Part shown: positions 1 through 64,000 of the stretch, in pieces
Layout: each line of letters starts with the position of its first letter
Numbering within the stretch: position 1 is the first letter of the stretch
Source of the DNA: Isoetes taiwanensis
Taxonomy: Eukaryota > Streptophyta > Lycopodiopsida > Isoetales > Isoetaceae
Length of the DNA: 64,000 nucleotides
Assembly: GCA_021234155.1 (NCBI GenBank)
Contig: JAJEKV010000025.1
Location: 15,595,843-15,659,842, forward strand
Direction: 5' to 3'
Made by a program: the position numbers and the translations under genes
The notes under the pieces: generated by a model
What the model saw: only the letters and a program-made list of their open reading frames with translations
What the model was told of the DNA's origin: nothing
The model's database searches: none

Positions 1-1110
1 TTGATTGCATTTTATACGTTCTTTCTTTTTATAAAATGCAGTTAAAAGACCGTGATTATGCAACCATTGGATACCTTGATCTATTACAGACTCTATTGTG
101 AAGGAATGCGGAGGCGACATTTATCAATTCAGTGATTCAAGTCAAACCTATATCTGTTTATTTTATTATTACATGTGAACTTGTACATAAGAAATAGTTC
201 TCTTACATGGAGATGCTGGGTAGAAGCACAATATAGTGTATCAAAAAAGTCTTAATTCGAACTACTATAGTAGTTAGAAAAATAGTGGGAATGTCAGGTG
301 GTATTTTGAATTTTCCGAAACTAACGGAGAGAGGGAGGGATCGGGAAATAGCAAGAATGGGAGGGAGGGAATTCTTTTGCTGCCGACTCTTCTGGCTCCG
401 TCATTCAACGTCCCACCTCTGCCACACAGCTAAAACGGCATCAAGTTTTCTCCTCCATCTTTTCCATCAGGTTGTTCTTCCGGCATCATGCACGTTCTTG
501 TTCTTTTTCTTGTTCTAAATCTTATTCTATTGCATTAGCTTCGTCTTCTCCAGTCTTCACACTAATGCTCTTTGTTTTAATCACCATAAGGCATAAAATT
601 TGAAGTCAAGTAATTCTCTAGTTAAATTTGCAGAGAAGAGGACTCGACCTAATTCATATTCTTTATATTGAGTGCTCGGATAAATTGAGTGACTTTAGTG
701 ATCTTCTCTAAATTCTTACCATAACTATTAAGTATTTTTAGCATACCTCATGTAATTGGTGAACATGCTTTGTGTAAGTGAATAATGTAGGCAACTTGTT
801 GAATAATCTTTGGTCTTAATATTTTACATCTTTTTGAGTTCATCTTTCTAAGCGAGGAAAATATAGGACTATATATAGCTCTTATGGACCAAAATCGTCT
901 CTAGCCAATTGTTACAAAATATTTACATTTGATTCAAGCATTTCTTTAATTCTAGCCAATCTTTAAACTCTCGTCTTAATATGTTTACAGATCTCATGGA
1001 AGCGATTACCAAACGATGCAATTCCAAATTTGAGCAAACAAAGGTTTGACCTTTAAGGAGTTATATAAATCGGAGGACAAGAATGTTGATGAGAATGACA
1101 TGCGAAAAAG
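1..1110. other. AT-rich spacer, no gene recognised
   Basis: No reading frame here resembles a known protein and I see no convincing repeats or RNA genes. The only longer frame (285-518) is rich in Ser, Phe and Leu and looks like chance. Confidence 0.5.
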
Positions 1111-1437
1111 ATGTGGGGTCCAAAGGTAAATGGTAAGTCTTGTTATAGGTTCAGATTATTGAAGGAAAACAAGAAGGAAGAGTTTCTATCATTGTATACA
1201 AAAATACATGATCGTAAGAAGGTTTTAGGAGGGCAGGTGCCTCAAGCATTGGCAGTAGCATTTCTCTTACATTGCAATGGCCGTGAAATAAACTGGATGA
1301 GCTTCTACAAGCATGCAAAGTCAGCTGCAAAGAGTAGAGCACTTTCAAACAATGATTATGAGGATGGGCTGGAAAAAGTTACAACAAATGTTGTTCCTCA
1401 GTTGACAATGTCTCCAATTGCGCCCGGTCTTTGTTGA
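1111..1437 (+). CDS. hypothetical exon-like ORF
   Basis: Open frame of 108 codons with a plausible amino-acid mix. It is basic at the N-terminus, then has a compact middle (GGQVPQALAVAFLLHCNGRE) and an FYKHAK motif. An in-frame stop lies 12 bases before the ATG, so if it is an exon its true 5' boundary is probably a splice site. It precedes the coiled-coil, RING-like and FCP1-like exons on the same strand and could be an upstream exon of that gene. I do not recognise the family. Confidence 0.35.
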   Translation: MWGPKVNGKSCYRFRLLKENKKEEFLSLYTKIHDRKKVLGGQVPQALAVAFLLHCNGREINWMSFYKHAKSAAKSRALSNNDYEDGLEKVTTNVVPQLTMSPIAPGLC

Positions 1438-1898
1438 TAAGCCCACTTCACAAATCTATGTTAGCTCTAATGTGCCATGTAAGACCCAGGTGAATGATGC
1501 CAATTACGCAAAAAAAATACCAGGTACTATTTGATTGCTGTTTTTATTTTTTTATTTTTCTGTAGTACATTCTTAGCTAAATCTAAAATCGTTGTTGTAT
1601 TCATAGTTAGAAGCATGTGCTTGTATATGTTGTAAGTCAAACCTGAACTTGCAGTTAACTCATAGGTAAAAGCATGCATTTGTGAGTTGCAGCTACAAGC
1701 TTAAGCACATGTTCTAGTTAATGTTTACTACCATCTTAATCTTTCCAGTCACAGTTGCAATTGCAGGTGGAAGCTTACAGTTGTTTGTTGCAGATGTGTC
1801 ATGCCTTACTATTTACAGTCTCAGTCTCAGCCATGGTGCACCACGCCTTAGTAGTTGCAGATTCAGCCACAGTCATAGTGAGAGAGTGTGTCATGCAG

Positions 1899-2095
1899 TT
1901 GCAGCCTCCAGCTTGAAGCTTGTGTCCCATAGGTCAAAGTCACAGCTTGCAGCTTGAAGCTTGTAACGCATAGGTCACAGTTGCAGCTTCCAGCTTGAAG
2001 CGTGTGTCATAGGTCAATCATACAGCTTGCAGCTTGAAGCTTCTGTCCCATAGGTCAAAGTTACAGCTTGCAACTTGTGTCTTATAGCTGCAAGT
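1899..2095. repeat. minisatellite, ~41-bp unit, about 4.5 copies
   Basis: Units start at about 1913, 1954, 1995, 2034 and 2075 and share the core TTGAAGCTTGTGTCCCATAG followed by a GTCA-rich stretch and CAGCTTGCAGC. Degenerate relatives extend back to ~1640. The array ends just before the acceptor TGTGTTTTAG at 2160, so it probably sits in an intron. Confidence 0.8.
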
Positions 2096-2160
2096 TAATG
2101 GCAGTCAATTGTTTATCTAATTTATTCAATATTCTAATTTAGTGTCTCTTTGTGTTTTAG

Positions 2161-2465
2161 AGATGTCGAGGATATTGGAGGAATGGATTTCTATTGCAGA
2201 ACATGATGTGAACAAGCTGACTATCGAACTGCAACTAAGTGACGAAAAGTGCAGTGTCATCAAAGAAAATATTAAAGGTTTGGAAGCTAGGCAGGTTAGT
2301 GTGGCCAATGAGATTAAGAAGTACCAAGATTTGTGCACAAAGCTCTCAAGTGCAGCGAAGGAGGGTGTTGAGGCAGTAATTGACTTGCAAGAAAGAGATC
2401 TTGAAGAATTGGGTGTAGCTTTGAAGCAAGCTCTCGATGACTTCATCAATCTCGTAGATTTCTAG
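2161..2465 (+). CDS. coiled-coil exon of a decayed gene
   Basis: The exon begins after the acceptor TGTGTTTTAG; the first ATG is at 2163. It encodes about 100 residues starting MSRILEEWISIAEHD, with heptad-like spacing of Leu, Ile and Val among many Glu, Lys and Gln (for example ENIKGLEARQVSVANEIKK), as expected of a coiled coil. The frame stops at 2465 and a shifted frame continues (MSSWSKFKQIEALPLMRSLA), so the gene looks frameshifted here. The family is not identified; the downstream RING-like and FCP1-like exons on the same strand suggest one transcription unit. Confidence 0.4.
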
Positions 2466-2540
2466 AGATGTCGAGTTGGAGCAAATTTAAACAAATTGAG
2501 GCCCTGCCCCTTATGAGGTCATTGGCATCTCGATCCAAAG

Positions 2541-2960
2541 ATGTGCAAACCTTTTGAGTTCGATCCTTGTTTGCCTACCCAAACACCGGTCGTTGTTCAT
2601 AGTATGAAGGAAGATTTGAGCATTAATTTGAATGAAGCATGCCCATTTTGTAACAGGTCACTGACATTGGATGATATGCTCTTGCCAATCATTATTGTGG
2701 AGTGTAGACATGCATATCATGTGGCATGTTGCGTAGTGCATTTCAGGTAGCATCTTCCCATGCCATTATTTTCTGAATGAATTTTTCTAACAGTGTTTTT
2801 TTTTTTGCAGTTGCTCTACAATATGTTGTTATACCGATTGTGGATATAACATGTCAAAATCATGGTCGTTTTCTTGGATTAAAGGGGTGCGGGAGTCCAA
2901 CATTAGCATAACCCTAGATTCGCACGGTTGGTTGTATTCATTATTTTCAGCTCACATAAG
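2541..2960 (+). pseudogene. RING-like zinc-finger exons
   Basis: The frame from 2541 contains CPFCNRSL, then VECRHAYHVACC, giving C-x2-C and C-x-H-x2-H-x2-C spacing typical of RING-type fingers. After a short intron (donor CATTTCAG|gtagc near 2748; acceptor tttttgcag near 2811) the frame continues with CSTICCYTDC, which could supply the last metal ligands. Known RING fingers bind two zinc ions and usually act in ubiquitin transfer. The pairing of exons is inferred, and the last ligand spacing is loose, so this may be a degenerate RING. Confidence 0.45.
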
Positions 2961-3011
2961 ATAACTTAATGAATGTTACTTGCATATGGAAACAGAAATC
3001 GAGAATGAAAG

Positions 3012-3880
3012 GTGTTAGCTCCACCCCCTACCTCCATATCATATCCCAAGGAACATAAACTTATGCCGAGACGTTTGAGCACTGCATTAACAACTGGGAA
3101 GGGTTCTATGGACATTATTTCTTACAAAGAGCAGAAGGACAATGATGGTAACAAATCTAAAAATGTTTTCTACTTTGGTAGATTTATTGCGACTTCTAAA
3201 AAGCATGACCATGTATATGTTCTTCACATTTGCAAAACACAGATAGTCAAGGACAATCAGCAACTGGTTTGGAATTGCACGATAGCTGTACAACTCTGAT
3301 GTCTTTTGAGCCAAACACTGCAATCTTGAGTCATCCAGGTAATTATATGTTCAAATGGACTAGCTTTTCAAATGTTGTTGCATAGCAATGATTTTTTATT
3401 TATGTACATCTAGATATTCAAGGCCACTCATCAAAGATAGGTAACATTGTGGAAGCCAAGGTAAAAACAAAGAGTTGATATTTCCGCGAGAGAATGAGCC
3501 AAAGACGACAATGATATCACCAGGTAATGCATGTTTGGACAAACTAGGTTTTACGCAAAACTTATGTGTTTGTTATTACATGTTGTCAATTTAGCTTTTA
3601 CGTAATGCTTGTAGACTTAAAGAGACCGCGACATCACGCGAAAAGATGTGAGCGGCAAATCGCTTCATCACCTTGTGGAAATAAACTGAATGTGGGCAGT
3701 CCGCTTGTTGTCAATAGGGAGGCTACTTTGTGTCAATCAAAGTTTGTTGGTGCAGCAGACGATAATAAGGCCATTGAAACCCATGGTAGTCTTCCCATTT
3801 CATCATGTAGTCCAGTTGTGAAGACAAAGAAGGAGACATCTCATCGAACACAATCACAAGAATCACTTTCACCCGGGTAA
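3012..3880 (+). pseudogene. middle exons of the RING/FCP1-like gene, unrecognised
   Basis: Three exon-like pieces. One runs from 3012 to about 3339 (frame MLAPPPTSISYPKEHK..., stopping at 3299, with the next frame continuing to a donor ATCCAG|gtaat). A short piece lies at about 3418-3522. The third is about 3616-3877, after acceptor TGCTTGTAG and before donor CCCGG|gtaat, with a Ser/Lys-rich, low-complexity translation (SCSPVVKTKKETSHRTQSQE). Frames shift between and within pieces, so the gene is probably broken. No domain was recognised. Confidence 0.3.
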
Positions 3881-3940
3881 TTCTTTGTTATTTTTGTATG
3901 AAGTGTCTCGTATTTGTTTATTTAAAGCATTTCCTTCCAG

Positions 3941-4612
3941 GAAATGCAAGGGCTCTAATGGCTGCAAGGAAGAAAATTAAACGTAGCGAAGTATTTAGCA
4001 GCCCTTCCAAGTCTCCATGTACCAAAAGGATGAAGTCGCATAAAAAGCTTTTGATTTTTGAGCTAGATGGAGTTTTCTTTGCCGCTTTGAGAATACCGAG
4101 CCATTGCCAAGTTGTGTCATGGATGGTGCGAGAACTAAAGCACCTTAATCACACAAAGATAGTCAGTATTAGCAAGGCTAAGGAGCTTCTAGAGTGGTGC
4201 AAGGATAACTTCAAGATTGCCATTTGGACAACAATGAGCAAAGATCAAGAACTAATCTTATTCTCAATCAAATGTTTGAAAAAGCCGTTCGAGAAAGCTT
4301 ACGGTTTACATGGTCTTCGTGTAAGTGCACAAATACTGACATTCAAAGTTGATAGGAAGCCTATTTTGTTGAAGGAGTTGAGCAAGGTTTATTCTGAAAT
4401 GAAGGGAGCATGGATGCATCATAACACATTGCTAATCGATGATATGTTGTACCGGTTTTAAGAACAAATCCACATACGATGGTATGCCCTAACACTTATC
4501 AACCATCTAGAAGAGATGGTGACTTCTTGGTCAACATCTAAAACCATGGCTGGAAGGACTATTAGAAGTCGAGAATGTGGAAGTGTATGTTCAAAGCCAA
4601 TCCATTAACTAA
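3941..4612 (+). pseudogene. FCP1/SCP-like HAD phosphatase domain, decayed
   Basis: After acceptor CTTCCAG at 3940 the frame reads through KKLLIFELDGVFFA, KDNFKIAIWTTMSKDQ, PILLKELSKVYSEMKGAW and NTLLIDDMLYRF. These match, in order, the motifs of the NLI-interacting-factor (SCP/FCP1) phosphatases: the catalytic DxDG-type strand, the WT/SS region, and the late LLVDDSP motif. The first catalytic Asp appears replaced by Glu (ELDG), so activity on phospho-Ser/Thr such as the RNA polymerase II tail is doubtful. A stop at 4461 is followed by family-like sequence in two other frames (TNPHTMVCPNTY, then LEGLLEVENVEVYVQ), which I read as frameshifts in the C-terminal third. It is the last exon of the coiled-coil/RING-like series upstream. 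Confidence 0.65.
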
Positions 4613-4619
4613 CTTTCTC

Positions 4620-5589
4620 GGATAAGGCTTCCAAGAAAGCCGTTGATACTCTGAGAAATACAAGTATTACCGACATTTATCCTGTTGTAATTGCTTCAGT
4701 TTATTCAATATAACTTTTTCTCACTTTACATTCTTTCTGATTTTGCTTTTATCAGATTACAATGTTACGTGATTTGTTATTGATTTGGAATCATTGTATT
4801 GATATTGATGCATTTCTTGTAAACATTGTATGTTATTCTCAAACCGTAGATTTCAAAATCATTCATTGCATTCTCGCACTTTGTTCATTAGATTGAAATA
4901 GATAGAATAGATTGTGCAATTGAATATGTAATTGATAACTAACATTGTATGTTATTCTCAAACCACAGATTTCAAAATGCCTTGGATGCATTTGTGTGTG
5001 CAATTGTTTCTGCACTTTCTGCACTTTGTTTATGCAATTTGTTCATTGCATTTGTTTATGCAATTTGTTCAGGTTTAGGACTTATTTTGCTTGCAAGTTC
5101 AGAGACTCTAACATCAAAGTCTTTTGGTTTCTCATCATGCTTAATTTGTATCCTTCATCTGCAGACTTAACCTATTTTATAGCCACTTAACTCACACAAA
5201 CCCAGCCAACAACTGCACGTAACAACCTATTTTATAGCCACACTGCCTGCACAGCACCAGCGAACTATTATTGTGTTAAAATCAAAGTTAAACCTGGAGG
5301 ATCAACTCAGGGTTTAGGGTTGAGGGAGAAATATTGCATGCAGGTATAAAAAGACAGAACAGTACAAGGGAAAAACAGTAATATATTATCATAATATGTA
5401 TCAAGTGTTTACATTTGGAATCATAAGTTACTCATTCAAGAGCTTACAGGAAAAAGTTCACTTAGAAAAAGCTTAAATCCAAAACTTCTTTACACAAAAA
5501 ACATCATTTACACAAAAATTTGTCTAGGTAGCCGAGAAAGCCATATATCCAGGTAGCCGAGAAATCCATAGAGCCGAGAAGATAGAAGT
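4620..5589. other. AT-rich spacer with short repeats
   Basis: No gene recognised. A ~119-bp tandem duplication carries AACATTGTATGTTATTCTCA at about 4823 and again at about 4941. Short GCAATTTGTTC repeats occur at 5030-5075 and AGGTAGCCGAGAAA repeats at 5526-5580. Confidence 0.5.
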
Positions 5590-5856
5590 TCATGAACGCG
5601 AAGGCATCATCAGCTGAACATGAAGGTCATCGCCAGAAGCTTCAATGTGCATCTCCAGAAGGCGTTCATCAGTTGCATGCACACGGTCTATCCACTGCTG
5701 GACCTTAGATGAGACTGCAGCTCCTTTTCTTTGCAGCCGATTCACCTCCAGACAAGAGAATTTGGCCACAATCTTCAGTTTAGTGCCCTCACGGCGGTGG
5801 CTGGAAGCAACGGACTCCTCCATTGGCACCCTGGCAGTAAACTTCATCTTCGCCAT
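5590..5856 (-). CDS. small hypothetical protein
   Basis: A minus-strand frame of ~88 codons starts MAKMKFTARVPMEESVAS and ends HVQLMMPSRS; an upstream ATG at 5916 would add ~20 residues of less protein-like sequence. Composition is balanced and charged. There is no recognisable domain, signal peptide or membrane segment, and no neighbouring exons that clearly belong to it. It may be an exon or a chance frame. Confidence 0.3.
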   Translation of the reverse strand: MAKMKFTARVPMEESVASSHRREGTKLKIVAKFSCLEVNRLQRKGAAVSSKVQQWIDRVHATDERLLEMHIEASGDDLHVQLMMPSRS

Positions 5857-6143
5857 AGAATCGTTCCTGTTGCAACGAAGAGTGAAAATGAAGAGTGAAC
5901 GATTCTGCTGCTGCATGCAAACTTAAAAGCACGCCTCAAAAGTCGAGTCCAACATTCGTATGGGGTGTTGGGGTATTTTATGAAAGCACCCCATATCGAA
6001 TGTTCTATATGGGTGTTTTCATAAAATATGTTCTAGGCCTAGGCCTAATGTTCTATATAAGGATATTGGGTGTTACCCAATATTGGGATATTAGATCTAG
6101 GCAGTTAAAAGATTTTTTTGAATTCAATGAATTCAATGGATCT

Positions 6144-7460
6144 AGACATGAATTTTTTCTATTGAACTTTTGAATTCAATGGTTCAATGGTTCTATAGTT
6201 AAATTGTATTGATTGTTTGATATTTAGAAGCATTGCACAAGAAGGAAAATAATCTAGATGCTAGACATTTCATGTTAGGATCCTAAAAAGGTTCAACTCA
6301 AACAGGGTAAGAAGACCTGTGAAATGCAAGGGAGCAAAGACAGTATAAAGGTCATTAGTGAACCTATGCCAAAGATAAAAGTTAACCTTATAATATAAGG
6401 TTCAATGGTTCGTATAACCTAATTATTATCATTATTGTGAACCTTCATTACCATTGGTTGAGAACCAAAGGAAATGCTCGATCGAATATCCAAGGCCGGG
6501 TTCATTAATTCAAATTTAGAATGGAGCGAATCCAGAAACGAAAGCAAAGGTATCATTGGATTCATTTTAATAATAATGAATGCCCGGGCTCTTGAGGATG
6601 AACATGAATTTTTTCTATTGATTCATGTTAGGATCCTAAAAAGGTTCAACTCAAACAGGGTAAGAAGACCTGTGAAATGCAAGGGAGCAAAGACAGTATA
6701 AAGGTCATTAGTGAACCTATGCCAAAGATAAAAAGTTAACCTTATAATATAAGTTCAATGGTTCGTGGATGTATAATATAACCTAATTATTATATCATTA
6801 TTGTGAACCTTTAGTGCCATTGGTTGAGAACCAAAGGAAATGCTCGATCAATATCCAAGGCCGTGTTCATTAATTCAAATTTAGAATGGAGCCGATCGAA
6901 ACGAAAGCAAGGTATCATTGATTCATTTTAATAATAATGAATGCCCGGGCTCTTGAGGATGAACATGAATTTTTTCTATTGATTCATGTTAGGATCCTAA
7001 AAAGGTTCAACTCAAACAGGGTAAGAAGACCTGTGAAATGCAAGGGAGCAAAGACAGTATAAAGGTCATTAGTGAACCTATGCCAAAGATAAAAGTTAAC
7101 CTTATAATATAAGGTTCAATGGTTCGTGGCGAACCTAATTATTATCATTATTGTGAACCTTTAGTGCCATTGGTTGAGAACCAAAGGAAATGCTCGATCG
7201 AATATCTGAAGGCCAGGTTCATTAATTCAAATTTAGAATGGAGCGAATCGGTAGAACGAGCAGTGTATCATTGGATTCATTTTAATAATAATGAATGCCC
7301 GGGCTCTTGAGGATGAACATGAATTTTTTCTATTGAACTTTTGAATTCAATGGTTCAATGGTTCTATAGTTAAATTGTATTGATTGTTTGATAATGAGGA
7401 GCATTGCACAAGAAGGAAAATAATCTAGATGCTAGACATTTCATGTTGAGATCCTAAAAA
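6144..7460. repeat. tandem block of ~355-bp units inside ~130-bp flanking repeats
   Basis: The phrase CATGTTAGGATCCTAAAAAG occurs at about 6273, 6625 and 6986 and, in altered form, at 7443, giving units of ~354, ~361 and ~457 bp, the last including the outer repeat. An outer ~130-bp repeat (TTGAATTCAATGGTTCAATG ... TAATCTAGATGCTAGACATT) brackets the block at ~6144-6270 and ~7316-7445. Units differ by small insertions and deletions, so translated fragments such as ARFINSNLEWSES appear in different frames. Confidence 0.85.
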
Positions 7461-7521
7461 GGTTAAGTCGAATATTGATTAATTAAGAAAATCTTTAAAA
7501 GGAATGGATCAAGGAATGGAT

Positions 7522-7562
7522 CTTCATGGGAAAGGAGCTTCTTCTTCTCCTTTCCCATGAAG
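7522..7562. other. perfect 16-bp inverted repeat with 9-nt loop
   Basis: CTTCATGGGAAAGGAG at 7522-7537 is exactly complemented by CTCCTTTCCCATGAAG at 7547-7562. Hairpins like this are typical of plastid mRNA 3' ends. Together with the preceding repeat block this could mark plastid-derived DNA, but that origin is only inferred. Confidence 0.8.
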
Positions 7563-7639
7563 ACCCAATCCAACCTAAATGAAAAATGCAAATGCTTATA
7601 TAACAATGGTTTTTTTTTTCATTCATGCTTGTGGGATAT

Positions 7640-8559
7640 ATAAACCCAGGAATTGATTTAATTGAATGTTACTGTTCATTTGGTCATTGACTCGAAAACC
7701 ACTGACTCAAACTCGAACTTTGATCCACACAAAAGGGTTTGTTTACTGCCGGAATTCGATCTAATTCACCATGTCTTTAATGATTTATCTGTGATCTATA
7801 TGTACAAAGGTCCGGGTATATGTAATTATTTATCCAGGATCTATATGTACGATTGTCTTCCATGCAACTTCCCCATATCAGAAACCATAAATCAGGAGCA
7901 ACTTCAGTCCAGAGACTGTCATAATCTTCACACTAACATTGGTTCAATTTAATACACAACATGAACCAAATCTTCACATATTAGGAAAGAACAACCACTA
8001 CAAAACAAACAGCAAACTTTGTGGCAAGCTGCTCCTTCTCTCCCCTCCGCAAATAACACGAGATAATGGACAATCTCTCCCTGCTGCAGCCAACAAGAGC
8101 TAATAGACAAAGCAATGCAAATGAAAAACTTCAAACTAAAACAGTGATAATACAATTTTGCTTCCCAAAACAGAGCAGGGATATTTCTTTGTATTCAAGC
8201 TGCAATTGACAGTACGGTATAAGTCCAAGTTGGACATTCAAATATTCAAATAATCGTTTGCTGATGATGCAACATCAAGCAACAATAAGGTTTACAATAA
8301 GGCCTATTTCCAGTGTGAATGCTTCAACTTCACAATGTAGATTCTTCACCACTTTGCTGTAACTTCGTAATCGTAATAATTGTATGTCTCCCATGTAGCG
8401 ACAAATAATATGCTCAATGAACTCACGTAAGGTAGAGTCTTCTTAAACTCGCAACAAATAATGGTACAAGAAAGTCTCAATGCAATGCATGGAAGAAGAA
8501 TTAAATCAGATTATGTACAAGTACCTTTGTCTTCAAGAAGCGACCTTCCACATTTACCG
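7640..8559. other. spacer, nothing recognised
   Basis: The 96-codon frame at 7662-7952 contains a short internal duplication (ATCTATATGTAC twice) and resembles no family. The rest is AT-rich downstream sequence of the minus-strand gene ending at 8560. Confidence 0.4.
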
Positions 8560-11500
8560 TTAGTCTTCATCATCACTTAACACATCGGGAAGATTGTCTA
8601 AAATTTTTCTCACTATCGCCTTCATTGAGCGTGTATACAACTTTGTTTCCCTTCACCGATGTTTCGCTTTGTGGCATGGCCAACTTAATTCCACAAACTT
8701 GAGTGGCGCATACACTATTGCATTTGGTTGATCGAGCATAAAACATAGCTGGTTTGTGATCTTGCTGCCTTTTGAAAAGTAAATACCTTCAAGGAGCTCC
8801 TCTCCGATAAAACGCTTGGCCATTGACCTCAAAGGCTTCCTTAACAACATACTTAGTCTTTGTGCATTTCATCACCCAAAATAATGCCCCTCTTCATTAT
8901 CCTTTGGTGCAGCAATTGCAAAATTGTCGCCCACTCTTATATCATTTGTCAAAATAGTTGATTGTATGGAAAACCTGGCTCTTTCAGATTTGCGTTGCTC
9001 AAATTCATCAGCCAATGCCTTGCTTGGTACAACTGTAACAAGCTCCCAATTATCTACATAATCCTTGTTCATGTACATTTCTCCCATTCGCATCTAAGCA
9101 ATTTACACAAAAGCAAGATAAACGCCTTACATTCAATTGGGTAGGGGCATTCTAGATTGAATCCATGAACGTAATGAATGTTCCTTGTGTCTTCTATAGT
9201 CTCGCTGCCCAAAGGTTCTTTTCTATTTACCCCTCCACTTCCCAAAACCATCTTCCTGACCGATTTCCTTTTCAAACTAGAAGATGGAGCAAGAAAAAGC
9301 AAAGCCCTCCTTGGCTACTTTGACTATATATCGGTTGCACCTTCAATTTTTAAAGATGATTGTCTCTTCATCAATTCCCTCAACCACCGCTTTTAATTCT
9401 GCACCTTTTACCATCATGCTCGCCTTTACCATGGTTCGAGCCAAAAAATTCCACATCATCTCAATTTGTGTGTCATGTGAGTATCGTCCGAACAAAATAG
9501 AATGGTCTTGCTTTGAATTGTGATGCCGCCCATCCGAAAAAAGACCCAATGTTTATTTGGATCCATGCCCTTTGTTTCATAAAGTCATAATGCATCATAA
9601 AAGCGTGTTGAACAAACAATGTATCGTGGCTTTGTATCATCGATATATAATAATGAGTGTCTTTTATCATATCACCCGACCACGAGTCTACATAGTATGT
9701 AATATGCACTAAGATAGTAACCTGTTTAGTAGTCCAATATGCAGACTGAACTTGGTTCTGTAGCTGAATAGAAAAATTCTCAGCAAAATCGACCACTGAC
9801 ACAAGAATGCCAGGAGGAAGGTTTTCAAGCAGTTCCTTGAATTGCTTTGCTTGCCACTTATGCCTGAAACTATGCAAAGGAAACTTAGCCAACCTGTCAA
9901 TCAATTTATGCGTAAACGTTCGTGGTTCAGTCTCTTTCCACAAACGCTTAAGTACTTTCTTCGGTTTTCCCCACTTATCCTTACCACCTTCCTCGTAATC
10001 CCAATACTCCCAACTAATAGATCCTTGGTCTGATAACTCTAATGGACATATCTAAGTCGTGGATATACCACAATTGCTACAAAGCCCATATATGCAATCT
10101 TTTTGTGAAATTCTTGATTTTCTTCCCTTGGGCAAAGGATGATCGCCATAGCTCTGAAGTTGTTTTATATTTCTTCGTCCTAGCAATACAAATGTCTTGT
10201 TCCATACACCGACATACCCACATGCACAACTACAAGAATTCACATGCTGGTCCCTCAACTTATTAAAACCATCTAACAACATTTGCAACCTCACATGATG
10301 TATGCAAAGACAAAGAGTTAAATTGCTTCAATTTCAAGACATACCATGGCTTTAATTTCTCAAATGCCCTTTGATGGATCTTCACCTCTGGATATTGCTC
10401 TTTGAATTTAAGAAATAGTTCTGACTGCATAACAAAAAGTCGTAGTGAGTTCATATTCATGGCCTACATATAAGAAAAGAGCTCACAAATAACAACTAAA
10501 GCTATAACTAGTACACAACAAAGCTCATGCAACTCTAGTTGCACCGCATTTTAACTAGAACTACAACACCAGCTACAACTATCATACATTTGCATTTGCA
10601 AACCTGGAACTAAAACAACAACTACCACTATTAATCGACCGGTCATTATCACCGCAAATCAACTATTTGTAAATATGACCTGCACACATGTGATTGAAAC
10701 ATGACTATAACTAATCAGTAGCTATTTTCGATTGCAACTATTGTCCGATTGCAAATAATCAGAGCTAGTTTCTAACTCGTAACCATTGTCCGACCAGAAT
10801 CGCTATTGGGAGTATAAGCCGTGACCTCAACCTCAGAACCTACTAGTCTACTCCAACTATAACTTCAAAGTAGGAGCTACAATTCGGATTGGAACTAAAA
10901 CTTGAACTATAACATGATCTCTACCATACAAGAACTTGAACTCTAACTACTCATAATGTAGTCCGCAACTACTACTATCATCTTTCACAAATAACAAATT
11001 AAAGAAAAAAAAACAAATGTCGCAAACATATAAAATCTAACCAAGCAACTTGCATTAATCGTAATTTATACATTTTTTCAATATAGAAAAAGGAAGGAAG
11101 GAATGAACCTGTGTATCCTCCAAATAATGTGTGGCATGTTCTTGTTTAATACTCTTTGCCAGCCTTTTGTATCTCACATCCTTTGCATTCGGTGAAACCC
11201 TTGTATTTGCATCCCAAAATTCATGAACCAGCTCAATGACATCATCTGTAATCGAACCGAACCTTTTGGATCTTCCTCAGAAAAGACCCACCCGGCTTTA
11301 TCAACATGCACTTGTTTGTGCTTATCTATTGCCATTGCAATATTTCTGATGGACTCCCAAAACTTTACCCAAGTTTCTCTTACTAATAGTCTTACTTGTG
11401 CAACCACCATCTCCAATAGCCATTGCAAGTACGCTTTTTTTCGCTGCCATGGAGTCTATGCTTGTAGAAGATTTTACGGACTGAATGTTTCCTCTAATGT

Positions 11501-12100
11501 TACCAACCAACTGATTTTTCACCTCCATATTCCTGAATTCTTCACCAAGAAACTCTCTCACTTCTTTATCTTTCATGAAATCACTCAAAACTTCTCTTTT
11601 CTCTTCAGTGTCCATTTTAGATGTATTTCTAACAAATGAAAACACTATATTCTCCACAATTTTACTCCTGCTTGAATGTTCCTTTTATGACACAACAAGA
11701 ACTCTCTTGTAGAGTAGCTTGTTTTTCCTCTTTTCTTAAACTTCGTTGCCTTCTCTTTTTTAAAGTCTCTTGCTCGATGTCCTCTTCTTTTTTCCCTTTG
11801 AATTGTTCACATTTTATGCCTTCCATAGCTATGTTCATCAAAAGAAATCTGATCACAAGAAGGTATTTCTCTTGTGGTCTAAATCTGTAACAAAGAAGCT
11901 CGGATTTTCCTAATTCCTCTTCATACTTTCTCATGTTACCGGTCTGAAAACCAAAGACAAGATTGGATGTACTCGTGAATTGAGTTTTTGTAAAATAAAA
12001 TCTGAAATAAAGTAGTTTTTGCCTTACTTGCCATTGCTGATGGTATCGATTTTGCATGCCTTGCTTTTATGTGATCCTTCCCTTCCCTCGATACAAACAT
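8560..12100 (-). pseudogene. decayed multi-exon transposase-like gene (VDFAENF family)
   Basis: Read on the minus strand, family-like blocks appear in order. The start is MFVSREGKDHIKARHAKS (ATG at 12100, donor at ~12027). Next come a charged helical exon (11.66-11.94 kb), an SKTISKRNLGKVLGV block (11.3-11.6 kb), TRVSPNAKDV...EHATHYLEDTQ (~11.1-11.2 kb), YPEVKIHQRAFEKLKPWYV (10.3-10.4 kb), and CIYGLCSNCG (~10.06 kb). Then follow LENLPPGILVSVVDFAENFS (~9.8 kb), a SNHGKGEHDG motif (~9.43 kb), and a C-terminal beta-rich part ending LPDVLSDDED with stop at 8560. This ordered set matches a widespread multi-exon family in animals and some plants that I believe to be transposase-derived (Asp in VDFAEN as candidate catalytic residue). 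Several adjacent blocks lie in different frames (around 9.4, 8.88, 8.85, 11.23 and 11.66 kb), so it is not intact. Confidence 0.6.
10480..11090. repeat. degenerate intronic array of ACTACAACT/AACTATAAC words
   Basis: Quasi-periodic words (AACTAGAACTACAAC, AGCTACAACTATC, GGAACTAAAAC, AACTATAACTTC) fill the intron between the 10.4-kb and 11.1-kb exons. The complement (GTTGTAGTTCTAGTT) is reminiscent of the GTTGCAG-rich repeat intron at 1.6-2.1 kb. Confidence 0.5.
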
Positions 12101-13129
12101 GAGATCGCCTCCTCTCCTCGCATCGGGTTCTTGGAGGCAATCGAAGTTTCTTGGAAGTATTTTTGAAAATTCCCTACGCGGGCGGTGGTTGCGATAAGAG
12201 CCAAACGAATTTAGTAATAGGGACGACCTACTTTTCAAACTATTTTTGGGGGGACAGGGGGGACAACCTAAATGAGACACTACATTGTGCTTTAACCCTG
12301 CTTTTAGTTTATATTACGGTGGTTAATTGCTAAGATTGAGACATTTGTTACGTATTTAATTAAAAAAATGTAAACCAATGAGAAAAGAAATTAAATACAA
12401 ATGATGGTCTATATATTATAGTCTACCAAGTCGCATCGCTAGTACAATTAGAAGATACTAGTAGGTGTGGAAGATAGGTTCCATTGGCAGGACTCTGGTT
12501 ATAGTGTTGGTAGGATCCAATGATTTCATTGTCTTGGATATTTCATTGTCTTGGATACAAGGGCAAAGAGCCGAAGAACTTTGCATGCAAGATTTTTATC
12601 TGTGTCACTTTCATGGTACTTATTTGTTTTAGACATGCAATGTGTGATCCTTTGTTCATGTGTAGTATCAACTTTGAGATTTTTCAAGGTATCTTAATGT
12701 TTCTCTCTTACTGAGCAGACTCTTCAACCTTTGTACATGAAAGATAAGACCTTTAAAGGTCTATCTTTATGCCATTTCACAAGACATGCTTGGACATGCA
12801 ACTCATGGTTCTATGGGGCTATGGTGAACTTCACAAGAGGTTATATTTTTTGAATTGCATATACATTGTGGAAAACTCACTAAGCTTACAACGATAAAAG
12901 TTTAGGAATCTTTATTTGCCTTTATGCAACATCATTAATTGCATATTTCAGATTAACTCGTTTGCCAGTTGTCTTACTTTTTCAAAAATTGAGGGTCTAA
13001 AACGTAACCTGACTAGGAAACTAACTCCAACAGTAACTTCTATCTAGCTAGATTGGCAGGTAGTTTTTATGCAAAATTTATTAACTGCATATATTCAAAT
13101 GGCTGATGTTATTAATTGAAATTCTGAAA
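12101..13129. other. spacer, no gene recognised
   Basis: AT-rich sequence between the transposase-like gene and the inverted B3 duplication. Short frames at 12151-12333 and 12520-12714 have no family resemblance. A G-run (GGGGGGACAGGGGGGAC) is at ~12248. Confidence 0.4.
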
Positions 13130-15433
13130 ACATATGATCCCATTCCGGCATCAGTATGTGAAATACCTCTGTGTCCTAATGGCCACCGAGGTAAATTTCT
13201 TGTACCCATTATTATTCTTAACTTCATACCAAACAACATTTCTTATTCCAATTAAAATTCTTTACTTATTCCCAAACAACAAAATGTGCACAATTTCTTA
13301 GAACACTACCTCGAACGTACCTCATGGATCTTGCCAAGCAACGAGTGCAAAAATGACACAAGCAAGCTATGTACCTCATGGAGCTTGGCTACTATCTTTC
13401 TGTTTTCATACATTATCGAACCTAAAGTTGAAAGTCTTAATGTGGTTGCTACATCAAAAAGATTAACGCAATAAAACAATATCAATGTAGGCATTGGAGC
13501 TTAAGCACAAAATAATAGCAAGAGCAAGGAAAATCCAACAAATTAATATAACTTCCCTTTCAGATATTACTTTCAGATGGAAACGACGACGGCTCCACCT
13601 TCAAATGGAAACAACAGCTCCACATCATTGCCAAGTCAATAATGGTATAATAATGGTATCCTATGGATGAAAACAATTGCCAATGTGGCAATCACTATTG
13701 CTAATTTAGTAAGTGACAAGGTAGTTGAATCTAGGCCCAGGTCTCTACCATGGACAATGAAAAAACATTCAATTCAATTTTATATAATGACTCTATATTT
13801 CTAACAAAGGTGTATTTGGTATCTATTGGTTTTCATTTGCTGTAAAAACATTTACGACATGGACATGCAACAACATTCAAGACAGTCGAATGATCACGTT
13901 GATTACCGCTAGTTTGAGACAACAAAATCTGCAAGACAAATGATTTATAGGATTTTTTTTTTTTTCCTTATATGCACTAGGAGCTTGATGTTGGCTCCTT
14001 CCGAAAGAAATTTCAAGCAAAAACAAGCAGATATTGGAAAAGGAACGCCTAAAGCAAGATCAAACATTCAAACATTATACTTTTAGTCTTGTGGTTTTTT
14101 ACCTTCTTCATCCCCTTTCTTCTGAAAGCTTGCGAACTTCTTCTAGTATTAATTTCTTCACATGACGCTTCATATTCAGCTCTGTCAGATCAATCTTAAA
14201 CGTTTCTCGAAGCTGCTTCAGAACATCCAAGAAGGTAAGGGTGCTAAGGTCGACAACATTGTCTAAAAGCTCACTTAGTTCTGCTCTGAGTTCGTCATCT
14301 GTTGGAAATGGATCCTTGTTTTCTTCTTTCTGCCCTATGTCAAAACTTTCATGAGGAGTTTTGAGAATGCCACTATAGCACTTTTCAAGCTGTTTACAGA
14401 AATCTGCTAATGAATAAGGATTGTTACAGTGGTAGATACGAATGTATATTGTATTCTGGTTTGCCACTTCCAATAATGCCAAATCGCCTTCTTTTATTTT
14501 ATGGGACAGGCAGAACTCGCTCCATCCTGCACCAAAACTTTTAAATTTAGGATAAGAATACCATCTGATCTGTTTCTTCTCAGAACCAGGGAGGACCACA
14601 AGGTTCACAGTGCCCCCTTTTTCTACTGAAATATTGGCTGCAAAGCGCTCAGAAAGCGTCTGCAGCAAATCAGCAATACTAGTTACTTAAAAATCGGCAT
14701 GAATTTAGATAGAAAGATAGATTAGAACAAAAAACCTACACATCTTGCGGTCACAAGCTTTGACGATGTGAATTCCAGAATATGATATCGATCATTAAGC
14801 CTTTTCCTTGCAGCTTCTATTATTTCCTTGAGTTTCTTATCAATGCTACTTTGAGGATCAGATCTTGGCTTTTCAGCTTCTTCTACCTTTTCAGCTTCCT
14901 CAAACATCTTCTCTTGTTTCAAATTCGCGGCCATTTTGCCAGAAGAATCTGTATCTGGGTATTCCATCGGTTTCCTCTTGTTCGTCTTCTTCTGAAAATT
15001 GGCGTTGAGATTTGGGGCAGATCCCATATGCTGCGTACCATTTTTCTCGATTACTTCAATCCACAGCACTGAACATTTATAAAGCAAGCATAAAAGAATG
15101 TCTCCTCTTTCTATGCCATGCTCCTGCTCAAACTTTAGCCAGCCATCTCCAAGATATATCTTGTTATCCTCTTTAACAACTTCAACATTATGATCTGCTC
15201 CGTTTGGCCCTTGGATTAACAGATGGGCACCGCGCAAGTGTTTTTTCACGATTTTGAAAGGAAGTTTCTGCATAAGTATTATATGTTATAATGAATCTAA
15301 GCACCAGACATAAAACTTGAACATTTTAGTTCTTACCAAGCAAGGCCTGGATCTAACTCTGGCTGTAAAATGCGCTACCATTTTTGCTGCCATCCTTTCT
15401 TCCTCCGCCTCCCTTCCTTTTTTTGCTCCTTTA
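13130..15433. repeat. inverted duplication arm, left (partner 61570-63704)
   Basis: The reverse complement of this arm matches 61570-63704. It covers the B3 gene and about 1 kb of 3' flank down to the shared phrase CATTCCGGCATCAGTATG (13141), seen as CATACTGAGGTCAGGATG near 63690. Identity looks high by eye, with small indels. The homology ends near 13130 and 63704. Confidence 0.85.
14108..15393 (-). CDS. REM-type protein with two B3 domains and a C-terminal DEK_C domain
   Basis: Three exons: 15393-15337, 15267-14740 and 14659-14108, with introns flanked by GT and AG and all junctions in phase. The predicted product is 378 aa starting MAAKMVAHFTARVRSRPCL. Residues ~5-97 form a B3 DNA-binding domain (LLIQGPNGADH, GDGWLKFEQEHGIERGDILL). 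Residues ~100-190 are a charged linker with an EEAEKVEEAEK stretch. Residues ~196-273 form a second B3 domain (GAGWSEFCLSHKIKEGDLAL). Residues ~315-372 (DDELRAELSELL, DLSTLTFLDVLKQL, FKIDLTELNMKRHVKKLI) match the DEK C-terminal helical DNA/chromatin-binding fold. A nuclear transcriptional role is inferred. A longer frame upstream to 15561 crosses the block X junction, so the MAAKM start, conserved in the paralogue, is preferred. No breaks are visible. Confidence 0.85.
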
Positions 15434-15831
15434 AAATGCAACATGATCATTAGCATTAGATTTGTGACATCTACTTTAAATGGAGGCTTCTCGTATATGC
15501 ACAGCAGTTTGTAGTTAATTCTCATTTTAGACCACAGCATTAATTTCAAATCAACATCCAAAAATGGTCCTAATCAAGTCAATTATTTAAAAAACCTTGA
15601 AATTAATAATAAAATCCAGTACCCCCAATGGTCTGTTTATAAATTGCCGAAACTTGGAGCCCAAATAAAACCTCGCAGCAGCATGGGAGGATGGCAAGGA
15701 TGGATGAAGACTTTATAATTTGGCTTGTTATCGTTCCCGGTTTTAATTTAGAATGGTCTAGGTTTTAATAAGTTCCTAGCTCATGGACAGATAATAAAAT
15801 TGCAATAGTCTTTGTGGTTTTCTTATATACG

Positions 15832-16155
15832 TAAAGACTTTTTACCTTCAATTCTGCCATCGCGTCCAATAGGGCTTTGACACGTGGCGACGCTTTTTTT
15901 CCTAAAAGATTGCAATCTCGCGTGCCGCTGTTCTACCGAAATTTACTCCGCTTTCTGTTGTTTTTACTCGCATCCGGCTGTTTCTACCACGCATTCCTCT
16001 GATTCTACTCTACATTCTGGTCGCAGAATTGAAGGTAAAAAATTCTTTACGTTCTTTAAAGTCCCTCTGAAAATTGCTACGGCTTTCAAGGTGGCCTCCG
16101 TGCTCCGTAGCGTCGGCCACCTTTCAGGAAAAACTTTCGGGACTTCCCCTTTTTA
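15832..16155. mobile_element. MITE-like foldback insertion, only in left copy of X
   Basis: The right copy runs straight from TTATATAC to AATCCGTGC, while the left has ~324 extra bases. The first ~220 are bounded by inverted repeats TTTTTACCTTCAATTCTGC (15839) and GCAGAATTGAAGGTAAAAA (16024), extended outward by GTAAAGA and TCTTTAC. The remaining ~100 bases form a second foldback (AAGTCCC...GGTGGCC...GGCCACC...GGGACTT). No transposase is present. A clean target duplication was not found, so a deletion from the right copy remains possible. Confidence 0.6.
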
Positions 16156-16299
16156 TCCAATCCGTGCTTTGCCATCTTATCCATTGGAATAGTTTTATTT
16201 GTTGAAATTTTATGAGGATGCTATTGACTACGGTGATAAACATGGGTTCATTATCTACCATTTTCTCCTTCGAGCTGGCTTTTTTTCTTCCTTTAGGGT

Positions 16300-16695
16300 T
16301 TGGAGCTTTTAACTGGTTCTCTTTTCTTAGCTTCTTCTTGTGACGGGTTTGGAGCTTTTAACCGGTTCTCATATTGCGCGGATGCTCTCATGTGTAAGTT
16401 CTGCGATATTATGAAGTTGTTGAAACAACTGTTGCCAGACATCCGATTCTTGGTTAACATGGTATTTGAGTTTGAGAATTACGATTGCATTAATGTGACG
16501 ATTTCCGTAGGGCAATTCCTATTCCTACAAGAGTTGAGAGACAATAGCCAGCTTTATCTGGCATTTATCAACTCTACAAGAGTAAAGGTGGACATTGTTT
16601 GTGGAGCAGAGAAGGATTCCTTTTGTCGACTAGAGCATGTCAATATTCTAATGACGCTCACCATTCTGCATGAAGGGACTTCAGGTTTCCAATAG
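16300..16695 (+). CDS. uncertain 131-codon ORF in block X
   Basis: The open frame begins MELLTGSLFLASSCDGF and has no recognised domain. In the right copy (58536-58927) the same sequence is split by a frame change near 58727, which argues against a conserved protein. A short internal duplication (TTTGGAGCTTTTAACYGG twice) lies at its start. Confidence 0.2.
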   Translation: MELLTGSLFLASSCDGFGAFNRFSYCADALMCKFCDIMKLLKQLLPDIRFLVNMVFEFENYDCINVTISVGQFLFLQELRDNSQLYLAFINSTRVKVDIVCGAEKDSFCRLEHVNILMTLTILHEGTSGFQ

Positions 16696-16861
16696 ATTTT
16701 TCCTACTGCCAAGTCTGCTGCTTATGGGTTCAAGACATATTTGTTGAAAATCGAATATGTAGCTTTTATAGCATTTCTAATTTGGGCACAGAGATTTGAT
16801 GGCAGACTATGCTATTTCAGATAAACTATCTTGCTGCCTTATTTTCTTATTATTATAAGTT

Positions 16862-17838
16862 AGTAGAAAAGGTGCCCAGCATTGCTGGGCTTTCCATCAG
16901 GATTAAAGTCAAAAGTTAAAAAAGGTATGATTGTAACCTATACGCATTCCATTGGTTACATGTGAAAGTGTCCGAGGTCAACATACATATTAATAACCTA
17001 TGAACAACCCATTGGTTATATGGAAAAGTGTCTTAGTACTTATTTTAATATATCTAACATGTCCGTGATAGTTGCCAACTGACCAGCATGAGAAACTGAA
17101 ATTTTACGCTACGGTAGTCTAAGGTGGTTTCTGGTGGGCACAATCTCGAATTCCCTAAACAATGTCAGAACAAAATACGTATTAGCAAATGACCCCAGTA
17201 GAGATTTGTTTCAACCACAATGACATGGCATAGTCGTGTTTAGCAATTATAGTTGATGTATGTCTTTCTCAACAAAACGAACATGTTACTCCACACTCTT
17301 CCGACCTCTAGCCCATGCATCTACAAACACGAAATTCAAATTATACATCCACAAAATGTCCATCGTCAATTTGCTAGAGACACGCCCCTCCAATTTGCTA
17401 TACATGTGACCCTCCTACTCCATTCCATGCAAGCTGCAATGTTCTCTCCTTGTTGGCGAACTCATCGAACGAAACAGCATTCAAATTATTCCAGAAAATA
17501 GATGACTTGAACAAAATAGTAGACAAATTGTGCCAGAAAATAGGTGACAAATAAATATCACATGGAAAAAAATACATTCATCGGAATAGAGCAAAAATAT
17601 CGCACAAAATACCTTACTTATACATGCACAAATGCATATTTGGATAAACTTTGGACATTATATAAGCTCTAGCATATATTTGCGCAAAAATTTAGTTTTT
17701 AAATTTAAGCCATCAAAAGTTAGACCTTAGATTTAGACTTTGCCTGGCAACATTATTAACAAACTTTTAAACCTTAGATTTATAAAAGCTATTCAAAGCA
17801 CTGTAGCTCAGGATTATTAAAAACATTGTAGTAGGAGA
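16862..17838 (-). mobile_element. Helitron-like element in block X, left copy
   Basis: On the minus strand the sequence ends with hairpin GCCCAGC-aat-GCTGGGC (16874-16890), then ACCTTTT and a degraded CTAG (CTAC here, intact at 59086-59089), followed by T. This is the Helitron 3' signature. The 5' end is uncertain; TCTCCTACTACAATG read on minus from ~17838 is the best candidate, giving ~1 kb, but the preceding base is not the expected A. Helitrons move by rolling circle; this copy has no helicase and would be non-autonomous. Confidence 0.5.
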
Positions 17839-18769
17839 AAACTAGTTAAACCTAGTGAGAACAGTGCATACGACCATTAGATGGCTCTATAACTCATCAT
17901 CCGGTAGTTACCTTTAGCATTAATGGTTTCAAGTTTGGAGGGTTGGCTTATAGTTGAGTAGACATATATTTAAAATGGATTTTGTCAATTTGAAATGGAC
18001 ATATATAGATGCGTAAGAACCTTTTTCAAGATGTGGTAGTATGTGAATGTAGTAGGTGTTGGTAGTATGTGACCATTATTTGAACTATTTTGTGGTCCAA
18101 GGTGAGTTTATAATTATGTAAATGTGTGTACATTTACAAGGAAAATCAGAATCCATTGCTTATTTATGTTTGGGCAATTGAGTCCTATATTTTTTGTAAG
18201 ACTTTGGGAAAGAAATTGACATCAAAGTTACAATTTTGATAGCGATTTGGTTGGAAAATGGCCATTTAGGTTGCAACTTCCTTGGAAAAAAAATTGAAAA
18301 ATGGCCAATTTGGCTACGCTTAGATGAAACAAAGACTGAGGGGAATGGCTAATTGATTCTACTTAGGAAATGTTCTAGGGATACTAAAATTTTCTTTGCT
18401 CCAACTAAGTTCTTAGATTTTGAGAGCAGCACCACCTAGAGTTGGAAACGCCTTTGCACCTCCAATTGCACCTAAGATTTGGCGAGCCAAAAAGACATGC
18501 TATGGTGGCTTTGCCCTTCGACAACAAAAGAGTTTTTCAAGTGTGGACCGTTAGATTGCTCATGCCAATCTGAACCGCCAAAGTTAGGGCTGGATATATG
18601 ACACACCTAATAACATTATAATATAGGAATATAAAATTGAACCATATATTTGTAGTAAGAAATGGGTCTAGAGCACACCGGGATTTTTTGGCCTACCTCT
18701 TGCACATGGCATACGACATACCCCTATAGGTATAGATGCATTCCCGTACCCCCTCCCCCCAAAAACCAA

Positions 18770-19247
18770 ATCCTCTTCCCCAAGTTTGCTTTACTGCTAG
18801 TTATTTTTTTTCTGACATTGAATGTGACAAGTATGGGGCTTATTATTTCAAATCCTATTTCTCAAGCCTGCCCTACTGCTAGTTTATTTTTCTGGCATTG
18901 GATATGATGGCCAGTCGATGTGACAACTAGGAGGTTTAAAATAATAGCCTGACATTACTTACCCTAGTGGTACTTAATACTTGCCCCATTGCTAGTTAGT
19001 TTTTCTAGCATTGGATGTGACAAGCAAGGGAAACTCTATTGGCCTCAGTGGACGATAAAAAAATCATTCTCATTTCTCAAGCCTGCCCTACTGCTAGTTA
19101 ATTATTCTGGCATTACTTACCCTAGTGGTAGGTAATACTTGCCCTAGTGCTAGTTAGTTTTTCTAGCATTGGATGTGACAAAGTAATAGGCACACTTTCT
19201 CAAGCCTGCACTACTGCTAGTTAATTATTTTATAATTTCTCAAACCT
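18770..19247. repeat. degenerate tandem array, left copy
   Basis: Repeating phrases CTCAAGCCTGCCCTACTGCT, TTTTTCTAGCATTGGATGTG and TGACATTACTTACCCTAGTG recur in an irregular ~100-bp rhythm. The same array, with different copy structure, is at 61010-61565. Related phrases (CTGACATTGAATTTGAC) recur at ~22190 and in the 5' flanks of the truncated B3 genes. Confidence 0.7.
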
Positions 19248-19717
19248 GCCACTGACACTTAATTGTGACAAGCAATAGGGTTAAAATAATAGTCTGACAT
19301 TGCATGTGATACTGGCACGTGGCTTGAAATAATAGTCCTTGTTTTTAGGTTTTTAGTTTTTATGAGATGCCACGACCGGTATTTTGCCATTACTGCGCAT
19401 TAAAAGAGGATCTTGGAGTCTCAGAAAAACCTTTGCAGATTATTGAGAGTATCGTAGAGAATATTGTTAAAAAGAAAATTGTTTTCTCTGTTATTCAGAT
19501 GCTTCGGGGCAGAGATATGTTGTTCGAAGACTTCAATTCCGCCTTAACCCAACAACTGCTTAGAAAGAAGGCGCCTGAATCATCGTAGATATAAGCTTAT
19601 AAAATCCAAAATACCTTTCAATGGAACGAAAACAAAAAGAGGCGGAGGAAGAAAAGATGGCAGCAAAAATGACTGCATATTTTACAGCCAGTTCGTCAAT
19701 AAGCATTTGTGCAGTGG
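19248..19717 (+). pseudogene. 5' part of a truncated B3 gene
   Basis: The plus-strand promoter-side sequence and frame 19367-19588 (SEKPLQIIESIVENIV..., ending APESS) match the reverse complement of 57288-57617. They are followed by MERKQKEAEEEKMAAKMTAYFTA, the first coding exon of a B3 gene like the one at 57255. The match then jumps to a sliver of B3 exon 2 (AAGCATTTGTGCAGTGG, 19702) and ends, joining at ~19717 to an unrelated B3 fragment on the other strand. The gene is therefore a 5' remnant. Whether the 73-codon upstream frame is an exon or a leader ORF is unclear; it is predicted helical. Confidence 0.65.
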
Positions 19718-19809
19718 AAAGCATATGCAGTCTTCAAAATGACAAAATATAGTTTTCCCATTACATTTTACCCGCATTTACATAATCATAAGCAGCTAAT
19801 CCATTGCTT

Positions 19810-20406
19810 TCACACGTCTGGACAGTTTTTCCTTGGGAGTTTGAAGAGATGAACTTTGAGAGTTCTAGGACCTAATACTTCTAACTCTAATTTATCTCCA
19901 ATTTTAAGATGGTGATCTTTTTTAAAATCACTCCATCCAGCACAAAAGCCTCCTCTCCCTGTCCAACGCAACTCATGGCTGCAGCCATCTAGGCAAGAAA
20001 ATGTCACATAATCACCACATTCCAGACCTGGCATGTGCTTCCTGATAAATTCTGTGCCAAAATTCTGTTATAAAACGAAAAACAATGTTAGAACTGTTCA
20101 GAAACTTTATCATATCAAGTATGTATGACTTAGAACTTCGTCCTTGAGATGGAGACTATTGTTACTTACAAGTTCTTTATCAAACCTATATTTTGTCACC
20201 GCCACATGAATAGATGGTTTTCTCAGATTTTTACTGTAATGTTGAGCCTTCTTATGCTTGAATGGCTTTGCAAAAAGTTCTGCAGCAGCTTTCTTCTCAG
20301 CAAAGGTGTTGCATTGGTAGATATAAAAGGTGATGGAATTTTGGCCTGTTAATTCCAACAGTGCCATATCACCTACTTTGATACCATGCATACGAGCAAA
20401 TTGGCA
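19810..20406 (-). pseudogene. B3 gene fragment, two domains (duplicate of 22746-23360)
   Basis: Two minus-strand exons: ~20406-20170 (FARMHGIKVGDMALLELTGQ, the C-terminal half of a B3 domain, then KHKKAQHYSKNLRKPSIHVA) and 20064-19810 (MPGLECGDYVTFSCLDGC, GRGGFCAGWSDFKKDHHLKI, ending FKLPRKNCPDV and a stop). The intron has GTAAGT and AACAG ends. The same region occurs at 22746-23360, where it is attached to its upstream exons. Here the 5' side stops abruptly inside a B3 domain at ~20406 and abuts Helitron-helicase coding sequence. Within the retained part both exons are open, better preserved than the second copy. Transduplication by a Helitron is the favoured explanation. Confidence 0.7.
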
Positions 20407-20629
20407 TGCCAGAGTCCGCGAGCTTGTGCGGGCATTCAATGGGAAAGTCCCTTAATTCATCATAGTCATCATCCAAATTGAAAGCATCAATGCTTGTGTA
20501 GATAACTTTTTCTCCTTCCATGCGCTCGATGACGATGTCGTTAGTTCGCAATGTGTCTTCATTTTTTGGACAGAGTATTGCCTTTTTGTGCATAATTGGA
20601 AATTGTTCTTGTGATATGTATGTTAACAA
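20407..20629 (-). mobile_element. Helitron Pif1-like helicase fragment
   Basis: The minus-strand frame contains AILCPKNEDTLRTNDIVIER, GEKVIYTSIDAFNLDDDYDE, FPIECPHKLADSGMP. It corresponds to the C-terminal part of plant Helitron helicases (ILxPKNxxVxxxN, then SxD, then L...SGMPPH). Only about 70 residues are present; the frame runs on into the adjacent B3 fragment. No Rep domain was seen nearby. Confidence 0.6.
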
Positions 20630-20639
20630 TTATTTACTA

Positions 20640-22670
20640 CCTGCATTAAGATATATGGTAGACCAACAACTAGAAGTGTATCTACCTTCCTTAGCCAATA
20701 CAAATATAAAAACGGTAATATTAAGCTCCTTGGGAATTGAACCCAAGTATTGCCAGTGAGCCTAAAAATATAAATCATACTTGGCGTCCTAGCTTGTACA
20801 TCACGTCTCCATTACCGTCTTGAACCGCACTTTTTCTGGGTCATTAACATCATATATCATAAAACATAGTAGATCTTCCAGGCTATAGATCATGGCATAG
20901 AAACATTCCACATGTTCAAACAAAAGTCATTGAGCTAAAAACAATATGAATAACAAAAAAAAAAAGCAACAGTTCACATTCCTCCGCCAGTGGTTATGGT
21001 GGCCATTCATCTCTGTGCACTAGAGCATGTCATACACCCTCATATTTCTGTGTATTAGAACTCTTGCCCTGCTAGGAGCAACATGGATGATGATAGCTTG
21101 GCTCAAGGAGGCCCTTCTTCCATCCATCTCCATGTATATGAGCCACAACTCCAAGTTGCAATTCATATTGCATATAACATCACATAATTGGCCTATGAAA
21201 GAAGACAATCTTCCATAGACGGTCCACACTTAGCATTTTTTCAATTTTGCCTGTACACACGAATAGGTAAGCCTGGATTCTGATTAACCGAGCTCGAAGG
21301 GTCATGAGGATTGGGATAAGGCACTGCGAAACCAGACAATATTTTTTCTCCAATAGAACTTTGAAACCCATCTGCAAGGAAGAGCTATGAACATACTACT
21401 ATATTAACCCAAATTGCTGCACCCTTCTTACCACTCAAAAGGAACTGGCATCTTCGACTAAAACTACAACAAAACATGGCAGGGAACAAGTGCAAGCTTG
21501 GACGGACCTCTAGCACAAAACAAACACAAAAACCTCACTGGCACCAGACAAAATGGATAAGGACTTACCAGAATGACAACTCCATAAACCCTGGGCTGGA
21601 TGCCAAGATCCGCCCAAGCCTGTGCCTCCATTGCCAAGAAAATTCCCGCAGCCCATCCAGGCAGAATCCAACGATACAAATTTGCCCTAGTTTGCAATCC
21701 CAAATACTCAATGGTTTCTTGCTAAAAAAACCATATAGAGAAACTTCCTAACCCATATAGTTTGCAAACCATTGCAAAATGGGCGCTTTTGTCCTAGAGG
21801 CCAAGATTATTCATTAGTCTACTTCCACATATTTGGCTTTCAATCTCTCATTGTTGTGAAGTATATTTGTTCCTTTGTGCAAACGTATATTTGTTCCTTT
21901 GTGCAAACGTCTAGAGATAAACACTAATCCTTCTTGGTTTTTCTATTTATATAAACTATTAGATTGGTAAAGGGAAACATGGGCTTTCTAATATATACAG
22001 TCTTATTACTCTTTGGACTTGTGCCATTAACGTAACACTGAGCGCTTTTTCTTGTAGTTGCTATGAAATCAAAAGTTTTACACAAGCTTCATTCCTTGCC
22101 AAATTGTACCAGAACCCCAAGAGATATTCCTTTGAAAATGACATTTACCAAACAAATAAAAAGAATATTTTATTCTTGTTGGTTTCTGACATTGAATTTG
22201 ACCGTTATAGGAGCTGTTAGTCCTGATATAAAATAATAATTTTTAATGTTTTATTTTTCTGAGGTTGAACGTGACAGGTATAGGCTGTTCTATTGGTCTA
22301 ATTCCAGTCACTCTCACAAGAAAAGTGACACGTATTGACCTAAATTTTGTGGAGATTTTTTTTTCCTAACTCAATAATTTTTGGTTTTTTTGTGCCAATG
22401 TATTACCGCATGCACATTTACCGCGGATAGGCAAAGCTTTTGCAAAATGCCCCGTGGATCGTCTTTGAGGACTTTGATTTAGCCTTAAGTAGAATCGCAT
22501 ATGTTTAAAAAAAGGAGGGTTACCGGATTAATTTTCAATAGTTACTTTCCTCATTTCGTTAATATTTTATATACTCTGAAATCGTTGTTTCGTGGCCAAT
22601 TGTTTTAAATGTTTAAGCTCAAAAATCCCTTCAAATCACTTGTGCTGATGCAGTTTTGTCATGGCCATAA
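20640..22670. other. spacer with unrecognised short frames
   Basis: No gene recognised. Minus-strand frames at 21020-21229 and 21464-21703 are protein-like in places but match nothing I can name and could be captured fragments. A 24-bp perfect duplication (TATATTTGTTCCTTTGTGCA ...) is at ~21864-21911. Sequence at 22190-22320 resembles the tandem array of block X. Confidence 0.4.
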
Positions 22671-23608
22671 CTTGCTGGAAAGCATATGTAGTTTTCAGAC
22701 CGACAAAATATAGTTTTCTCATTACATTTTACCCAATTTACACAATCATAAGCAGCTAATCCTTGGGAGTTTGAAGAGATGAACTTTGAGAGTTCTAGGA
22801 CCTAATACTTCTAACTCTAATTTATCTCCAATTTTAAGATGGTGATCTTTTTTAAAATCACTCCATCCAGCACAAAAAGCCTCCTCTCCCCTGTCCAACG
22901 CAAACTCATGGCTGCATCCATCTAGGCAAGAAAATGTCACATAATCACCACATTCCAGACTGGCATGTGCTTCCTGATAAATTCTGTGCCAAAGTTCTGT
23001 TATAAAACGAAAAACAATGTTAGAAATGTTCAGAAACTATCTATCTATCATATCAAGTATGTATGACTTAGAACTTCGTCCTTGAGATGGAGACTATTGT
23101 TACTTACAAGTTCTTTATCAAACCTATATTTTGTCACCGCCACATGAATAGATGGTTTTCTCAGATTTTACTTGTAATGTTGAGCCTCCTTATGCTTGAA
23201 TGGCTTTGCAAAAAGTTCTGCAGCAGCTTTCTTCTCAGCATAGGTGTTGCATTGGTAGATATAAAAGGTGATGGAATTTTGGCCTGTTAATTCCAACAGT
23301 GCCATATCACCTAGTTTGATACCATGCATACGAGCAAATTGGCGCCATCCGCTACCGAGACCTTTGTATGTAGAAGTAGATAACCACCTAATCTGTTTGC
23401 TCTTGCCACCAAAAACTGTTATGTCCACCATGCTGCCATGTTGTGCAGAAATATAGGCTGAAAACCTCCTTGGAAGCTCCTGAAAAGACCAAGTTTTTCA
23501 TAATTAACCAAGATGCATAATAAAATGGCAGAAGAAAACCTACAAGATGCATAATAAAATGGCACAAAAAAACCTACACGTTTGCTCTTCAGTTTGTGTG
23601 CTGTGAAC

Positions 23609-23796
23609 AGAAAGTATATGGAAAGAGCTAAAACAGAGATGAGTTAACTTGTATTGATCTAATTTTGGTACATGATCTATCCCCTATATGTAGGGGTATG
23701 TATTAATGCTATAACCGTGCACCAACTGCAACGGTACAATTAACTGAACGGTACATTCTGTAACTAGTTGGTGGCTGTTGTCAGGTACTTCCAACA
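23609..23796 (-). repeat. Copia 3' LTR
   Basis: 188 bp, starting TGTTGGAAGTACCTGACAAC on the minus strand and ending ACTTTCT. By eye identical to the other LTR. Confidence 0.95.
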
Positions 23797-23904
23797 CTCC
23801 TCCTCAGCCACATGTTTGCACGAATGACTGTTCAGACAACAAAGAAAGTTTACAGAAACTTTGTACACAAAAGTGTTGAGGCTGGTTTAGTCTCTTTCTC
23901 CTCC

Positions 23905-26900
23905 TCAGCTGAAACATGGTTGTGACATCAGGCCCATAGCAGTGATGAACTGTTCATGTTTGTCTCTGCCTAGTGCCTTTGTAAGGACGTCGGCAACCAT
24001 GGTGGATGTGGGTGTGTAATGGAGCTGAATAAGGCCAGCTAGAACTTTCTCCCTGGTGAAGTGATAGTGAATCTCAATGTGCTTGGTTTGGGGATGAAGT
24101 ACAGGGTTTCGAGCAAGAGCTGCGCACGCCAGGTTGTCATTGAAGAGCATGATGGGTGGCTGCTGAGGGAACCCCAATTCCTGTAGGAGTTGGCGCAGCC
24201 ACATAGCTTCTCTGACAGCTGCAGATGCTGCCATATATTCTGCTTCGCAGCTAGACATAGCTACACACGATTGTTGCTTGCTGCTCCAAGTGATCACGCC
24301 TCCGCCAAGGTTGAAACAGAAGCCAGTTGTGGATTTTCGGAAGTCGACATCGCCTCCCCAATCTGCATCCACAGAACCAGAGAGAATTGTATGAGTGGAA
24401 TTGTAAAGAATGCCATGTGATTGGGTGCCCTGAAGGTATCGAAGGATGCGCTGAGCAGCTTGCCAATGCTGGATGCCAGGGTTATGCATGAATTTGCTAG
24501 TGGCTGCAACAGCGAACGCAATGTCTGGACGGCTGCAAGTGGCAATGTGAAGGAGGCAGCCGACGAGTTGACTGTATGGTTTATCAGCCATGAGTTGTGT
24601 TTCCTCCGGAGTGGAAGGGGACATTTTTGCAGAGAGTTTCAGATTTAGCATGGCAGGTGTGGAGATGGATTTGCAATTTTCCATGCCAAATCGTTTAAGA
24701 ATGCCTCGAATTGTCTTGGTTTGATGGATGAAAAGATGCCTTGAGGGAGGATGACGGGAAATCTGAAAACCAAGGCAGTAGGTTGCTTCCCCAAGGTCGG
24801 TCATTTTAAATTCCTTGGTCAACTGCTGCTTGAGTGTCTGAAGACAATGAATAGAGTTAGTAGCTATGAGAAAATCGTCAACATATAAGATAACAAGGAG
24901 AATGTAATCAGAGGTGTGCTTGAAATATACATTCCAGTCTGCATGAGCACGTGTGAGTCCAATATGCATAAAAAAGGAATCAATCCGAGTGTACCAAGCC
25001 CGGGGTGATTGTTTTAAACCGTATATGGATTTCTTAAGCCTGCATACAAGATGTTCTTGGCCAGGAGCAATAAAACCCGCAGGCTGCTCCATGTAGACTT
25101 CCTCGGCAAGGTCTCCATTCAAAAAAGCGGTCTGAACATCCATTTGGTGCAGTTCAAGATCCTGTTCTGCAACAATTGACAGCACGGCTCGAATTGATGT
25201 TAGTTTAGCTACTGGAGAAAATACCTCATCGTAGTCGAGCCCAGGAATTTGCGTGAAGCCACGAGCTACCCAACGAGCTTTGTAGCGAGCAATTTTGCCA
25301 TCAGCTTGCTCCTTTAATTTAAATAGCAATTTTCCACTGATAATTTTTCGATTTTGTGGCGCCGGGACAAGCTCATAGGCTCCTGCCTCTTGTAGGGACT
25401 GAAATTCAGCTTGCATTGCTTTGTGCCAATGAAGGGCATCTTCGCGGGAGTCAAGTTCCTTCAATGTGGAAGGAGAGGTTTGTTCTGAGAGATAAGCACA
25501 TGAGAGGTCACAATGAAAGGCATAGAAGTTCAAAAGTCTTTCTGTAGGTTTCCAGGGCCTTCTTGGGCGAGCAGTATGATCCCCTTCTGGAAATTCGTCA
25601 AGAGAAAGGTCTGCTGGAGTGTCTACAGGAGGAGGTTCTTGTACTGGGGCAGTGACAGGGGGGAGATCTTGTTCAGAGGGAGGAGCATCCTGGACCATCC
25701 ATGTATGGTTTAAACGGTGTTGGGGCAAAGGAGCATTGGATGGAGCAGTGGGCTTATGAAGGGAAAAATCTGTCTCATGGAATAGCACACTGCGTTTTTC
25801 CAGAATTTTGCCAGAGGCTGGGTGAAACAATCGATAAGCTTTTGAAATTTGACTATAGCCAATGAATATGCAGGGTAAGGAATGAGAGGATAACTTATCG
25901 CGGGCGTCAAGAGGGATATGAGAGTAAGCTGTGCATCCAAATACCTTGAGATGCTTGACAGATGGTTTGATTCCACTCCATAATTCCTCAGGAACAATCT
26001 TGTTAAGTGCTTTGGTGGGCAGCCGATTGGTGAGATAGACTGCTGTGGCAGCAGCTTCTGCCCAGAACTTGCGGTGGATGCCATGATTTTGAAGAAGAGT
26101 GTTAGCACATTCCACCAAAGTTCGGTGTCTACGTTCTGCCACACCATTTTGATGGTGTTCGGAGGGAACTGCCAGTTGGCGAGAGATTCCTGCATTTGCT
26201 AAACATTCAGAGAACTCATTAGATAAAAACTCCCCTCCTTTATCAGATCGTAGGGTTTTAATAGTGCAGCCCGATTCGTTTTCAACGTGAGCTTTCCAGG
26301 TGCTAAAAATAGAGAAAGTATCAGATTTTTTCTTTAGAAAATAGATCCAAGCTTTTCGTGTGAAATCATCTACAAACAAGACATAAAAGGTAGCTCCTCC
26401 TAGACTGGGACTTTTGGTTGGGCCCCATAGATCTGTATGTACGAGTTGCAGTTTTTGAGATGCTCTGGTGGTGGCTTGTTTGGGAGCAGGGGATTGGTGT
26501 TGTTTCCCTTTGAGGCATCCTGCACAAACTTGATGCGAGATTTTGTCAGAAATCACAAGATTATTGACTAGTTTGTGTGATACCATTTGTTGAAGTCTTT
26601 CTGGATTTGGGTGGCCAAGACGTTCATGCCAGATCTGCACTGTGCTTGCTTGATGGATGGATATGTGTGCCTCGGGAGGTGCAGCTATCCGATACATGTT
26701 TCCTTGTCTAATACCCCTAGTGATCACATTTCCTGATTTGCGACAGTACAGGATGCATCCAGTGTCAATGATACGGAATTCTATGCCCAGATCTGACATT
26801 CGAGCAACAGATATGAGATTCTTGGGAGTTTCTGGACAGTAGAGTACGCCAGAAAGTAGACGAAGGCCTTCTGGTGTATGGACTTCAGCTTCTCCAATGC

Positions 26901-27990
26901 CCTGAATTTTTATGCCTCCTTTGAGTCCTAGAACAGGGTTAGCAGAAATATTCTCATCCAAATTTTTAAACCAATCCTTTCTGCAAGTGATATGATCAGT
27001 AGCAGCACAGTCAAACCACCAATTCTCTCTATCTTGACGCAGATGAGGTCTTTTTGCCATGAAGGCTACTGATTTTGGTTGATTTGAGTCAGCTTCTGCT
27101 GTTATGGCCATGTATGCTGTGGCTTCTTCAAGTTCAGATTCAGCTTCGTCTTCCCATTCTGCAAAATTGGGAGAGTGCTCCACAGGGGGAGCATCGCTTG
27201 CTTCAGATAGGTGAGCACTGGGCCGGGTAGAGACATTGGTTTTGCCCAATCGCTTGATTTGTGCAAGAAGGGGGCAATCTTTGACTATATGTTCCTCCTC
27301 ACACATGAAGCATCTTCGTTTCTGGCGCGTTCTAGTTTGCATGCTTCGATTTGGACCAGATTTTCCTGCATAAAATGCCATAGGGTCAGTAGTTTGAGTT
27401 TTTGCACGATTCTTTCTTACCTGCTCCTCTTGAAGGAGTACTGCAGTTACTGTTTTGAGATCGGGACGATCTTGGCTGCCTAAATGTGTACGAATGTGGT
27501 CGAATGAAGGGGGTAAACCCATCACTATGGCTGCTGCAATAAGGCTTTTGTCGAGATTGACTCCAATGGAAGCCAATTGCTCGCCCACAGATTTCTTTCT
27601 GGCCACATATGGGGCAGCTGATTCATCGTCCTTCATGGGAGCTGCAAATAGCTCCTGATACAGGGTGATTTCGTGAGACCAAGTGGTCTTATGATATGTG
27701 GCCTTCAGTTCGCTCCAGGCTTCTGCCACTGTCTCTGCATGCTCAATCATGAAGATATCAAGATTAGAAACAAATGGAATTATGTGATTCTTTGCTTTTG
27801 CATTCAGTTTTTCAAATTCAAGTTCTTCCTCTCCATCGTCTTCGGGCTTCTCCACGTTTCCTGAAACAATATCCCAAAGACCTTTTTCTGCTAGGAAAGA
27901 ACGCATCTTAATGAACCATATGTATGCATTATCATAATCAAGAGTCTCAATTTTTCTGTCAAAACGATCAAACCTTTCTGACGAAGCCAT
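23905..27990 (-). CDS. Copia gag-pol polyprotein (1361 aa)
   Basis: A single frame with Copia domain order. Residues ~1-200 are a UBN2-type gag. A CCHC knuckle (CFMCEEEHIVKDC) is at 227-239. The aspartic protease has FDCAATDH near 326-333. The GAG-pre-integrase/HHCC region (WHERLGHPN) starts near 454. The integrase core includes HTDLWGP near 518, RSDKGGEF near 581 and HHQNGVAERRHRTL near 612. The reverse transcriptase spans roughly 860-1110 with YVDDF, and RNase H covers the last ~130 residues (DADWGGD). Integrase before reverse transcriptase defines Copia rather than Ty3. Its length is normal for a family polyprotein. Confidence 0.95.
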   Translation of the reverse strand: MASSERFDRFDRKIETLDYDNAYIWFIKMRSFLAEKGLWDIVSGNVEKPEDDGEEELEFEKLNAKAKNHIIPFVSNLDIFMIEHAETVAEAWSELKATYHKTTWSHEITLYQELFAAPMKDDESAAPYVARKKSVGEQLASIGVNLDKSLIAAAIVMGLPPSFDHIRTHLGSQDRPDLKTVTAVLLQEEQVRKNRAKTQTTDPMAFYAGKSGPNRSMQTRTRQKRRCFMCEEEHIVKDCPLLAQIKRLGKTNVSTRPSAHLSEASDAPPVEHSPNFAEWEDEAESELEEATAYMAITAEADSNQPKSVAFMAKRPHLRQDRENWWFDCAATDHITCRKDWFKNLDENISANPVLGLKGGIKIQGIGEAEVHTPEGLRLLSGVLYCPETPKNLISVARMSDLGIEFRIIDTGCILYCRKSGNVITRGIRQGNMYRIAAPPEAHISIHQASTVQIWHERLGHPNPERLQQMVSHKLVNNLVISDKISHQVCAGCLKGKQHQSPAPKQATTRASQKLQLVHTDLWGPTKSPSLGGATFYVLFVDDFTRKAWIYFLKKKSDTFSIFSTWKAHVENESGCTIKTLRSDKGGEFLSNEFSECLANAGISRQLAVPSEHHQNGVAERRHRTLVECANTLLQNHGIHRKFWAEAAATAVYLTNRLPTKALNKIVPEELWSGIKPSVKHLKVFGCTAYSHIPLDARDKLSSHSLPCIFIGYSQISKAYRLFHPASGKILEKRSVLFHETDFSLHKPTAPSNAPLPQHRLNHTWMVQDAPPSEQDLPPVTAPVQEPPPVDTPADLSLDEFPEGDHTARPRRPWKPTERLLNFYAFHCDLSCAYLSEQTSPSTLKELDSREDALHWHKAMQAEFQSLQEAGAYELVPAPQNRKIISGKLLFKLKEQADGKIARYKARWVARGFTQIPGLDYDEVFSPVAKLTSIRAVLSIVAEQDLELHQMDVQTAFLNGDLAEEVYMEQPAGFIAPGQEHLVCRLKKSIYGLKQSPRAWYTRIDSFFMHIGLTRAHADWNVYFKHTSDYILLVILYVDDFLIATNSIHCLQTLKQQLTKEFKMTDLGEATYCLGFQISRHPPSRHLFIHQTKTIRGILKRFGMENCKSISTPAMLNLKLSAKMSPSTPEETQLMADKPYSQLVGCLLHIATCSRPDIAFAVAATSKFMHNPGIQHWQAAQRILRYLQGTQSHGILYNSTHTILSGSVDADWGGDVDFRKSTTGFCFNLGGGVITWSSKQQSCVAMSSCEAEYMAASAAVREAMWLRQLLQELGFPQQPPIMLFNDNLACAALARNPVLHPQTKHIEIHYHFTREKVLAGLIQLHYTPTSTMVADVLTKALGRDKHEQFITAMGLMSQPCFS

Positions 27991-28168
27991 CTCACTTTAA
28001 ACCTACCGAACAGATCACCTGAAGATGCCTCTCTACTGGATTCGAATCTCAGATTCGTCTCCTCCCAGTTCCAGGCCTTCGAGATCTCGCTTACGGTATG
28101 CAACAGGTACTTCCCCACCTGCTTCCCAGGTTCCGATTGTGTCTTGGGACACGATGGCTCTGATACCA

Positions 28169-28356
28169 AGAAAGTATATGGAAAGAGCTAAAACAGAGAT
28201 GAGTTAACTTGTATTGATCTAATTTTGGTACATGATCTATCCCCTATATGTAGGGGTATGTATTAATGCTATAACCGTGCACCAACTGCAACGGTACAAT
28301 TAACTGAACGGTACATTCTGTAACTAGTTGGTGGCTGTTGTCAGGTACTTCCAACA
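28169..28356 (-). repeat. Copia 5' LTR
   Basis: 188 bp, by eye identical to 23609-23796. It is followed on the minus strand by the tRNA-Met primer-binding site. Confidence 0.95.
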
Positions 28357-29222
28357 TGAACTCCATGATATCACTTGGATTCTCAAGTCTTTCCTTTGCT
28401 GCTTCTATTTCGTGTCTTATTTCCTCCAGTGTTCTATCCCTGCCAACTTTAGAGCATGGCATTTTTCTTAAAACAGTCTTTTCCATATTCATAGCCACCC
28501 TGTTGGTAGAACAATCTGTATGTTTAACCTTCTTCTGAAACTTGGCAGAATCTGAAAGACGTTTGGTCTTCATCTTCTGGGGTTTGGCAGAAAACATCTT
28601 CTGCATCCTTTTGGTCTCTATTATTTCAATTTCAAGCAGCAACTCAGAACATTGGAAAAGCTTGCAGAAAAGAATGTTTCCTTTTTCTATGCCATTTTCT
28701 GCTTTCAATTTCCTCCATCCATCTGCAAGGTATATTTTGTGATGCCGTTTGATAACATAAACACTATATTGCGCACCGTTTGGGCCTTGAACAAATAGAG
28801 AGACACTGCAGAGATGCTGCTTGATGCTGTGGAAAGGAAGTTCCTACACAATACAGAGATTTTAAGTAGCAGGTTGGCATGAAATGAAGCAGATTGGCAC
28901 CAAATGAAAACTGAAATATAAGAAGGATGAAACGGGCAACTCATAACTTAGATTACCAAGCAAGGTTCGGGCCCAACTGCAGCTGCAAAATGTTGTAGCA
29001 TTCTTCTCGCCATTTTTCCCACAATTCCAAAACTGAAATTTTGTTTTAAATATCAAGCCGCCATCATTCTTTTCAGCATCAACACTAATTTCTACAAAAA
29101 GAGGTCGTCTAAGATTTATGATGGAAAATACTGTAAAAACAGGCCTTTGGTTTTCCTTGGCAGGGAAAAAAAAAAACTTTTTAAGAAAGTTTCACCTTTT
29201 GCCCTCCACTGAGGAAAAAATT

Positions 29223-29341
29223 TCAATCCGAAAAGGAAATGTTAATAATCAATCCGAAAAGAAAATGTTAATAAAGTATATGTTGTAAACGTGAAAATGG
29301 GATGTCTAATATATGTTGTAAACGTGAAAATGGGATGTCTA
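29223..29341. repeat. two adjacent short tandem duplications
   Basis: AATCCGAAAAGRAAATGTTA occurs twice (29225, ~29250), followed by TATATGTTGTAAACGTGAAA...GGGATGTCTAA twice (~29278, ~29311). Confidence 0.8.
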
Positions 29342-29403
29342 AAATGAAATTGGTGATACACTACTTCCCTTTGCAAAAAGTCTCATATATCTTTTATAAT
29401 CAA

Positions 29404-29579
29404 CTAGAAAAAATCCCCAGCGTTGGTTGCTGGGCTTTTTGTTAGGCATAATTTTAAAATCTAATAAACATGATAGATTTAAATTCACATCTAGCCAGGG
29501 AAATGTTGAATCCATGTTAAAACCTAATAAACAAGGTGGATTTAAATTAAACACATCTAGCCAGGGAAATGTTGGGTCC
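29404..29579 (-). mobile_element. Helitron-like 3' terminus
   Basis: Read on minus: GCCCAGC, loop AACCAAC, GCTGGG, then GATTTTTT, CTAG (29404-29407) and T outside. This is the hairpin-plus-CTRR signature of a Helitron 3' end inserted between A and T. The body would extend to higher coordinates, where the LINE has inserted at 29580. The 5' end was not found. Inside, a ~60-bp direct repeat (CATCTAGCCAGGGAAATGTT) occurs twice. Confidence 0.5.
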
Positions 29580-29832
29580 GATTCGGTAGCAACTAGCGAT
29601 GAGCTGGGGTAGGGTTAGAGGCTGCCATACCACGGCCCTCCCGATTAAATCTGCCGAGGCGGTATGTGCTCGTGGTTTTGCCTCCCATGGCCCTGGCCGG
29701 ATGCAATGACCGGTGGGGCTTTTGCTTCCGATACATGTTAAAGAATGGAGTTTCCTAAACGAGTTTCTCTTTTTGGAAGATTAGATCGAAGTAGTTGAAG
29801 GTGGTAGCAATGAACTTGGATGATGACGATCT

Positions 29833-30585
29833 TTGGCCATAAACTATCGAGCCACACGAGGGTTAGGGCGACCCCATGTAGTTGCACAGCAGAATATTTG
29901 CAGTTGTGAACTAATGTCCTGTGGCCTGATTGATGCAGCCACAGTGGAACTGTTGTTTCCATTCTGTATGAAACAATGGAGTTCCCTTGAGAGGTTTCTC
30001 TGGAGACCGTTCACGCCACTTGCAAAAGCGGGGGTATGTGCATTTTACGAAGTTCTCTCAAATGGCCTGGTAGATGCAGCCTTGAATCCTTGGGGTAAAT
30101 GGATAACCTGGAGCAGGCTTTACGTCAAGAATATCCTACCTGGTTTTGGGATGAAGATTGTGGAGCCTGGAAAATATGATAAGCAGGATATTAAAGCTAT
30201 GGTTTATGTGGTGGAAACCTTATTTCTTATAAGCGGTCAGTACTTTGCTTGCAGTTACTTTTGTTTGTCTCCATTCTATAGATCCTATAAACAGTTGAAA
30301 TATGTTTTAAAATCAATGGCTAGTCCTAATGCAATTTGGCGAAGCACTGTCCTTTGGTATTTTGAAGTCAGATGTTTGCTTGTTGCTCTAACCCTAGCTT
30401 CTTTGTCACGGGCCAATCAATTGATGGCACCTCTAAGAAGAAGTGGTGGAATAGGACCTGTAGGCGGACAGATTAGACTGTGGGAAGTATCTGGAAATAA
30501 TGCTAAGTTCGTGAATTTAGACCGGATAGGCTTCAATGTTGGGATATCGAGACTTGTGGATATAAGTTTGAACATGGATCGATAA
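29833..30585 (+). CDS. unrecognised 250-codon ORF in LINE 5' region
   Basis: The longest non-Copia frame in the window. It lies where an L1 ORF1 would be, but I see no CCHC knuckle or DUF4283-like motif. It is rich in Trp, Cys and Phe (MKQWSSLERFLWRPFTPLAK, LYVKNILPGFGMKIVEPGKY, FLISGQYFACSYFCLSPFY). It has a plausible start but no family match. It could be a diverged ORF1, sequence picked up by the LINE, or a chance frame. Confidence 0.35.
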   Translation: MAINYRATRGLGRPHVVAQQNICSCELMSCGLIDAATVELLFPFCMKQWSSLERFLWRPFTPLAKAGVCAFYEVLSNGLVDAALNPWGKWITWSRLYVKNILPGFGMKIVEPGKYDKQDIKAMVYVVETLFLISGQYFACSYFCLSPFYRSYKQLKYVLKSMASPNAIWRSTVLWYFEVRCLLVALTLASLSRANQLMAPLRRSGGIGPVGGQIRLWEVSGNNAKFVNLDRIGFNVGISRLVDISLNMDR

Positions 30586-31022
30586 ACGGTATTTGGCTCA
30601 ATAGTAACAAGGATTACAACTCTCTGTGTAATGGCTTTGAGCCCAGTGTTAGCCCACTTGTCTTATGGGCCTGTGCTGTTGTATATCAGCCCATTTTCTA
30701 GCTGAGGCTGGTTGCATTGTTTTGAGCCTAATAGTTGCTCAATATGTACTAGGCTATTTTCTTTGTCAAATCTCTCATGAACTACAGAATATATAACATT
30801 ACATGTGTTTATGATGTTGTCTTAAGATGGGAATTTAAGACACGTAACCTTTATCCATTTATAAAAGCAGGATGATCTATGATAGATACAATTTGATTGC
30901 ATTTAAGAGTTTTGGCTATGGGCTCGGCATTGGGCTCGCATTGGGGCAAAGGGGAATTGCATGGCAATGGGGAATTGTATGGGAATTCTTCTTTTGGAAA
31001 ATGCTCTCTACCGAACTAGCTG

Positions 31023-31204
31023 TAATAACATGGGTCTAACCGTGATAACCTCTGCATCCTCTTATAAGTACTGAGGTCCCAAATGGGGGGTGTGAGTATG
31101 GACATAGCTATGGTAATAACATGGGTCCAACCATGATAACCTCTCGCATCCTTTTATAAGTGCAGGGGTCCCAAATGGGGGCGTGGATATGGACATAGCT
31201 ATGG
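31023..31204. repeat. 91-bp tandem duplication inside the LINE
   Basis: The units beginning TAATAACATGGGTCYAACCR start at 31023 and 31114. A degraded third copy may follow at ~31262-31360. Confidence 0.8.
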
Positions 31205-31454
31205 GGTAAAGCGTGCATGGAAGTTCGAGGGGGATAAGCTCGCTCAACTAGTAACGGAAATAAGGGTTCAATACAACCTTTGCATTTTCTTATAAGAACA
31301 CATGGTCTCAATTGGGATATGTAGGATCTCAATTATGGTATATGGGTATGGACAAAGGCTGTGAGATGGGAGTACACAACTCGAGGGGTTTGGGTATCAC
31401 CAAAAATGATAAGGGGTGCGTAATAGGGGATGATGCTACTCAAATAGAAAAATC

Positions 31455-32160
31455 ATGAAGATTATTTCGTGGAACCTTCGAGGTATCACGGGACCTCTAA
31501 AGAGGGCTAGAGTTTTAGCGACAATGAGATCGATGAGCCTTGAGATATCCTACTTATATACAGAACATAGACTTCCTCGACTTGAGGCCAGTTCCTTAGG
31601 TGCCCAGGTAGGAAGCCAAGTATTCCTCTTTACCCGTCTTTGCCGGGGGGGGCACTAAAGGGGTACAGGGAACTTTATGGAAGGGTTTAACTAGTAAGGC
31701 GCAATATCTTTGGGATAGATGGAAGGTGGCAAGGCAGGCAATTTGATCTGAGATGGGATTCAATGGGGAATGATTAATATTTATGCAACAAATAAGCCCT
31801 GCGGAAAGAGCCATTCTATGGAAGGAAATCATGGATTGGGTGATCAGTCAGACGGTGGCCAACTGGGTACTAGGTGGTGACCTCAATATGACGGATGTTT
31901 GGGATCAAAAGATTGGCTTGTATAGAAATCTCTTGGGGAGGAGCGGCGTGGGATTCCCTTCTCAACAATTGTGGCTTCGTTCTCCTCCCACCATCGAATA
32001 CTCCCTATTCATGGTCTAATAAACAAAAAGGAATGGACAGAGTTTACCGCCTGCTATACAGATTTTATATGGCTAACAAGTCGGCCCCCTTTATGGATCG
32101 GTGTTATGTGGAAGGGGACCTTTCCTTTTCCCAAATGATCATATCCCACAAAAACTAGTA
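31455..32160 (+). pseudogene. LINE ORF2 endonuclease region
   Basis: Apurinic-type endonuclease relic: MKIISWNLRGI start, later ERAILWKEIMDWVISQ and GGDLNM. The stretch is divided among several frames. Confidence 0.75.
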
Positions 32161-32929
32161 TTTGAAGATCTTCCTTCTCGCTGCATTTAAAAGGAAATGT
32201 CCCCTTTAAATTCAATACGTGGCCTCTAGGGAAGGATCTCTTTTGTATACCATTCAAAGAATACATTGCTAGCTCACCAAGGGAAGAGGGTCTTCCTAGT
32301 ATGAAATCCCTCGGATCAAGAAAAATGCCGATATGAAGGATTGGATAAAAAGTGGGGAAACTACGGGCTACCAAATTAGGGAAACTAAGGTTGACCTATA
32401 CAACCAAGTTCAACAAGTTAAACAAGGTTTGATTCTAGATCCCTTTAATATTGTCAATCGTGCACTTGAGGAAGAGCTAGAGGTCAGAATAAAAGCGATA
32501 GAAGAGGAAGAGGCCTCGAGGGGCCGCTATTAGATCTAAGACCAAATGGTATGCGAGGTTGATCATGAAAGCTCTAAATGTTTTTAGATTGGCAGGGGAG
32601 CAAGGCCGGGCGAGAATAGTATCACTTCGCCATTACTAATGATCGTAACGTGGTTCTTAAAGAGGAGGCGAAAATTAAATCCTTCTTCAGTGGGGACAGT
32701 TATGAGGGGTTGTTCAAAGAAGATCCCTCCCAAGTGACTATTACAAATCAATGCTCGAGTGGCTCCCCTCTTTAAGGCAAGGCCGATAGTGACCGATGAA
32801 GAAAATAAACTTCTACTTCAAGAGCCTCATGATGTAGAAATCTACAAGACTCGTGGTTCTTTAGCTTCGGTAAGTCGCCAGACTGATGGGTTCCCTCCGT
32901 AGTTCTATGTCAATTTAGGATATACTTGG

Positions 32930-33800
32930 GCCATTCTTCACCGCTGCAATCAAGGGAGCATGGGCGGTCAAATACCTTCACCCGGCCCTAGCAACCTAAT
33001 TTATCTCCTTGATTCCAAAAGTCAATAAGCCCCTAAATGAATGGAGACCAATAGCACTAACCAATGTGTTGTACAAAGTAATCATGAAGGTCATTGCTAA
33101 TCGGTTGAAGCCAATCTTAACCCGTCCCGATTGGATGTGAGCAATCAGCTTTTCTCCCGTGCAGAACATTTTGGACAACTATCCGGCAGCCTAGAGAGGG
33201 GCTCCATTGGTGCAAGTCTTCTCAGAATTGTGTAATGTTGAAGCCGGATTTTTCGAGAGCCTATGACACTCTTAGGTGGAGTGGGCTAAAAATGTGATGG
33301 CTCATATGGGCTTTGAAATAAGCTTTATAGAATTAGTTATGGGTTTGAACAAGATGGCATCAAATCTGCTCGTTAATGGTCACCGACCGGTCTCTTTGAG
33401 CTCGAAAGGGGATTAGGCAGGGGTGTCCCCTTGCTCCTTACCTTTTATAATCATGGCATATCTCTTAAACCGTATGGTGAAAAGCTTGATGACGGGGGAT
33501 TGTTTGAATGGGTTACTTCTTCCCGTTTCCAATCTAAATCACTATTATGCAATATCGCGATGATACCTTTCTTTTCTTAAGGTACGATGATGGGAGTTTT
33601 CCGCCTTTCAACAGTTTTAAATTCTTTTTACTCCATATCGGGATTAACAAATCACGCTAAATGTGATGTAATATGGCCTTTTGAAGAAGATATTGATACA
33701 AGGGTCGTGGCATGGAATTATCATATAGTGGCAGCTCTGAGAGACCGACTAAGCCATTTGGGTATGCCACTTAATCTTGGAGAAAATCTAAAAGGTCTTT
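32930..33800 (+). pseudogene. LINE ORF2 reverse-transcriptase region
   Basis: LIPKVNKPLNEWRPIALTNV matches RT block 1 of L1 elements, followed by YKVIMKVIANRLKPIL. The YADD-equivalent reads YRDDTFLFL at ~33549. Multiple stops and frame changes are present. Confidence 0.75.
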
Positions 33801-35547
33801 GAAACCAATTATAGAAAGGATCCGAAAAGAAGGTTAACCTCTCGGTCTTGTAAGTCCTTGTCCACTATGGGGAGAGTGACAAGAGCCAATGCAATCCTTA
33901 ATGCGACTCATATTTATTACTCCTGGCCATTGTAGCTGTAAGTATATATATGACCGCTATTAGTAATCATTCGTAAATTCATCCGGGGAGGGAAGATAGC
34001 TGGGGTTTCATGGTCTAAAATGTGCCGGGTAGGAAGGATGGGGGATTGGAATGTAAAGACCCAATGGTCCGGGGAAGGTTCTCGCAAAACTAAGTTTGTG
34101 TGGGAGGGCTATCCAAGGATGCATCCCCGCCTATTGCCTTTGTGTAATTCATCGGCTTTCAAATAGGTAAGATAAAGGGGAAACCTTCTACCCCTAGAGA
34201 TGAGGTCAGCTCCTACTTTCATAAATTCTCAATGGGTCGGTACTTCCCCAAAAATGAGGAAGATATTAGAAGCTTGGCGGGATGTGCAGAGTCTCTTTAG
34301 TATAGCGGTGCTTATTGGGAGGCTGTGGGGGCTGAGTATATTTTGGAACACTAGGATTTGGGAGAGGGATGCGCCCTCTTGCACTTGTACACCCTCGAAA
34401 GTGTTTACTAAATGGCGGTTGCAGTGAATTCGTAAAGGTTGGGCAGTTGTGGGAAAATGATAGATGGATTACTTGGACAAGATTTAAAGCTCTAGTTCCG
34501 GTGTTGGGGAAGGTGATAGGAAGGTCTTTAGGAAGATTATGGTGAATGTCAATACGGTCTCGGTATTGTAGAGGAAGAAGATAGGTGGTTGTGTGGGGAT
34601 GGGGCGAATATAAAGTCAAAAAGTTGTATGGATTGCTAATACCACGATCCCCATTAAAGGCTGCAGACAGGTTGGGATTAGATCAAGCGTAAAACCAAGG
34701 GTCTATTGACAAAGTCTTGGGTCTCCTTATGTTCCAAAAAAAGATCCAATTCTTTTCGTTGGATCGAGTCTACAAGAAGGTGTATACACTATGACATGGC
34801 CGTTGAACAAGGGTGTTGTTCAACATGATCTCTACCCTCTAGGATGTGGAGCGCCGGAGACAATGGATCATCTTTTCTTTTGTCCGGCTTCCTCGAGGTG
34901 GGTTTGTCCAATTATTGGGCTACTGAGATGTGTCATAGACTATCATGGCCGCCATTCTAGCCAAGATAGGTGCGAGATATTATTCAACTCACTTTAACCA
35001 ATATATCATTGTGGTGTATTTGGAAACACCGATGTGGTGTAGCTCTTGGAGGACCCAATCGCTTGAGAATAAGGATTCGAATCGACTTCAACATGGAGGT
35101 AGCCCTCATGGCCTTGGCCCACCACAGGAAGTTTGGCCGCAATTATAACAAGAACTTGGATAGAATTGGCGATAAGGGGATTCTATTCATTTTCAAATGT
35201 AACCGGGATCTGGATTTAAGCAAGGTGCGATGGGGTTTATGACCCATCCACACCTATCCGGATGTTGGATGGAGGATCTTCGCCTTCAGAGGGTTTCTCT
35301 AAGTTCTTGTTGCTTGGAATTGGTCGCTAACTCCATATAGTATCCAAGCCTGGATGAAGATGGTTTTTCCGATAGTAATCCAGGGGTAGGGAAGATTGGA
35401 GTGGTAGTTTTTAGTACAATCCTTGACACTTACGAGTTATATCCACTTTGTGATAATTCTTTCCATCAATCCCATTTGGGGATATCATATATAAATTTTT
35501 ATATATTAATACATACTCTTACCCTCAAAAAAAAAAATGTTGGGTCC

Positions 35548-36116
35548 ATGTTAAAAGAGGAATGAATATCAATACTGGCTTGAAAGAACTTATGGAATAT
35601 GTGTGCCATTGATGCGCATAAATAATCAATTTTTTTGTTAACTAAAGTTTGTAGCAAACCATTTCCTTTGTATCATTTTACATTTTTTTTTTCTCGCATG
35701 TATATTTTCCTCTATATTTTCTCACCGTATAGGGAGCATTTCAAGCCATAATTTTGTTTGTTTTTTTTTTTGTGATTAATAACAGAATAAACCATTATAA
35801 TCTGCATGGCCCCCAAGTAAAACATGGAATGTGTACAAAATGAGATGAGCAATATTATAAAAAAGGTACGATTAATAAGGATAGATTTCACAGCAGCTTC
35901 TGAAGAAGCATCAAAGCTTCTTTTTCATAATTATAATTGAGATCTTCTAAAATCATTGCAGTCTATGAAGTATGTGCATCATCTAAGCACATGCACAGAT
36001 TTACCTTACGCAAAAGTCCTAGATATTAACAAGCAGCCAAGATGGTTCCAGAAGTAAAGATGTGTTCTTATTATAAGTGCTTTACTACCTTTTATAAAAT
36101 TACCCTCGGGTAGTTC
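35548..36116. other. AT-rich spacer after the LINE
   Basis: Nothing recognised. It contains poly-T runs and continues the sequence interrupted by the LINE. Confidence 0.4.
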
Positions 36117-37585
36117 TTATTCAGTTAACCAAGGCATATATTTTGGCTTCTGAATCTCAGAGTTGGTCATTTGCAGAAGAAAGATGGATGTCTCATAGCT
36201 GTAGTGCACTACTTTGACCATATTAATATTAGTCATGGCATTGTAGATTTGGGTACTTGGAATACGTTCTGCATCCATTATTTCATGAAATGGCTTTTCC
36301 AATAGCCTTGCATTTTAAATGCTCTAATAAGGCATGTCCAACATAACTGCAATGATTATATTTATCTAGGAGCATGCTTGACCAGGGAAAAGAAGAAAAT
36401 CATTGCAGAAGCAAGATATTTGTCAATGATATTCAAAAATACTTGCGGCGTCGCTACACTGCTTGTGTCAATCTGGTCGCTCTAAATTAAATAATAGGTA
36501 TCCAGCATGACACAATGTGTATGACACAATGTCAATTTACCTATCTAAAGTAAAACATCACAATGCTGAATGAAGCGTGAAACATATAATTAGTTTGACA
36601 TAGCAGTTTAAAAAGGGAGACACAACTTGTCCAAATTCATCAATTATAGTGTTGTTGGCAATCGATGTATACAGAGGCATTATATAATCCTCCTCTTAGA
36701 CCTCTTCATAATTGTAGATCATCAAATGTGCACCCAGACTGCTTCATCTTGCTTTAAAAATGACTCTCGAATGATTCCTGGTCTTTAGTCTTTACATACA
36801 ATTATAGCATGTTTAAGGCATTTCCTTTAATTAACCACAAAGAAATAGCCAAAGGCTCTTAGTAATATTTCTAGGCCCATGGTCTCACCAAACATATAAA
36901 AGAAACCAATATTTTTACGCAAAAAAAAAGCTTTAGTACTTGCACTGGAGATCACTGATGAAGAGGAGGCACTCCGGGGAATTCCATAATTTTCACCAGG
37001 GTAGCACATCAAAGCTTTGCCAAGTTTTCTCTCTAGGGTTTTCTTTTGCGTTAGTTTTTTACCCAAATGCACAGATCCGATGCTCTTTGTTTATCGTAAA
37101 CCACAATCACTCAATTCATATTATATCCAGTTGAATTTAGATAACTTGTTCAAATATAGCATGTAAATCGCACGGGCAACCTATTTGCACTGAGAATGTT
37201 GTAACTCTAAGGGAGCAAAGCTGAAAATACCTTGTGCTATGCAAGAATGGTAAATGCATTCTCGTAATCCATGACAAATCTGAAAATAGTGAAGTGTGGC
37301 CACTGCACAGGTATAATAATCAAAGAAAGATTAACATGTCAAGGTGGTGTGCAACGTGCATTTTACTCAATGGGTAAGAAGGCCTAGTGCTTACAATCCA
37401 ATAAGTTCAAGGTCTCTCCGATGGGGACATACTAATAATGCCTTGCATATTGTTTCAGTATCAACACGCTCAACACGATAAGATGCAAGCCTCTTCAAAA
37501 AGCCCTCTAATATCATGTCTCTACTTAAAACCGTAGTCTTCCTATAGAAAGGTAAAATAATGGCTAAATTATCTTGTTGATCCAT
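36117..37585 (-). pseudogene. candidate exons of an unrecognised multi-exon gene
   Basis: Minus-strand exon-like pieces with splice-like ends. 37585-37395 has MDQQDNLAIILPFYRKTTVL, SRDMILEGFLKRLASYRVER and CPHRRDLELIG, with donor GTAAGC. About 37275-37225 has ICHGLRECIYHSCIAQ, between acceptor TTTTCAG and donor GTATTT. About 37060-36930 has RKLGKALMCYPGENYGIPRS. About 36302-36117 has SEIMDAERIPSTQIYN-like sequence (EIMDAERIPSTQIYNAMTNI), ending QKPKYMPWLTE and a stop. The amino-acid composition is coding-like, but I cannot name the family, and pieces between exons include possible breaks. It may be a gene fragment carried inside a transposon. Confidence 0.35.
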
Positions 37586-38182
37586 TGTCTAGTACAAGAG
37601 GGTCAAGACATGATTTTGTCAATGTATATAATTCACAGTTCCGTATTTAGGTGCTTTTTGTATAAGACTTGAAAATTTTGTTACTTTATTATCAGAAACT
37701 GCACCCAGCTTTATGGCCTTGAAAATCATAATAAATTGTCAAATTTTAGAATATCTTAGCTTTGAAGCAACAATAGCTTAATCTTAGTATCTATGTGAAG
37801 GCTCACATTGAAATAACATTGGCTTACTCTTAGTATCTGTGTGATATCTAGAGTAGCATGAGGCATAAAGCATTGAGATGGCTTCTTTATGCAATCATTC
37901 CATATCATTTCTGTTCAGTACTATCTAAAGCCTGTCCCTGTAACTGAAAAAACTGTCATCACTGCCTAGAATGCTACCTAAATGGAAGATGATATGGCTT
38001 AAAAAGAGCTTTAAGAGACCCCTCCAAGGTGTTTTTTGAAAAAGGGAGACAAACAGAAGGAAATTTAACCTCTTTTTATCATGGAAAGAAGGGAAACAAA
38101 AAGAACCTCGTGCAATTGCAGAAAGTACCTCAAAAAAGCCTTGCAAGTTCCTCCAGTGTACATAAGTACATAAATCTCCTTG

Positions 38183-38287
38183 ACATCACAATGACATGGC
38201 TTGACGAACACAAACACACATCCACTATTAATGACATCACAAGAAGGACATGGCTTGATGAATACAAATACACATCCACTACTAAGA
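38183..38287. repeat. 51-bp tandem duplication
   Basis: ACATCACAA...CATGGCTTGAYGAAYACAAA...CACATCCACTA occurs at 38183 and 38234. Confidence 0.8.
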
Positions 38288-38791
38288 GCCTTTTGGCTTT
38301 CCCTTGTTAGTGCATAAGACTTGAGGCACATTTGTAACCCCCCACCATAAACCTAAATAGGGCACAAAGAAATATCACCTTATATTACATCCAACCCGAT
38401 GAATAAACTTAGCAACAATTCGATTAGTCACATGTTCTCTACCAAAAGTTGTGAGATCAACATCGACATAGTAAGGCGACTCCATAACAGCTGAAGCATT
38501 GCAAACATTTCGAATGTCCAGCAAGGAAAAAACCTTCACTTTTCATCCACAAGATAAACAAGCTTGCCATGAATGAACCAAAAAGTTAAAGTTATAGATG
38601 CAGATGCAAATCATAAAGTGGGGTATAATAATCAAAGATAGTGCAACCTCTCTGATTATATGACCATTGGCCTAAGGTAGCTTGGTAATAGCTAGATGCT
38701 ATAGCACTTCATTATGGCATCTGCGATTAAAGTAAGAAATGCAAGTGACTCCATCCTATGGGGCAAAACAAAATGAATAAATAATGGATTA

Positions 38792-39001
38792 ATGGGGGGA
38801 TTTTCCATAGGCAATGTGTTTGAGAGCTGCATTGACCCCAACCCAATGGCTTTCTTGATGGATGAGTTTGCAGATTTGAAATCATTTGTCGAAGGATACT
38901 TGCTAGATGGTAGGGATCAGTTGATAGGTCACACAAAGCCACTTCAGTTCAAGTTTTGTGTTAGGGATGGAATACCGATCATGCAATATAAGTGGAGATA
39001 A
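38792..39001 (+). CDS. uncertain exon-like ORF
   Basis: About 60 codons with coding-like composition (ADLKSFVEGYLLDGRDQLIG, PLQFKFCVRDGIPIMQYKWR and a stop). It lies just left of the retroposon insertion at 39071. Family not recognised; it may be the 3' exon of a captured gene. Confidence 0.3.
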   Translation: MGGFSIGNVFESCIDPNPMAFLMDEFADLKSFVEGYLLDGRDQLIGHTKPLQFKFCVRDGIPIMQYKWR

Positions 39002-39070
39002 CTTATAGAAACGGAATTATACAACTCGCGCACTTTATTACATATTTTAATACAATTGCATGTAACTTTT

Positions 39071-40761
39071 TTTTTTGAAGGCAAGGTATTTTATATTTTA
39101 TAAATAAAGGTGGTCCAAAGACCTTATTACAAGACTCCTCAAGAGCCAGATAGGAAGAATTATATCAGTCAGTAGAACACATAGAACATCACATAACAAA
39201 ATATCAAGTACTTAGGTTGGAACCCCCTCGACCTCTTCTTTGCTCTAAGTACTATGTGGGGAGCCTTCTTGGTTCCCATCGATACTAGAGCGGTGACCAC
39301 AACCGCTTCCCCTGCCCAAAATACTATGGAAGAAGGTTCCTTGCTTTTCCTTTGTTATTTTTTGCTTCTGCTCACCGTCCCACGTGCTTCTACTAGGCCT
39401 CCAAAAAGGATCGCTCAAAGATATGACATTTTAAGCACAACACTCCGTAGGGTCATCCTAGCCAATAATGTTATGCAACAGGCCCATATCTGCTTGCTAA
39501 AATCGAGCTGCATTCCCATGAAGATCCTCTCCGGATGTAGCAAGCCTTAAAGCTAACTTCTGAAATTAGGGCTCCAAAAGTAGCCCACATGCATCAACTC
39601 TATGGTCTTGTCATTATATAAGTCAAGTGTTCACATATTAGAACCCTCCGATTTCTAAATGTGTATTGAGCCCATCACACTTCAAGGTTGGTTAAGATTT
39701 CCTCGAGCATTCTCCGGTTTGGGGCCCAGGAGATCACGAGGTGCTCCAAATCCCGTCCTAAAGATACTAGTTCCTTTACCGGGCATGGGTTAAAAGGCGC
39801 CGTAACAAAAGAGACTGTTTTCTTAGTAGTACAACAGTTTAGCCGCCATAGTTTCTGCACTATCTCACGAAAATAGTTTAAGCCCCCATCCGAAACAATA
39901 AAGCAAACCGGACAATCCCCAATCGAAAAGATGTTCTTGCAATCTTGCCTCATGTGTTACCTTAGCATAAGCACATCAAACATAATCTCAAGCCCAAATA
40001 CGGATCTGGAAACTTAATAAATAGCCAGCTAGACAAAATCTTTAGCTAACATACTTCACTAAGGTAGCTTAAAACGATTCAAGATAGAAAGAAAGAAACA
40101 AGACCGCAAAACCCGACCATAGACAAGATTCGATCCTCAAGTAGGCCCCTTCGCACATGCTTAGAGAAGAAAACACCGATGTAGTAAGGGATTTAGATAA
40201 ATGGCAAGTCCCAACGACAGATACAACACATAAGCCCTCGAAACTCCTCCTCCGAAAAATAGCATGGATTCGCACATTTCAAGAACTTGTTCCCAACCGT
40301 AGCGAGGTTGGAGATCTCTCATTCAGTAAGAACCCGGCCTATAAAAATAAAGAGACTAACATGCCTTCTTCATATCCCAGCCAAGACACCGCTGCGGTGA
40401 GTCGCGTCATAACCGCACCGAGCGACCTTCCAACCAAAGTCCAAGACGACTGATATCCAAAAAACGACCAAGCGACTCAAAGACCTAAAACTCGCCATTA
40501 GGGCTTACCATGGTAGGCATGATCAGAATCGAAATGAATCAGAGGCAGGGTCTGCGTATCTGTAGCTTAAGGCCACAGAAGAAGCTCCACACACCACTCC
40601 TTATCCACGGCCCCGCCCAGTCGAGCTCATCCAAAGAAAGATCTTGGGAAGGATCCGCAAAGCACAGGGGTCGGGCCTCCCGGCGCCGGCCCTAAAGATT
40701 GTGCCCTAGCCGCCATCGCCGGCTCGTTGTCGGCTCATCTCCTCCTTTATCCTTCAAGATC
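39071..40761 (-). mobile_element. 1.69-kb retroposon with poly(A) and target duplication
   Basis: The 13-bp target duplication GCATGTAACTTTT occurs at 39058-39070 and 40762-40774. The insert's left end is a T run, that is, a 3' poly(A) tail on the minus strand, preceded by ...TATAAAATACCTTGCCTTC, a tail form common in plant L1 elements. The minus strand carries a 92-codon frame (39953-39675: DCKNIFSIGDCPVCFIVSDG, ... EEILTNLEV). The right (5') end is GC-rich. No RT is visible. It is either a non-autonomous LINE derivative or a processed transcript copied by a LINE. Confidence 0.75.
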
Positions 40762-41042
40762 GCATGTAACTTTTGGCCTTAAAATTTTGTACCAATTACC
40801 ACTTACAATAAGTAGTGGAGCATCCTATTGTTTAAATTTGGTTTTTCCGGGGTTCCGAAAACTTTTTGGATTTTTTTTTGGGTTGGTTTTTCCATGGTTT
40901 TTAATATTTTAGCCGCCGGAAAAGATTTCCGAATTCCAAAAATCGGACATATCAAAATATTTTCATTTTCGGGACGATTTCCATGGATGCCTTATCTTCG
41001 GCATGCCTTGCCACGCTTGCTTGGATACAACTCTATCTTCTA

Positions 41043-41350
41043 AGCCATCGGGATAGCAGAATCTGGACTCCACAGAAGCCATAGAAGCGGCATCCTCCAC
41101 AGAAGGCCATAGAAGCGGCGGCATCACAGGCGCTACAGAGATTACTTCACGGATTTTTAAAGAAGAGCATCATAGGCTTGAGAGATCCGTTTTTGAGATT
41201 TGTTTTCAAAAAGCCACCAGGACAACAAAATCTGGATTCCACAGAAGCTGCATCAAAGGCTGACAGATTTTGAGCATCACAGATTTCTTCACAGATTTTT
41301 GAAGAATCTCCAAGCTCTTAGCCGATCACAGGTCACAGGTCACAGATGTA
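41043..41350. repeat. degenerate ~168-bp tandem duplication
   Basis: AAGCCAYCRGGAYARCARAA then TCTGGAYTCCACAGAAGC occurs at ~41043 and ~41211, each followed by TTCACRGATTTTT motifs; short CACAGGT repeats lie at the end. Confidence 0.6.
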
Positions 41351-41963
41351 TGTCGATCACATGTTTTTCTGCAAGTCGATTTTTGTTCTGCAAAAGGGGA
41401 TTTTAGAAGGCATGTGCGCATGATAAGGTTTGTTTCATGGATGGGTCCATTTATTCTGCATCCTTTTGCGAGACCACAATTGCTATTTTCTTTTTATGGA
41501 ACACCTTCACTACAGGAGTTCTATATTTTGCACAGGTATACATGTGAAGTTACTTATAGTTTTCTAGCTGCATACGTATTGTGGGCTCTGCAAGTAGGCA
41601 TATGCTGCTATGCAAGTTGAATAGCAAGACTGTTGGTCTGAGCCTGCACTAACAAGATGCAGCATATGGAATTCAAGAAAGAATATATAATACATTGGCA
41701 TTCCTCAAATCTGAGTATTCACTGCATCTTTAGTCCTTTCGTTTCCAGAGGTTGAGATTGATTTTGTTTCAGGTCATTGTTTCTCTGGGATCATCCTTAG
41801 ACCACAGTTTGTTGAGCCTTAGGCCTGTAGGTTCTTGCATAATAGGTGTTCTATAGTAGGATTCTAAGCTTCGGTGGATGCAGGCATATACCAAATCATG
41901 GAGCGATCTCTCCAGCCTTTCTCTTCTCCCGTTCTATAAACTAATATTTCATGTTTTAACACT

Positions 41964-42077
41964 GGAGGTATATCAGACATATCCTAATTCTTGCTTTATT
42001 ATTTGATAGGTGTATTATATGGAGGTATATCAGACATATCCTAATTCTTGCTTTATTATTTGATATGTGTATTACAA
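41964..42077. repeat. 57-bp tandem duplication, nearly perfect
   Basis: GGAGGTATATCAGACATATC... repeats at 41964 and 42021 with one or two differences. Confidence 0.9.
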
Positions 42078-42217
42078 TTTAGTCAAGACGACTGACTTTA
42101 CTTTGTGAGATTTATACAGAGTCTGGAGTATATTGTTTAAACTTTCTCTCTGTTTGCATGTGAAAATCCACAAGTCTCTTCCTATCTTTATCACTTATTC
42201 AAGTTTTATGCATGCAG

Positions 42218-42595
42218 TCACATTGGCTACAGAGCATATTATGTTGATTGGACATCAACGCTGCTTTATAAGCATTTTACAAGTATATACTTTGGCGCGG
42301 CGTATTTAGAATGGCTTTCTACCTGTGATAGAAAGTAAGTTAATAAATGTACTCTCACAATATGTACAGTGGTGAAATAGCCTTTAAGTTTTTCTGGTTT
42401 AATTTCATACATTGGTCTTGGTGTTCTCTGTTATATGTTGGTTGATCTAATGTAAAAGTTTACTTTTATCAGGAGAAGAAATGAAGAGTTCGTTGTGAAG
42501 GCATACAAATCAGGTCCAAAGGAGCAATGACTAAATCATCCCAGAAGTACTGGAACGAATACCTGGCAGCAAAGCAAAGCTTGCCCATGAAATGG
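42218..42595 (+). pseudogene. relic of a plant lysozyme-like (SLT-type) gene
   Basis: Exon 42218-42334 (acceptor CATGCAG, donor GTAAGT) encodes GYRAYYVDWTSTLLYKHFTS and IYFGAAYLEWLSTCDR. The next exon, from 42473 (acceptor TTTATCAG), continues in phase with RRNEEFVVKAYKSGPKEQ, then a stop, and a shifted frame gives SSQKYWNEYLAAKQSLPMKW. This order (xxFGAAYxxWLS, EEFVVxAYxGGP, YWxxYLxxKxSLP) is that of plant lysozyme-like/transglycosylase-fold proteins. Upstream exons expected for the family were not found between 41.4 and 42.2 kb, so the copy appears 5'-truncated and frameshifted. Confidence 0.6.
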
Positions 42596-42599
42596 TTAT

Positions 42600-45120
42600 A
42601 CATTTTGCTTTGCAAACTTATTCATTAATAAGGCTGTCTTTTTTATAAATTTGTTGGTTGATGTTTAAGTGGCAAAAATTTATAGTCACTTGGAATAGTA
42701 ATGGCATTTTGCATTATTCACCAGTTGATTGATTGGTCAGTAGAGTAGATGCTGCACTATATGCCAACATTTATTGTCAGGAGAGTTGATGAAAAGTATA
42801 AAACATCTGTGGGATGCTTAAAAGTTGGAATTCAATTTTATGTACAAGCTTTGTGTCCATTCAGCTGTTTGTTTTAGCAGACCCTGCAAACGAATATTCT
42901 TGCCTCTTAAGCTACAACTGTTGTGAGCACTTCTCTTTGTGGTTTTTGTAAGATTTGACTTTAGTCTAGAAATTGCATGCAGACATGCTATTTGTGCCAT
43001 CCTTTTGCTGTATTTGTTTTTCTAAACTATGGACTTCTTGGCAGCTATTGGATCAAACGTTGCTTGAAGATTAGGGCATCCAAGTATGAGATTGGCCTGA
43101 TGCCATACTCACACAAGAAACCTTGATTCTATTGGTGCTTTGTTCTGGCTTGCATGCACACAGGTCCGTTGTCCTAGAAGCACTTGGACTTAACTTTCCC
43201 AGTATTTGGAGACTATAGATAAGAATTCAATTATATGTATGTTCCAAATTTGCGATGCAATCTCAAGAAACTGATTACAATGAATTCATTTATATTAACT
43301 TTAGTTATTGCTGTCTTATTCAGTGTGTCTGTTGCTTTTGCTTCGATATCTTTATTGAACAGGATCCTAAAGGGTTTCCATAAACTTGAAGGCCCATTTG
43401 AAAAAGCATAGGACAACTGGTCTCTAGTGGTTTCTAGAACATGTGACATTTGTGGCATACAACATTCTGAAGGTGGTGGTTCTTCCTTAATTCTTATCTG
43501 ATGAAATGCATACTTATTCTTGATTGTTTTCTTATTAAACGGAAAATAACTTATAGGGCTTTGAATATCTGAGTATGCAAGAATTCTTTGGGGTGATAAT
43601 ATGAAGTCATAAATCAGGCCAAACCAGTGAGCTTACACTATAGATGTTAATATGAACAGATGTACATCAACATTAGTGTGCAGAAATTTGAAGCCATATG
43701 GCACTTCATTCTTAACATCATCCTTCCTCTAGGATTCATGCTTATTTGCCTCCATAGGCAACAACTCATGGTGGCATTTGGTAAAATATAAAACATGTGA
43801 TTGTCATTGTTGATGTTATGCACACTCTTGCAAAATAAGCGATTAAATAGCGATTTCTATTTATCTATTAGGTGGAGGTGTTTGCTGCTATACATGGATT
43901 TCACGTATTCAGGTATGGTGTGCCTATGTAGTTGAAGCATCCAAAATATTGGATGCCAGTACGTTGGATAAGCTGTTGCAAAGATGTTATTCATGGACAC
44001 TCTGCGTGAAAGCCCAAGAGCTATGTTCTCAATCACAGTATTGAATATATCCTTTTGTATTAGGACTAATATGCATAATTCATGTAGAGCCTGGGGAATT
44101 GATGAGCCCATCATTCTCAGGCCTTTATTTTATCATTTGTTGGGTGAGAAAGGATACTACTACAAGGTCTTCCAATGCAATACTTTGCAATCCTCAAAGG
44201 CGATACCAAAATGTAAATGTACTAATATGTAAAATATACGGGTTGCCTTCTAAAGTTGTAGACTGAGGTTGACTCCATGTACATTGCGGCAGGATATGAG
44301 GATCCATATTTAATGAAGAAAATGAGAAGTATATTCTTTATTGCAACAAAGCAAACAAAGATAAAAATTATAGCTTTCAACTGGTTGCTCATTCCAAAAT
44401 AAAGAGTTGAAACTCAAAGTCACGTAAATTCTTGCCATTTTAAATGTTAAATAGCATCTTGAATAAGTCTCCATGGTGCACTAAAAGTTAAATATGATGC
44501 TTCCCATACTAATAACAATGCATTTCATGTTTGAAGCATGGTCACCCTATTTCTCGTCCAAAAACAATCCTTTCCATCGTACCCTTCCACAATAAAAATT
44601 TGTATTTCTCACCCCCACTACTACTTCACATCTCTATTTGAAAAGATATCAAAATTCTACGTATAAGATTCTATGAGGTATATACGATCACATGATAAGA
44701 TTATACTACAATTAGAGTTTAGGTTAATCAAGATGTGGCTTCATTGTAACTTCAAGAATGGTAATTAATGACTTGCATTCCAACCTTTTGAAAACGAGGG
44801 GTGTATCGTTAAAGTTCTTCAATCATTATGCTTCCTTAGCTTAGCCTGATCAAATATATAAATTGTGAGCGACTATTTTTCTCATACATGATTTTACATG
44901 AGGGTACCGTAGCACACCTACTTTGATTTATTCCCTTGCTCAGCAGATCAAAATGTGGCATCCTAAAAGTCCATAGCCACCAATCTCAAATGATGTTGTC
45001 AACTCAAGTTAATCTAATATTGGATGAGTGAGCTCAAGTTATGGAGATCCATATCGTGAGGACATCTAATGCCCTCCTTGCTCCAGTTACAATGTTTGTT
45101 CTCCTTGCCTCCACTAGACC
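42600..45120. other. spacer, no gene recognised
   Basis: AT-rich sequence with only short frames. It may include introns or 3' sequence of the lysozyme-like relic and probably forms part of the Helitron whose 3' end is at 45170. Confidence 0.4.
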
Positions 45121-45142
45121 ACCTCTCTAAATTATTACTAAA

Positions 45143-45170
45143 GCCCGGCAACGCCGGGCACCATAACTAG
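45143..45170 (+). mobile_element. Helitron 3' terminus
   Basis: GCCCGGC-aac-GCCGGGC (45143-45159), seven bases later CTAG (45167-45170), then T. This is the classical Helitron end: hairpin, short spacer, CTRR, insertion before T. The element lies to the left; its 5' TC end was not located, so its extent and cargo are unknown. Confidence 0.6.
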
Positions 45171-45529
45171 TTTACATTAATGATGGACAACTTTACACTA
45201 ATGATGGACAACTGAGCCATCTAGCATTATGGACAATGAGGGCTTATCAAGTAGCCCTATAGAATTTACTACTAGAAGAGGGGTTGTTTACGATGTTAAC
45301 TTGCGGTATGTGTCAAATGCCCATGTCACAAAATTCGCAAACACTTCCATGACGTTGCACAAAATTTGAATGACATGGCAGGTAGAATGTCCCATGTCAC
45401 AGTTAGAACATCTAGTCGGATGTCACAATAGCATCCTATGTTGCATAACGTGCCACGTTGAAAGTGCAACGAGAGATGCCACCATTACAATATAAGACAC
45501 CTAAAATGGCTTATAATGACTTATCATGG

Positions 45530-45602
45530 TGTTGTTGGCAAAGCCTCGAACTTGCTAGCCAAAGCTTAGGGGTTCGAGTCTGCGAAAGAGATGCGTAATT
45601 TA
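45530..45602 (+). repeat. possible tRNA-derived SINE fragment
   Basis: GGGGTTCGAGTCTGCGA near 45577 resembles the tRNA B box, and GTTGTTGGCAAAGCC upstream could be a weak A box. No full cloverleaf was seen, so this is at best SINE debris. Confidence 0.25.
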
Positions 45603-45639
45603 TACATGATGAGCATTTGAAGTTGTTATGCAACTTGGA

Positions 45640-45795
45640 GGGTACATCTCAGTAGTGCATGGGCAACAATTTTACAACGTCAAAATGTGCACAGTTGTCG
45701 TGCTACATGGGGGGTACATCTCAGTAGTGCATGGGCAACAATTTTACAACGTCAAAATGTGCAACGTGGAGGGTACATCACAATAATGCATGCCA
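45640..45795. repeat. tandem repeat, 2 copies plus partial
   Basis: GGGTACATCTCAGTAGTGCA then TGGGCAACAATTTTACAACG occurs at ~45643 and ~45714, with a degraded third at ~45772. Confidence 0.8.
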
Positions 45796-46399
45796 CATGT
45801 TTACGACGACAAAATAACATATGATGTATGTTTCTTCAACATCAACAATGTTGCCATTACGTCGCATATGTGACATGGTGACATCTTTTCAAACATGCAG
45901 GAAACATTATTAAAACATGTGCATGCGACGTTTGACATCGTTGATATGTTGCTGAGACATTGCTACTGACATCGCAAAAAGTCACCTTCGTAGTTAGTGA
46001 TCTGCATACTGCCTTAAAAGTTCTTGCCATTCCTAGGAGTCAAAGACCTATAGCACAATGTCAATAAGAAACCTCAATCCAAGGATTGTACTACTATTAG
46101 GAACCGAAGACCTAAAGAACAATGTCAATGAAAAGCCTCAATTCTGAGGTTGCACATCAAAAACACCTAAGTGGGCTCTTTAGCATCTGATAGATGACTG
46201 GATGGCTTTAGTTGACCAATAAGTTTGCATTAATTTAGGAGTATAGAAGTTGAAATTGGTCCATTATGCATCAACAACTTGGCATCATTTAAGTTTTTAA
46301 TACTAATTGACAAATTGTTGAAAATGCAATCCACCAGTAGATATGAAGCGCTCAAAATATGCATTGTTTTCTTGATAATGTTGTCTTTATGATATGGTG

Positions 46400-46847
46400 G
46401 TGCTCGGGAGAATGGTTCAGAAAGCAAGAACAAGATAGCTATATGGGAATTGAACATAAGACCTGAACCATTGAGATATTTATAGAACCTTGGAAAAGGT
46501 TGAGATTCTATAATTGGCCCACCTACCTTTACCTTTTTCCAAAAAGGCTCCTTGGTCCCTATAAGGGGAAGAGATTTTTTTTATGGAGTGGGACCCATCT
46601 TCATCATCTTCTGCTCCTTCAACTGCCGCTTGCCAGCTTCCATAAACTATGCATTTGTTCTGCAGAGAGGATTCTCTAAGGGTGGTTTGTCCTAAATCAC
46701 ATCTTGCTTTCGCGAGTCCGGTTGGATGGAGAGCTTTGGGCTAAAGGTTTGGTTTTGAGAATCTTTAATGTTTTAGTGTTGGTTTACTAGATGTTTGAAC
46801 TTTTGATTACTGGCTAACCTTTGGTTTGTAACAAGTGATATCAGAGC
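46400..46847 (+). mobile_element. possible LTR-element relic (primer-binding-site motif)
   Basis: TGATATCAGAGC (46836-46847) differs at one base from the tRNA-Met primer site used by many plant LTR elements, and the preceding text ends GGTTTGTAACAAG like an LTR border. No second LTR and no pol sequence was recognised downstream. Very old if real. Confidence 0.3.
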
Positions 46848-46999
46848 ACGGTTCGCCATGGGAGGGGAATTTCCCGTATCTGTACGATGGGAGCATCATA
46901 TAGGTTCGGGGAGCATCATAGTGGTATAGAGCATGATTTTGGTGGACCAGATCATTGCACTAGCCATATTCTAACTCATTAGATTGGTTAGATGTAAGG

Positions 47000-49390
47000 G
47001 ACTTTAATTTAGGATAAACTACCCCAACTCCATAGGTAATATGAGTGTTGGCTTAGTTATGGGAGGAATAAGCTAGGATTAACGTGTGCGTTGTTAGAGT
47101 AGAGTTATGTTAAGTTTGGAGAACGAGCTCTCTTGTTTCTCAGGGCCATAACATTTTTCTAGGTAACTCGAATGGAGGCAATTCTTGCATCAACGCGTCG
47201 GGGACAGTCTAATTGACCAAGGACCATAGGTGGGACGCGCAAAAATGACATCAATGGGCCCTAGAGCAAAAGGGGCATGATCGGCAAAACAACATCTTAG
47301 AATTCAAAATAAACACGTATTTTCCCTATCACAACCCCATATTTTTTCGGGTATAAAAATTTCTGTTGTATAAAAATTCTATCATATTTTGCCATATAAA
47401 TGTTTTTTTTTTCCTCCCTCAACACAAATTTAAGCTTGCAACCTCCCAACTCCAACTTTAAGTGCTTTCTAGCATGCCAAGCTTCCATAAATGTGATATG
47501 TATATTTCATATATTTCTTATACACATCTAATACTTTGTTTTCTCTGCACGGAAACCCTTTTTAACAAAAGTATATTACGAGGACTTGAACTCTTGAGCT
47601 CCCACCACCAAACCAAACCCTTTACGAACATGATAAACTTTCTTTTAAATATAATATCTCTTGTTTTACTTAACCTATAACAGTAAGATTTCTGTCTAGT
47701 AATCACCTTTTCCTAAACCAACGCTGTGGTGGCAACAAATCCGCCGGACTTGTGCAACCATGGTGAGGTAGAAATAACCTAAGGGTTCTTACTGTCACTG
47801 CAGAATGGTTCTCGCAACCATATCGATGGACTTTCACACTGAGCAATGGAAGGGAGCTCCTCTGAGTAAGATAGAAACTTCTAAGTTGGATTCTAATCCA
47901 CCATCAGCTTTGATACGACGGTAATAATGTCAAGTTATCGACATTCCTAACCCAGAGCTTTAAATATTTCCCCCCTAGCACATGTCTCGGTAGTAAATTT
48001 CCCTCAGCCCTGCCATGACTTAATCTATATTACATTCATGTGATTTATCTTATATCTTACTTGACTTTATATACTAAGGTGAAGTAAAATTTATAGAGAC
48101 AACCATAAGTAACGTTATTTTTCTTTAGTATCCAAGTCTTAACTCGTCTCACTTCCTAGGGAACGGTTTTCTCTTGGCCCAACTGACTAGGGACTGCCAT
48201 GTAGCACCCCTCTACACTATGGGCCTAGCTTTAATCCTATCACCTTTCACTATTTCTTCTATAAATGAACTTACATATTCCAAGGATTTATGTGAATATC
48301 CCATAGATAGTACCACTTAAGGATCTAGCAAGAAAGGCCCCTTCTATTGTTAGGTTCTTTGTGAATTTATTACTCACCATGTTCTCCTCGGAATTGAAAT
48401 TCTTTCCCCCCTAAGCCACGTATTAAATCTTTGAAGGATTTTTAAACCCTTGCCGCCTTTCGACACAGACGTCTTTCTTCGGGCCTGCTGGTAGAGAGCA
48501 CCCCTGACCTACACCTAACGAATAGTAGTCTATCTTCTTCTTTAATATGTTTTCTACATCCATAGCCAATTTTCGTTGCCCTTACACGTGATACAGCGTA
48601 TATAATTCACGCTTTGGTTGTCATCATCTAGGTCATAGTCATGCCCTAAGTTAGCGAGTGAACCTTCATAAGAATCATAAGTTACCTACAGTCGTCAGGG
48701 TGCCCGCATTGCATTTTTAAAAACCTTCCTAAAATACCTACGTCTGATAGAACCCAGGCCATTAATTTCCTGCTACCCCGGCTTGTATCGATGTTTCGAG
48801 CCCAATATGTTCTAACTTACATCTCCATCTAGCCCATGGGGTTCACCTCTGCCTGATCCGAGTATGGTAATTGCTATTCGCTACCCATCCTGGAATTGTA
48901 CTATTTAATCCCACCATCTTGAGCTTTATTCTATTGGCCATGCCAATTACAACACCTTAGCATACAACAGATTCACTGTTGTTTGCACATTCTAGACATA
49001 GTCCAGACCCTTCATTGGTAAGTTTAGGGTACACTCGTCTTTATCTCCCTGTGTCACTGCATAGGCTACCTCTCCAAGATAATTATCGTACAAGTACGTA
49101 CATAGTAAACATATATCCTCGTCCCACAATACTAAAGCTCTGCTCTAACTCAGCTAAAGTGTAACCTTGGTAGTTCCTTGAAACAAAACCCATTGCCTAT
49201 GTACCTTTATGATGTGGCTGAGCCACCAACTTCCCAAATGGACAATGTCCAACTCTCTGTTGGAATTGTATATGCTGCCTACATTTTGATAGGGTCCCCA
49301 GGTACTTCAACCATTCTTTTTTCAACCATTCCTTTAGTGCCTTATGGTACTTCAACCACGTACATAAACTATGATCCCCCCCACGGGATT
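47000..49390. other. unassigned repeat-like sequence
   Basis: No gene recognised. Short frames only; may be the body of the putative LTR relic. Short direct repeats GGTACTTCAACCA (49300, 49345) are present. Confidence 0.3.
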
Positions 49391-49394
49391 ATGC

Positions 49395-49460
49395 GATAAT
49401 TCCGAAGGTTGCTACCCCAGGTGAAGAGTTGCTACCCCAGGTTGCTACCCCGAAGGTTGA
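49395..49460. repeat. short triplicated GTTGCTACCCC motif
   Basis: CGAAGGTTGCTACCCCAGGT, GAAGAGTTGCTACCCCAGGT and TGCTACCCCGAAGGTTG follow one another. Confidence 0.8.
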
Positions 49461-49632
49461 TCAGTTTCAACTATTGTCATCTTTGGCTCCCTCATAATGA
49501 GACGGAGGCATTAAACCCACTCGATCTCATAATAGAAAACCCCTACGTTCAAACCTTCCTTAACAACTGCCATAGGGTTGTCGTCTTAAGGGTCTTAAAG
49601 TCATAATCTATAGGAGGTGTATACGACAAGTT

Positions 49633-50421
49633 ATGGATGCCTGTACAAGGAATCGAGTTGTGGCAAAAGGGGGTATAGATGAGGTTCTTATTCCTAGAGG
49701 GCAGCCAAGACCGCTTCCTCCCTTCAAGACTATTAAAGACTCTAGCCAACTAGTGAAGGGCATCAAGGATTATATAACGCACTGGGATGATGTTCGAAAT
49801 AGAAAGCACACCTCCACCCTGAAGAAAAATCACATGGACTCTCGGGAGAAAGTTGTGACATGCCTAAGAAATGACGAAGCCATGTGGGGGCCGAGAGACG
49901 GGTTCTTACCGAGTCCGGATGGGAGGGCTCTCATGGAGCAAGCACATCTAAGAAAGTTGACTTGGGTCCTAACAATGGCTCCAAGTGGTTTGTGGGAAGC
50001 AAGGCCTCAAAGCCGGCGTGGTTTGATCTTCCCCGAAAGCGATCCTTTGAAGACATCAAGGAAGGATACTTTGTGCTAGTAAGGCCTGACGATGAGGATT
50101 GTCCAATATGGTTAGGGTGGTACTCTCTGATGTTGCCACCACCATGGCTGATGGAGAGGAGTTGCGTCCTGGATTACAAATTCAGTATTGGGAGCCCATT
50201 GGAAGACACAAGAAGGGCAACTTGAAGGAGCAATACATCGATTGCTGGGAGAAGAAGTGGAGGGCAAATCATGCCGATCCTCAAAGGAGGGGATGGAGTG
50301 TGTAGTATGGCCATATCCAACTTGTCACATTTCAAAGGACAAGACACACAAGATCCTAAAAAGGGAGATGGACAAAGCCATGAGCAACCTCCATGCTATA
50401 GCACTGTATGAGGGTAGATAA
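49633..50421 (+). pseudogene. decayed coding region, C-terminal part of an unrecognised family
   Basis: Coding-like blocks in successive frames: SSQLVKGIKDYITHWDDVRN, then RKRSFEDIKEGYFVLVRPDD and EDCPIWLG, then ELRPGLQIQYWEPIGRHKKG with DCWEKKWRANHADPQRRGWS, then VVWPYPTCHISKDKTHKILK, ending LHAIALYEGR and a stop at 50421. The order reads as one protein with at least two frameshifts. The EGYFVLVRPDDEDCPIWLG stretch resembles a small BAH/Tudor-type beta barrel as found at the C-terminus of some transposase-like plant gene families, but that is inference. A relation to the gene at 8.56-12.1 kb is possible but unproven. Confidence 0.4.
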
Positions 50422-50429
50422 TATTGAGA

Positions 50430-51227
50430 AGCTTGAAAACTTTCACAACTCGTGCTTTGTAAAGTTTATGAGGAAAACAAGTGACCCCGTTCTTGGTGTG
50501 TGATGTGTAATTTTACTCAAGCATTCAATTCAAATACTTTTTTTCTTTAGTATGAGTTCCATTTTCAGTCTGAGTTCCAAACGTCGAGATCTGACCCACT
50601 TTAATTAAATGCGACTTATGTATTAATGCTATATTTTCTTGCATGCAGGACTTTGGCCATCCGGATCTTCCGTTTATGTACAGCTGTGCCATGTTTTCAC
50701 TTTGAGATGCTTTTTTAAAGAAAATTAGCCCTCTCGGTTTACTTTAGGCCGGCTTGGTAGCAAATCCGACAGCTCTTTACTGCATTAAACCCCATTTGAG
50801 CTTCCCACTTTGTTCACAAATCATAGAAGAGGTTAATGCTTTCTTTAACAAAGCATTTTTCTTTAACAATGCTTTCTACTTCTTCAGCAACAGAGCTTGG
50901 TGGAAAAGGTTAAGTGCAGCTTCTGGAACTCAATTCATGGATTTTGCTTCTGCAACAGATGGATGGTTTTGCACAATGTTGGGTAGGATCTTTAGGGTGC
51001 CGAGCTTGGATCTTTTTTGTAGATGTTGTGTTAAACTGCTCGGCCTTGAAATTGTAAAACTTTGGAACTGTAATGTAAAAACTTGTATTACCGTTTGGAC
51101 AACTGGGAGTAGCCTGTTATGTTTGATGTACACGGAATTTGCGTTCTTTTTTCCATTCCAAATTGTAGGGAGGTGCTAGATCGCAGTACAGGTTTAAGGA
51201 TCACATGGAATTTGTGACTCATTTCTG
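50430..51227. other. spacer; one unrecognised 141-codon frame
   Basis: The frame at 50754-51179 is rich in Phe, Cys and Leu and looks like untranslated or intronic sequence rather than a protein. Nothing else recognised. Confidence 0.35.
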
Positions 51228-51321
51228 ATGTTGTACGGTGGCATGGCCACCAGACCACTTTCCGATGTGGACAAAGCGGCCCACCGGAAAAGTGGGACCG
51301 ATGGCCATGCCACCACAACAT
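51228..51321. other. 94-nt near-perfect hairpin (miRNA-precursor- or MITE-like)
   Basis: The left arm ATGTTGT-(AC)-GGTGGCATGGCCA pairs with TGGCCATGCCACC-ACAACAT; an inner arm CCACTTTCCG pairs with CGGAAAAGTGG around a ~20-nt loop. Only small bulges interrupt ~30 pairs. No known miRNA was recognised. Confidence 0.75.
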
Positions 51322-54237
51322 GGAAAGTGGGAGCGGAGTTCTTTAGGCGGAGCTCTGACGATGAGTCTCGATGGCGCCTGGGTCTCCACGGCTATGGCGC
51401 TGAGCGGCTAGGCCTCTCTGCATCCTCTGGAGGTCGGCGGCTATGGCGCTCGCCCTGCTTTCTGTTTTTTGTTTTTTGTTTCACGAGAATGAGTGTCCAG
51501 GTCTTTTGCTCTGAAGAAAAAGCAAGTTATGGTGGTTTCTTATGCTTTCAAAGTATTTTTTCTTTTTATGCGTTAAGAAGATTTATTCTCTTGCATGCAG
51601 GTAGTGTGCCGGATATGGACTTAGTACAGGGATTATCCTTCAGTTTTCGGCCATGAAACTTGTTTTCTCCAATTTTTCAAGGGTAGCGCCCCTTTCTGGC
51701 CATCGGTAGCTTGCCACTGGTTTTGCTTGCCGCTAGCATATACAGGGTTGATGTTTCAAGGCCTAAATGTGAAGAAAGGACAGCAAAGCGGGTGGAAACA
51801 GACTTTGGATTTAAGCAACTAGCATTTTAGCATTAACAAAGGGGTTCTGCAAACTGGTTCTTGGGCCAGAATGTGTTGTAAAACAGAAGGATTCTGTTAA
51901 TTTACGACACCTTGTGTCGGATTTGATTCTCGAAGTTGGTGCCTATATACTGCACAAATGTCCTTCCCAATGTTCTTCCATTATCTGGCCATAGGCTATA
52001 TGTTTCTTTACTCTTGTTAACGCTGTAGTGCCATTATGAAGCAGTTTCATTTCTCCCTTGGCGTTTTGGGAATCATGTTTGTTGCCATCACTGTTTTGCC
52101 GGTCTCTCTTATTTTCTTGTATCTTTTCACAGCGACTTAAGATTGAAAAAACAAATCCAAGAACAAAGGGAAGGTTTTTTTTTTTGCTGCAGGTTATATG
52201 TGATCTTCAATGTAAAACCTTGTGAAAGTTTTGAATCTTAGATGAATTTTAAAAGTTTGAAGGTAAACTTTGAGTGAGAAACTTTTAATTTGAAATTTTT
52301 GAGTGAATGAAATACCGGTTGTAGGCTGCCAGGCTCCCAAAGACCACAGAATTAGCTTGCCTCTTTCCATTCCAGAATGTAAAGGTATGCCACGTGGCAC
52401 CATACAATTCACTTTCAGTCCAAAATTGCGACCCACTTTCCATGTTATCTACACATATATAACTCATTCTCCAAAGATTCGATTCTTTTGTTCTTTTTTA
52501 TATAAATGACACGTATGCATATTTTCGGGTTCTTTTTCCTGGGTACAGGGGTTTTTAGCTGTGATTCTCCGGTGGAAGATTTAGCTCTCCCGTCTTCAAC
52601 GAAGAATGTGGTATAAAGTGGAAGACATCGCCTTTAGCACGTTTTTCTGTTGCATAGCTTTTTGCCGCCATATTGAATGGCCAACGTATTCCTTTGCTTC
52701 TGCGCCTTGCGTGATCATGACAGAAAAGAAAAATACTTGAGTGGAGGTGCCGGAGAGCTGAATCTTTTCTATTGCAGATATGGGGCTAGTTGCAAATCTA
52801 CTTCTTCAAGTGATGGTTATGTTCTCTACTCCCGACCTAATTGTTTGCATATTTTCTTGAAGACTTGAATAATGTTCTCCTGAAGAATGAACTGCTCTTC
52901 CAAAGCTCTCGCTATCTTGGCAATGTATTTGAAGTTTACTTTCGCAGGCGTGATGGCGCTTGTGGCCCGCGATTCAAGAGAAATGAGTCATTTGAAATGC
53001 GTTTGGAATTGGGGCTCTGTTTTTAGATTTGTCATGCAGAGTAATGATGGAAGCCGGCATGATTCTATTGTGTACAAATTGCACGAGCCTGATTACCGAT
53101 AGAATATGTAAGATGCAAAACACCTTCTACTAAGATGTAATGCTAAACAAGCCAGATATATGCAAAACATGCTATATTTTGTTTCTTGAAGCCTTTTATA
53201 TCCGAAAAATTATATACGATTCTGGCTGAACGTTGGACATAGCCTAACCGGATGCTCTAAGCCCACGATGATTCTTTGGGTTTGAGTATCGCATCACAAA
53301 GATGCAAAAGATGTAGTCAAGTTTGCAAAAGTCAAGAATTGGGGAAAAGGTCAGGTTTTTGCATTTGAGCCCAATGTCTGGAGCATTATGTTGTGTCAGT
53401 CTGTTACCTTTCATAGAGATTTTCTTTGTCAATAACTGGTAGTCTCTTTATTTCTGCACTTACATTGCTGTGTCCAATTTTAGCTAAGTATTGCCCATGC
53501 CTAGATGTAAGGTCTTCACACTGTTATGCTCTAGCACCGCACTCATGTATGCTCCATCCAGAATAACCACCATGAGCATAAATTTGCTGGGTCTAAAGCT
53601 GCGACCAATGGCAAATTTCGAGCCTCTGTTAATTGATCCACTGTCCAGCCACAACTTCTGGCTGTTTGCATCAAATTGTTGAATGAAATGAGTGATGTTA
53701 TTTTCAAATCCGTAGGCATAGCATCCATTTTATTCTCCCAATACAAATTAGGGTCTTCAGCCCCCTTCTTTTCTGGTGGCGAATGTTAGCAGTAGCTACA
53801 GATGTTCAATTCCATCAACTCCGTTGCCAAGTATGGTTCCCACATTTTTGTTTGATGTGTACCCGTTCAGGATTTCTCTAGGTTGAGGATTTAAATAGAT
53901 GCAAGTTCCTTGCTTCGTGATAGCCTTGAGGTTGTAAATATCAGGGTTCTGAAGAAAATTCTTGCTTCATGTGAGCTTTAAGCAAAGTAGACTTGCAGCC
54001 AATTTTAAGTCGAGTGTTTGTATTTTATTTGTATTCTCTGTTCTGTGTTTGATCTTCAAGTACTGGCTTCAGCTCCAGATGGCTTTAATGAACAGTGGCA
54101 GATAGTGGCATGCATAGCCTTTGTTTTTTATGATATACTACATAGGAGTAAGCTTTCCTCTTTTTTAGATATATCTGTGGCACAACGTCCATGAATACAG
54201 GTGTGGAAATGGCCCCTGGATTACATTCTTTCACATA
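51322..54237. other. spacer, no gene recognised
   Basis: Mixed-composition sequence with many short frames of no family resemblance. The 142-codon frame at 51228-51656 begins inside the hairpin and is low complexity. Confidence 0.35.
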
Positions 54238-54239
54238 GA

Positions 54240-54336
54240 AAAATTCTGATTGGCACTGGCTGGAAATAGTGAAAGTGAAGCCAAAAATACAAAATTCTGA
54301 TTAGCACTGGCTGGAAATAATGAAAGTCAAGCCAGC
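54240..54336. repeat. 51-bp tandem duplication
   Basis: AAAATTCTGATTRGCACTGG then CTGGAAATARTGAAAGTSAAG occurs at 54240 and 54291. Confidence 0.85.
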
Positions 54337-54339
54337 TCT

Positions 54340-56600
54340 TTGTCTGAAGATGCAGACATAGGAAGAGGAAAACGTTTATAAGACTTATATTTTTCCAGAG
54401 CATGTCCATGTTAATCTAGAGCTATATCAAGACACAATAGGCAATTTCTTTCTCTCAGGGTTTCATGACTTCTATTTTAGACCACTATATGCGAACAATT
54501 GATTTCAAAGTAGAATTATGTATTTTGTGGTTTTTTCCTTGGTTCTTTTAGAGTGGCATTGCAGTATTTGCCATGATCTATATGTAGAAAATATGATATC
54601 TTTCCAAAGCCTTTGGTCTTGAGGATTTCAAGCTTTGAAAGGTAGTTGGTTGATTATATCAGTGTAGGCACAAGATATTATATTGATGGAATAATTACAT
54701 TGATTGAAAATTTTCTGGGAAGGTGTAAATTGATGGGTGGACGAGGAATATCATATTTGCCTCTCACGTTTTTATGTTGAATATGAAGTTAATTGTGTGG
54801 TCCATGACATTAATTGAGCTTGAAGGTATTGTATATCATGTAAAAAAGAAAGTAACATTTTTCAACAAGGGCTCCCGCATCATAACTCCACATTGAAAAG
54901 TCTATAAAACTAGGACAATGGGGTACTTAGAGAAAAAGGAAAGGGAAATGTTGACGGCTTTAAACAACAAAATGTAGCAGTCCATAACACATTAATGAAC
55001 CATTGAAAATAACTAAGAAAGGCTTTAGACCATGGTGACCTACATTTAACATGTTTAAACTTACTGCATCACTAGCCTTTCTAGTTTAATGCCCTGAAAA
55101 CCATATTAATAGTTCAAGGCCCTAAAAACCATATTAATATAACATCATATGCATGAAGTTAGAAATCCATCATATCAAATACTATCTACGAACCATTTAA
55201 CCATTTATAATACCAGTCTACTCATGGGGAGACAAAGATATCTCTAATTCGAGTGTATTTCACAAATTGCATTAATAGATATATTGATCGTTAATAATAG
55301 GTCCAATTTCATAGGTTTGGAAAGGCAATAAACGCAAGTCCAAATCATGCATGTTTTTAAACACGTTGGTAAGATGAATGAAGAGAAATGTTCACGGCAG
55401 CCAAGATGAAGAGAAATGTTCGCGGCGGCCTTGGCCGCCGTGATAAATTTCTTGTATAAGTAAAAGAAGGTCTAACAATGAGCAAATGGTTGTAACAGGT
55501 TGAGGATTATGCTTCATGTGTTTCGAAATTGACAAAATTATTATTTGGTTCTATCAGATTCACCAAGTTGGTACTTGCATGCCTTAGTTTGACAGAAGCG
55601 AACAAACAAAACATGAAGAGGAACGATTTATGAAAAATCTCTGATTTGTTTATGTGCGCTGGAGCTTCCAGAAACAAGTCTTAAGCCAAAGGAATCCATA
55701 AAAACCTATGAAATTATAGTGGGTCGATTTCCTTTTATTAGCAGGTGGAAAAAAAAGTCCGTAATAAACATCTGGCTGAAATTACTAAATATTTTCATTA
55801 AAATTACTTCACACAATTCTTTCTGCCATTTGCAAGAGCGGCGGCGGCGCCGCTATACTCTGCTTGTCCATTTTCGTCGTCTTCCCCTATCTACCTGGGC
55901 GCTACAGCTCCAATCCTCCATAGCTGGATTATGGAATGCGATCATGGAATGGTAAGCCGCAGGTTTTTTGCAGGTTTTACCTGGCCTGCGATCACGGAAT
56001 ACTATGTTCTGCTCTGCTCTCGATCTCCATAGCGGCATCAGAAACAAATGATTCAATGAATAGATGCATTAGAAACAGATGAATAGATGCAGAATATGTG
56101 ATTAGATGCACCAGAACATGTGAATAGGGCTTCAGAAACATGAATAGGGCATCGAAATAGATGAATATGGCTTCGGCTATGGCTCATTTAAACCGGATTT
56201 ATGCATACATTTGAAAGCCCCAAGATCCGTCAAGGATTTACAGTTAAAAAATCTCCCACAAGATGCACCCAAAACTTACCAGATCTATTTCATTAAGCTC
56301 CAATATGCACAAAAATAGACAGAAACCTAAATGCCGGAAGAAGCTGCATCCCAAACGTAATTTCAGCCACAAGTTTATTACGTCTTGTTATCTACGCCGA
56401 GCCCTCGTTATGTCCTCGTAGGGCCTCTCGATGACACCACCGGCCTCGGCAGCACTCCCGGCTTCGCCGCTCGTGCGCCGCCACTCAACTGGCAGCGCCG
56501 CCTCGAGGACCTATGGTGCATAACGAGACCACCGGCGTAGATAAAGTAGTCCGAAAGCAAGATTAACACTCTCTCGATGTAAATCATTATAAAATTTTCA
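54340..56600. other. spacer; simple repeats at 56.05-56.17 kb
   Basis: No gene recognised. A loose ~24-bp repeat (GAATAGATGCA, GAATAGGGC, GAAACA) fills 56050-56170. A GC-rich patch with GGCGGCCTTGGCCGCC is at ~55424 and another at 55834-55850. Confidence 0.4.
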
Positions 56601-56649
56601 TACATTACTTAGCTTCTTTGCATAAATCTTCTGGTTGTTTCTTAATCCC

Positions 56650-57617
56650 CAACTTCTGGAAGTTTGGTATTCTCCTCTCGTATTAGATTCTTCACATGGC
56701 ACTTCATATTTAACAACTCTGTCATATCAAACTTAAACTTGTCTGCTGTTTCAGAACATCCAAGAAGGTGATCTTGTTAAGGTCGACAACATAGTGTAAA
56801 AGCTGGCTCATTTCTGCTCTGAATTCGTCATCCATTGGAAAGGGCCCTCTCTTATTTTATGGAACAGAACTCTTTTTATCTTCTTGTTTCAAATTCACAA
56901 ACATTTTGCTCAAATAATTTGTACCTGAGTAATCTTCCACTTATTCTTTCCTTTTTTTCTCGACTGAAACTTTGTCCAGCCATCTCCAAGATATATCTTG
57001 TTATCCTGTTTAACAACATAATGATCTGCTCCGTTTGGTCCTTGGATTAACAGAGGGCTACTGCACAAACGCTTCTTGACTTTTGTAAAAGGAAATTTCT
57101 GCATAAGTTGTGACACAGAATTTGAACACCAGACCTATAAAATTGAATGTTTTGACTCTTATCAAGCAAGGATTGGCTCTTACACAGGCTGTAAAATATG
57201 CAGTCATTTTTGCTGCCATCTTTTCTTCCTCCGCCTCTTTTTGTTTTCGTTCCATTGAAAGGTAATTTGGATTTTATAAGCTTATATCTACGATGATTCA
57301 GGCGCATTCTTTCTAAGCAGTTGTTGGATTAAGGCGGAATCAAAGTCTTCAACAACATAATCTCTGTCCCGAAGCATCTGAATAACAGAGAAAACAATTT
57401 TCTTTTTAACAATATTCTCTAAGATACTCTCAATAATCTGCAAAGGTTTTTCTGAGACTCCAGGATCCTCTTTTTTAATGCTAAGAATCCAAAGTAAGTT
57501 ATACCACTCGTCGTGGCATCTCATAAAAACTAAAAATCTATTATTTCAAGCCACATGCCAGTATCACATGCAATGTCAGACTATTATTTTATGCCTATTG
57601 CTTGTCACATTCAATGC
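56650..57617 (-). pseudogene. B3-DEK_C gene remnant
   Basis: On the minus strand: upstream frame 57524-57288 (SEKPLQIIESILENIV ... APESS), first coding exon (MERKQKEAEEEKMAAKMTAY, ATG at 57255), B3 exon from ~57104 (LLIQGPNGADHYVVKQDNKI, YLGDGWTKF). Then follow a shortened linker and a DEK_C-like tail (DDEFRAEMSQLL, VVDLNKITFLDVLK) to ~56680. The second B3 domain and part of the first are missing compared with the gene at 14108-15393. It is the counterpart of the 5' remnant at 19367-19717 and lies divergently to the intact-looking B3 gene across block X. Confidence 0.7.
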
Positions 57618-57779
57618 CAGACCACAGCATTAATTCCAAATCAACATCCAAAAATGGTCCTAATCAAGTCAATTATTTAAAAAACCTTGAAATTAATAAT
57701 AAAATCCAAAGACCCAATGGTCTCATTATATATTGCCGAAACTTGAGCCCAAATAAAACCTCGCAAATGGGAGGATGGC

Positions 57780-58261
57780 AAAGGTAAGGTTATCGGTCTA
57801 GCTAAGGTCGCAACCAAAAATCGCGGGTAGGTCGTCGTCCGTCCGCCGTATTTGGCACGTACGTCGGTGGCTCGCCGGGGGACGCATACCGAACCACGCA
57901 TTTTGGACACGCCGTCAGGCGAGGCCCGCTAGGGCCGAAGTTCTCGCACGCGTTTGATAACCCAGGGCCGGTTAGGGCCGGGCTGTTATCAAAAGTGACA
58001 TCCGGGCTTACGACCGATAACCGCCTTTACCGGCCTTATTCTGCGTTAAAATTTGTCATTACGGAGGAGTAATGATAATTAATTATCATCACTCCTCCAA
58101 AGATTAGTTATCGAGATTGAGGAGGATGATACCATTATCATCACCCTCCAATATCGATAATTAATTATCATCACTCCTCCGGTCTTCCATAACTAGTTAT
58201 CGCATTTTCTAGTAATGATATGCAAAAAAAAATGACTCTCCCTTTACATACAAGAGGCCGA
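57780..58261. mobile_element. ~480-bp GC-rich, palindrome-rich insertion, only in right copy of X
   Basis: The left copy reads GATGGCAAGGATGGATGAAG continuously; here ~480 bases separate GATGGCAA from AAGGATGG. The ends have weak inverted repeats (TTATCGGTC and GGCCGATAA). Inside are TTTGATAAC...GTTATCAAA arms (~57951-57990) and repeated ATCATCACTCCTCC palindromes. No protein is encoded. The element class is unknown; it could be a foldback or MITE-like transposon. Confidence 0.65.
58063..58098. repeat. 36-bp palindrome with one mismatch
   Basis: GGAGGAGTAATGATAATT is followed by its near-exact complement AATTATCATCACTCCTCC. A half copy, GATAATTAATTATCATCACT, recurs at ~58156. Confidence 0.9.
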
Positions 58262-59085
58262 TAAGGATGGATGAAGACTTTATAATTTGGCTTGTTATCG
58301 TTCCAGGTTTTAATTTAGAATGGTCTAGGTTTTAATAAGTTCCTAGCTCATGGACAGATAATAAAATTGCAATAGTCTTTGTGGTTTTCTTATATACAAT
58401 CCGTGCTTTGCCATATCCATTGGAATAGTTTTATTTGTTGAAATTTTATGAGGATGCTATTGACTACGGTGATAAACATGGGTTCATTATCTACCATTTT
58501 CTCCTTTGAGCTGGCTTTTTTTCTTCCTTTAGGGTTTGGAGCTTTTAACTGGTTCTCTTTTCTTAGCTTCTTCTTGTGACGGGTTTGGAACTTTTAACCG
58601 GTTCTCATATTACGCGGATGCCCTCATGTGTAAGTTCTGCGATATTATGAAGTTGTTGAAACAACTATTGCCAGACATCCGATTCTTGGTTAACATGGTA
58701 TTTGAGTATGAGACGATTACATTAATGTGACGATTTCCATAGGGCAATTCCTATTCCTACAAGAGTTGAGAGACAATAGCCAGCTTTATCTGGCATTTAT
58801 CAACTCTACAACAGTAAAGGTGGACATTGTTTGTGGAGCAGAGAAGGATTCCTTTTGTCGACTAGAGCATGTCAATATTGTAGTGACACTCACCATTCTG
58901 CATGAAGGGACTTCAGGTTTCCAATAGATTTTTCCTACTGCAAAGTCTGCTGCTATGGGTTCAAGACATATTTGTTGAAAATCGAATATGTGGCTTTTAT
59001 AGCATTTCTAATTTGGGCACAAAGATTTGATGGCAGACTATGCTATTTCAGATAAACTGTCTTGCTGCCTTATTATTATAAGTTA

Positions 59086-60062
59086 CTAGAAAAGGTGCCC
59101 AGCATTGCTGGGCTTTCCATCAGGATTAAAGTCAAAAGTTAAAAAATATATGATTGTAACCTATACGCATTCCATTGGTTACATGTGAAAGTGTCCCAGG
59201 TCAACATACATATTAATAACCTATGAACAACCCATTGGTTATATGGAAAAGTGTCTTAGTACTTATTTTAATATATCTAATATGTCCGTGATAGTTGCCA
59301 ATTGACCAGCATGAGAAACTGAAATTTTACGCTATGGTAGTCTAAGGTGGTTTCTGGTGGGCACAATCTCGAATTCCCTAAACAATGTCAGAACAAAATA
59401 CGTATTAGCAAATGACCCCAGTGGAGATTCGTTTCAACCACAATGACATGGCATAGTCGTGTTTAGCAATTATAGTTGATGTATGTCTTTCTCAACGAAA
59501 CGAACATGTTACTACACACTCTTCCGACCTCTAGCCCATGCATCTACAAACACGAAATTCAAATTATACATCCACAAAATGTCCATCGTCAATTTGCTAG
59601 AGACACGCCCCTCCAATTTGCTATACATGTGACCCTCCTACTCCATTCCATGCAAGCTGCAATGTTCTCTCCTTGTTGGCGAGCTCATTGAACGAAATAG
59701 CATTCAAATTATTCCAGAAAATAGATGGCTTGAACAAAATATAGACAAATTGTGCCAGAAAATAGGTGACAAATAAATATCACATGGAAAAAAAATACAT
59801 TCATCGGAATAGAGCAAAAATATCGCACAAAATACCTTACTTATACATGCACAAATGCATATTTGGATAAAGTTTGGACATTATATAAGCTCTAGCATAT
59901 ATTTGCGCAAAAAATTAGTTTTTAAATTTAAACCATCAAAAGTTAGACCTTAGATTTAGACTTTGCCTCGCAACATTATTAACAAACATTTAAACCTTAG
60001 ATTTATAAAAGCTATTCAAAGGATCAGAGCTCGAGATTATTAAAAACATTGTAGCAGGGAGA
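59086..60062 (-). mobile_element. Helitron-like element in block X, right copy
   Basis: On minus: GCCCAGC-aat-GCTGGGC (59097-59113), ACCTTTT, CTAG (59086-59089), T. Same element as at 16862-17838 but with the CTAG intact. The 5' end is uncertain. Confidence 0.5.
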
Positions 60063-61009
60063 AAACTAGTTGAACCTAGTGAGAACAAAGGCATACGACC
60101 ATTAGATGGCTCTCGCAACTCATCATCCTAGGTTACCTTTTAGCATTAATGGTTTCAAGTTTGGAGGATTGGCTTATAGTTGAGTAGACATATATTTAAA
60201 ATGGATTTTGTCAATTTGAAATGGACATATATAGATGCATAAGAACTTTTTTCAAGATGTGGTAGTATATGAATGTAGTAGGTGTTGGTAGTATGTGACC
60301 ATTATTTGAACTATTTTGTGGTCCAAGGTGAGTTTATAATTATGTAAATGTGTGTACATTTACAAGGAAAATCAGAATCCATTGCTTATTTATGTTTGGG
60401 CAATTGAGTCCTATATTTTTTGTAAGACTTTGGGAAAGAAATTGACATCAAAGTTACAATTTTGATAGCGGTTTGGTTGGAAAATGGCCATTTAGGTTGC
60501 AACTTCCTTGGAAAAAAATTTGAAAAATGGCCAATTTGGCTACGCTTAGATGAAACAAAGACTGAGGGGAATGGCTAATTGATTGTACTTAGGAAATGTT
60601 CTAGGGACACTAAAATTTTCTTTGCTCCAACTAAGTTCTTAGATTTTGAGAGCAGCACCACCTAGAGTTGGAAACGCCTTTGCACCTCCAATTGCACCTA
60701 AGATTTGGCGAGCCAAAAAGCCATGCTATGGTGGCTTTGCCCTTCGACAACAAAAGAGTTTTTTCAAAGTGTGGACCGTTAGATTGCTCATGCCAATCGA
60801 ACATGCCAAAGTTAGGGCCGGATATATGACACACCTAATAACATTATAATATAGGAATATAAAATTAAACCATATATTTGTAGTAAGAAATGGGTCTAGG
60901 GCACACTGGGGTTTTTTGGCCTACCTCTTGCACATGGCATACGACATACCCCTATAGGTATAGATGCATTCCCGTACCCCCTCCCCTCAAAAACCAAATC
61001 CTCTTCCCC

Positions 61010-61570
61010 AAGTTTGCTTTACTGCTAGTTATTTTTCTGACATTGAATGTGACAAGTATGGGGCTTATTATTTCAAATCCTATTTCTCAAGCCTGCCCTA
61101 CTGCTAGTTTATTTTTCTGGCATTGGATATGATGGCCAGTCGATGTGACAACCAGGAGGTTTAAAATAATAGCCTGACATTACTTACCCTAGTGGTACTT
61201 AATACTTGCCCCATTGCTAGTTAATTTTTCTAGCATTGGATGTGACAAGCAAGGGAAACTCTTTCTCAAGCGCATTGGATGTGACAAGCAAGGGAAACTC
61301 TTTCTCAAGCCTGCCCTACTGCTAGTTAATTATTTTGGCATTACTTACCTTAGTGGTAGTTAATACTTGCCCTAGTGCTAGTTACTTTTTCTAGCATTGG
61401 ATGTGACAAGTAAGAATAGAATAGAATAGAATAGCATTGGATGTGACACTCTTTCTCAAAGCCTGTTTCTAGCATTGGATGTGACAATTAAGAATAGAAT
61501 AGAATAGAATACTCTTTCTCAAGCCTGCACTACTGCTAGTTAATTATTTTAGCATTTCTCAAACCTGCCC
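61010..61570. repeat. degenerate tandem array with GAATA microsatellites, right copy
   Basis: Same phrases as 18770-19247, plus (GAATA)n runs at ~61413-61431 and ~61493-61508 not seen on the left. Confidence 0.75.
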
Positions 61571-63704
61571 TGTGTTGCATTTTAAAGGAGCAAAAAAAGG
61601 AAGGGAGGCGGAGGAAGAAAGGATGGCAGAAAAAGTGGTAGCACATTTTACAGCCAGCGTTAGATCCAGGCCTTGCTTGGTAAGAACAAAAATGTTCAAG
61701 TTTTAGGTCTGGTGCTTAGATTCATTAATTTATAACACTTATTTATGCAGAAACTTCCTTTCGAAATCGTGAAAAAGCATTTGCACAGTGGTCCTCTGTT
61801 AATCCAAGGGCCAAACGGAGCAGATCATTATGTTGAAGTTGTTAAAGTGGATAACAAGATATATCTTGGAGATGGCTGGACAAAGTTTGAGCAGGAGCAT
61901 GGCATAGAAAGAGGAGACATTCTTTTGTGCTTGCTTTATAAATGTTCAGTGCTGTGGATTGAAGTGTTCGAGAAAAATGGTATGCAGCATATGGAATCTG
62001 TCCCAAATCTCAACGCCAATCTTCAGAAGAAAACGAAAAAGAGGAAATTTATGGAATACCCAGATACAGATTCTTCTGGCAAAATGGCTGCGAATTTGAA
62101 GCAAGAGAAGATATTTGAGGAAGCTGAAAAGGTAGAAGAAGCTGAAAAGCCAAGATCTGATCCTGAAAGTAGCGTTGATAAGAAACTCAAGGAAATAATA
62201 AAAGCTGCAAGGAAAAGGCTTAATGATCGATATCATATTCTGGAATTCACATCGTCAAAGCTTGAGACCGGAAAATGTGTAGGTTTTTTGTTCTAATCTA
62301 TCATTCCTATATAAATTCATGCCGATTTTTAAGTAACTAATATTGCTGATTTGCTGCAGGCGCTTTCTCAGCGCTTTGCAGCCAATATTTCAGTAGAAAA
62401 AAGGGGCGTTGTGAACCTTGTGGTCCTCCCTGGTTCTGAGAACAAACAGATCAGCTGGTATTCTTATCCTAAATTTAAAAGTTTTGGTCGAGGATGGAGC
62501 GAGTTCTGCCTGTCCCATAAAATAGAAGAAGGCGATTTGGCATTATTGGAAGTGGCAAACCGGAATACAATATACATTCGGATCTACCACTGTAACAATC
62601 CTTATTCATTAGCTGATTTCTGTAAACAGCTTGAAAAGTGCTATAGTGGCATTCTCAAAACTCCTCACGAAAGTCTTGACATAGGGCACAATGTCAAAAA
62701 TAAGTGAGCTTTTAAACAATGTTGTTCTGAAACGTTTAAGGTTGATCTGACAGAGCTGAATATGAAGCGTTTGAATGTTTGATCCTTTTCCAATATCTGG
62801 TTGTTTTTGCTCGAAATTTCTTTCCGAAGGAGCCAACATCAAGCTCCAACATCAAGCATATAAGGAAAAAAAAAAATTCTATAAATCATTTGTCTTGGAG
62901 ATTTTATTGTGCCAAACTAGCGGTAATCAACTTGGTCATTCTACTGTCTTGAATGTTGTTGCATGTCCATGTCCTAAATGTTTTTACAGCAAATAAAAAC
63001 CAAATAGGCCTTTGTTAAGAATATAGATACCAAATACACCTTTGTTAGAAATATAGAGTCATTATATAAAATTGACTTGAATGTTTTTTTATTGTCCATG
63101 GTAGAGACCTGGGCCTAGATTCAACTACCTTGTCACTTACTAAATTAGCAATAGTGATTGCCACATTGGCAACTCTCTTCATCCATACGACACCATTATC
63201 ATACCATTATTGACTTGGCAATGATGTGGAGCTGTTGTTTCCATTTTAAGGTCGAGGTGTCGTTTCCATCTAAAAGTAATATCTGAAAGGGAAGTTATAA
63301 TAATTTGTTGGATTTTCCTTGTTCTTGCTATTATTTTGTGCTTAAGCTCCAACACCTACATTGGTCTTGTTTTATTGATCTTTTTGATGCAGCAATCACA
63401 TTAAGACTTTCAACTTTAGGTTCGATAATGTATGAAAACAGAAAGAGAGTAGCCAAGCTCCATGAGGTACATAGCTTGCTTGTGTCATTTTTACACTCGT
63501 TGCTTGGCAAGATCCATGAGGTACATTCCAGGTAGTGTTCTAAGAAATTGTGCGCATTTTGTTGTTTGGGAAGAAGTAAAGAATTTTAATTGGAATAAGA
63601 AATGTTGTTTGGTATGAAGTTAAGAATAATAATTGGTACAAGAAATTTATCTCGGCGGCCATTAGGGCACAAAGGTATTTCACATACTGAGGTCAGGATG
63701 GGAT
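61570..63704. repeat. inverted duplication arm, right (partner 13130-15433)
   Basis: Reverse-complement match of the left arm, from TGTTGCATTTTAAAGGAGC to about 63704, covering the B3 gene and its 3' flank. Confidence 0.85.
61623..62707 (+). CDS. REM-type protein with two B3 domains; DEK_C domain lost
   Basis: Exons 61623-61679, 61751-62278 and 62360-62707, in phase, predict 310 aa starting MAEKVVAHFTASVRSRPCL. Residues ~5-97 are the first B3 domain (LLIQGPNGADHYVEVVKVDN, GDGWTKFEQEHGIERGDILL). Residues ~196-273 are the second B3 domain (GRGWSEFCLSHKIEEGDLAL, NTIYIRIYHC). Compared with the paralogue at 14108-15393, the sequence after SLDIG has lost internal segments and shifts frame, so the protein stops at 62707 and the DEK_C region survives only as fragments (LTELNMKR-like at ~62750). 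DNA binding could be retained; a chromatin-contacting tail would not. It could be a shortened functional gene or an early pseudogene. Confidence 0.75.
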
Positions 63705-64000
63705 CATATATTTTCACGTCTTTTGGCATGCATGTGTCAGATTTGGTATTTGGGCTCAATTGTTGGTTAATATATTTTGCCGAATTTGGTGTTTGGGCTC
63801 ACTTGTTGGTTAATATATTAGTTTGAAATTTTTCTTTTGGGAGCATTTAACACGTGGACACTCAATGTAATAGAAGGCATCCTAAGCTATGCAAAATTCA
63901 AACTGGTTTTGTGCTCGAAAAACAAAATATTTAATTCTCAAATCGAGTTTCACAATATAGCAAAACACAATAAATATACCTCCACGTCTTGGTAATATGC
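63705..64000. other. unique flank at window end
   Basis: Homology with the left arm has ended. A short duplication (TTTGGKGTTTGGGCTCAMTT GTTGGTTAATATATT, in two near copies) lies at ~63745-63820. No gene recognised. Confidence 0.4.

Follow-up and report, generated by a model that had tools for sequence, protein, structure and literature searches.

Inversions on chromosome 2 of Drosophila mojavensis are attributed to breakage and end joining, some of them beside duplicated genes (PMC3355041). Compared with these, the rearrangement described below spans just ~4 kb, sits inside a segmental duplicate and is accompanied by an apparent loss of sequence at the breaks rather than by an inverted duplication. 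Inversion by recombination between inverted repeats shares with our case the facing repeats that surround the spacer of one of our two loci today, but it differs in that the spacer edges of the other locus lack such repeats and that the order of markers is contrary to such an exchange. Regarding the genes concerned, the one named gene A below bears a DEK_C domain, while the term "DEK" is absent from the main text of the paper on REM-type B3 genes (PMC2688026). No paper on a B3 domain with DEK_C was found by keyword in the open-access literature, and no title on the present B3 locus was returned by such a keyword search, which cannot show that the locus is unpublished.

Both copies of the locus are present in the window, i.e. 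the whole 64-kb stretch of DNA analyzed, in reverse orientation and ~42 kb apart, at 13.1-19.7 kb (left) and 57.2-63.7 kb (right). Each comprises an outer arm, a spacer X and the side of a second B3 gene:

13125-15443, minus strand: left-hand outer arm A, with gene A and its 3' flank; pairs with 61573-63716 in inverted orientation.
15529-19250, plus strand: left copy of spacer X, in the order judged ancestral; direct match to 57619-61569.
19254-19715, plus strand: left B side, comprising the beginning (truncated) of the second B3 gene and the DNA upstream of it; 19264-19692 is inverted relative to 57609-57184.
57184-57609, minus strand: B' side, comprising the beginning of B' and the upstream DNA that belongs to it; inverted match to 19264-19692.
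57619-61569, plus strand: right copy of spacer X, apparently flipped relative to its flanks, from BLAST pairs and edge alignment.
61573-63716, plus strand: right-hand outer arm A'; pairs with arm A in inverted orientation.

Self-BLAST of the window (rows of at least 100 bp, E up to 1e-5) pairs the flanks in inverted orientation three times, left 13125-14044 with right 63716-62783, 14315-15443 with 62704-61573, and 19264-19692 with 57609-57184. X is paired directly, again in three pieces (15529-15697 with 57619-57781, 15696-15830 with 58263-58397, and 16151-19186 with 58390-61413), and no inverted X-to-X pairing figures among the self-BLAST rows. The comparisons of X and arms rely on these BLAST pairs and on affine-gap pairwise alignment, the first X block being misplaced by MAFFT local alignment (right-hand insertion). 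The original prediction had described the loci as inverted copies with X in direct orientation in both, and had concluded that X flipped inside one of them; the inverted flank pairs around a direct X bear this out, and the breakpoints it had given for X stand with the edges placed by junction alignment. What we consider likely is a micro-inversion in one copy of an inverted segmental duplication carrying a plant-type B3-gene cluster, sealed by end joining and followed by conversion within X.

The direction of the change is indicated by a minisatellite, which is continuous over the X|B border in the left locus and divided between both ends of X in the right one:

18816-19320, plus strand: minisatellite, unbroken from X into B in the left locus; repeat matches, with the B side matching units.
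57599-57621, minus strand: half-unit of the divided minisatellite on the B side, at the B'|X border; repeat matches and junction alignment.
61041-61571, plus strand: X-side part of the split minisatellite, adjoining A'; repeat matches and alignment.

In each locus the B-side half resembles the array units better than any of 500 shuffles, whereas four controls, run on three further edge segments, had 43, 230, 402 and 367 of 500 shuffles as good; the shuffles for array, edges, divergence and tract preserve letter content only. Furthermore, the two right halves fit one unit: among the seven places scanned for the spacing from CCTGCCCT to the next TCTGGCATT-type start, four give 16 bases and one gives 17, the junction and the final left unit being the two places with no match. 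Because the array is unbroken on the left and split on the right, the flip probably took place in the right locus, where it would also have produced the facing CATTGRATGTGACAAGCA copies; the minus-strand copy at 57599-57616 is accounted for as the half, left on the B side, of an array unit that the event severed. The left locus is probably the better candidate for the ancestral order, a polarity resting on this array argument in a comparison of two copies. Against this reading, the left array junction is itself altered, being ~17 bp shorter than the reconstructed unit on our reading of the alignments.

The original prediction had also proposed CATTGRATGTGACAAGCA repeats near both edges as exchange sites. 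Indeed, a flip through homologous exchange between facing minisatellite copies could draw on those now found in the right locus, at 57599-57616 (minus strand) and, among others, 61473-61490 (plus strand), for which the inverted match score of 15 was equaled in 0/100 shuffles. However, all three CATTGRATGTGACAAGCA matches of the left locus (up to 3 mismatches) are on the plus strand near the X|B side, none being detected with this search near A|X, and no match lies between 61491 and A', which disagrees with homologous recombination between inverted repeats, where both orientations should carry facing copies at either edge and hybrid copies at the junctions. Moreover, had the exchange involved the final array copy (61473-61490), 61491-61569 would have stayed with its flank, yet this segment adjoins A' in the right locus and its left counterpart adjoins B; an exchange at the B-edge copy would leave a copy between X and A', where none was matched; and any former copy in the 85 bases found only at the left A|X border left no clear trace. 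We therefore hold such an exchange to be very unlikely, and the role proposed for the repeats is not retained, given a left A|X border devoid of a copy, a contrary marker order and a minus-strand copy that is accounted for as a cut array unit.

The preferred reading, breakage followed by end joining, draws on the anatomy of the junctions. By alignment, the A|X edge falls at 15443|15529 on the left and 61573|61569 on the right, and the B|X edge at about 19264|19250 on the left and 57609-57621|57619 on the right. GACCACAGCATTAATT has two occurrences in the window, at 15530 and 57620, both on the plus strand, for 0.02 expected, and TTTCTCAAACCTGCC has zero-mismatch copies at 19236 and 61555, both on the plus strand as well; the latter is an array unit and not a unique X edge, with 8 matches when up to 2 mismatches are allowed. 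Two short segments are private to one locus:

15444-15528, no strand: 85 bp between A and X in the left locus only; no counterpart at the right junctions.
61570-61572, no strand: CTG separating X from A'; its CT extends the array consensus and its G is a possible filler.

At the B'|X junction, AGA (57619-57621) is common to the B-side half-unit and X, giving a 3-bp overlap, and an overlap of this size can occur by chance. Overall, 85 bp and ~16 bp are missing from the right junctions, which display 1-3 bases of possible filler; with this little homology and these small losses, they have the appearance of broken ends sealed by end joining. Three comparisons of the left X edges gave exact inverted matches of at most 6-8 bp, none beyond chance (97/100, 60/100 and 40/40 letter shuffles were equally good), so that, assuming a left ancestral order, there were no extended inverted repeats before the event. 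The 85 left-only bases have other matches of just 10-11 bp in the window, are faintly array-like on the plus strand (43/500 shuffles equally good), and could be a gain of the left locus rather than a loss of the right one.

Other candidates were considered and rejected. A site-specific invertible cassette, with its precise and lossless flip, does not agree with the 85 bp of left-only DNA, the split array unit and left edges without inverted sites. Crossing over between the A and B genes, which face each other and are 77-79% alike in matched blocks, was set aside because the B side retains ~350 bp past the A/B homology, which puts the breakpoints at non-corresponding places. More events are required if the duplication was direct and two genes were replaced than if it was inverted and followed by one flip.

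The history that we propose would thus start with an A-X-B locus, with genes A (minus strand) and B (plus strand) on either side of spacer X, duplicated in inverted orientation ~42 kb away. Two breaks would have occurred in the right copy, one inside the minisatellite at X|B and the other ~50 bp upstream of the A' start codon, and X would have been rejoined in reverse by end joining with the loss of ~85 bp and 16 bp, as the junction anatomy suggests. The X copies, now direct between non-matching flanks, would have been homogenized by gene conversion unable to pass the X edges, as the divergence step detailed below suggests, and the arms would have kept diverging. Finally, A' would have gained the minisatellite directly upstream in replacement of its original upstream DNA, and the DEK_C domain would have been lost separately.

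The arms differ by 5.3% (128/2433) and X blocks 2-4, i.e. X without its first block, by 2.1% (68/3163), with a Fisher p of 4e-10 in a test that treats sites as independent. Arm A sites differing from A' amount to 51/910 and 60/1114, and inclusion of the 3' end of the gene gives the same rate for the gene (64/1179). The first X block (8/162) is at arm level (p 1.0 versus arms, p 0.03 versus the remaining X), and a change point within X alone is not significant (114/300 shuffles as good). The best low-divergence tract covers left 15647-19106, with 62/3065 differences inside and 142/2693 outside (0/100 shuffles as good), and its limits within 3 log units (15245-15802 and 18927-19377) include the X edges. 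This tract lies slightly inside X at both ends, with a log-likelihood gain of 22.5 versus 17.9 for X exactly, and substitutions within 16151-18815 are unclustered. Left 14045-14324 (3' flank to gene), two private insertions, gap columns and 19251-19267 were left out of these counts. The tract displays the reduced local divergence between duplicates that is expected of gene conversion, and from the step between arms and X we infer that conversion confined to X took place after the flip. Under the flip model, the divergence step requires this second event.

A weaker rival is that the right X was re-copied and not flipped: a double-strand break would have removed the old inverted spacer, and the left X would have served as template for a replacement that ended up in direct orientation. 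A single event would then account for the lower age of X (2.1%, blocks 2-4) relative to the arms (5.3%), and the ends of X show little homology, as templated insertions can. On the other hand, the copied ends must match the kept flanks within ~16 bp and 85 bp, which is automatic for a flip and has a chance of ~4e-4 here (arithmetic, with ends uniform over ~3.8 kb), and the best tract lies slightly inside X at both ends as under conversion, a modest edge (22.5 versus 17.9). Re-copying hence appears unlikely to us, and a flip with later conversion is the reading retained.

The content of X bears on two further explanations. Each copy holds an insertion of its own, with lengths taken from the shift between self-BLAST pieces:

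15831-16156, no strand: MITE-like insertion of ~328 bp in the left X only, folding back on itself internally; the right site lacks it.
57782-58262, no strand: insertion of ~483 bp in the right X only, with terminal inverted repeats TTATCGG/CCGATAA; self-BLAST shift.

Two stop-to-stop frames of at least 90 aa are found in the left X and none in the right X. As a 132-aa frame of the left X (16297-16695) has no Pfam match and its region differs by a net 4 bases in length in the right copy, X was treated as non-coding. A mobile element inserted twice in the same orientation would also yield a direct X between inverted flanks, but X occupies an equivalent position between A and B in each locus, the left X|B border is bridged by the array, which makes X native there, no terminal repeats or target duplication were seen by eye at the X ends, and the long frames are confined to the left copy, the scanned one being without Pfam match. 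Such a double insertion seems to us extremely improbable. Duplicates separated by 42 kb can mislead an assembly, and an artefact at the X borders could mimic a flip; however, a collapse or misjoin would not readily give copies diverged by 2-5%, distinct X insertions and private junction bases, and we consider an artefact highly improbable. A micro-inversion remains the preferred reading for what follows.

The genes of the two loci are as follows:

14108-15393, minus strand: gene A, 378 aa, two B3 domains and DEK_C; inferred spliced model with GT-AG introns.
56639-57260, minus strand: B' gene, the right-locus copy of the second B3 gene, in a decayed state; two blocks 77-79% identical to gene A.
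61623-62707, plus strand: gene A', 310 aa; exons 61623-61679, 61751-62278 and 62360-62707.

Gene A (exons 15393-15337, 15267-14740 and 14659-14108) matches Pfam B3 in two stretches (3e-15) and DEK_C (7.4e-06), and its B3 score of 56.4 bits against a Pfam cut-off of 30.1 qualifies it as a B3 transcription factor. Single exons of A and A' score 25.4-27.4 bits, the two B3 exons of A' reaching 26.5 and 25.4 bits, under the curated 30.1, and no Pfam match to DEK_C was obtained in A'. A sequence search of the PDB with gene A gave 3 matches (E 0.098-0.24), zero of them B3 proteins. Between A and A', dN/dS is 0.78 over 304 codons, with synonymous and non-synonymous rates that do not differ (Fisher p 0.59).

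The suggestion that a flip swaps the promoter-side sequence of each B3 gene holds for A', the minisatellite being now ~50 bp upstream of its ATG, and fails for B', which retained ~350 bp of its own upstream DNA (57260-57609). Most likely, the flip was an unremarkable accident of cutting and rejoining that placed a new sequence upstream of one gene, and the upstream replacement of A' together with its DEK_C loss is compatible with a gene drifting to loss. It is a long shot that the right locus, with X now between facing minisatellite parts, may re-flip and switch the upstream DNA of A' between individuals or cells or, more modestly, that the flip divided the duplicate into three independently converting blocks, giving one duplication two molecular ages. 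As one duplicate preserves the probable original order, one sequence suffices to trace the breakpoints, their polarity and the later conversion, and the case cautions that repeats facing each other across an inversion can result from it instead of having caused it. If both orientations occur in the population, they would make it possible to test whether micro-inversion exchanges promoters in a duplicated transcription factor cluster.

Long open B3 frames are kept by the outer genes A and A' only. In B', 119 bp separate the two matched blocks (56844-56964) where gene A has 815 bp (14311-15127); about 700 bp are hence missing between these blocks, and B' is without a second B3 domain. The left inner B3 piece is decayed and ends near 19.7 kb.

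Self-BLAST bore out the geometry of the original prediction, an inverted duplicate of one B3-gene locus with the ~4-kb central spacer X in direct orientation in both copies. The outer arms carrying the B3 genes (A, 13125-15443, and A', 61573-63716) match in inverted orientation, as do the sides holding the decayed second B3 gene (B, 19264-19692, and B', 57609-57184), and X matches directly (15529-19250 vs 57619-61569), broken into pieces by private insertions. Gene A and these insertions lie as follows:

14108-15393, gene A: 378 aa, 3 exons separated by GT-AG introns; two B3 domains, with DEK_C at the C-terminus
15831-16156, private insertion in left X: ~328 bp, with foldback
57782-58262, private insertion in right X: ~483 bp, short terminal and internal inverted repeats

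Both insertions look like small DNA transposons, and BLAST found no second copy of either elsewhere in the window. The predicted edge sequences of X are present in the window, where the 18-bp repeat of the minisatellite array has 11 matches with at most 3 mismatches (0.15 expected), a count that is not due to chance.

The left minisatellite extends from X (18816) across the X|B edge into B (~19320). The right array is cut: its B-side half (57599-57621, minus strand) is joined to B', and the remainder (61041-61571, plus strand) adjoins A'. The B-side half aligns to array units over 39 bases on the right and 38 on the left (0/500 shuffles as good in each locus), which makes it a genuine array unit on both sides. 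By the same measure, the 85 left-only bases (shuffles as good: 43/500 on the plus strand, 230/500 on the minus strand), the left end of X (402/500) and the A' upstream bases (367/500) are not array units. Joined end to end, the right halves fall ~16 bases short of standard unit spacing. The simplest reading takes the cut array as the derived state, in which case the right locus would be the flipped one. This polarity is inferred from the two loci, and against it weighs that the left junction itself falls ~17 bp short of the reconstructed unit. The minisatellite is also ~94 bp longer on the right (61041-61569) than on the left (18816-19250); the right array contains a 39-bp unit in duplicate and, beside A', AGAATAGAAT-type runs.

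A flip by homologous exchange requires facing repeats at both edges beforehand. The predicted exchange at the 18-bp repeat finds no such substrate in the left locus, where inverted matches between the X edges do not exceed chance and whose 3 matches to the repeat all lie on the plus strand; the right locus has facing copies (inverted match score 15, 0/100 shuffles as good) because the array was cut. Exchange at the last array copy predicts that 61491-61569 stays with its own flank; if the copy at the B edge had been used, a repeat copy should lie between X and A'. Neither was seen, nor were the testable features of a precise switch. Right junction 1 reads CAATGCC-AGA-CCACAGC, the AGA being common to both sides, a 3-bp overlap that alone has no significance. 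Right junction 2 reads CCTGCC-CTG-TGTTGCA, in which CT agrees with the array and the G is possible filler. At the A side, 85 bp were either lost from the right locus or gained in the left. This anatomy bears the mark of breakage and end joining, and the event is a clean but ordinary rearrangement. It resembles known end-joining inversions that lie beside duplicated genes, such as those in PMC3355041, and, in its setting among duplicated B3 genes, the REM genes of PMC2688026.

Substitutions affect 51/910 aligned sites in the A 3' flank, 60/1114 in gene A and 17/409 on the B side, vs 8/162, 1/133, 58/2625 and 9/405 in X blocks 1-4. The arms differ from X blocks 2-4 (p 4e-10), and a difference is also seen between the non-coding arms and just the main X block (p 2e-6); between the arms and X block 1 there is none (p 1.0). 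A scan placed a low-divergence tract at left 15647-19106 (0/100 shuffles as good), with an uncertainty that takes in both X edges, and differences inside 16151-18815 are not clustered (dispersion 0.49). A conversion tract ending at X is expected after a flip, because by then the two X copies had lost their matching flanks. The locus would thus have been duplicated, X then flipped and finally homogenized by gene conversion. Re-copying of X in one step likewise accounts for its lower divergence, but makes the fit of the X ends a coincidence.

A distance of 50 bp separates the A' start codon (61623) from the junction (61573), and the DNA upstream of A' is therefore now almost wholly the right X end with its minisatellite, while upstream of the gene A start (15393) lie the 85-bp segment and the left X end. 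The anticipated swap of upstream sequence holds for A'; B' retains ~350 bp of its own upstream DNA. Gene A' keeps the two B3 exons, its frame stops at 310 aa, and DEK_C was not found in it. Over 304 shared codons the A and A' proteins are 88% identical, and dS (0.072) and dN (0.056) do not differ significantly (p 0.59). The combination of B3 and DEK_C in one gene may be unusual; a keyword literature search for 'B3 domain' together with 'DEK_C' found no papers. Self-BLAST shows the second gene decayed in both loci, B being truncated near 19.7 kb and B' missing ~700 bp that gene A has, among them the second B3 domain.

The window is plant-like, and the B3 superfamily is termed plant-specific in the abstract of PMC8296579. 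Pfam B3 matches occur at 4 places (genes A and A', 22746-23497 and 28244-28843), with single-frame scores below the curated cut-off; self-BLAST adds 3 further B3 pieces (B, B' and 19715-20405) that resemble these in DNA sequence, and the frame 20110-20451 gave no Pfam match. Segments 19715-20405 and 22676-23343 are direct copies (91.6%, self-BLAST) of a piece of another B3 gene on the minus strand, the first starting about where the left B remnant ends. Nearby lies a further element:

23609-28356, Copia-type retrotransposon: 188-bp terminal repeats, identical to each other

These identical repeats and its single open frame (1363 aa, 23905-27996) point to a recent insertion, probably within a B3 gene, since the minus-strand B3 frame 28244-28843 reads into its terminal repeat. 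At 6269-7336, a 361-bp unit forms 3 tandem copies, 92% matching.
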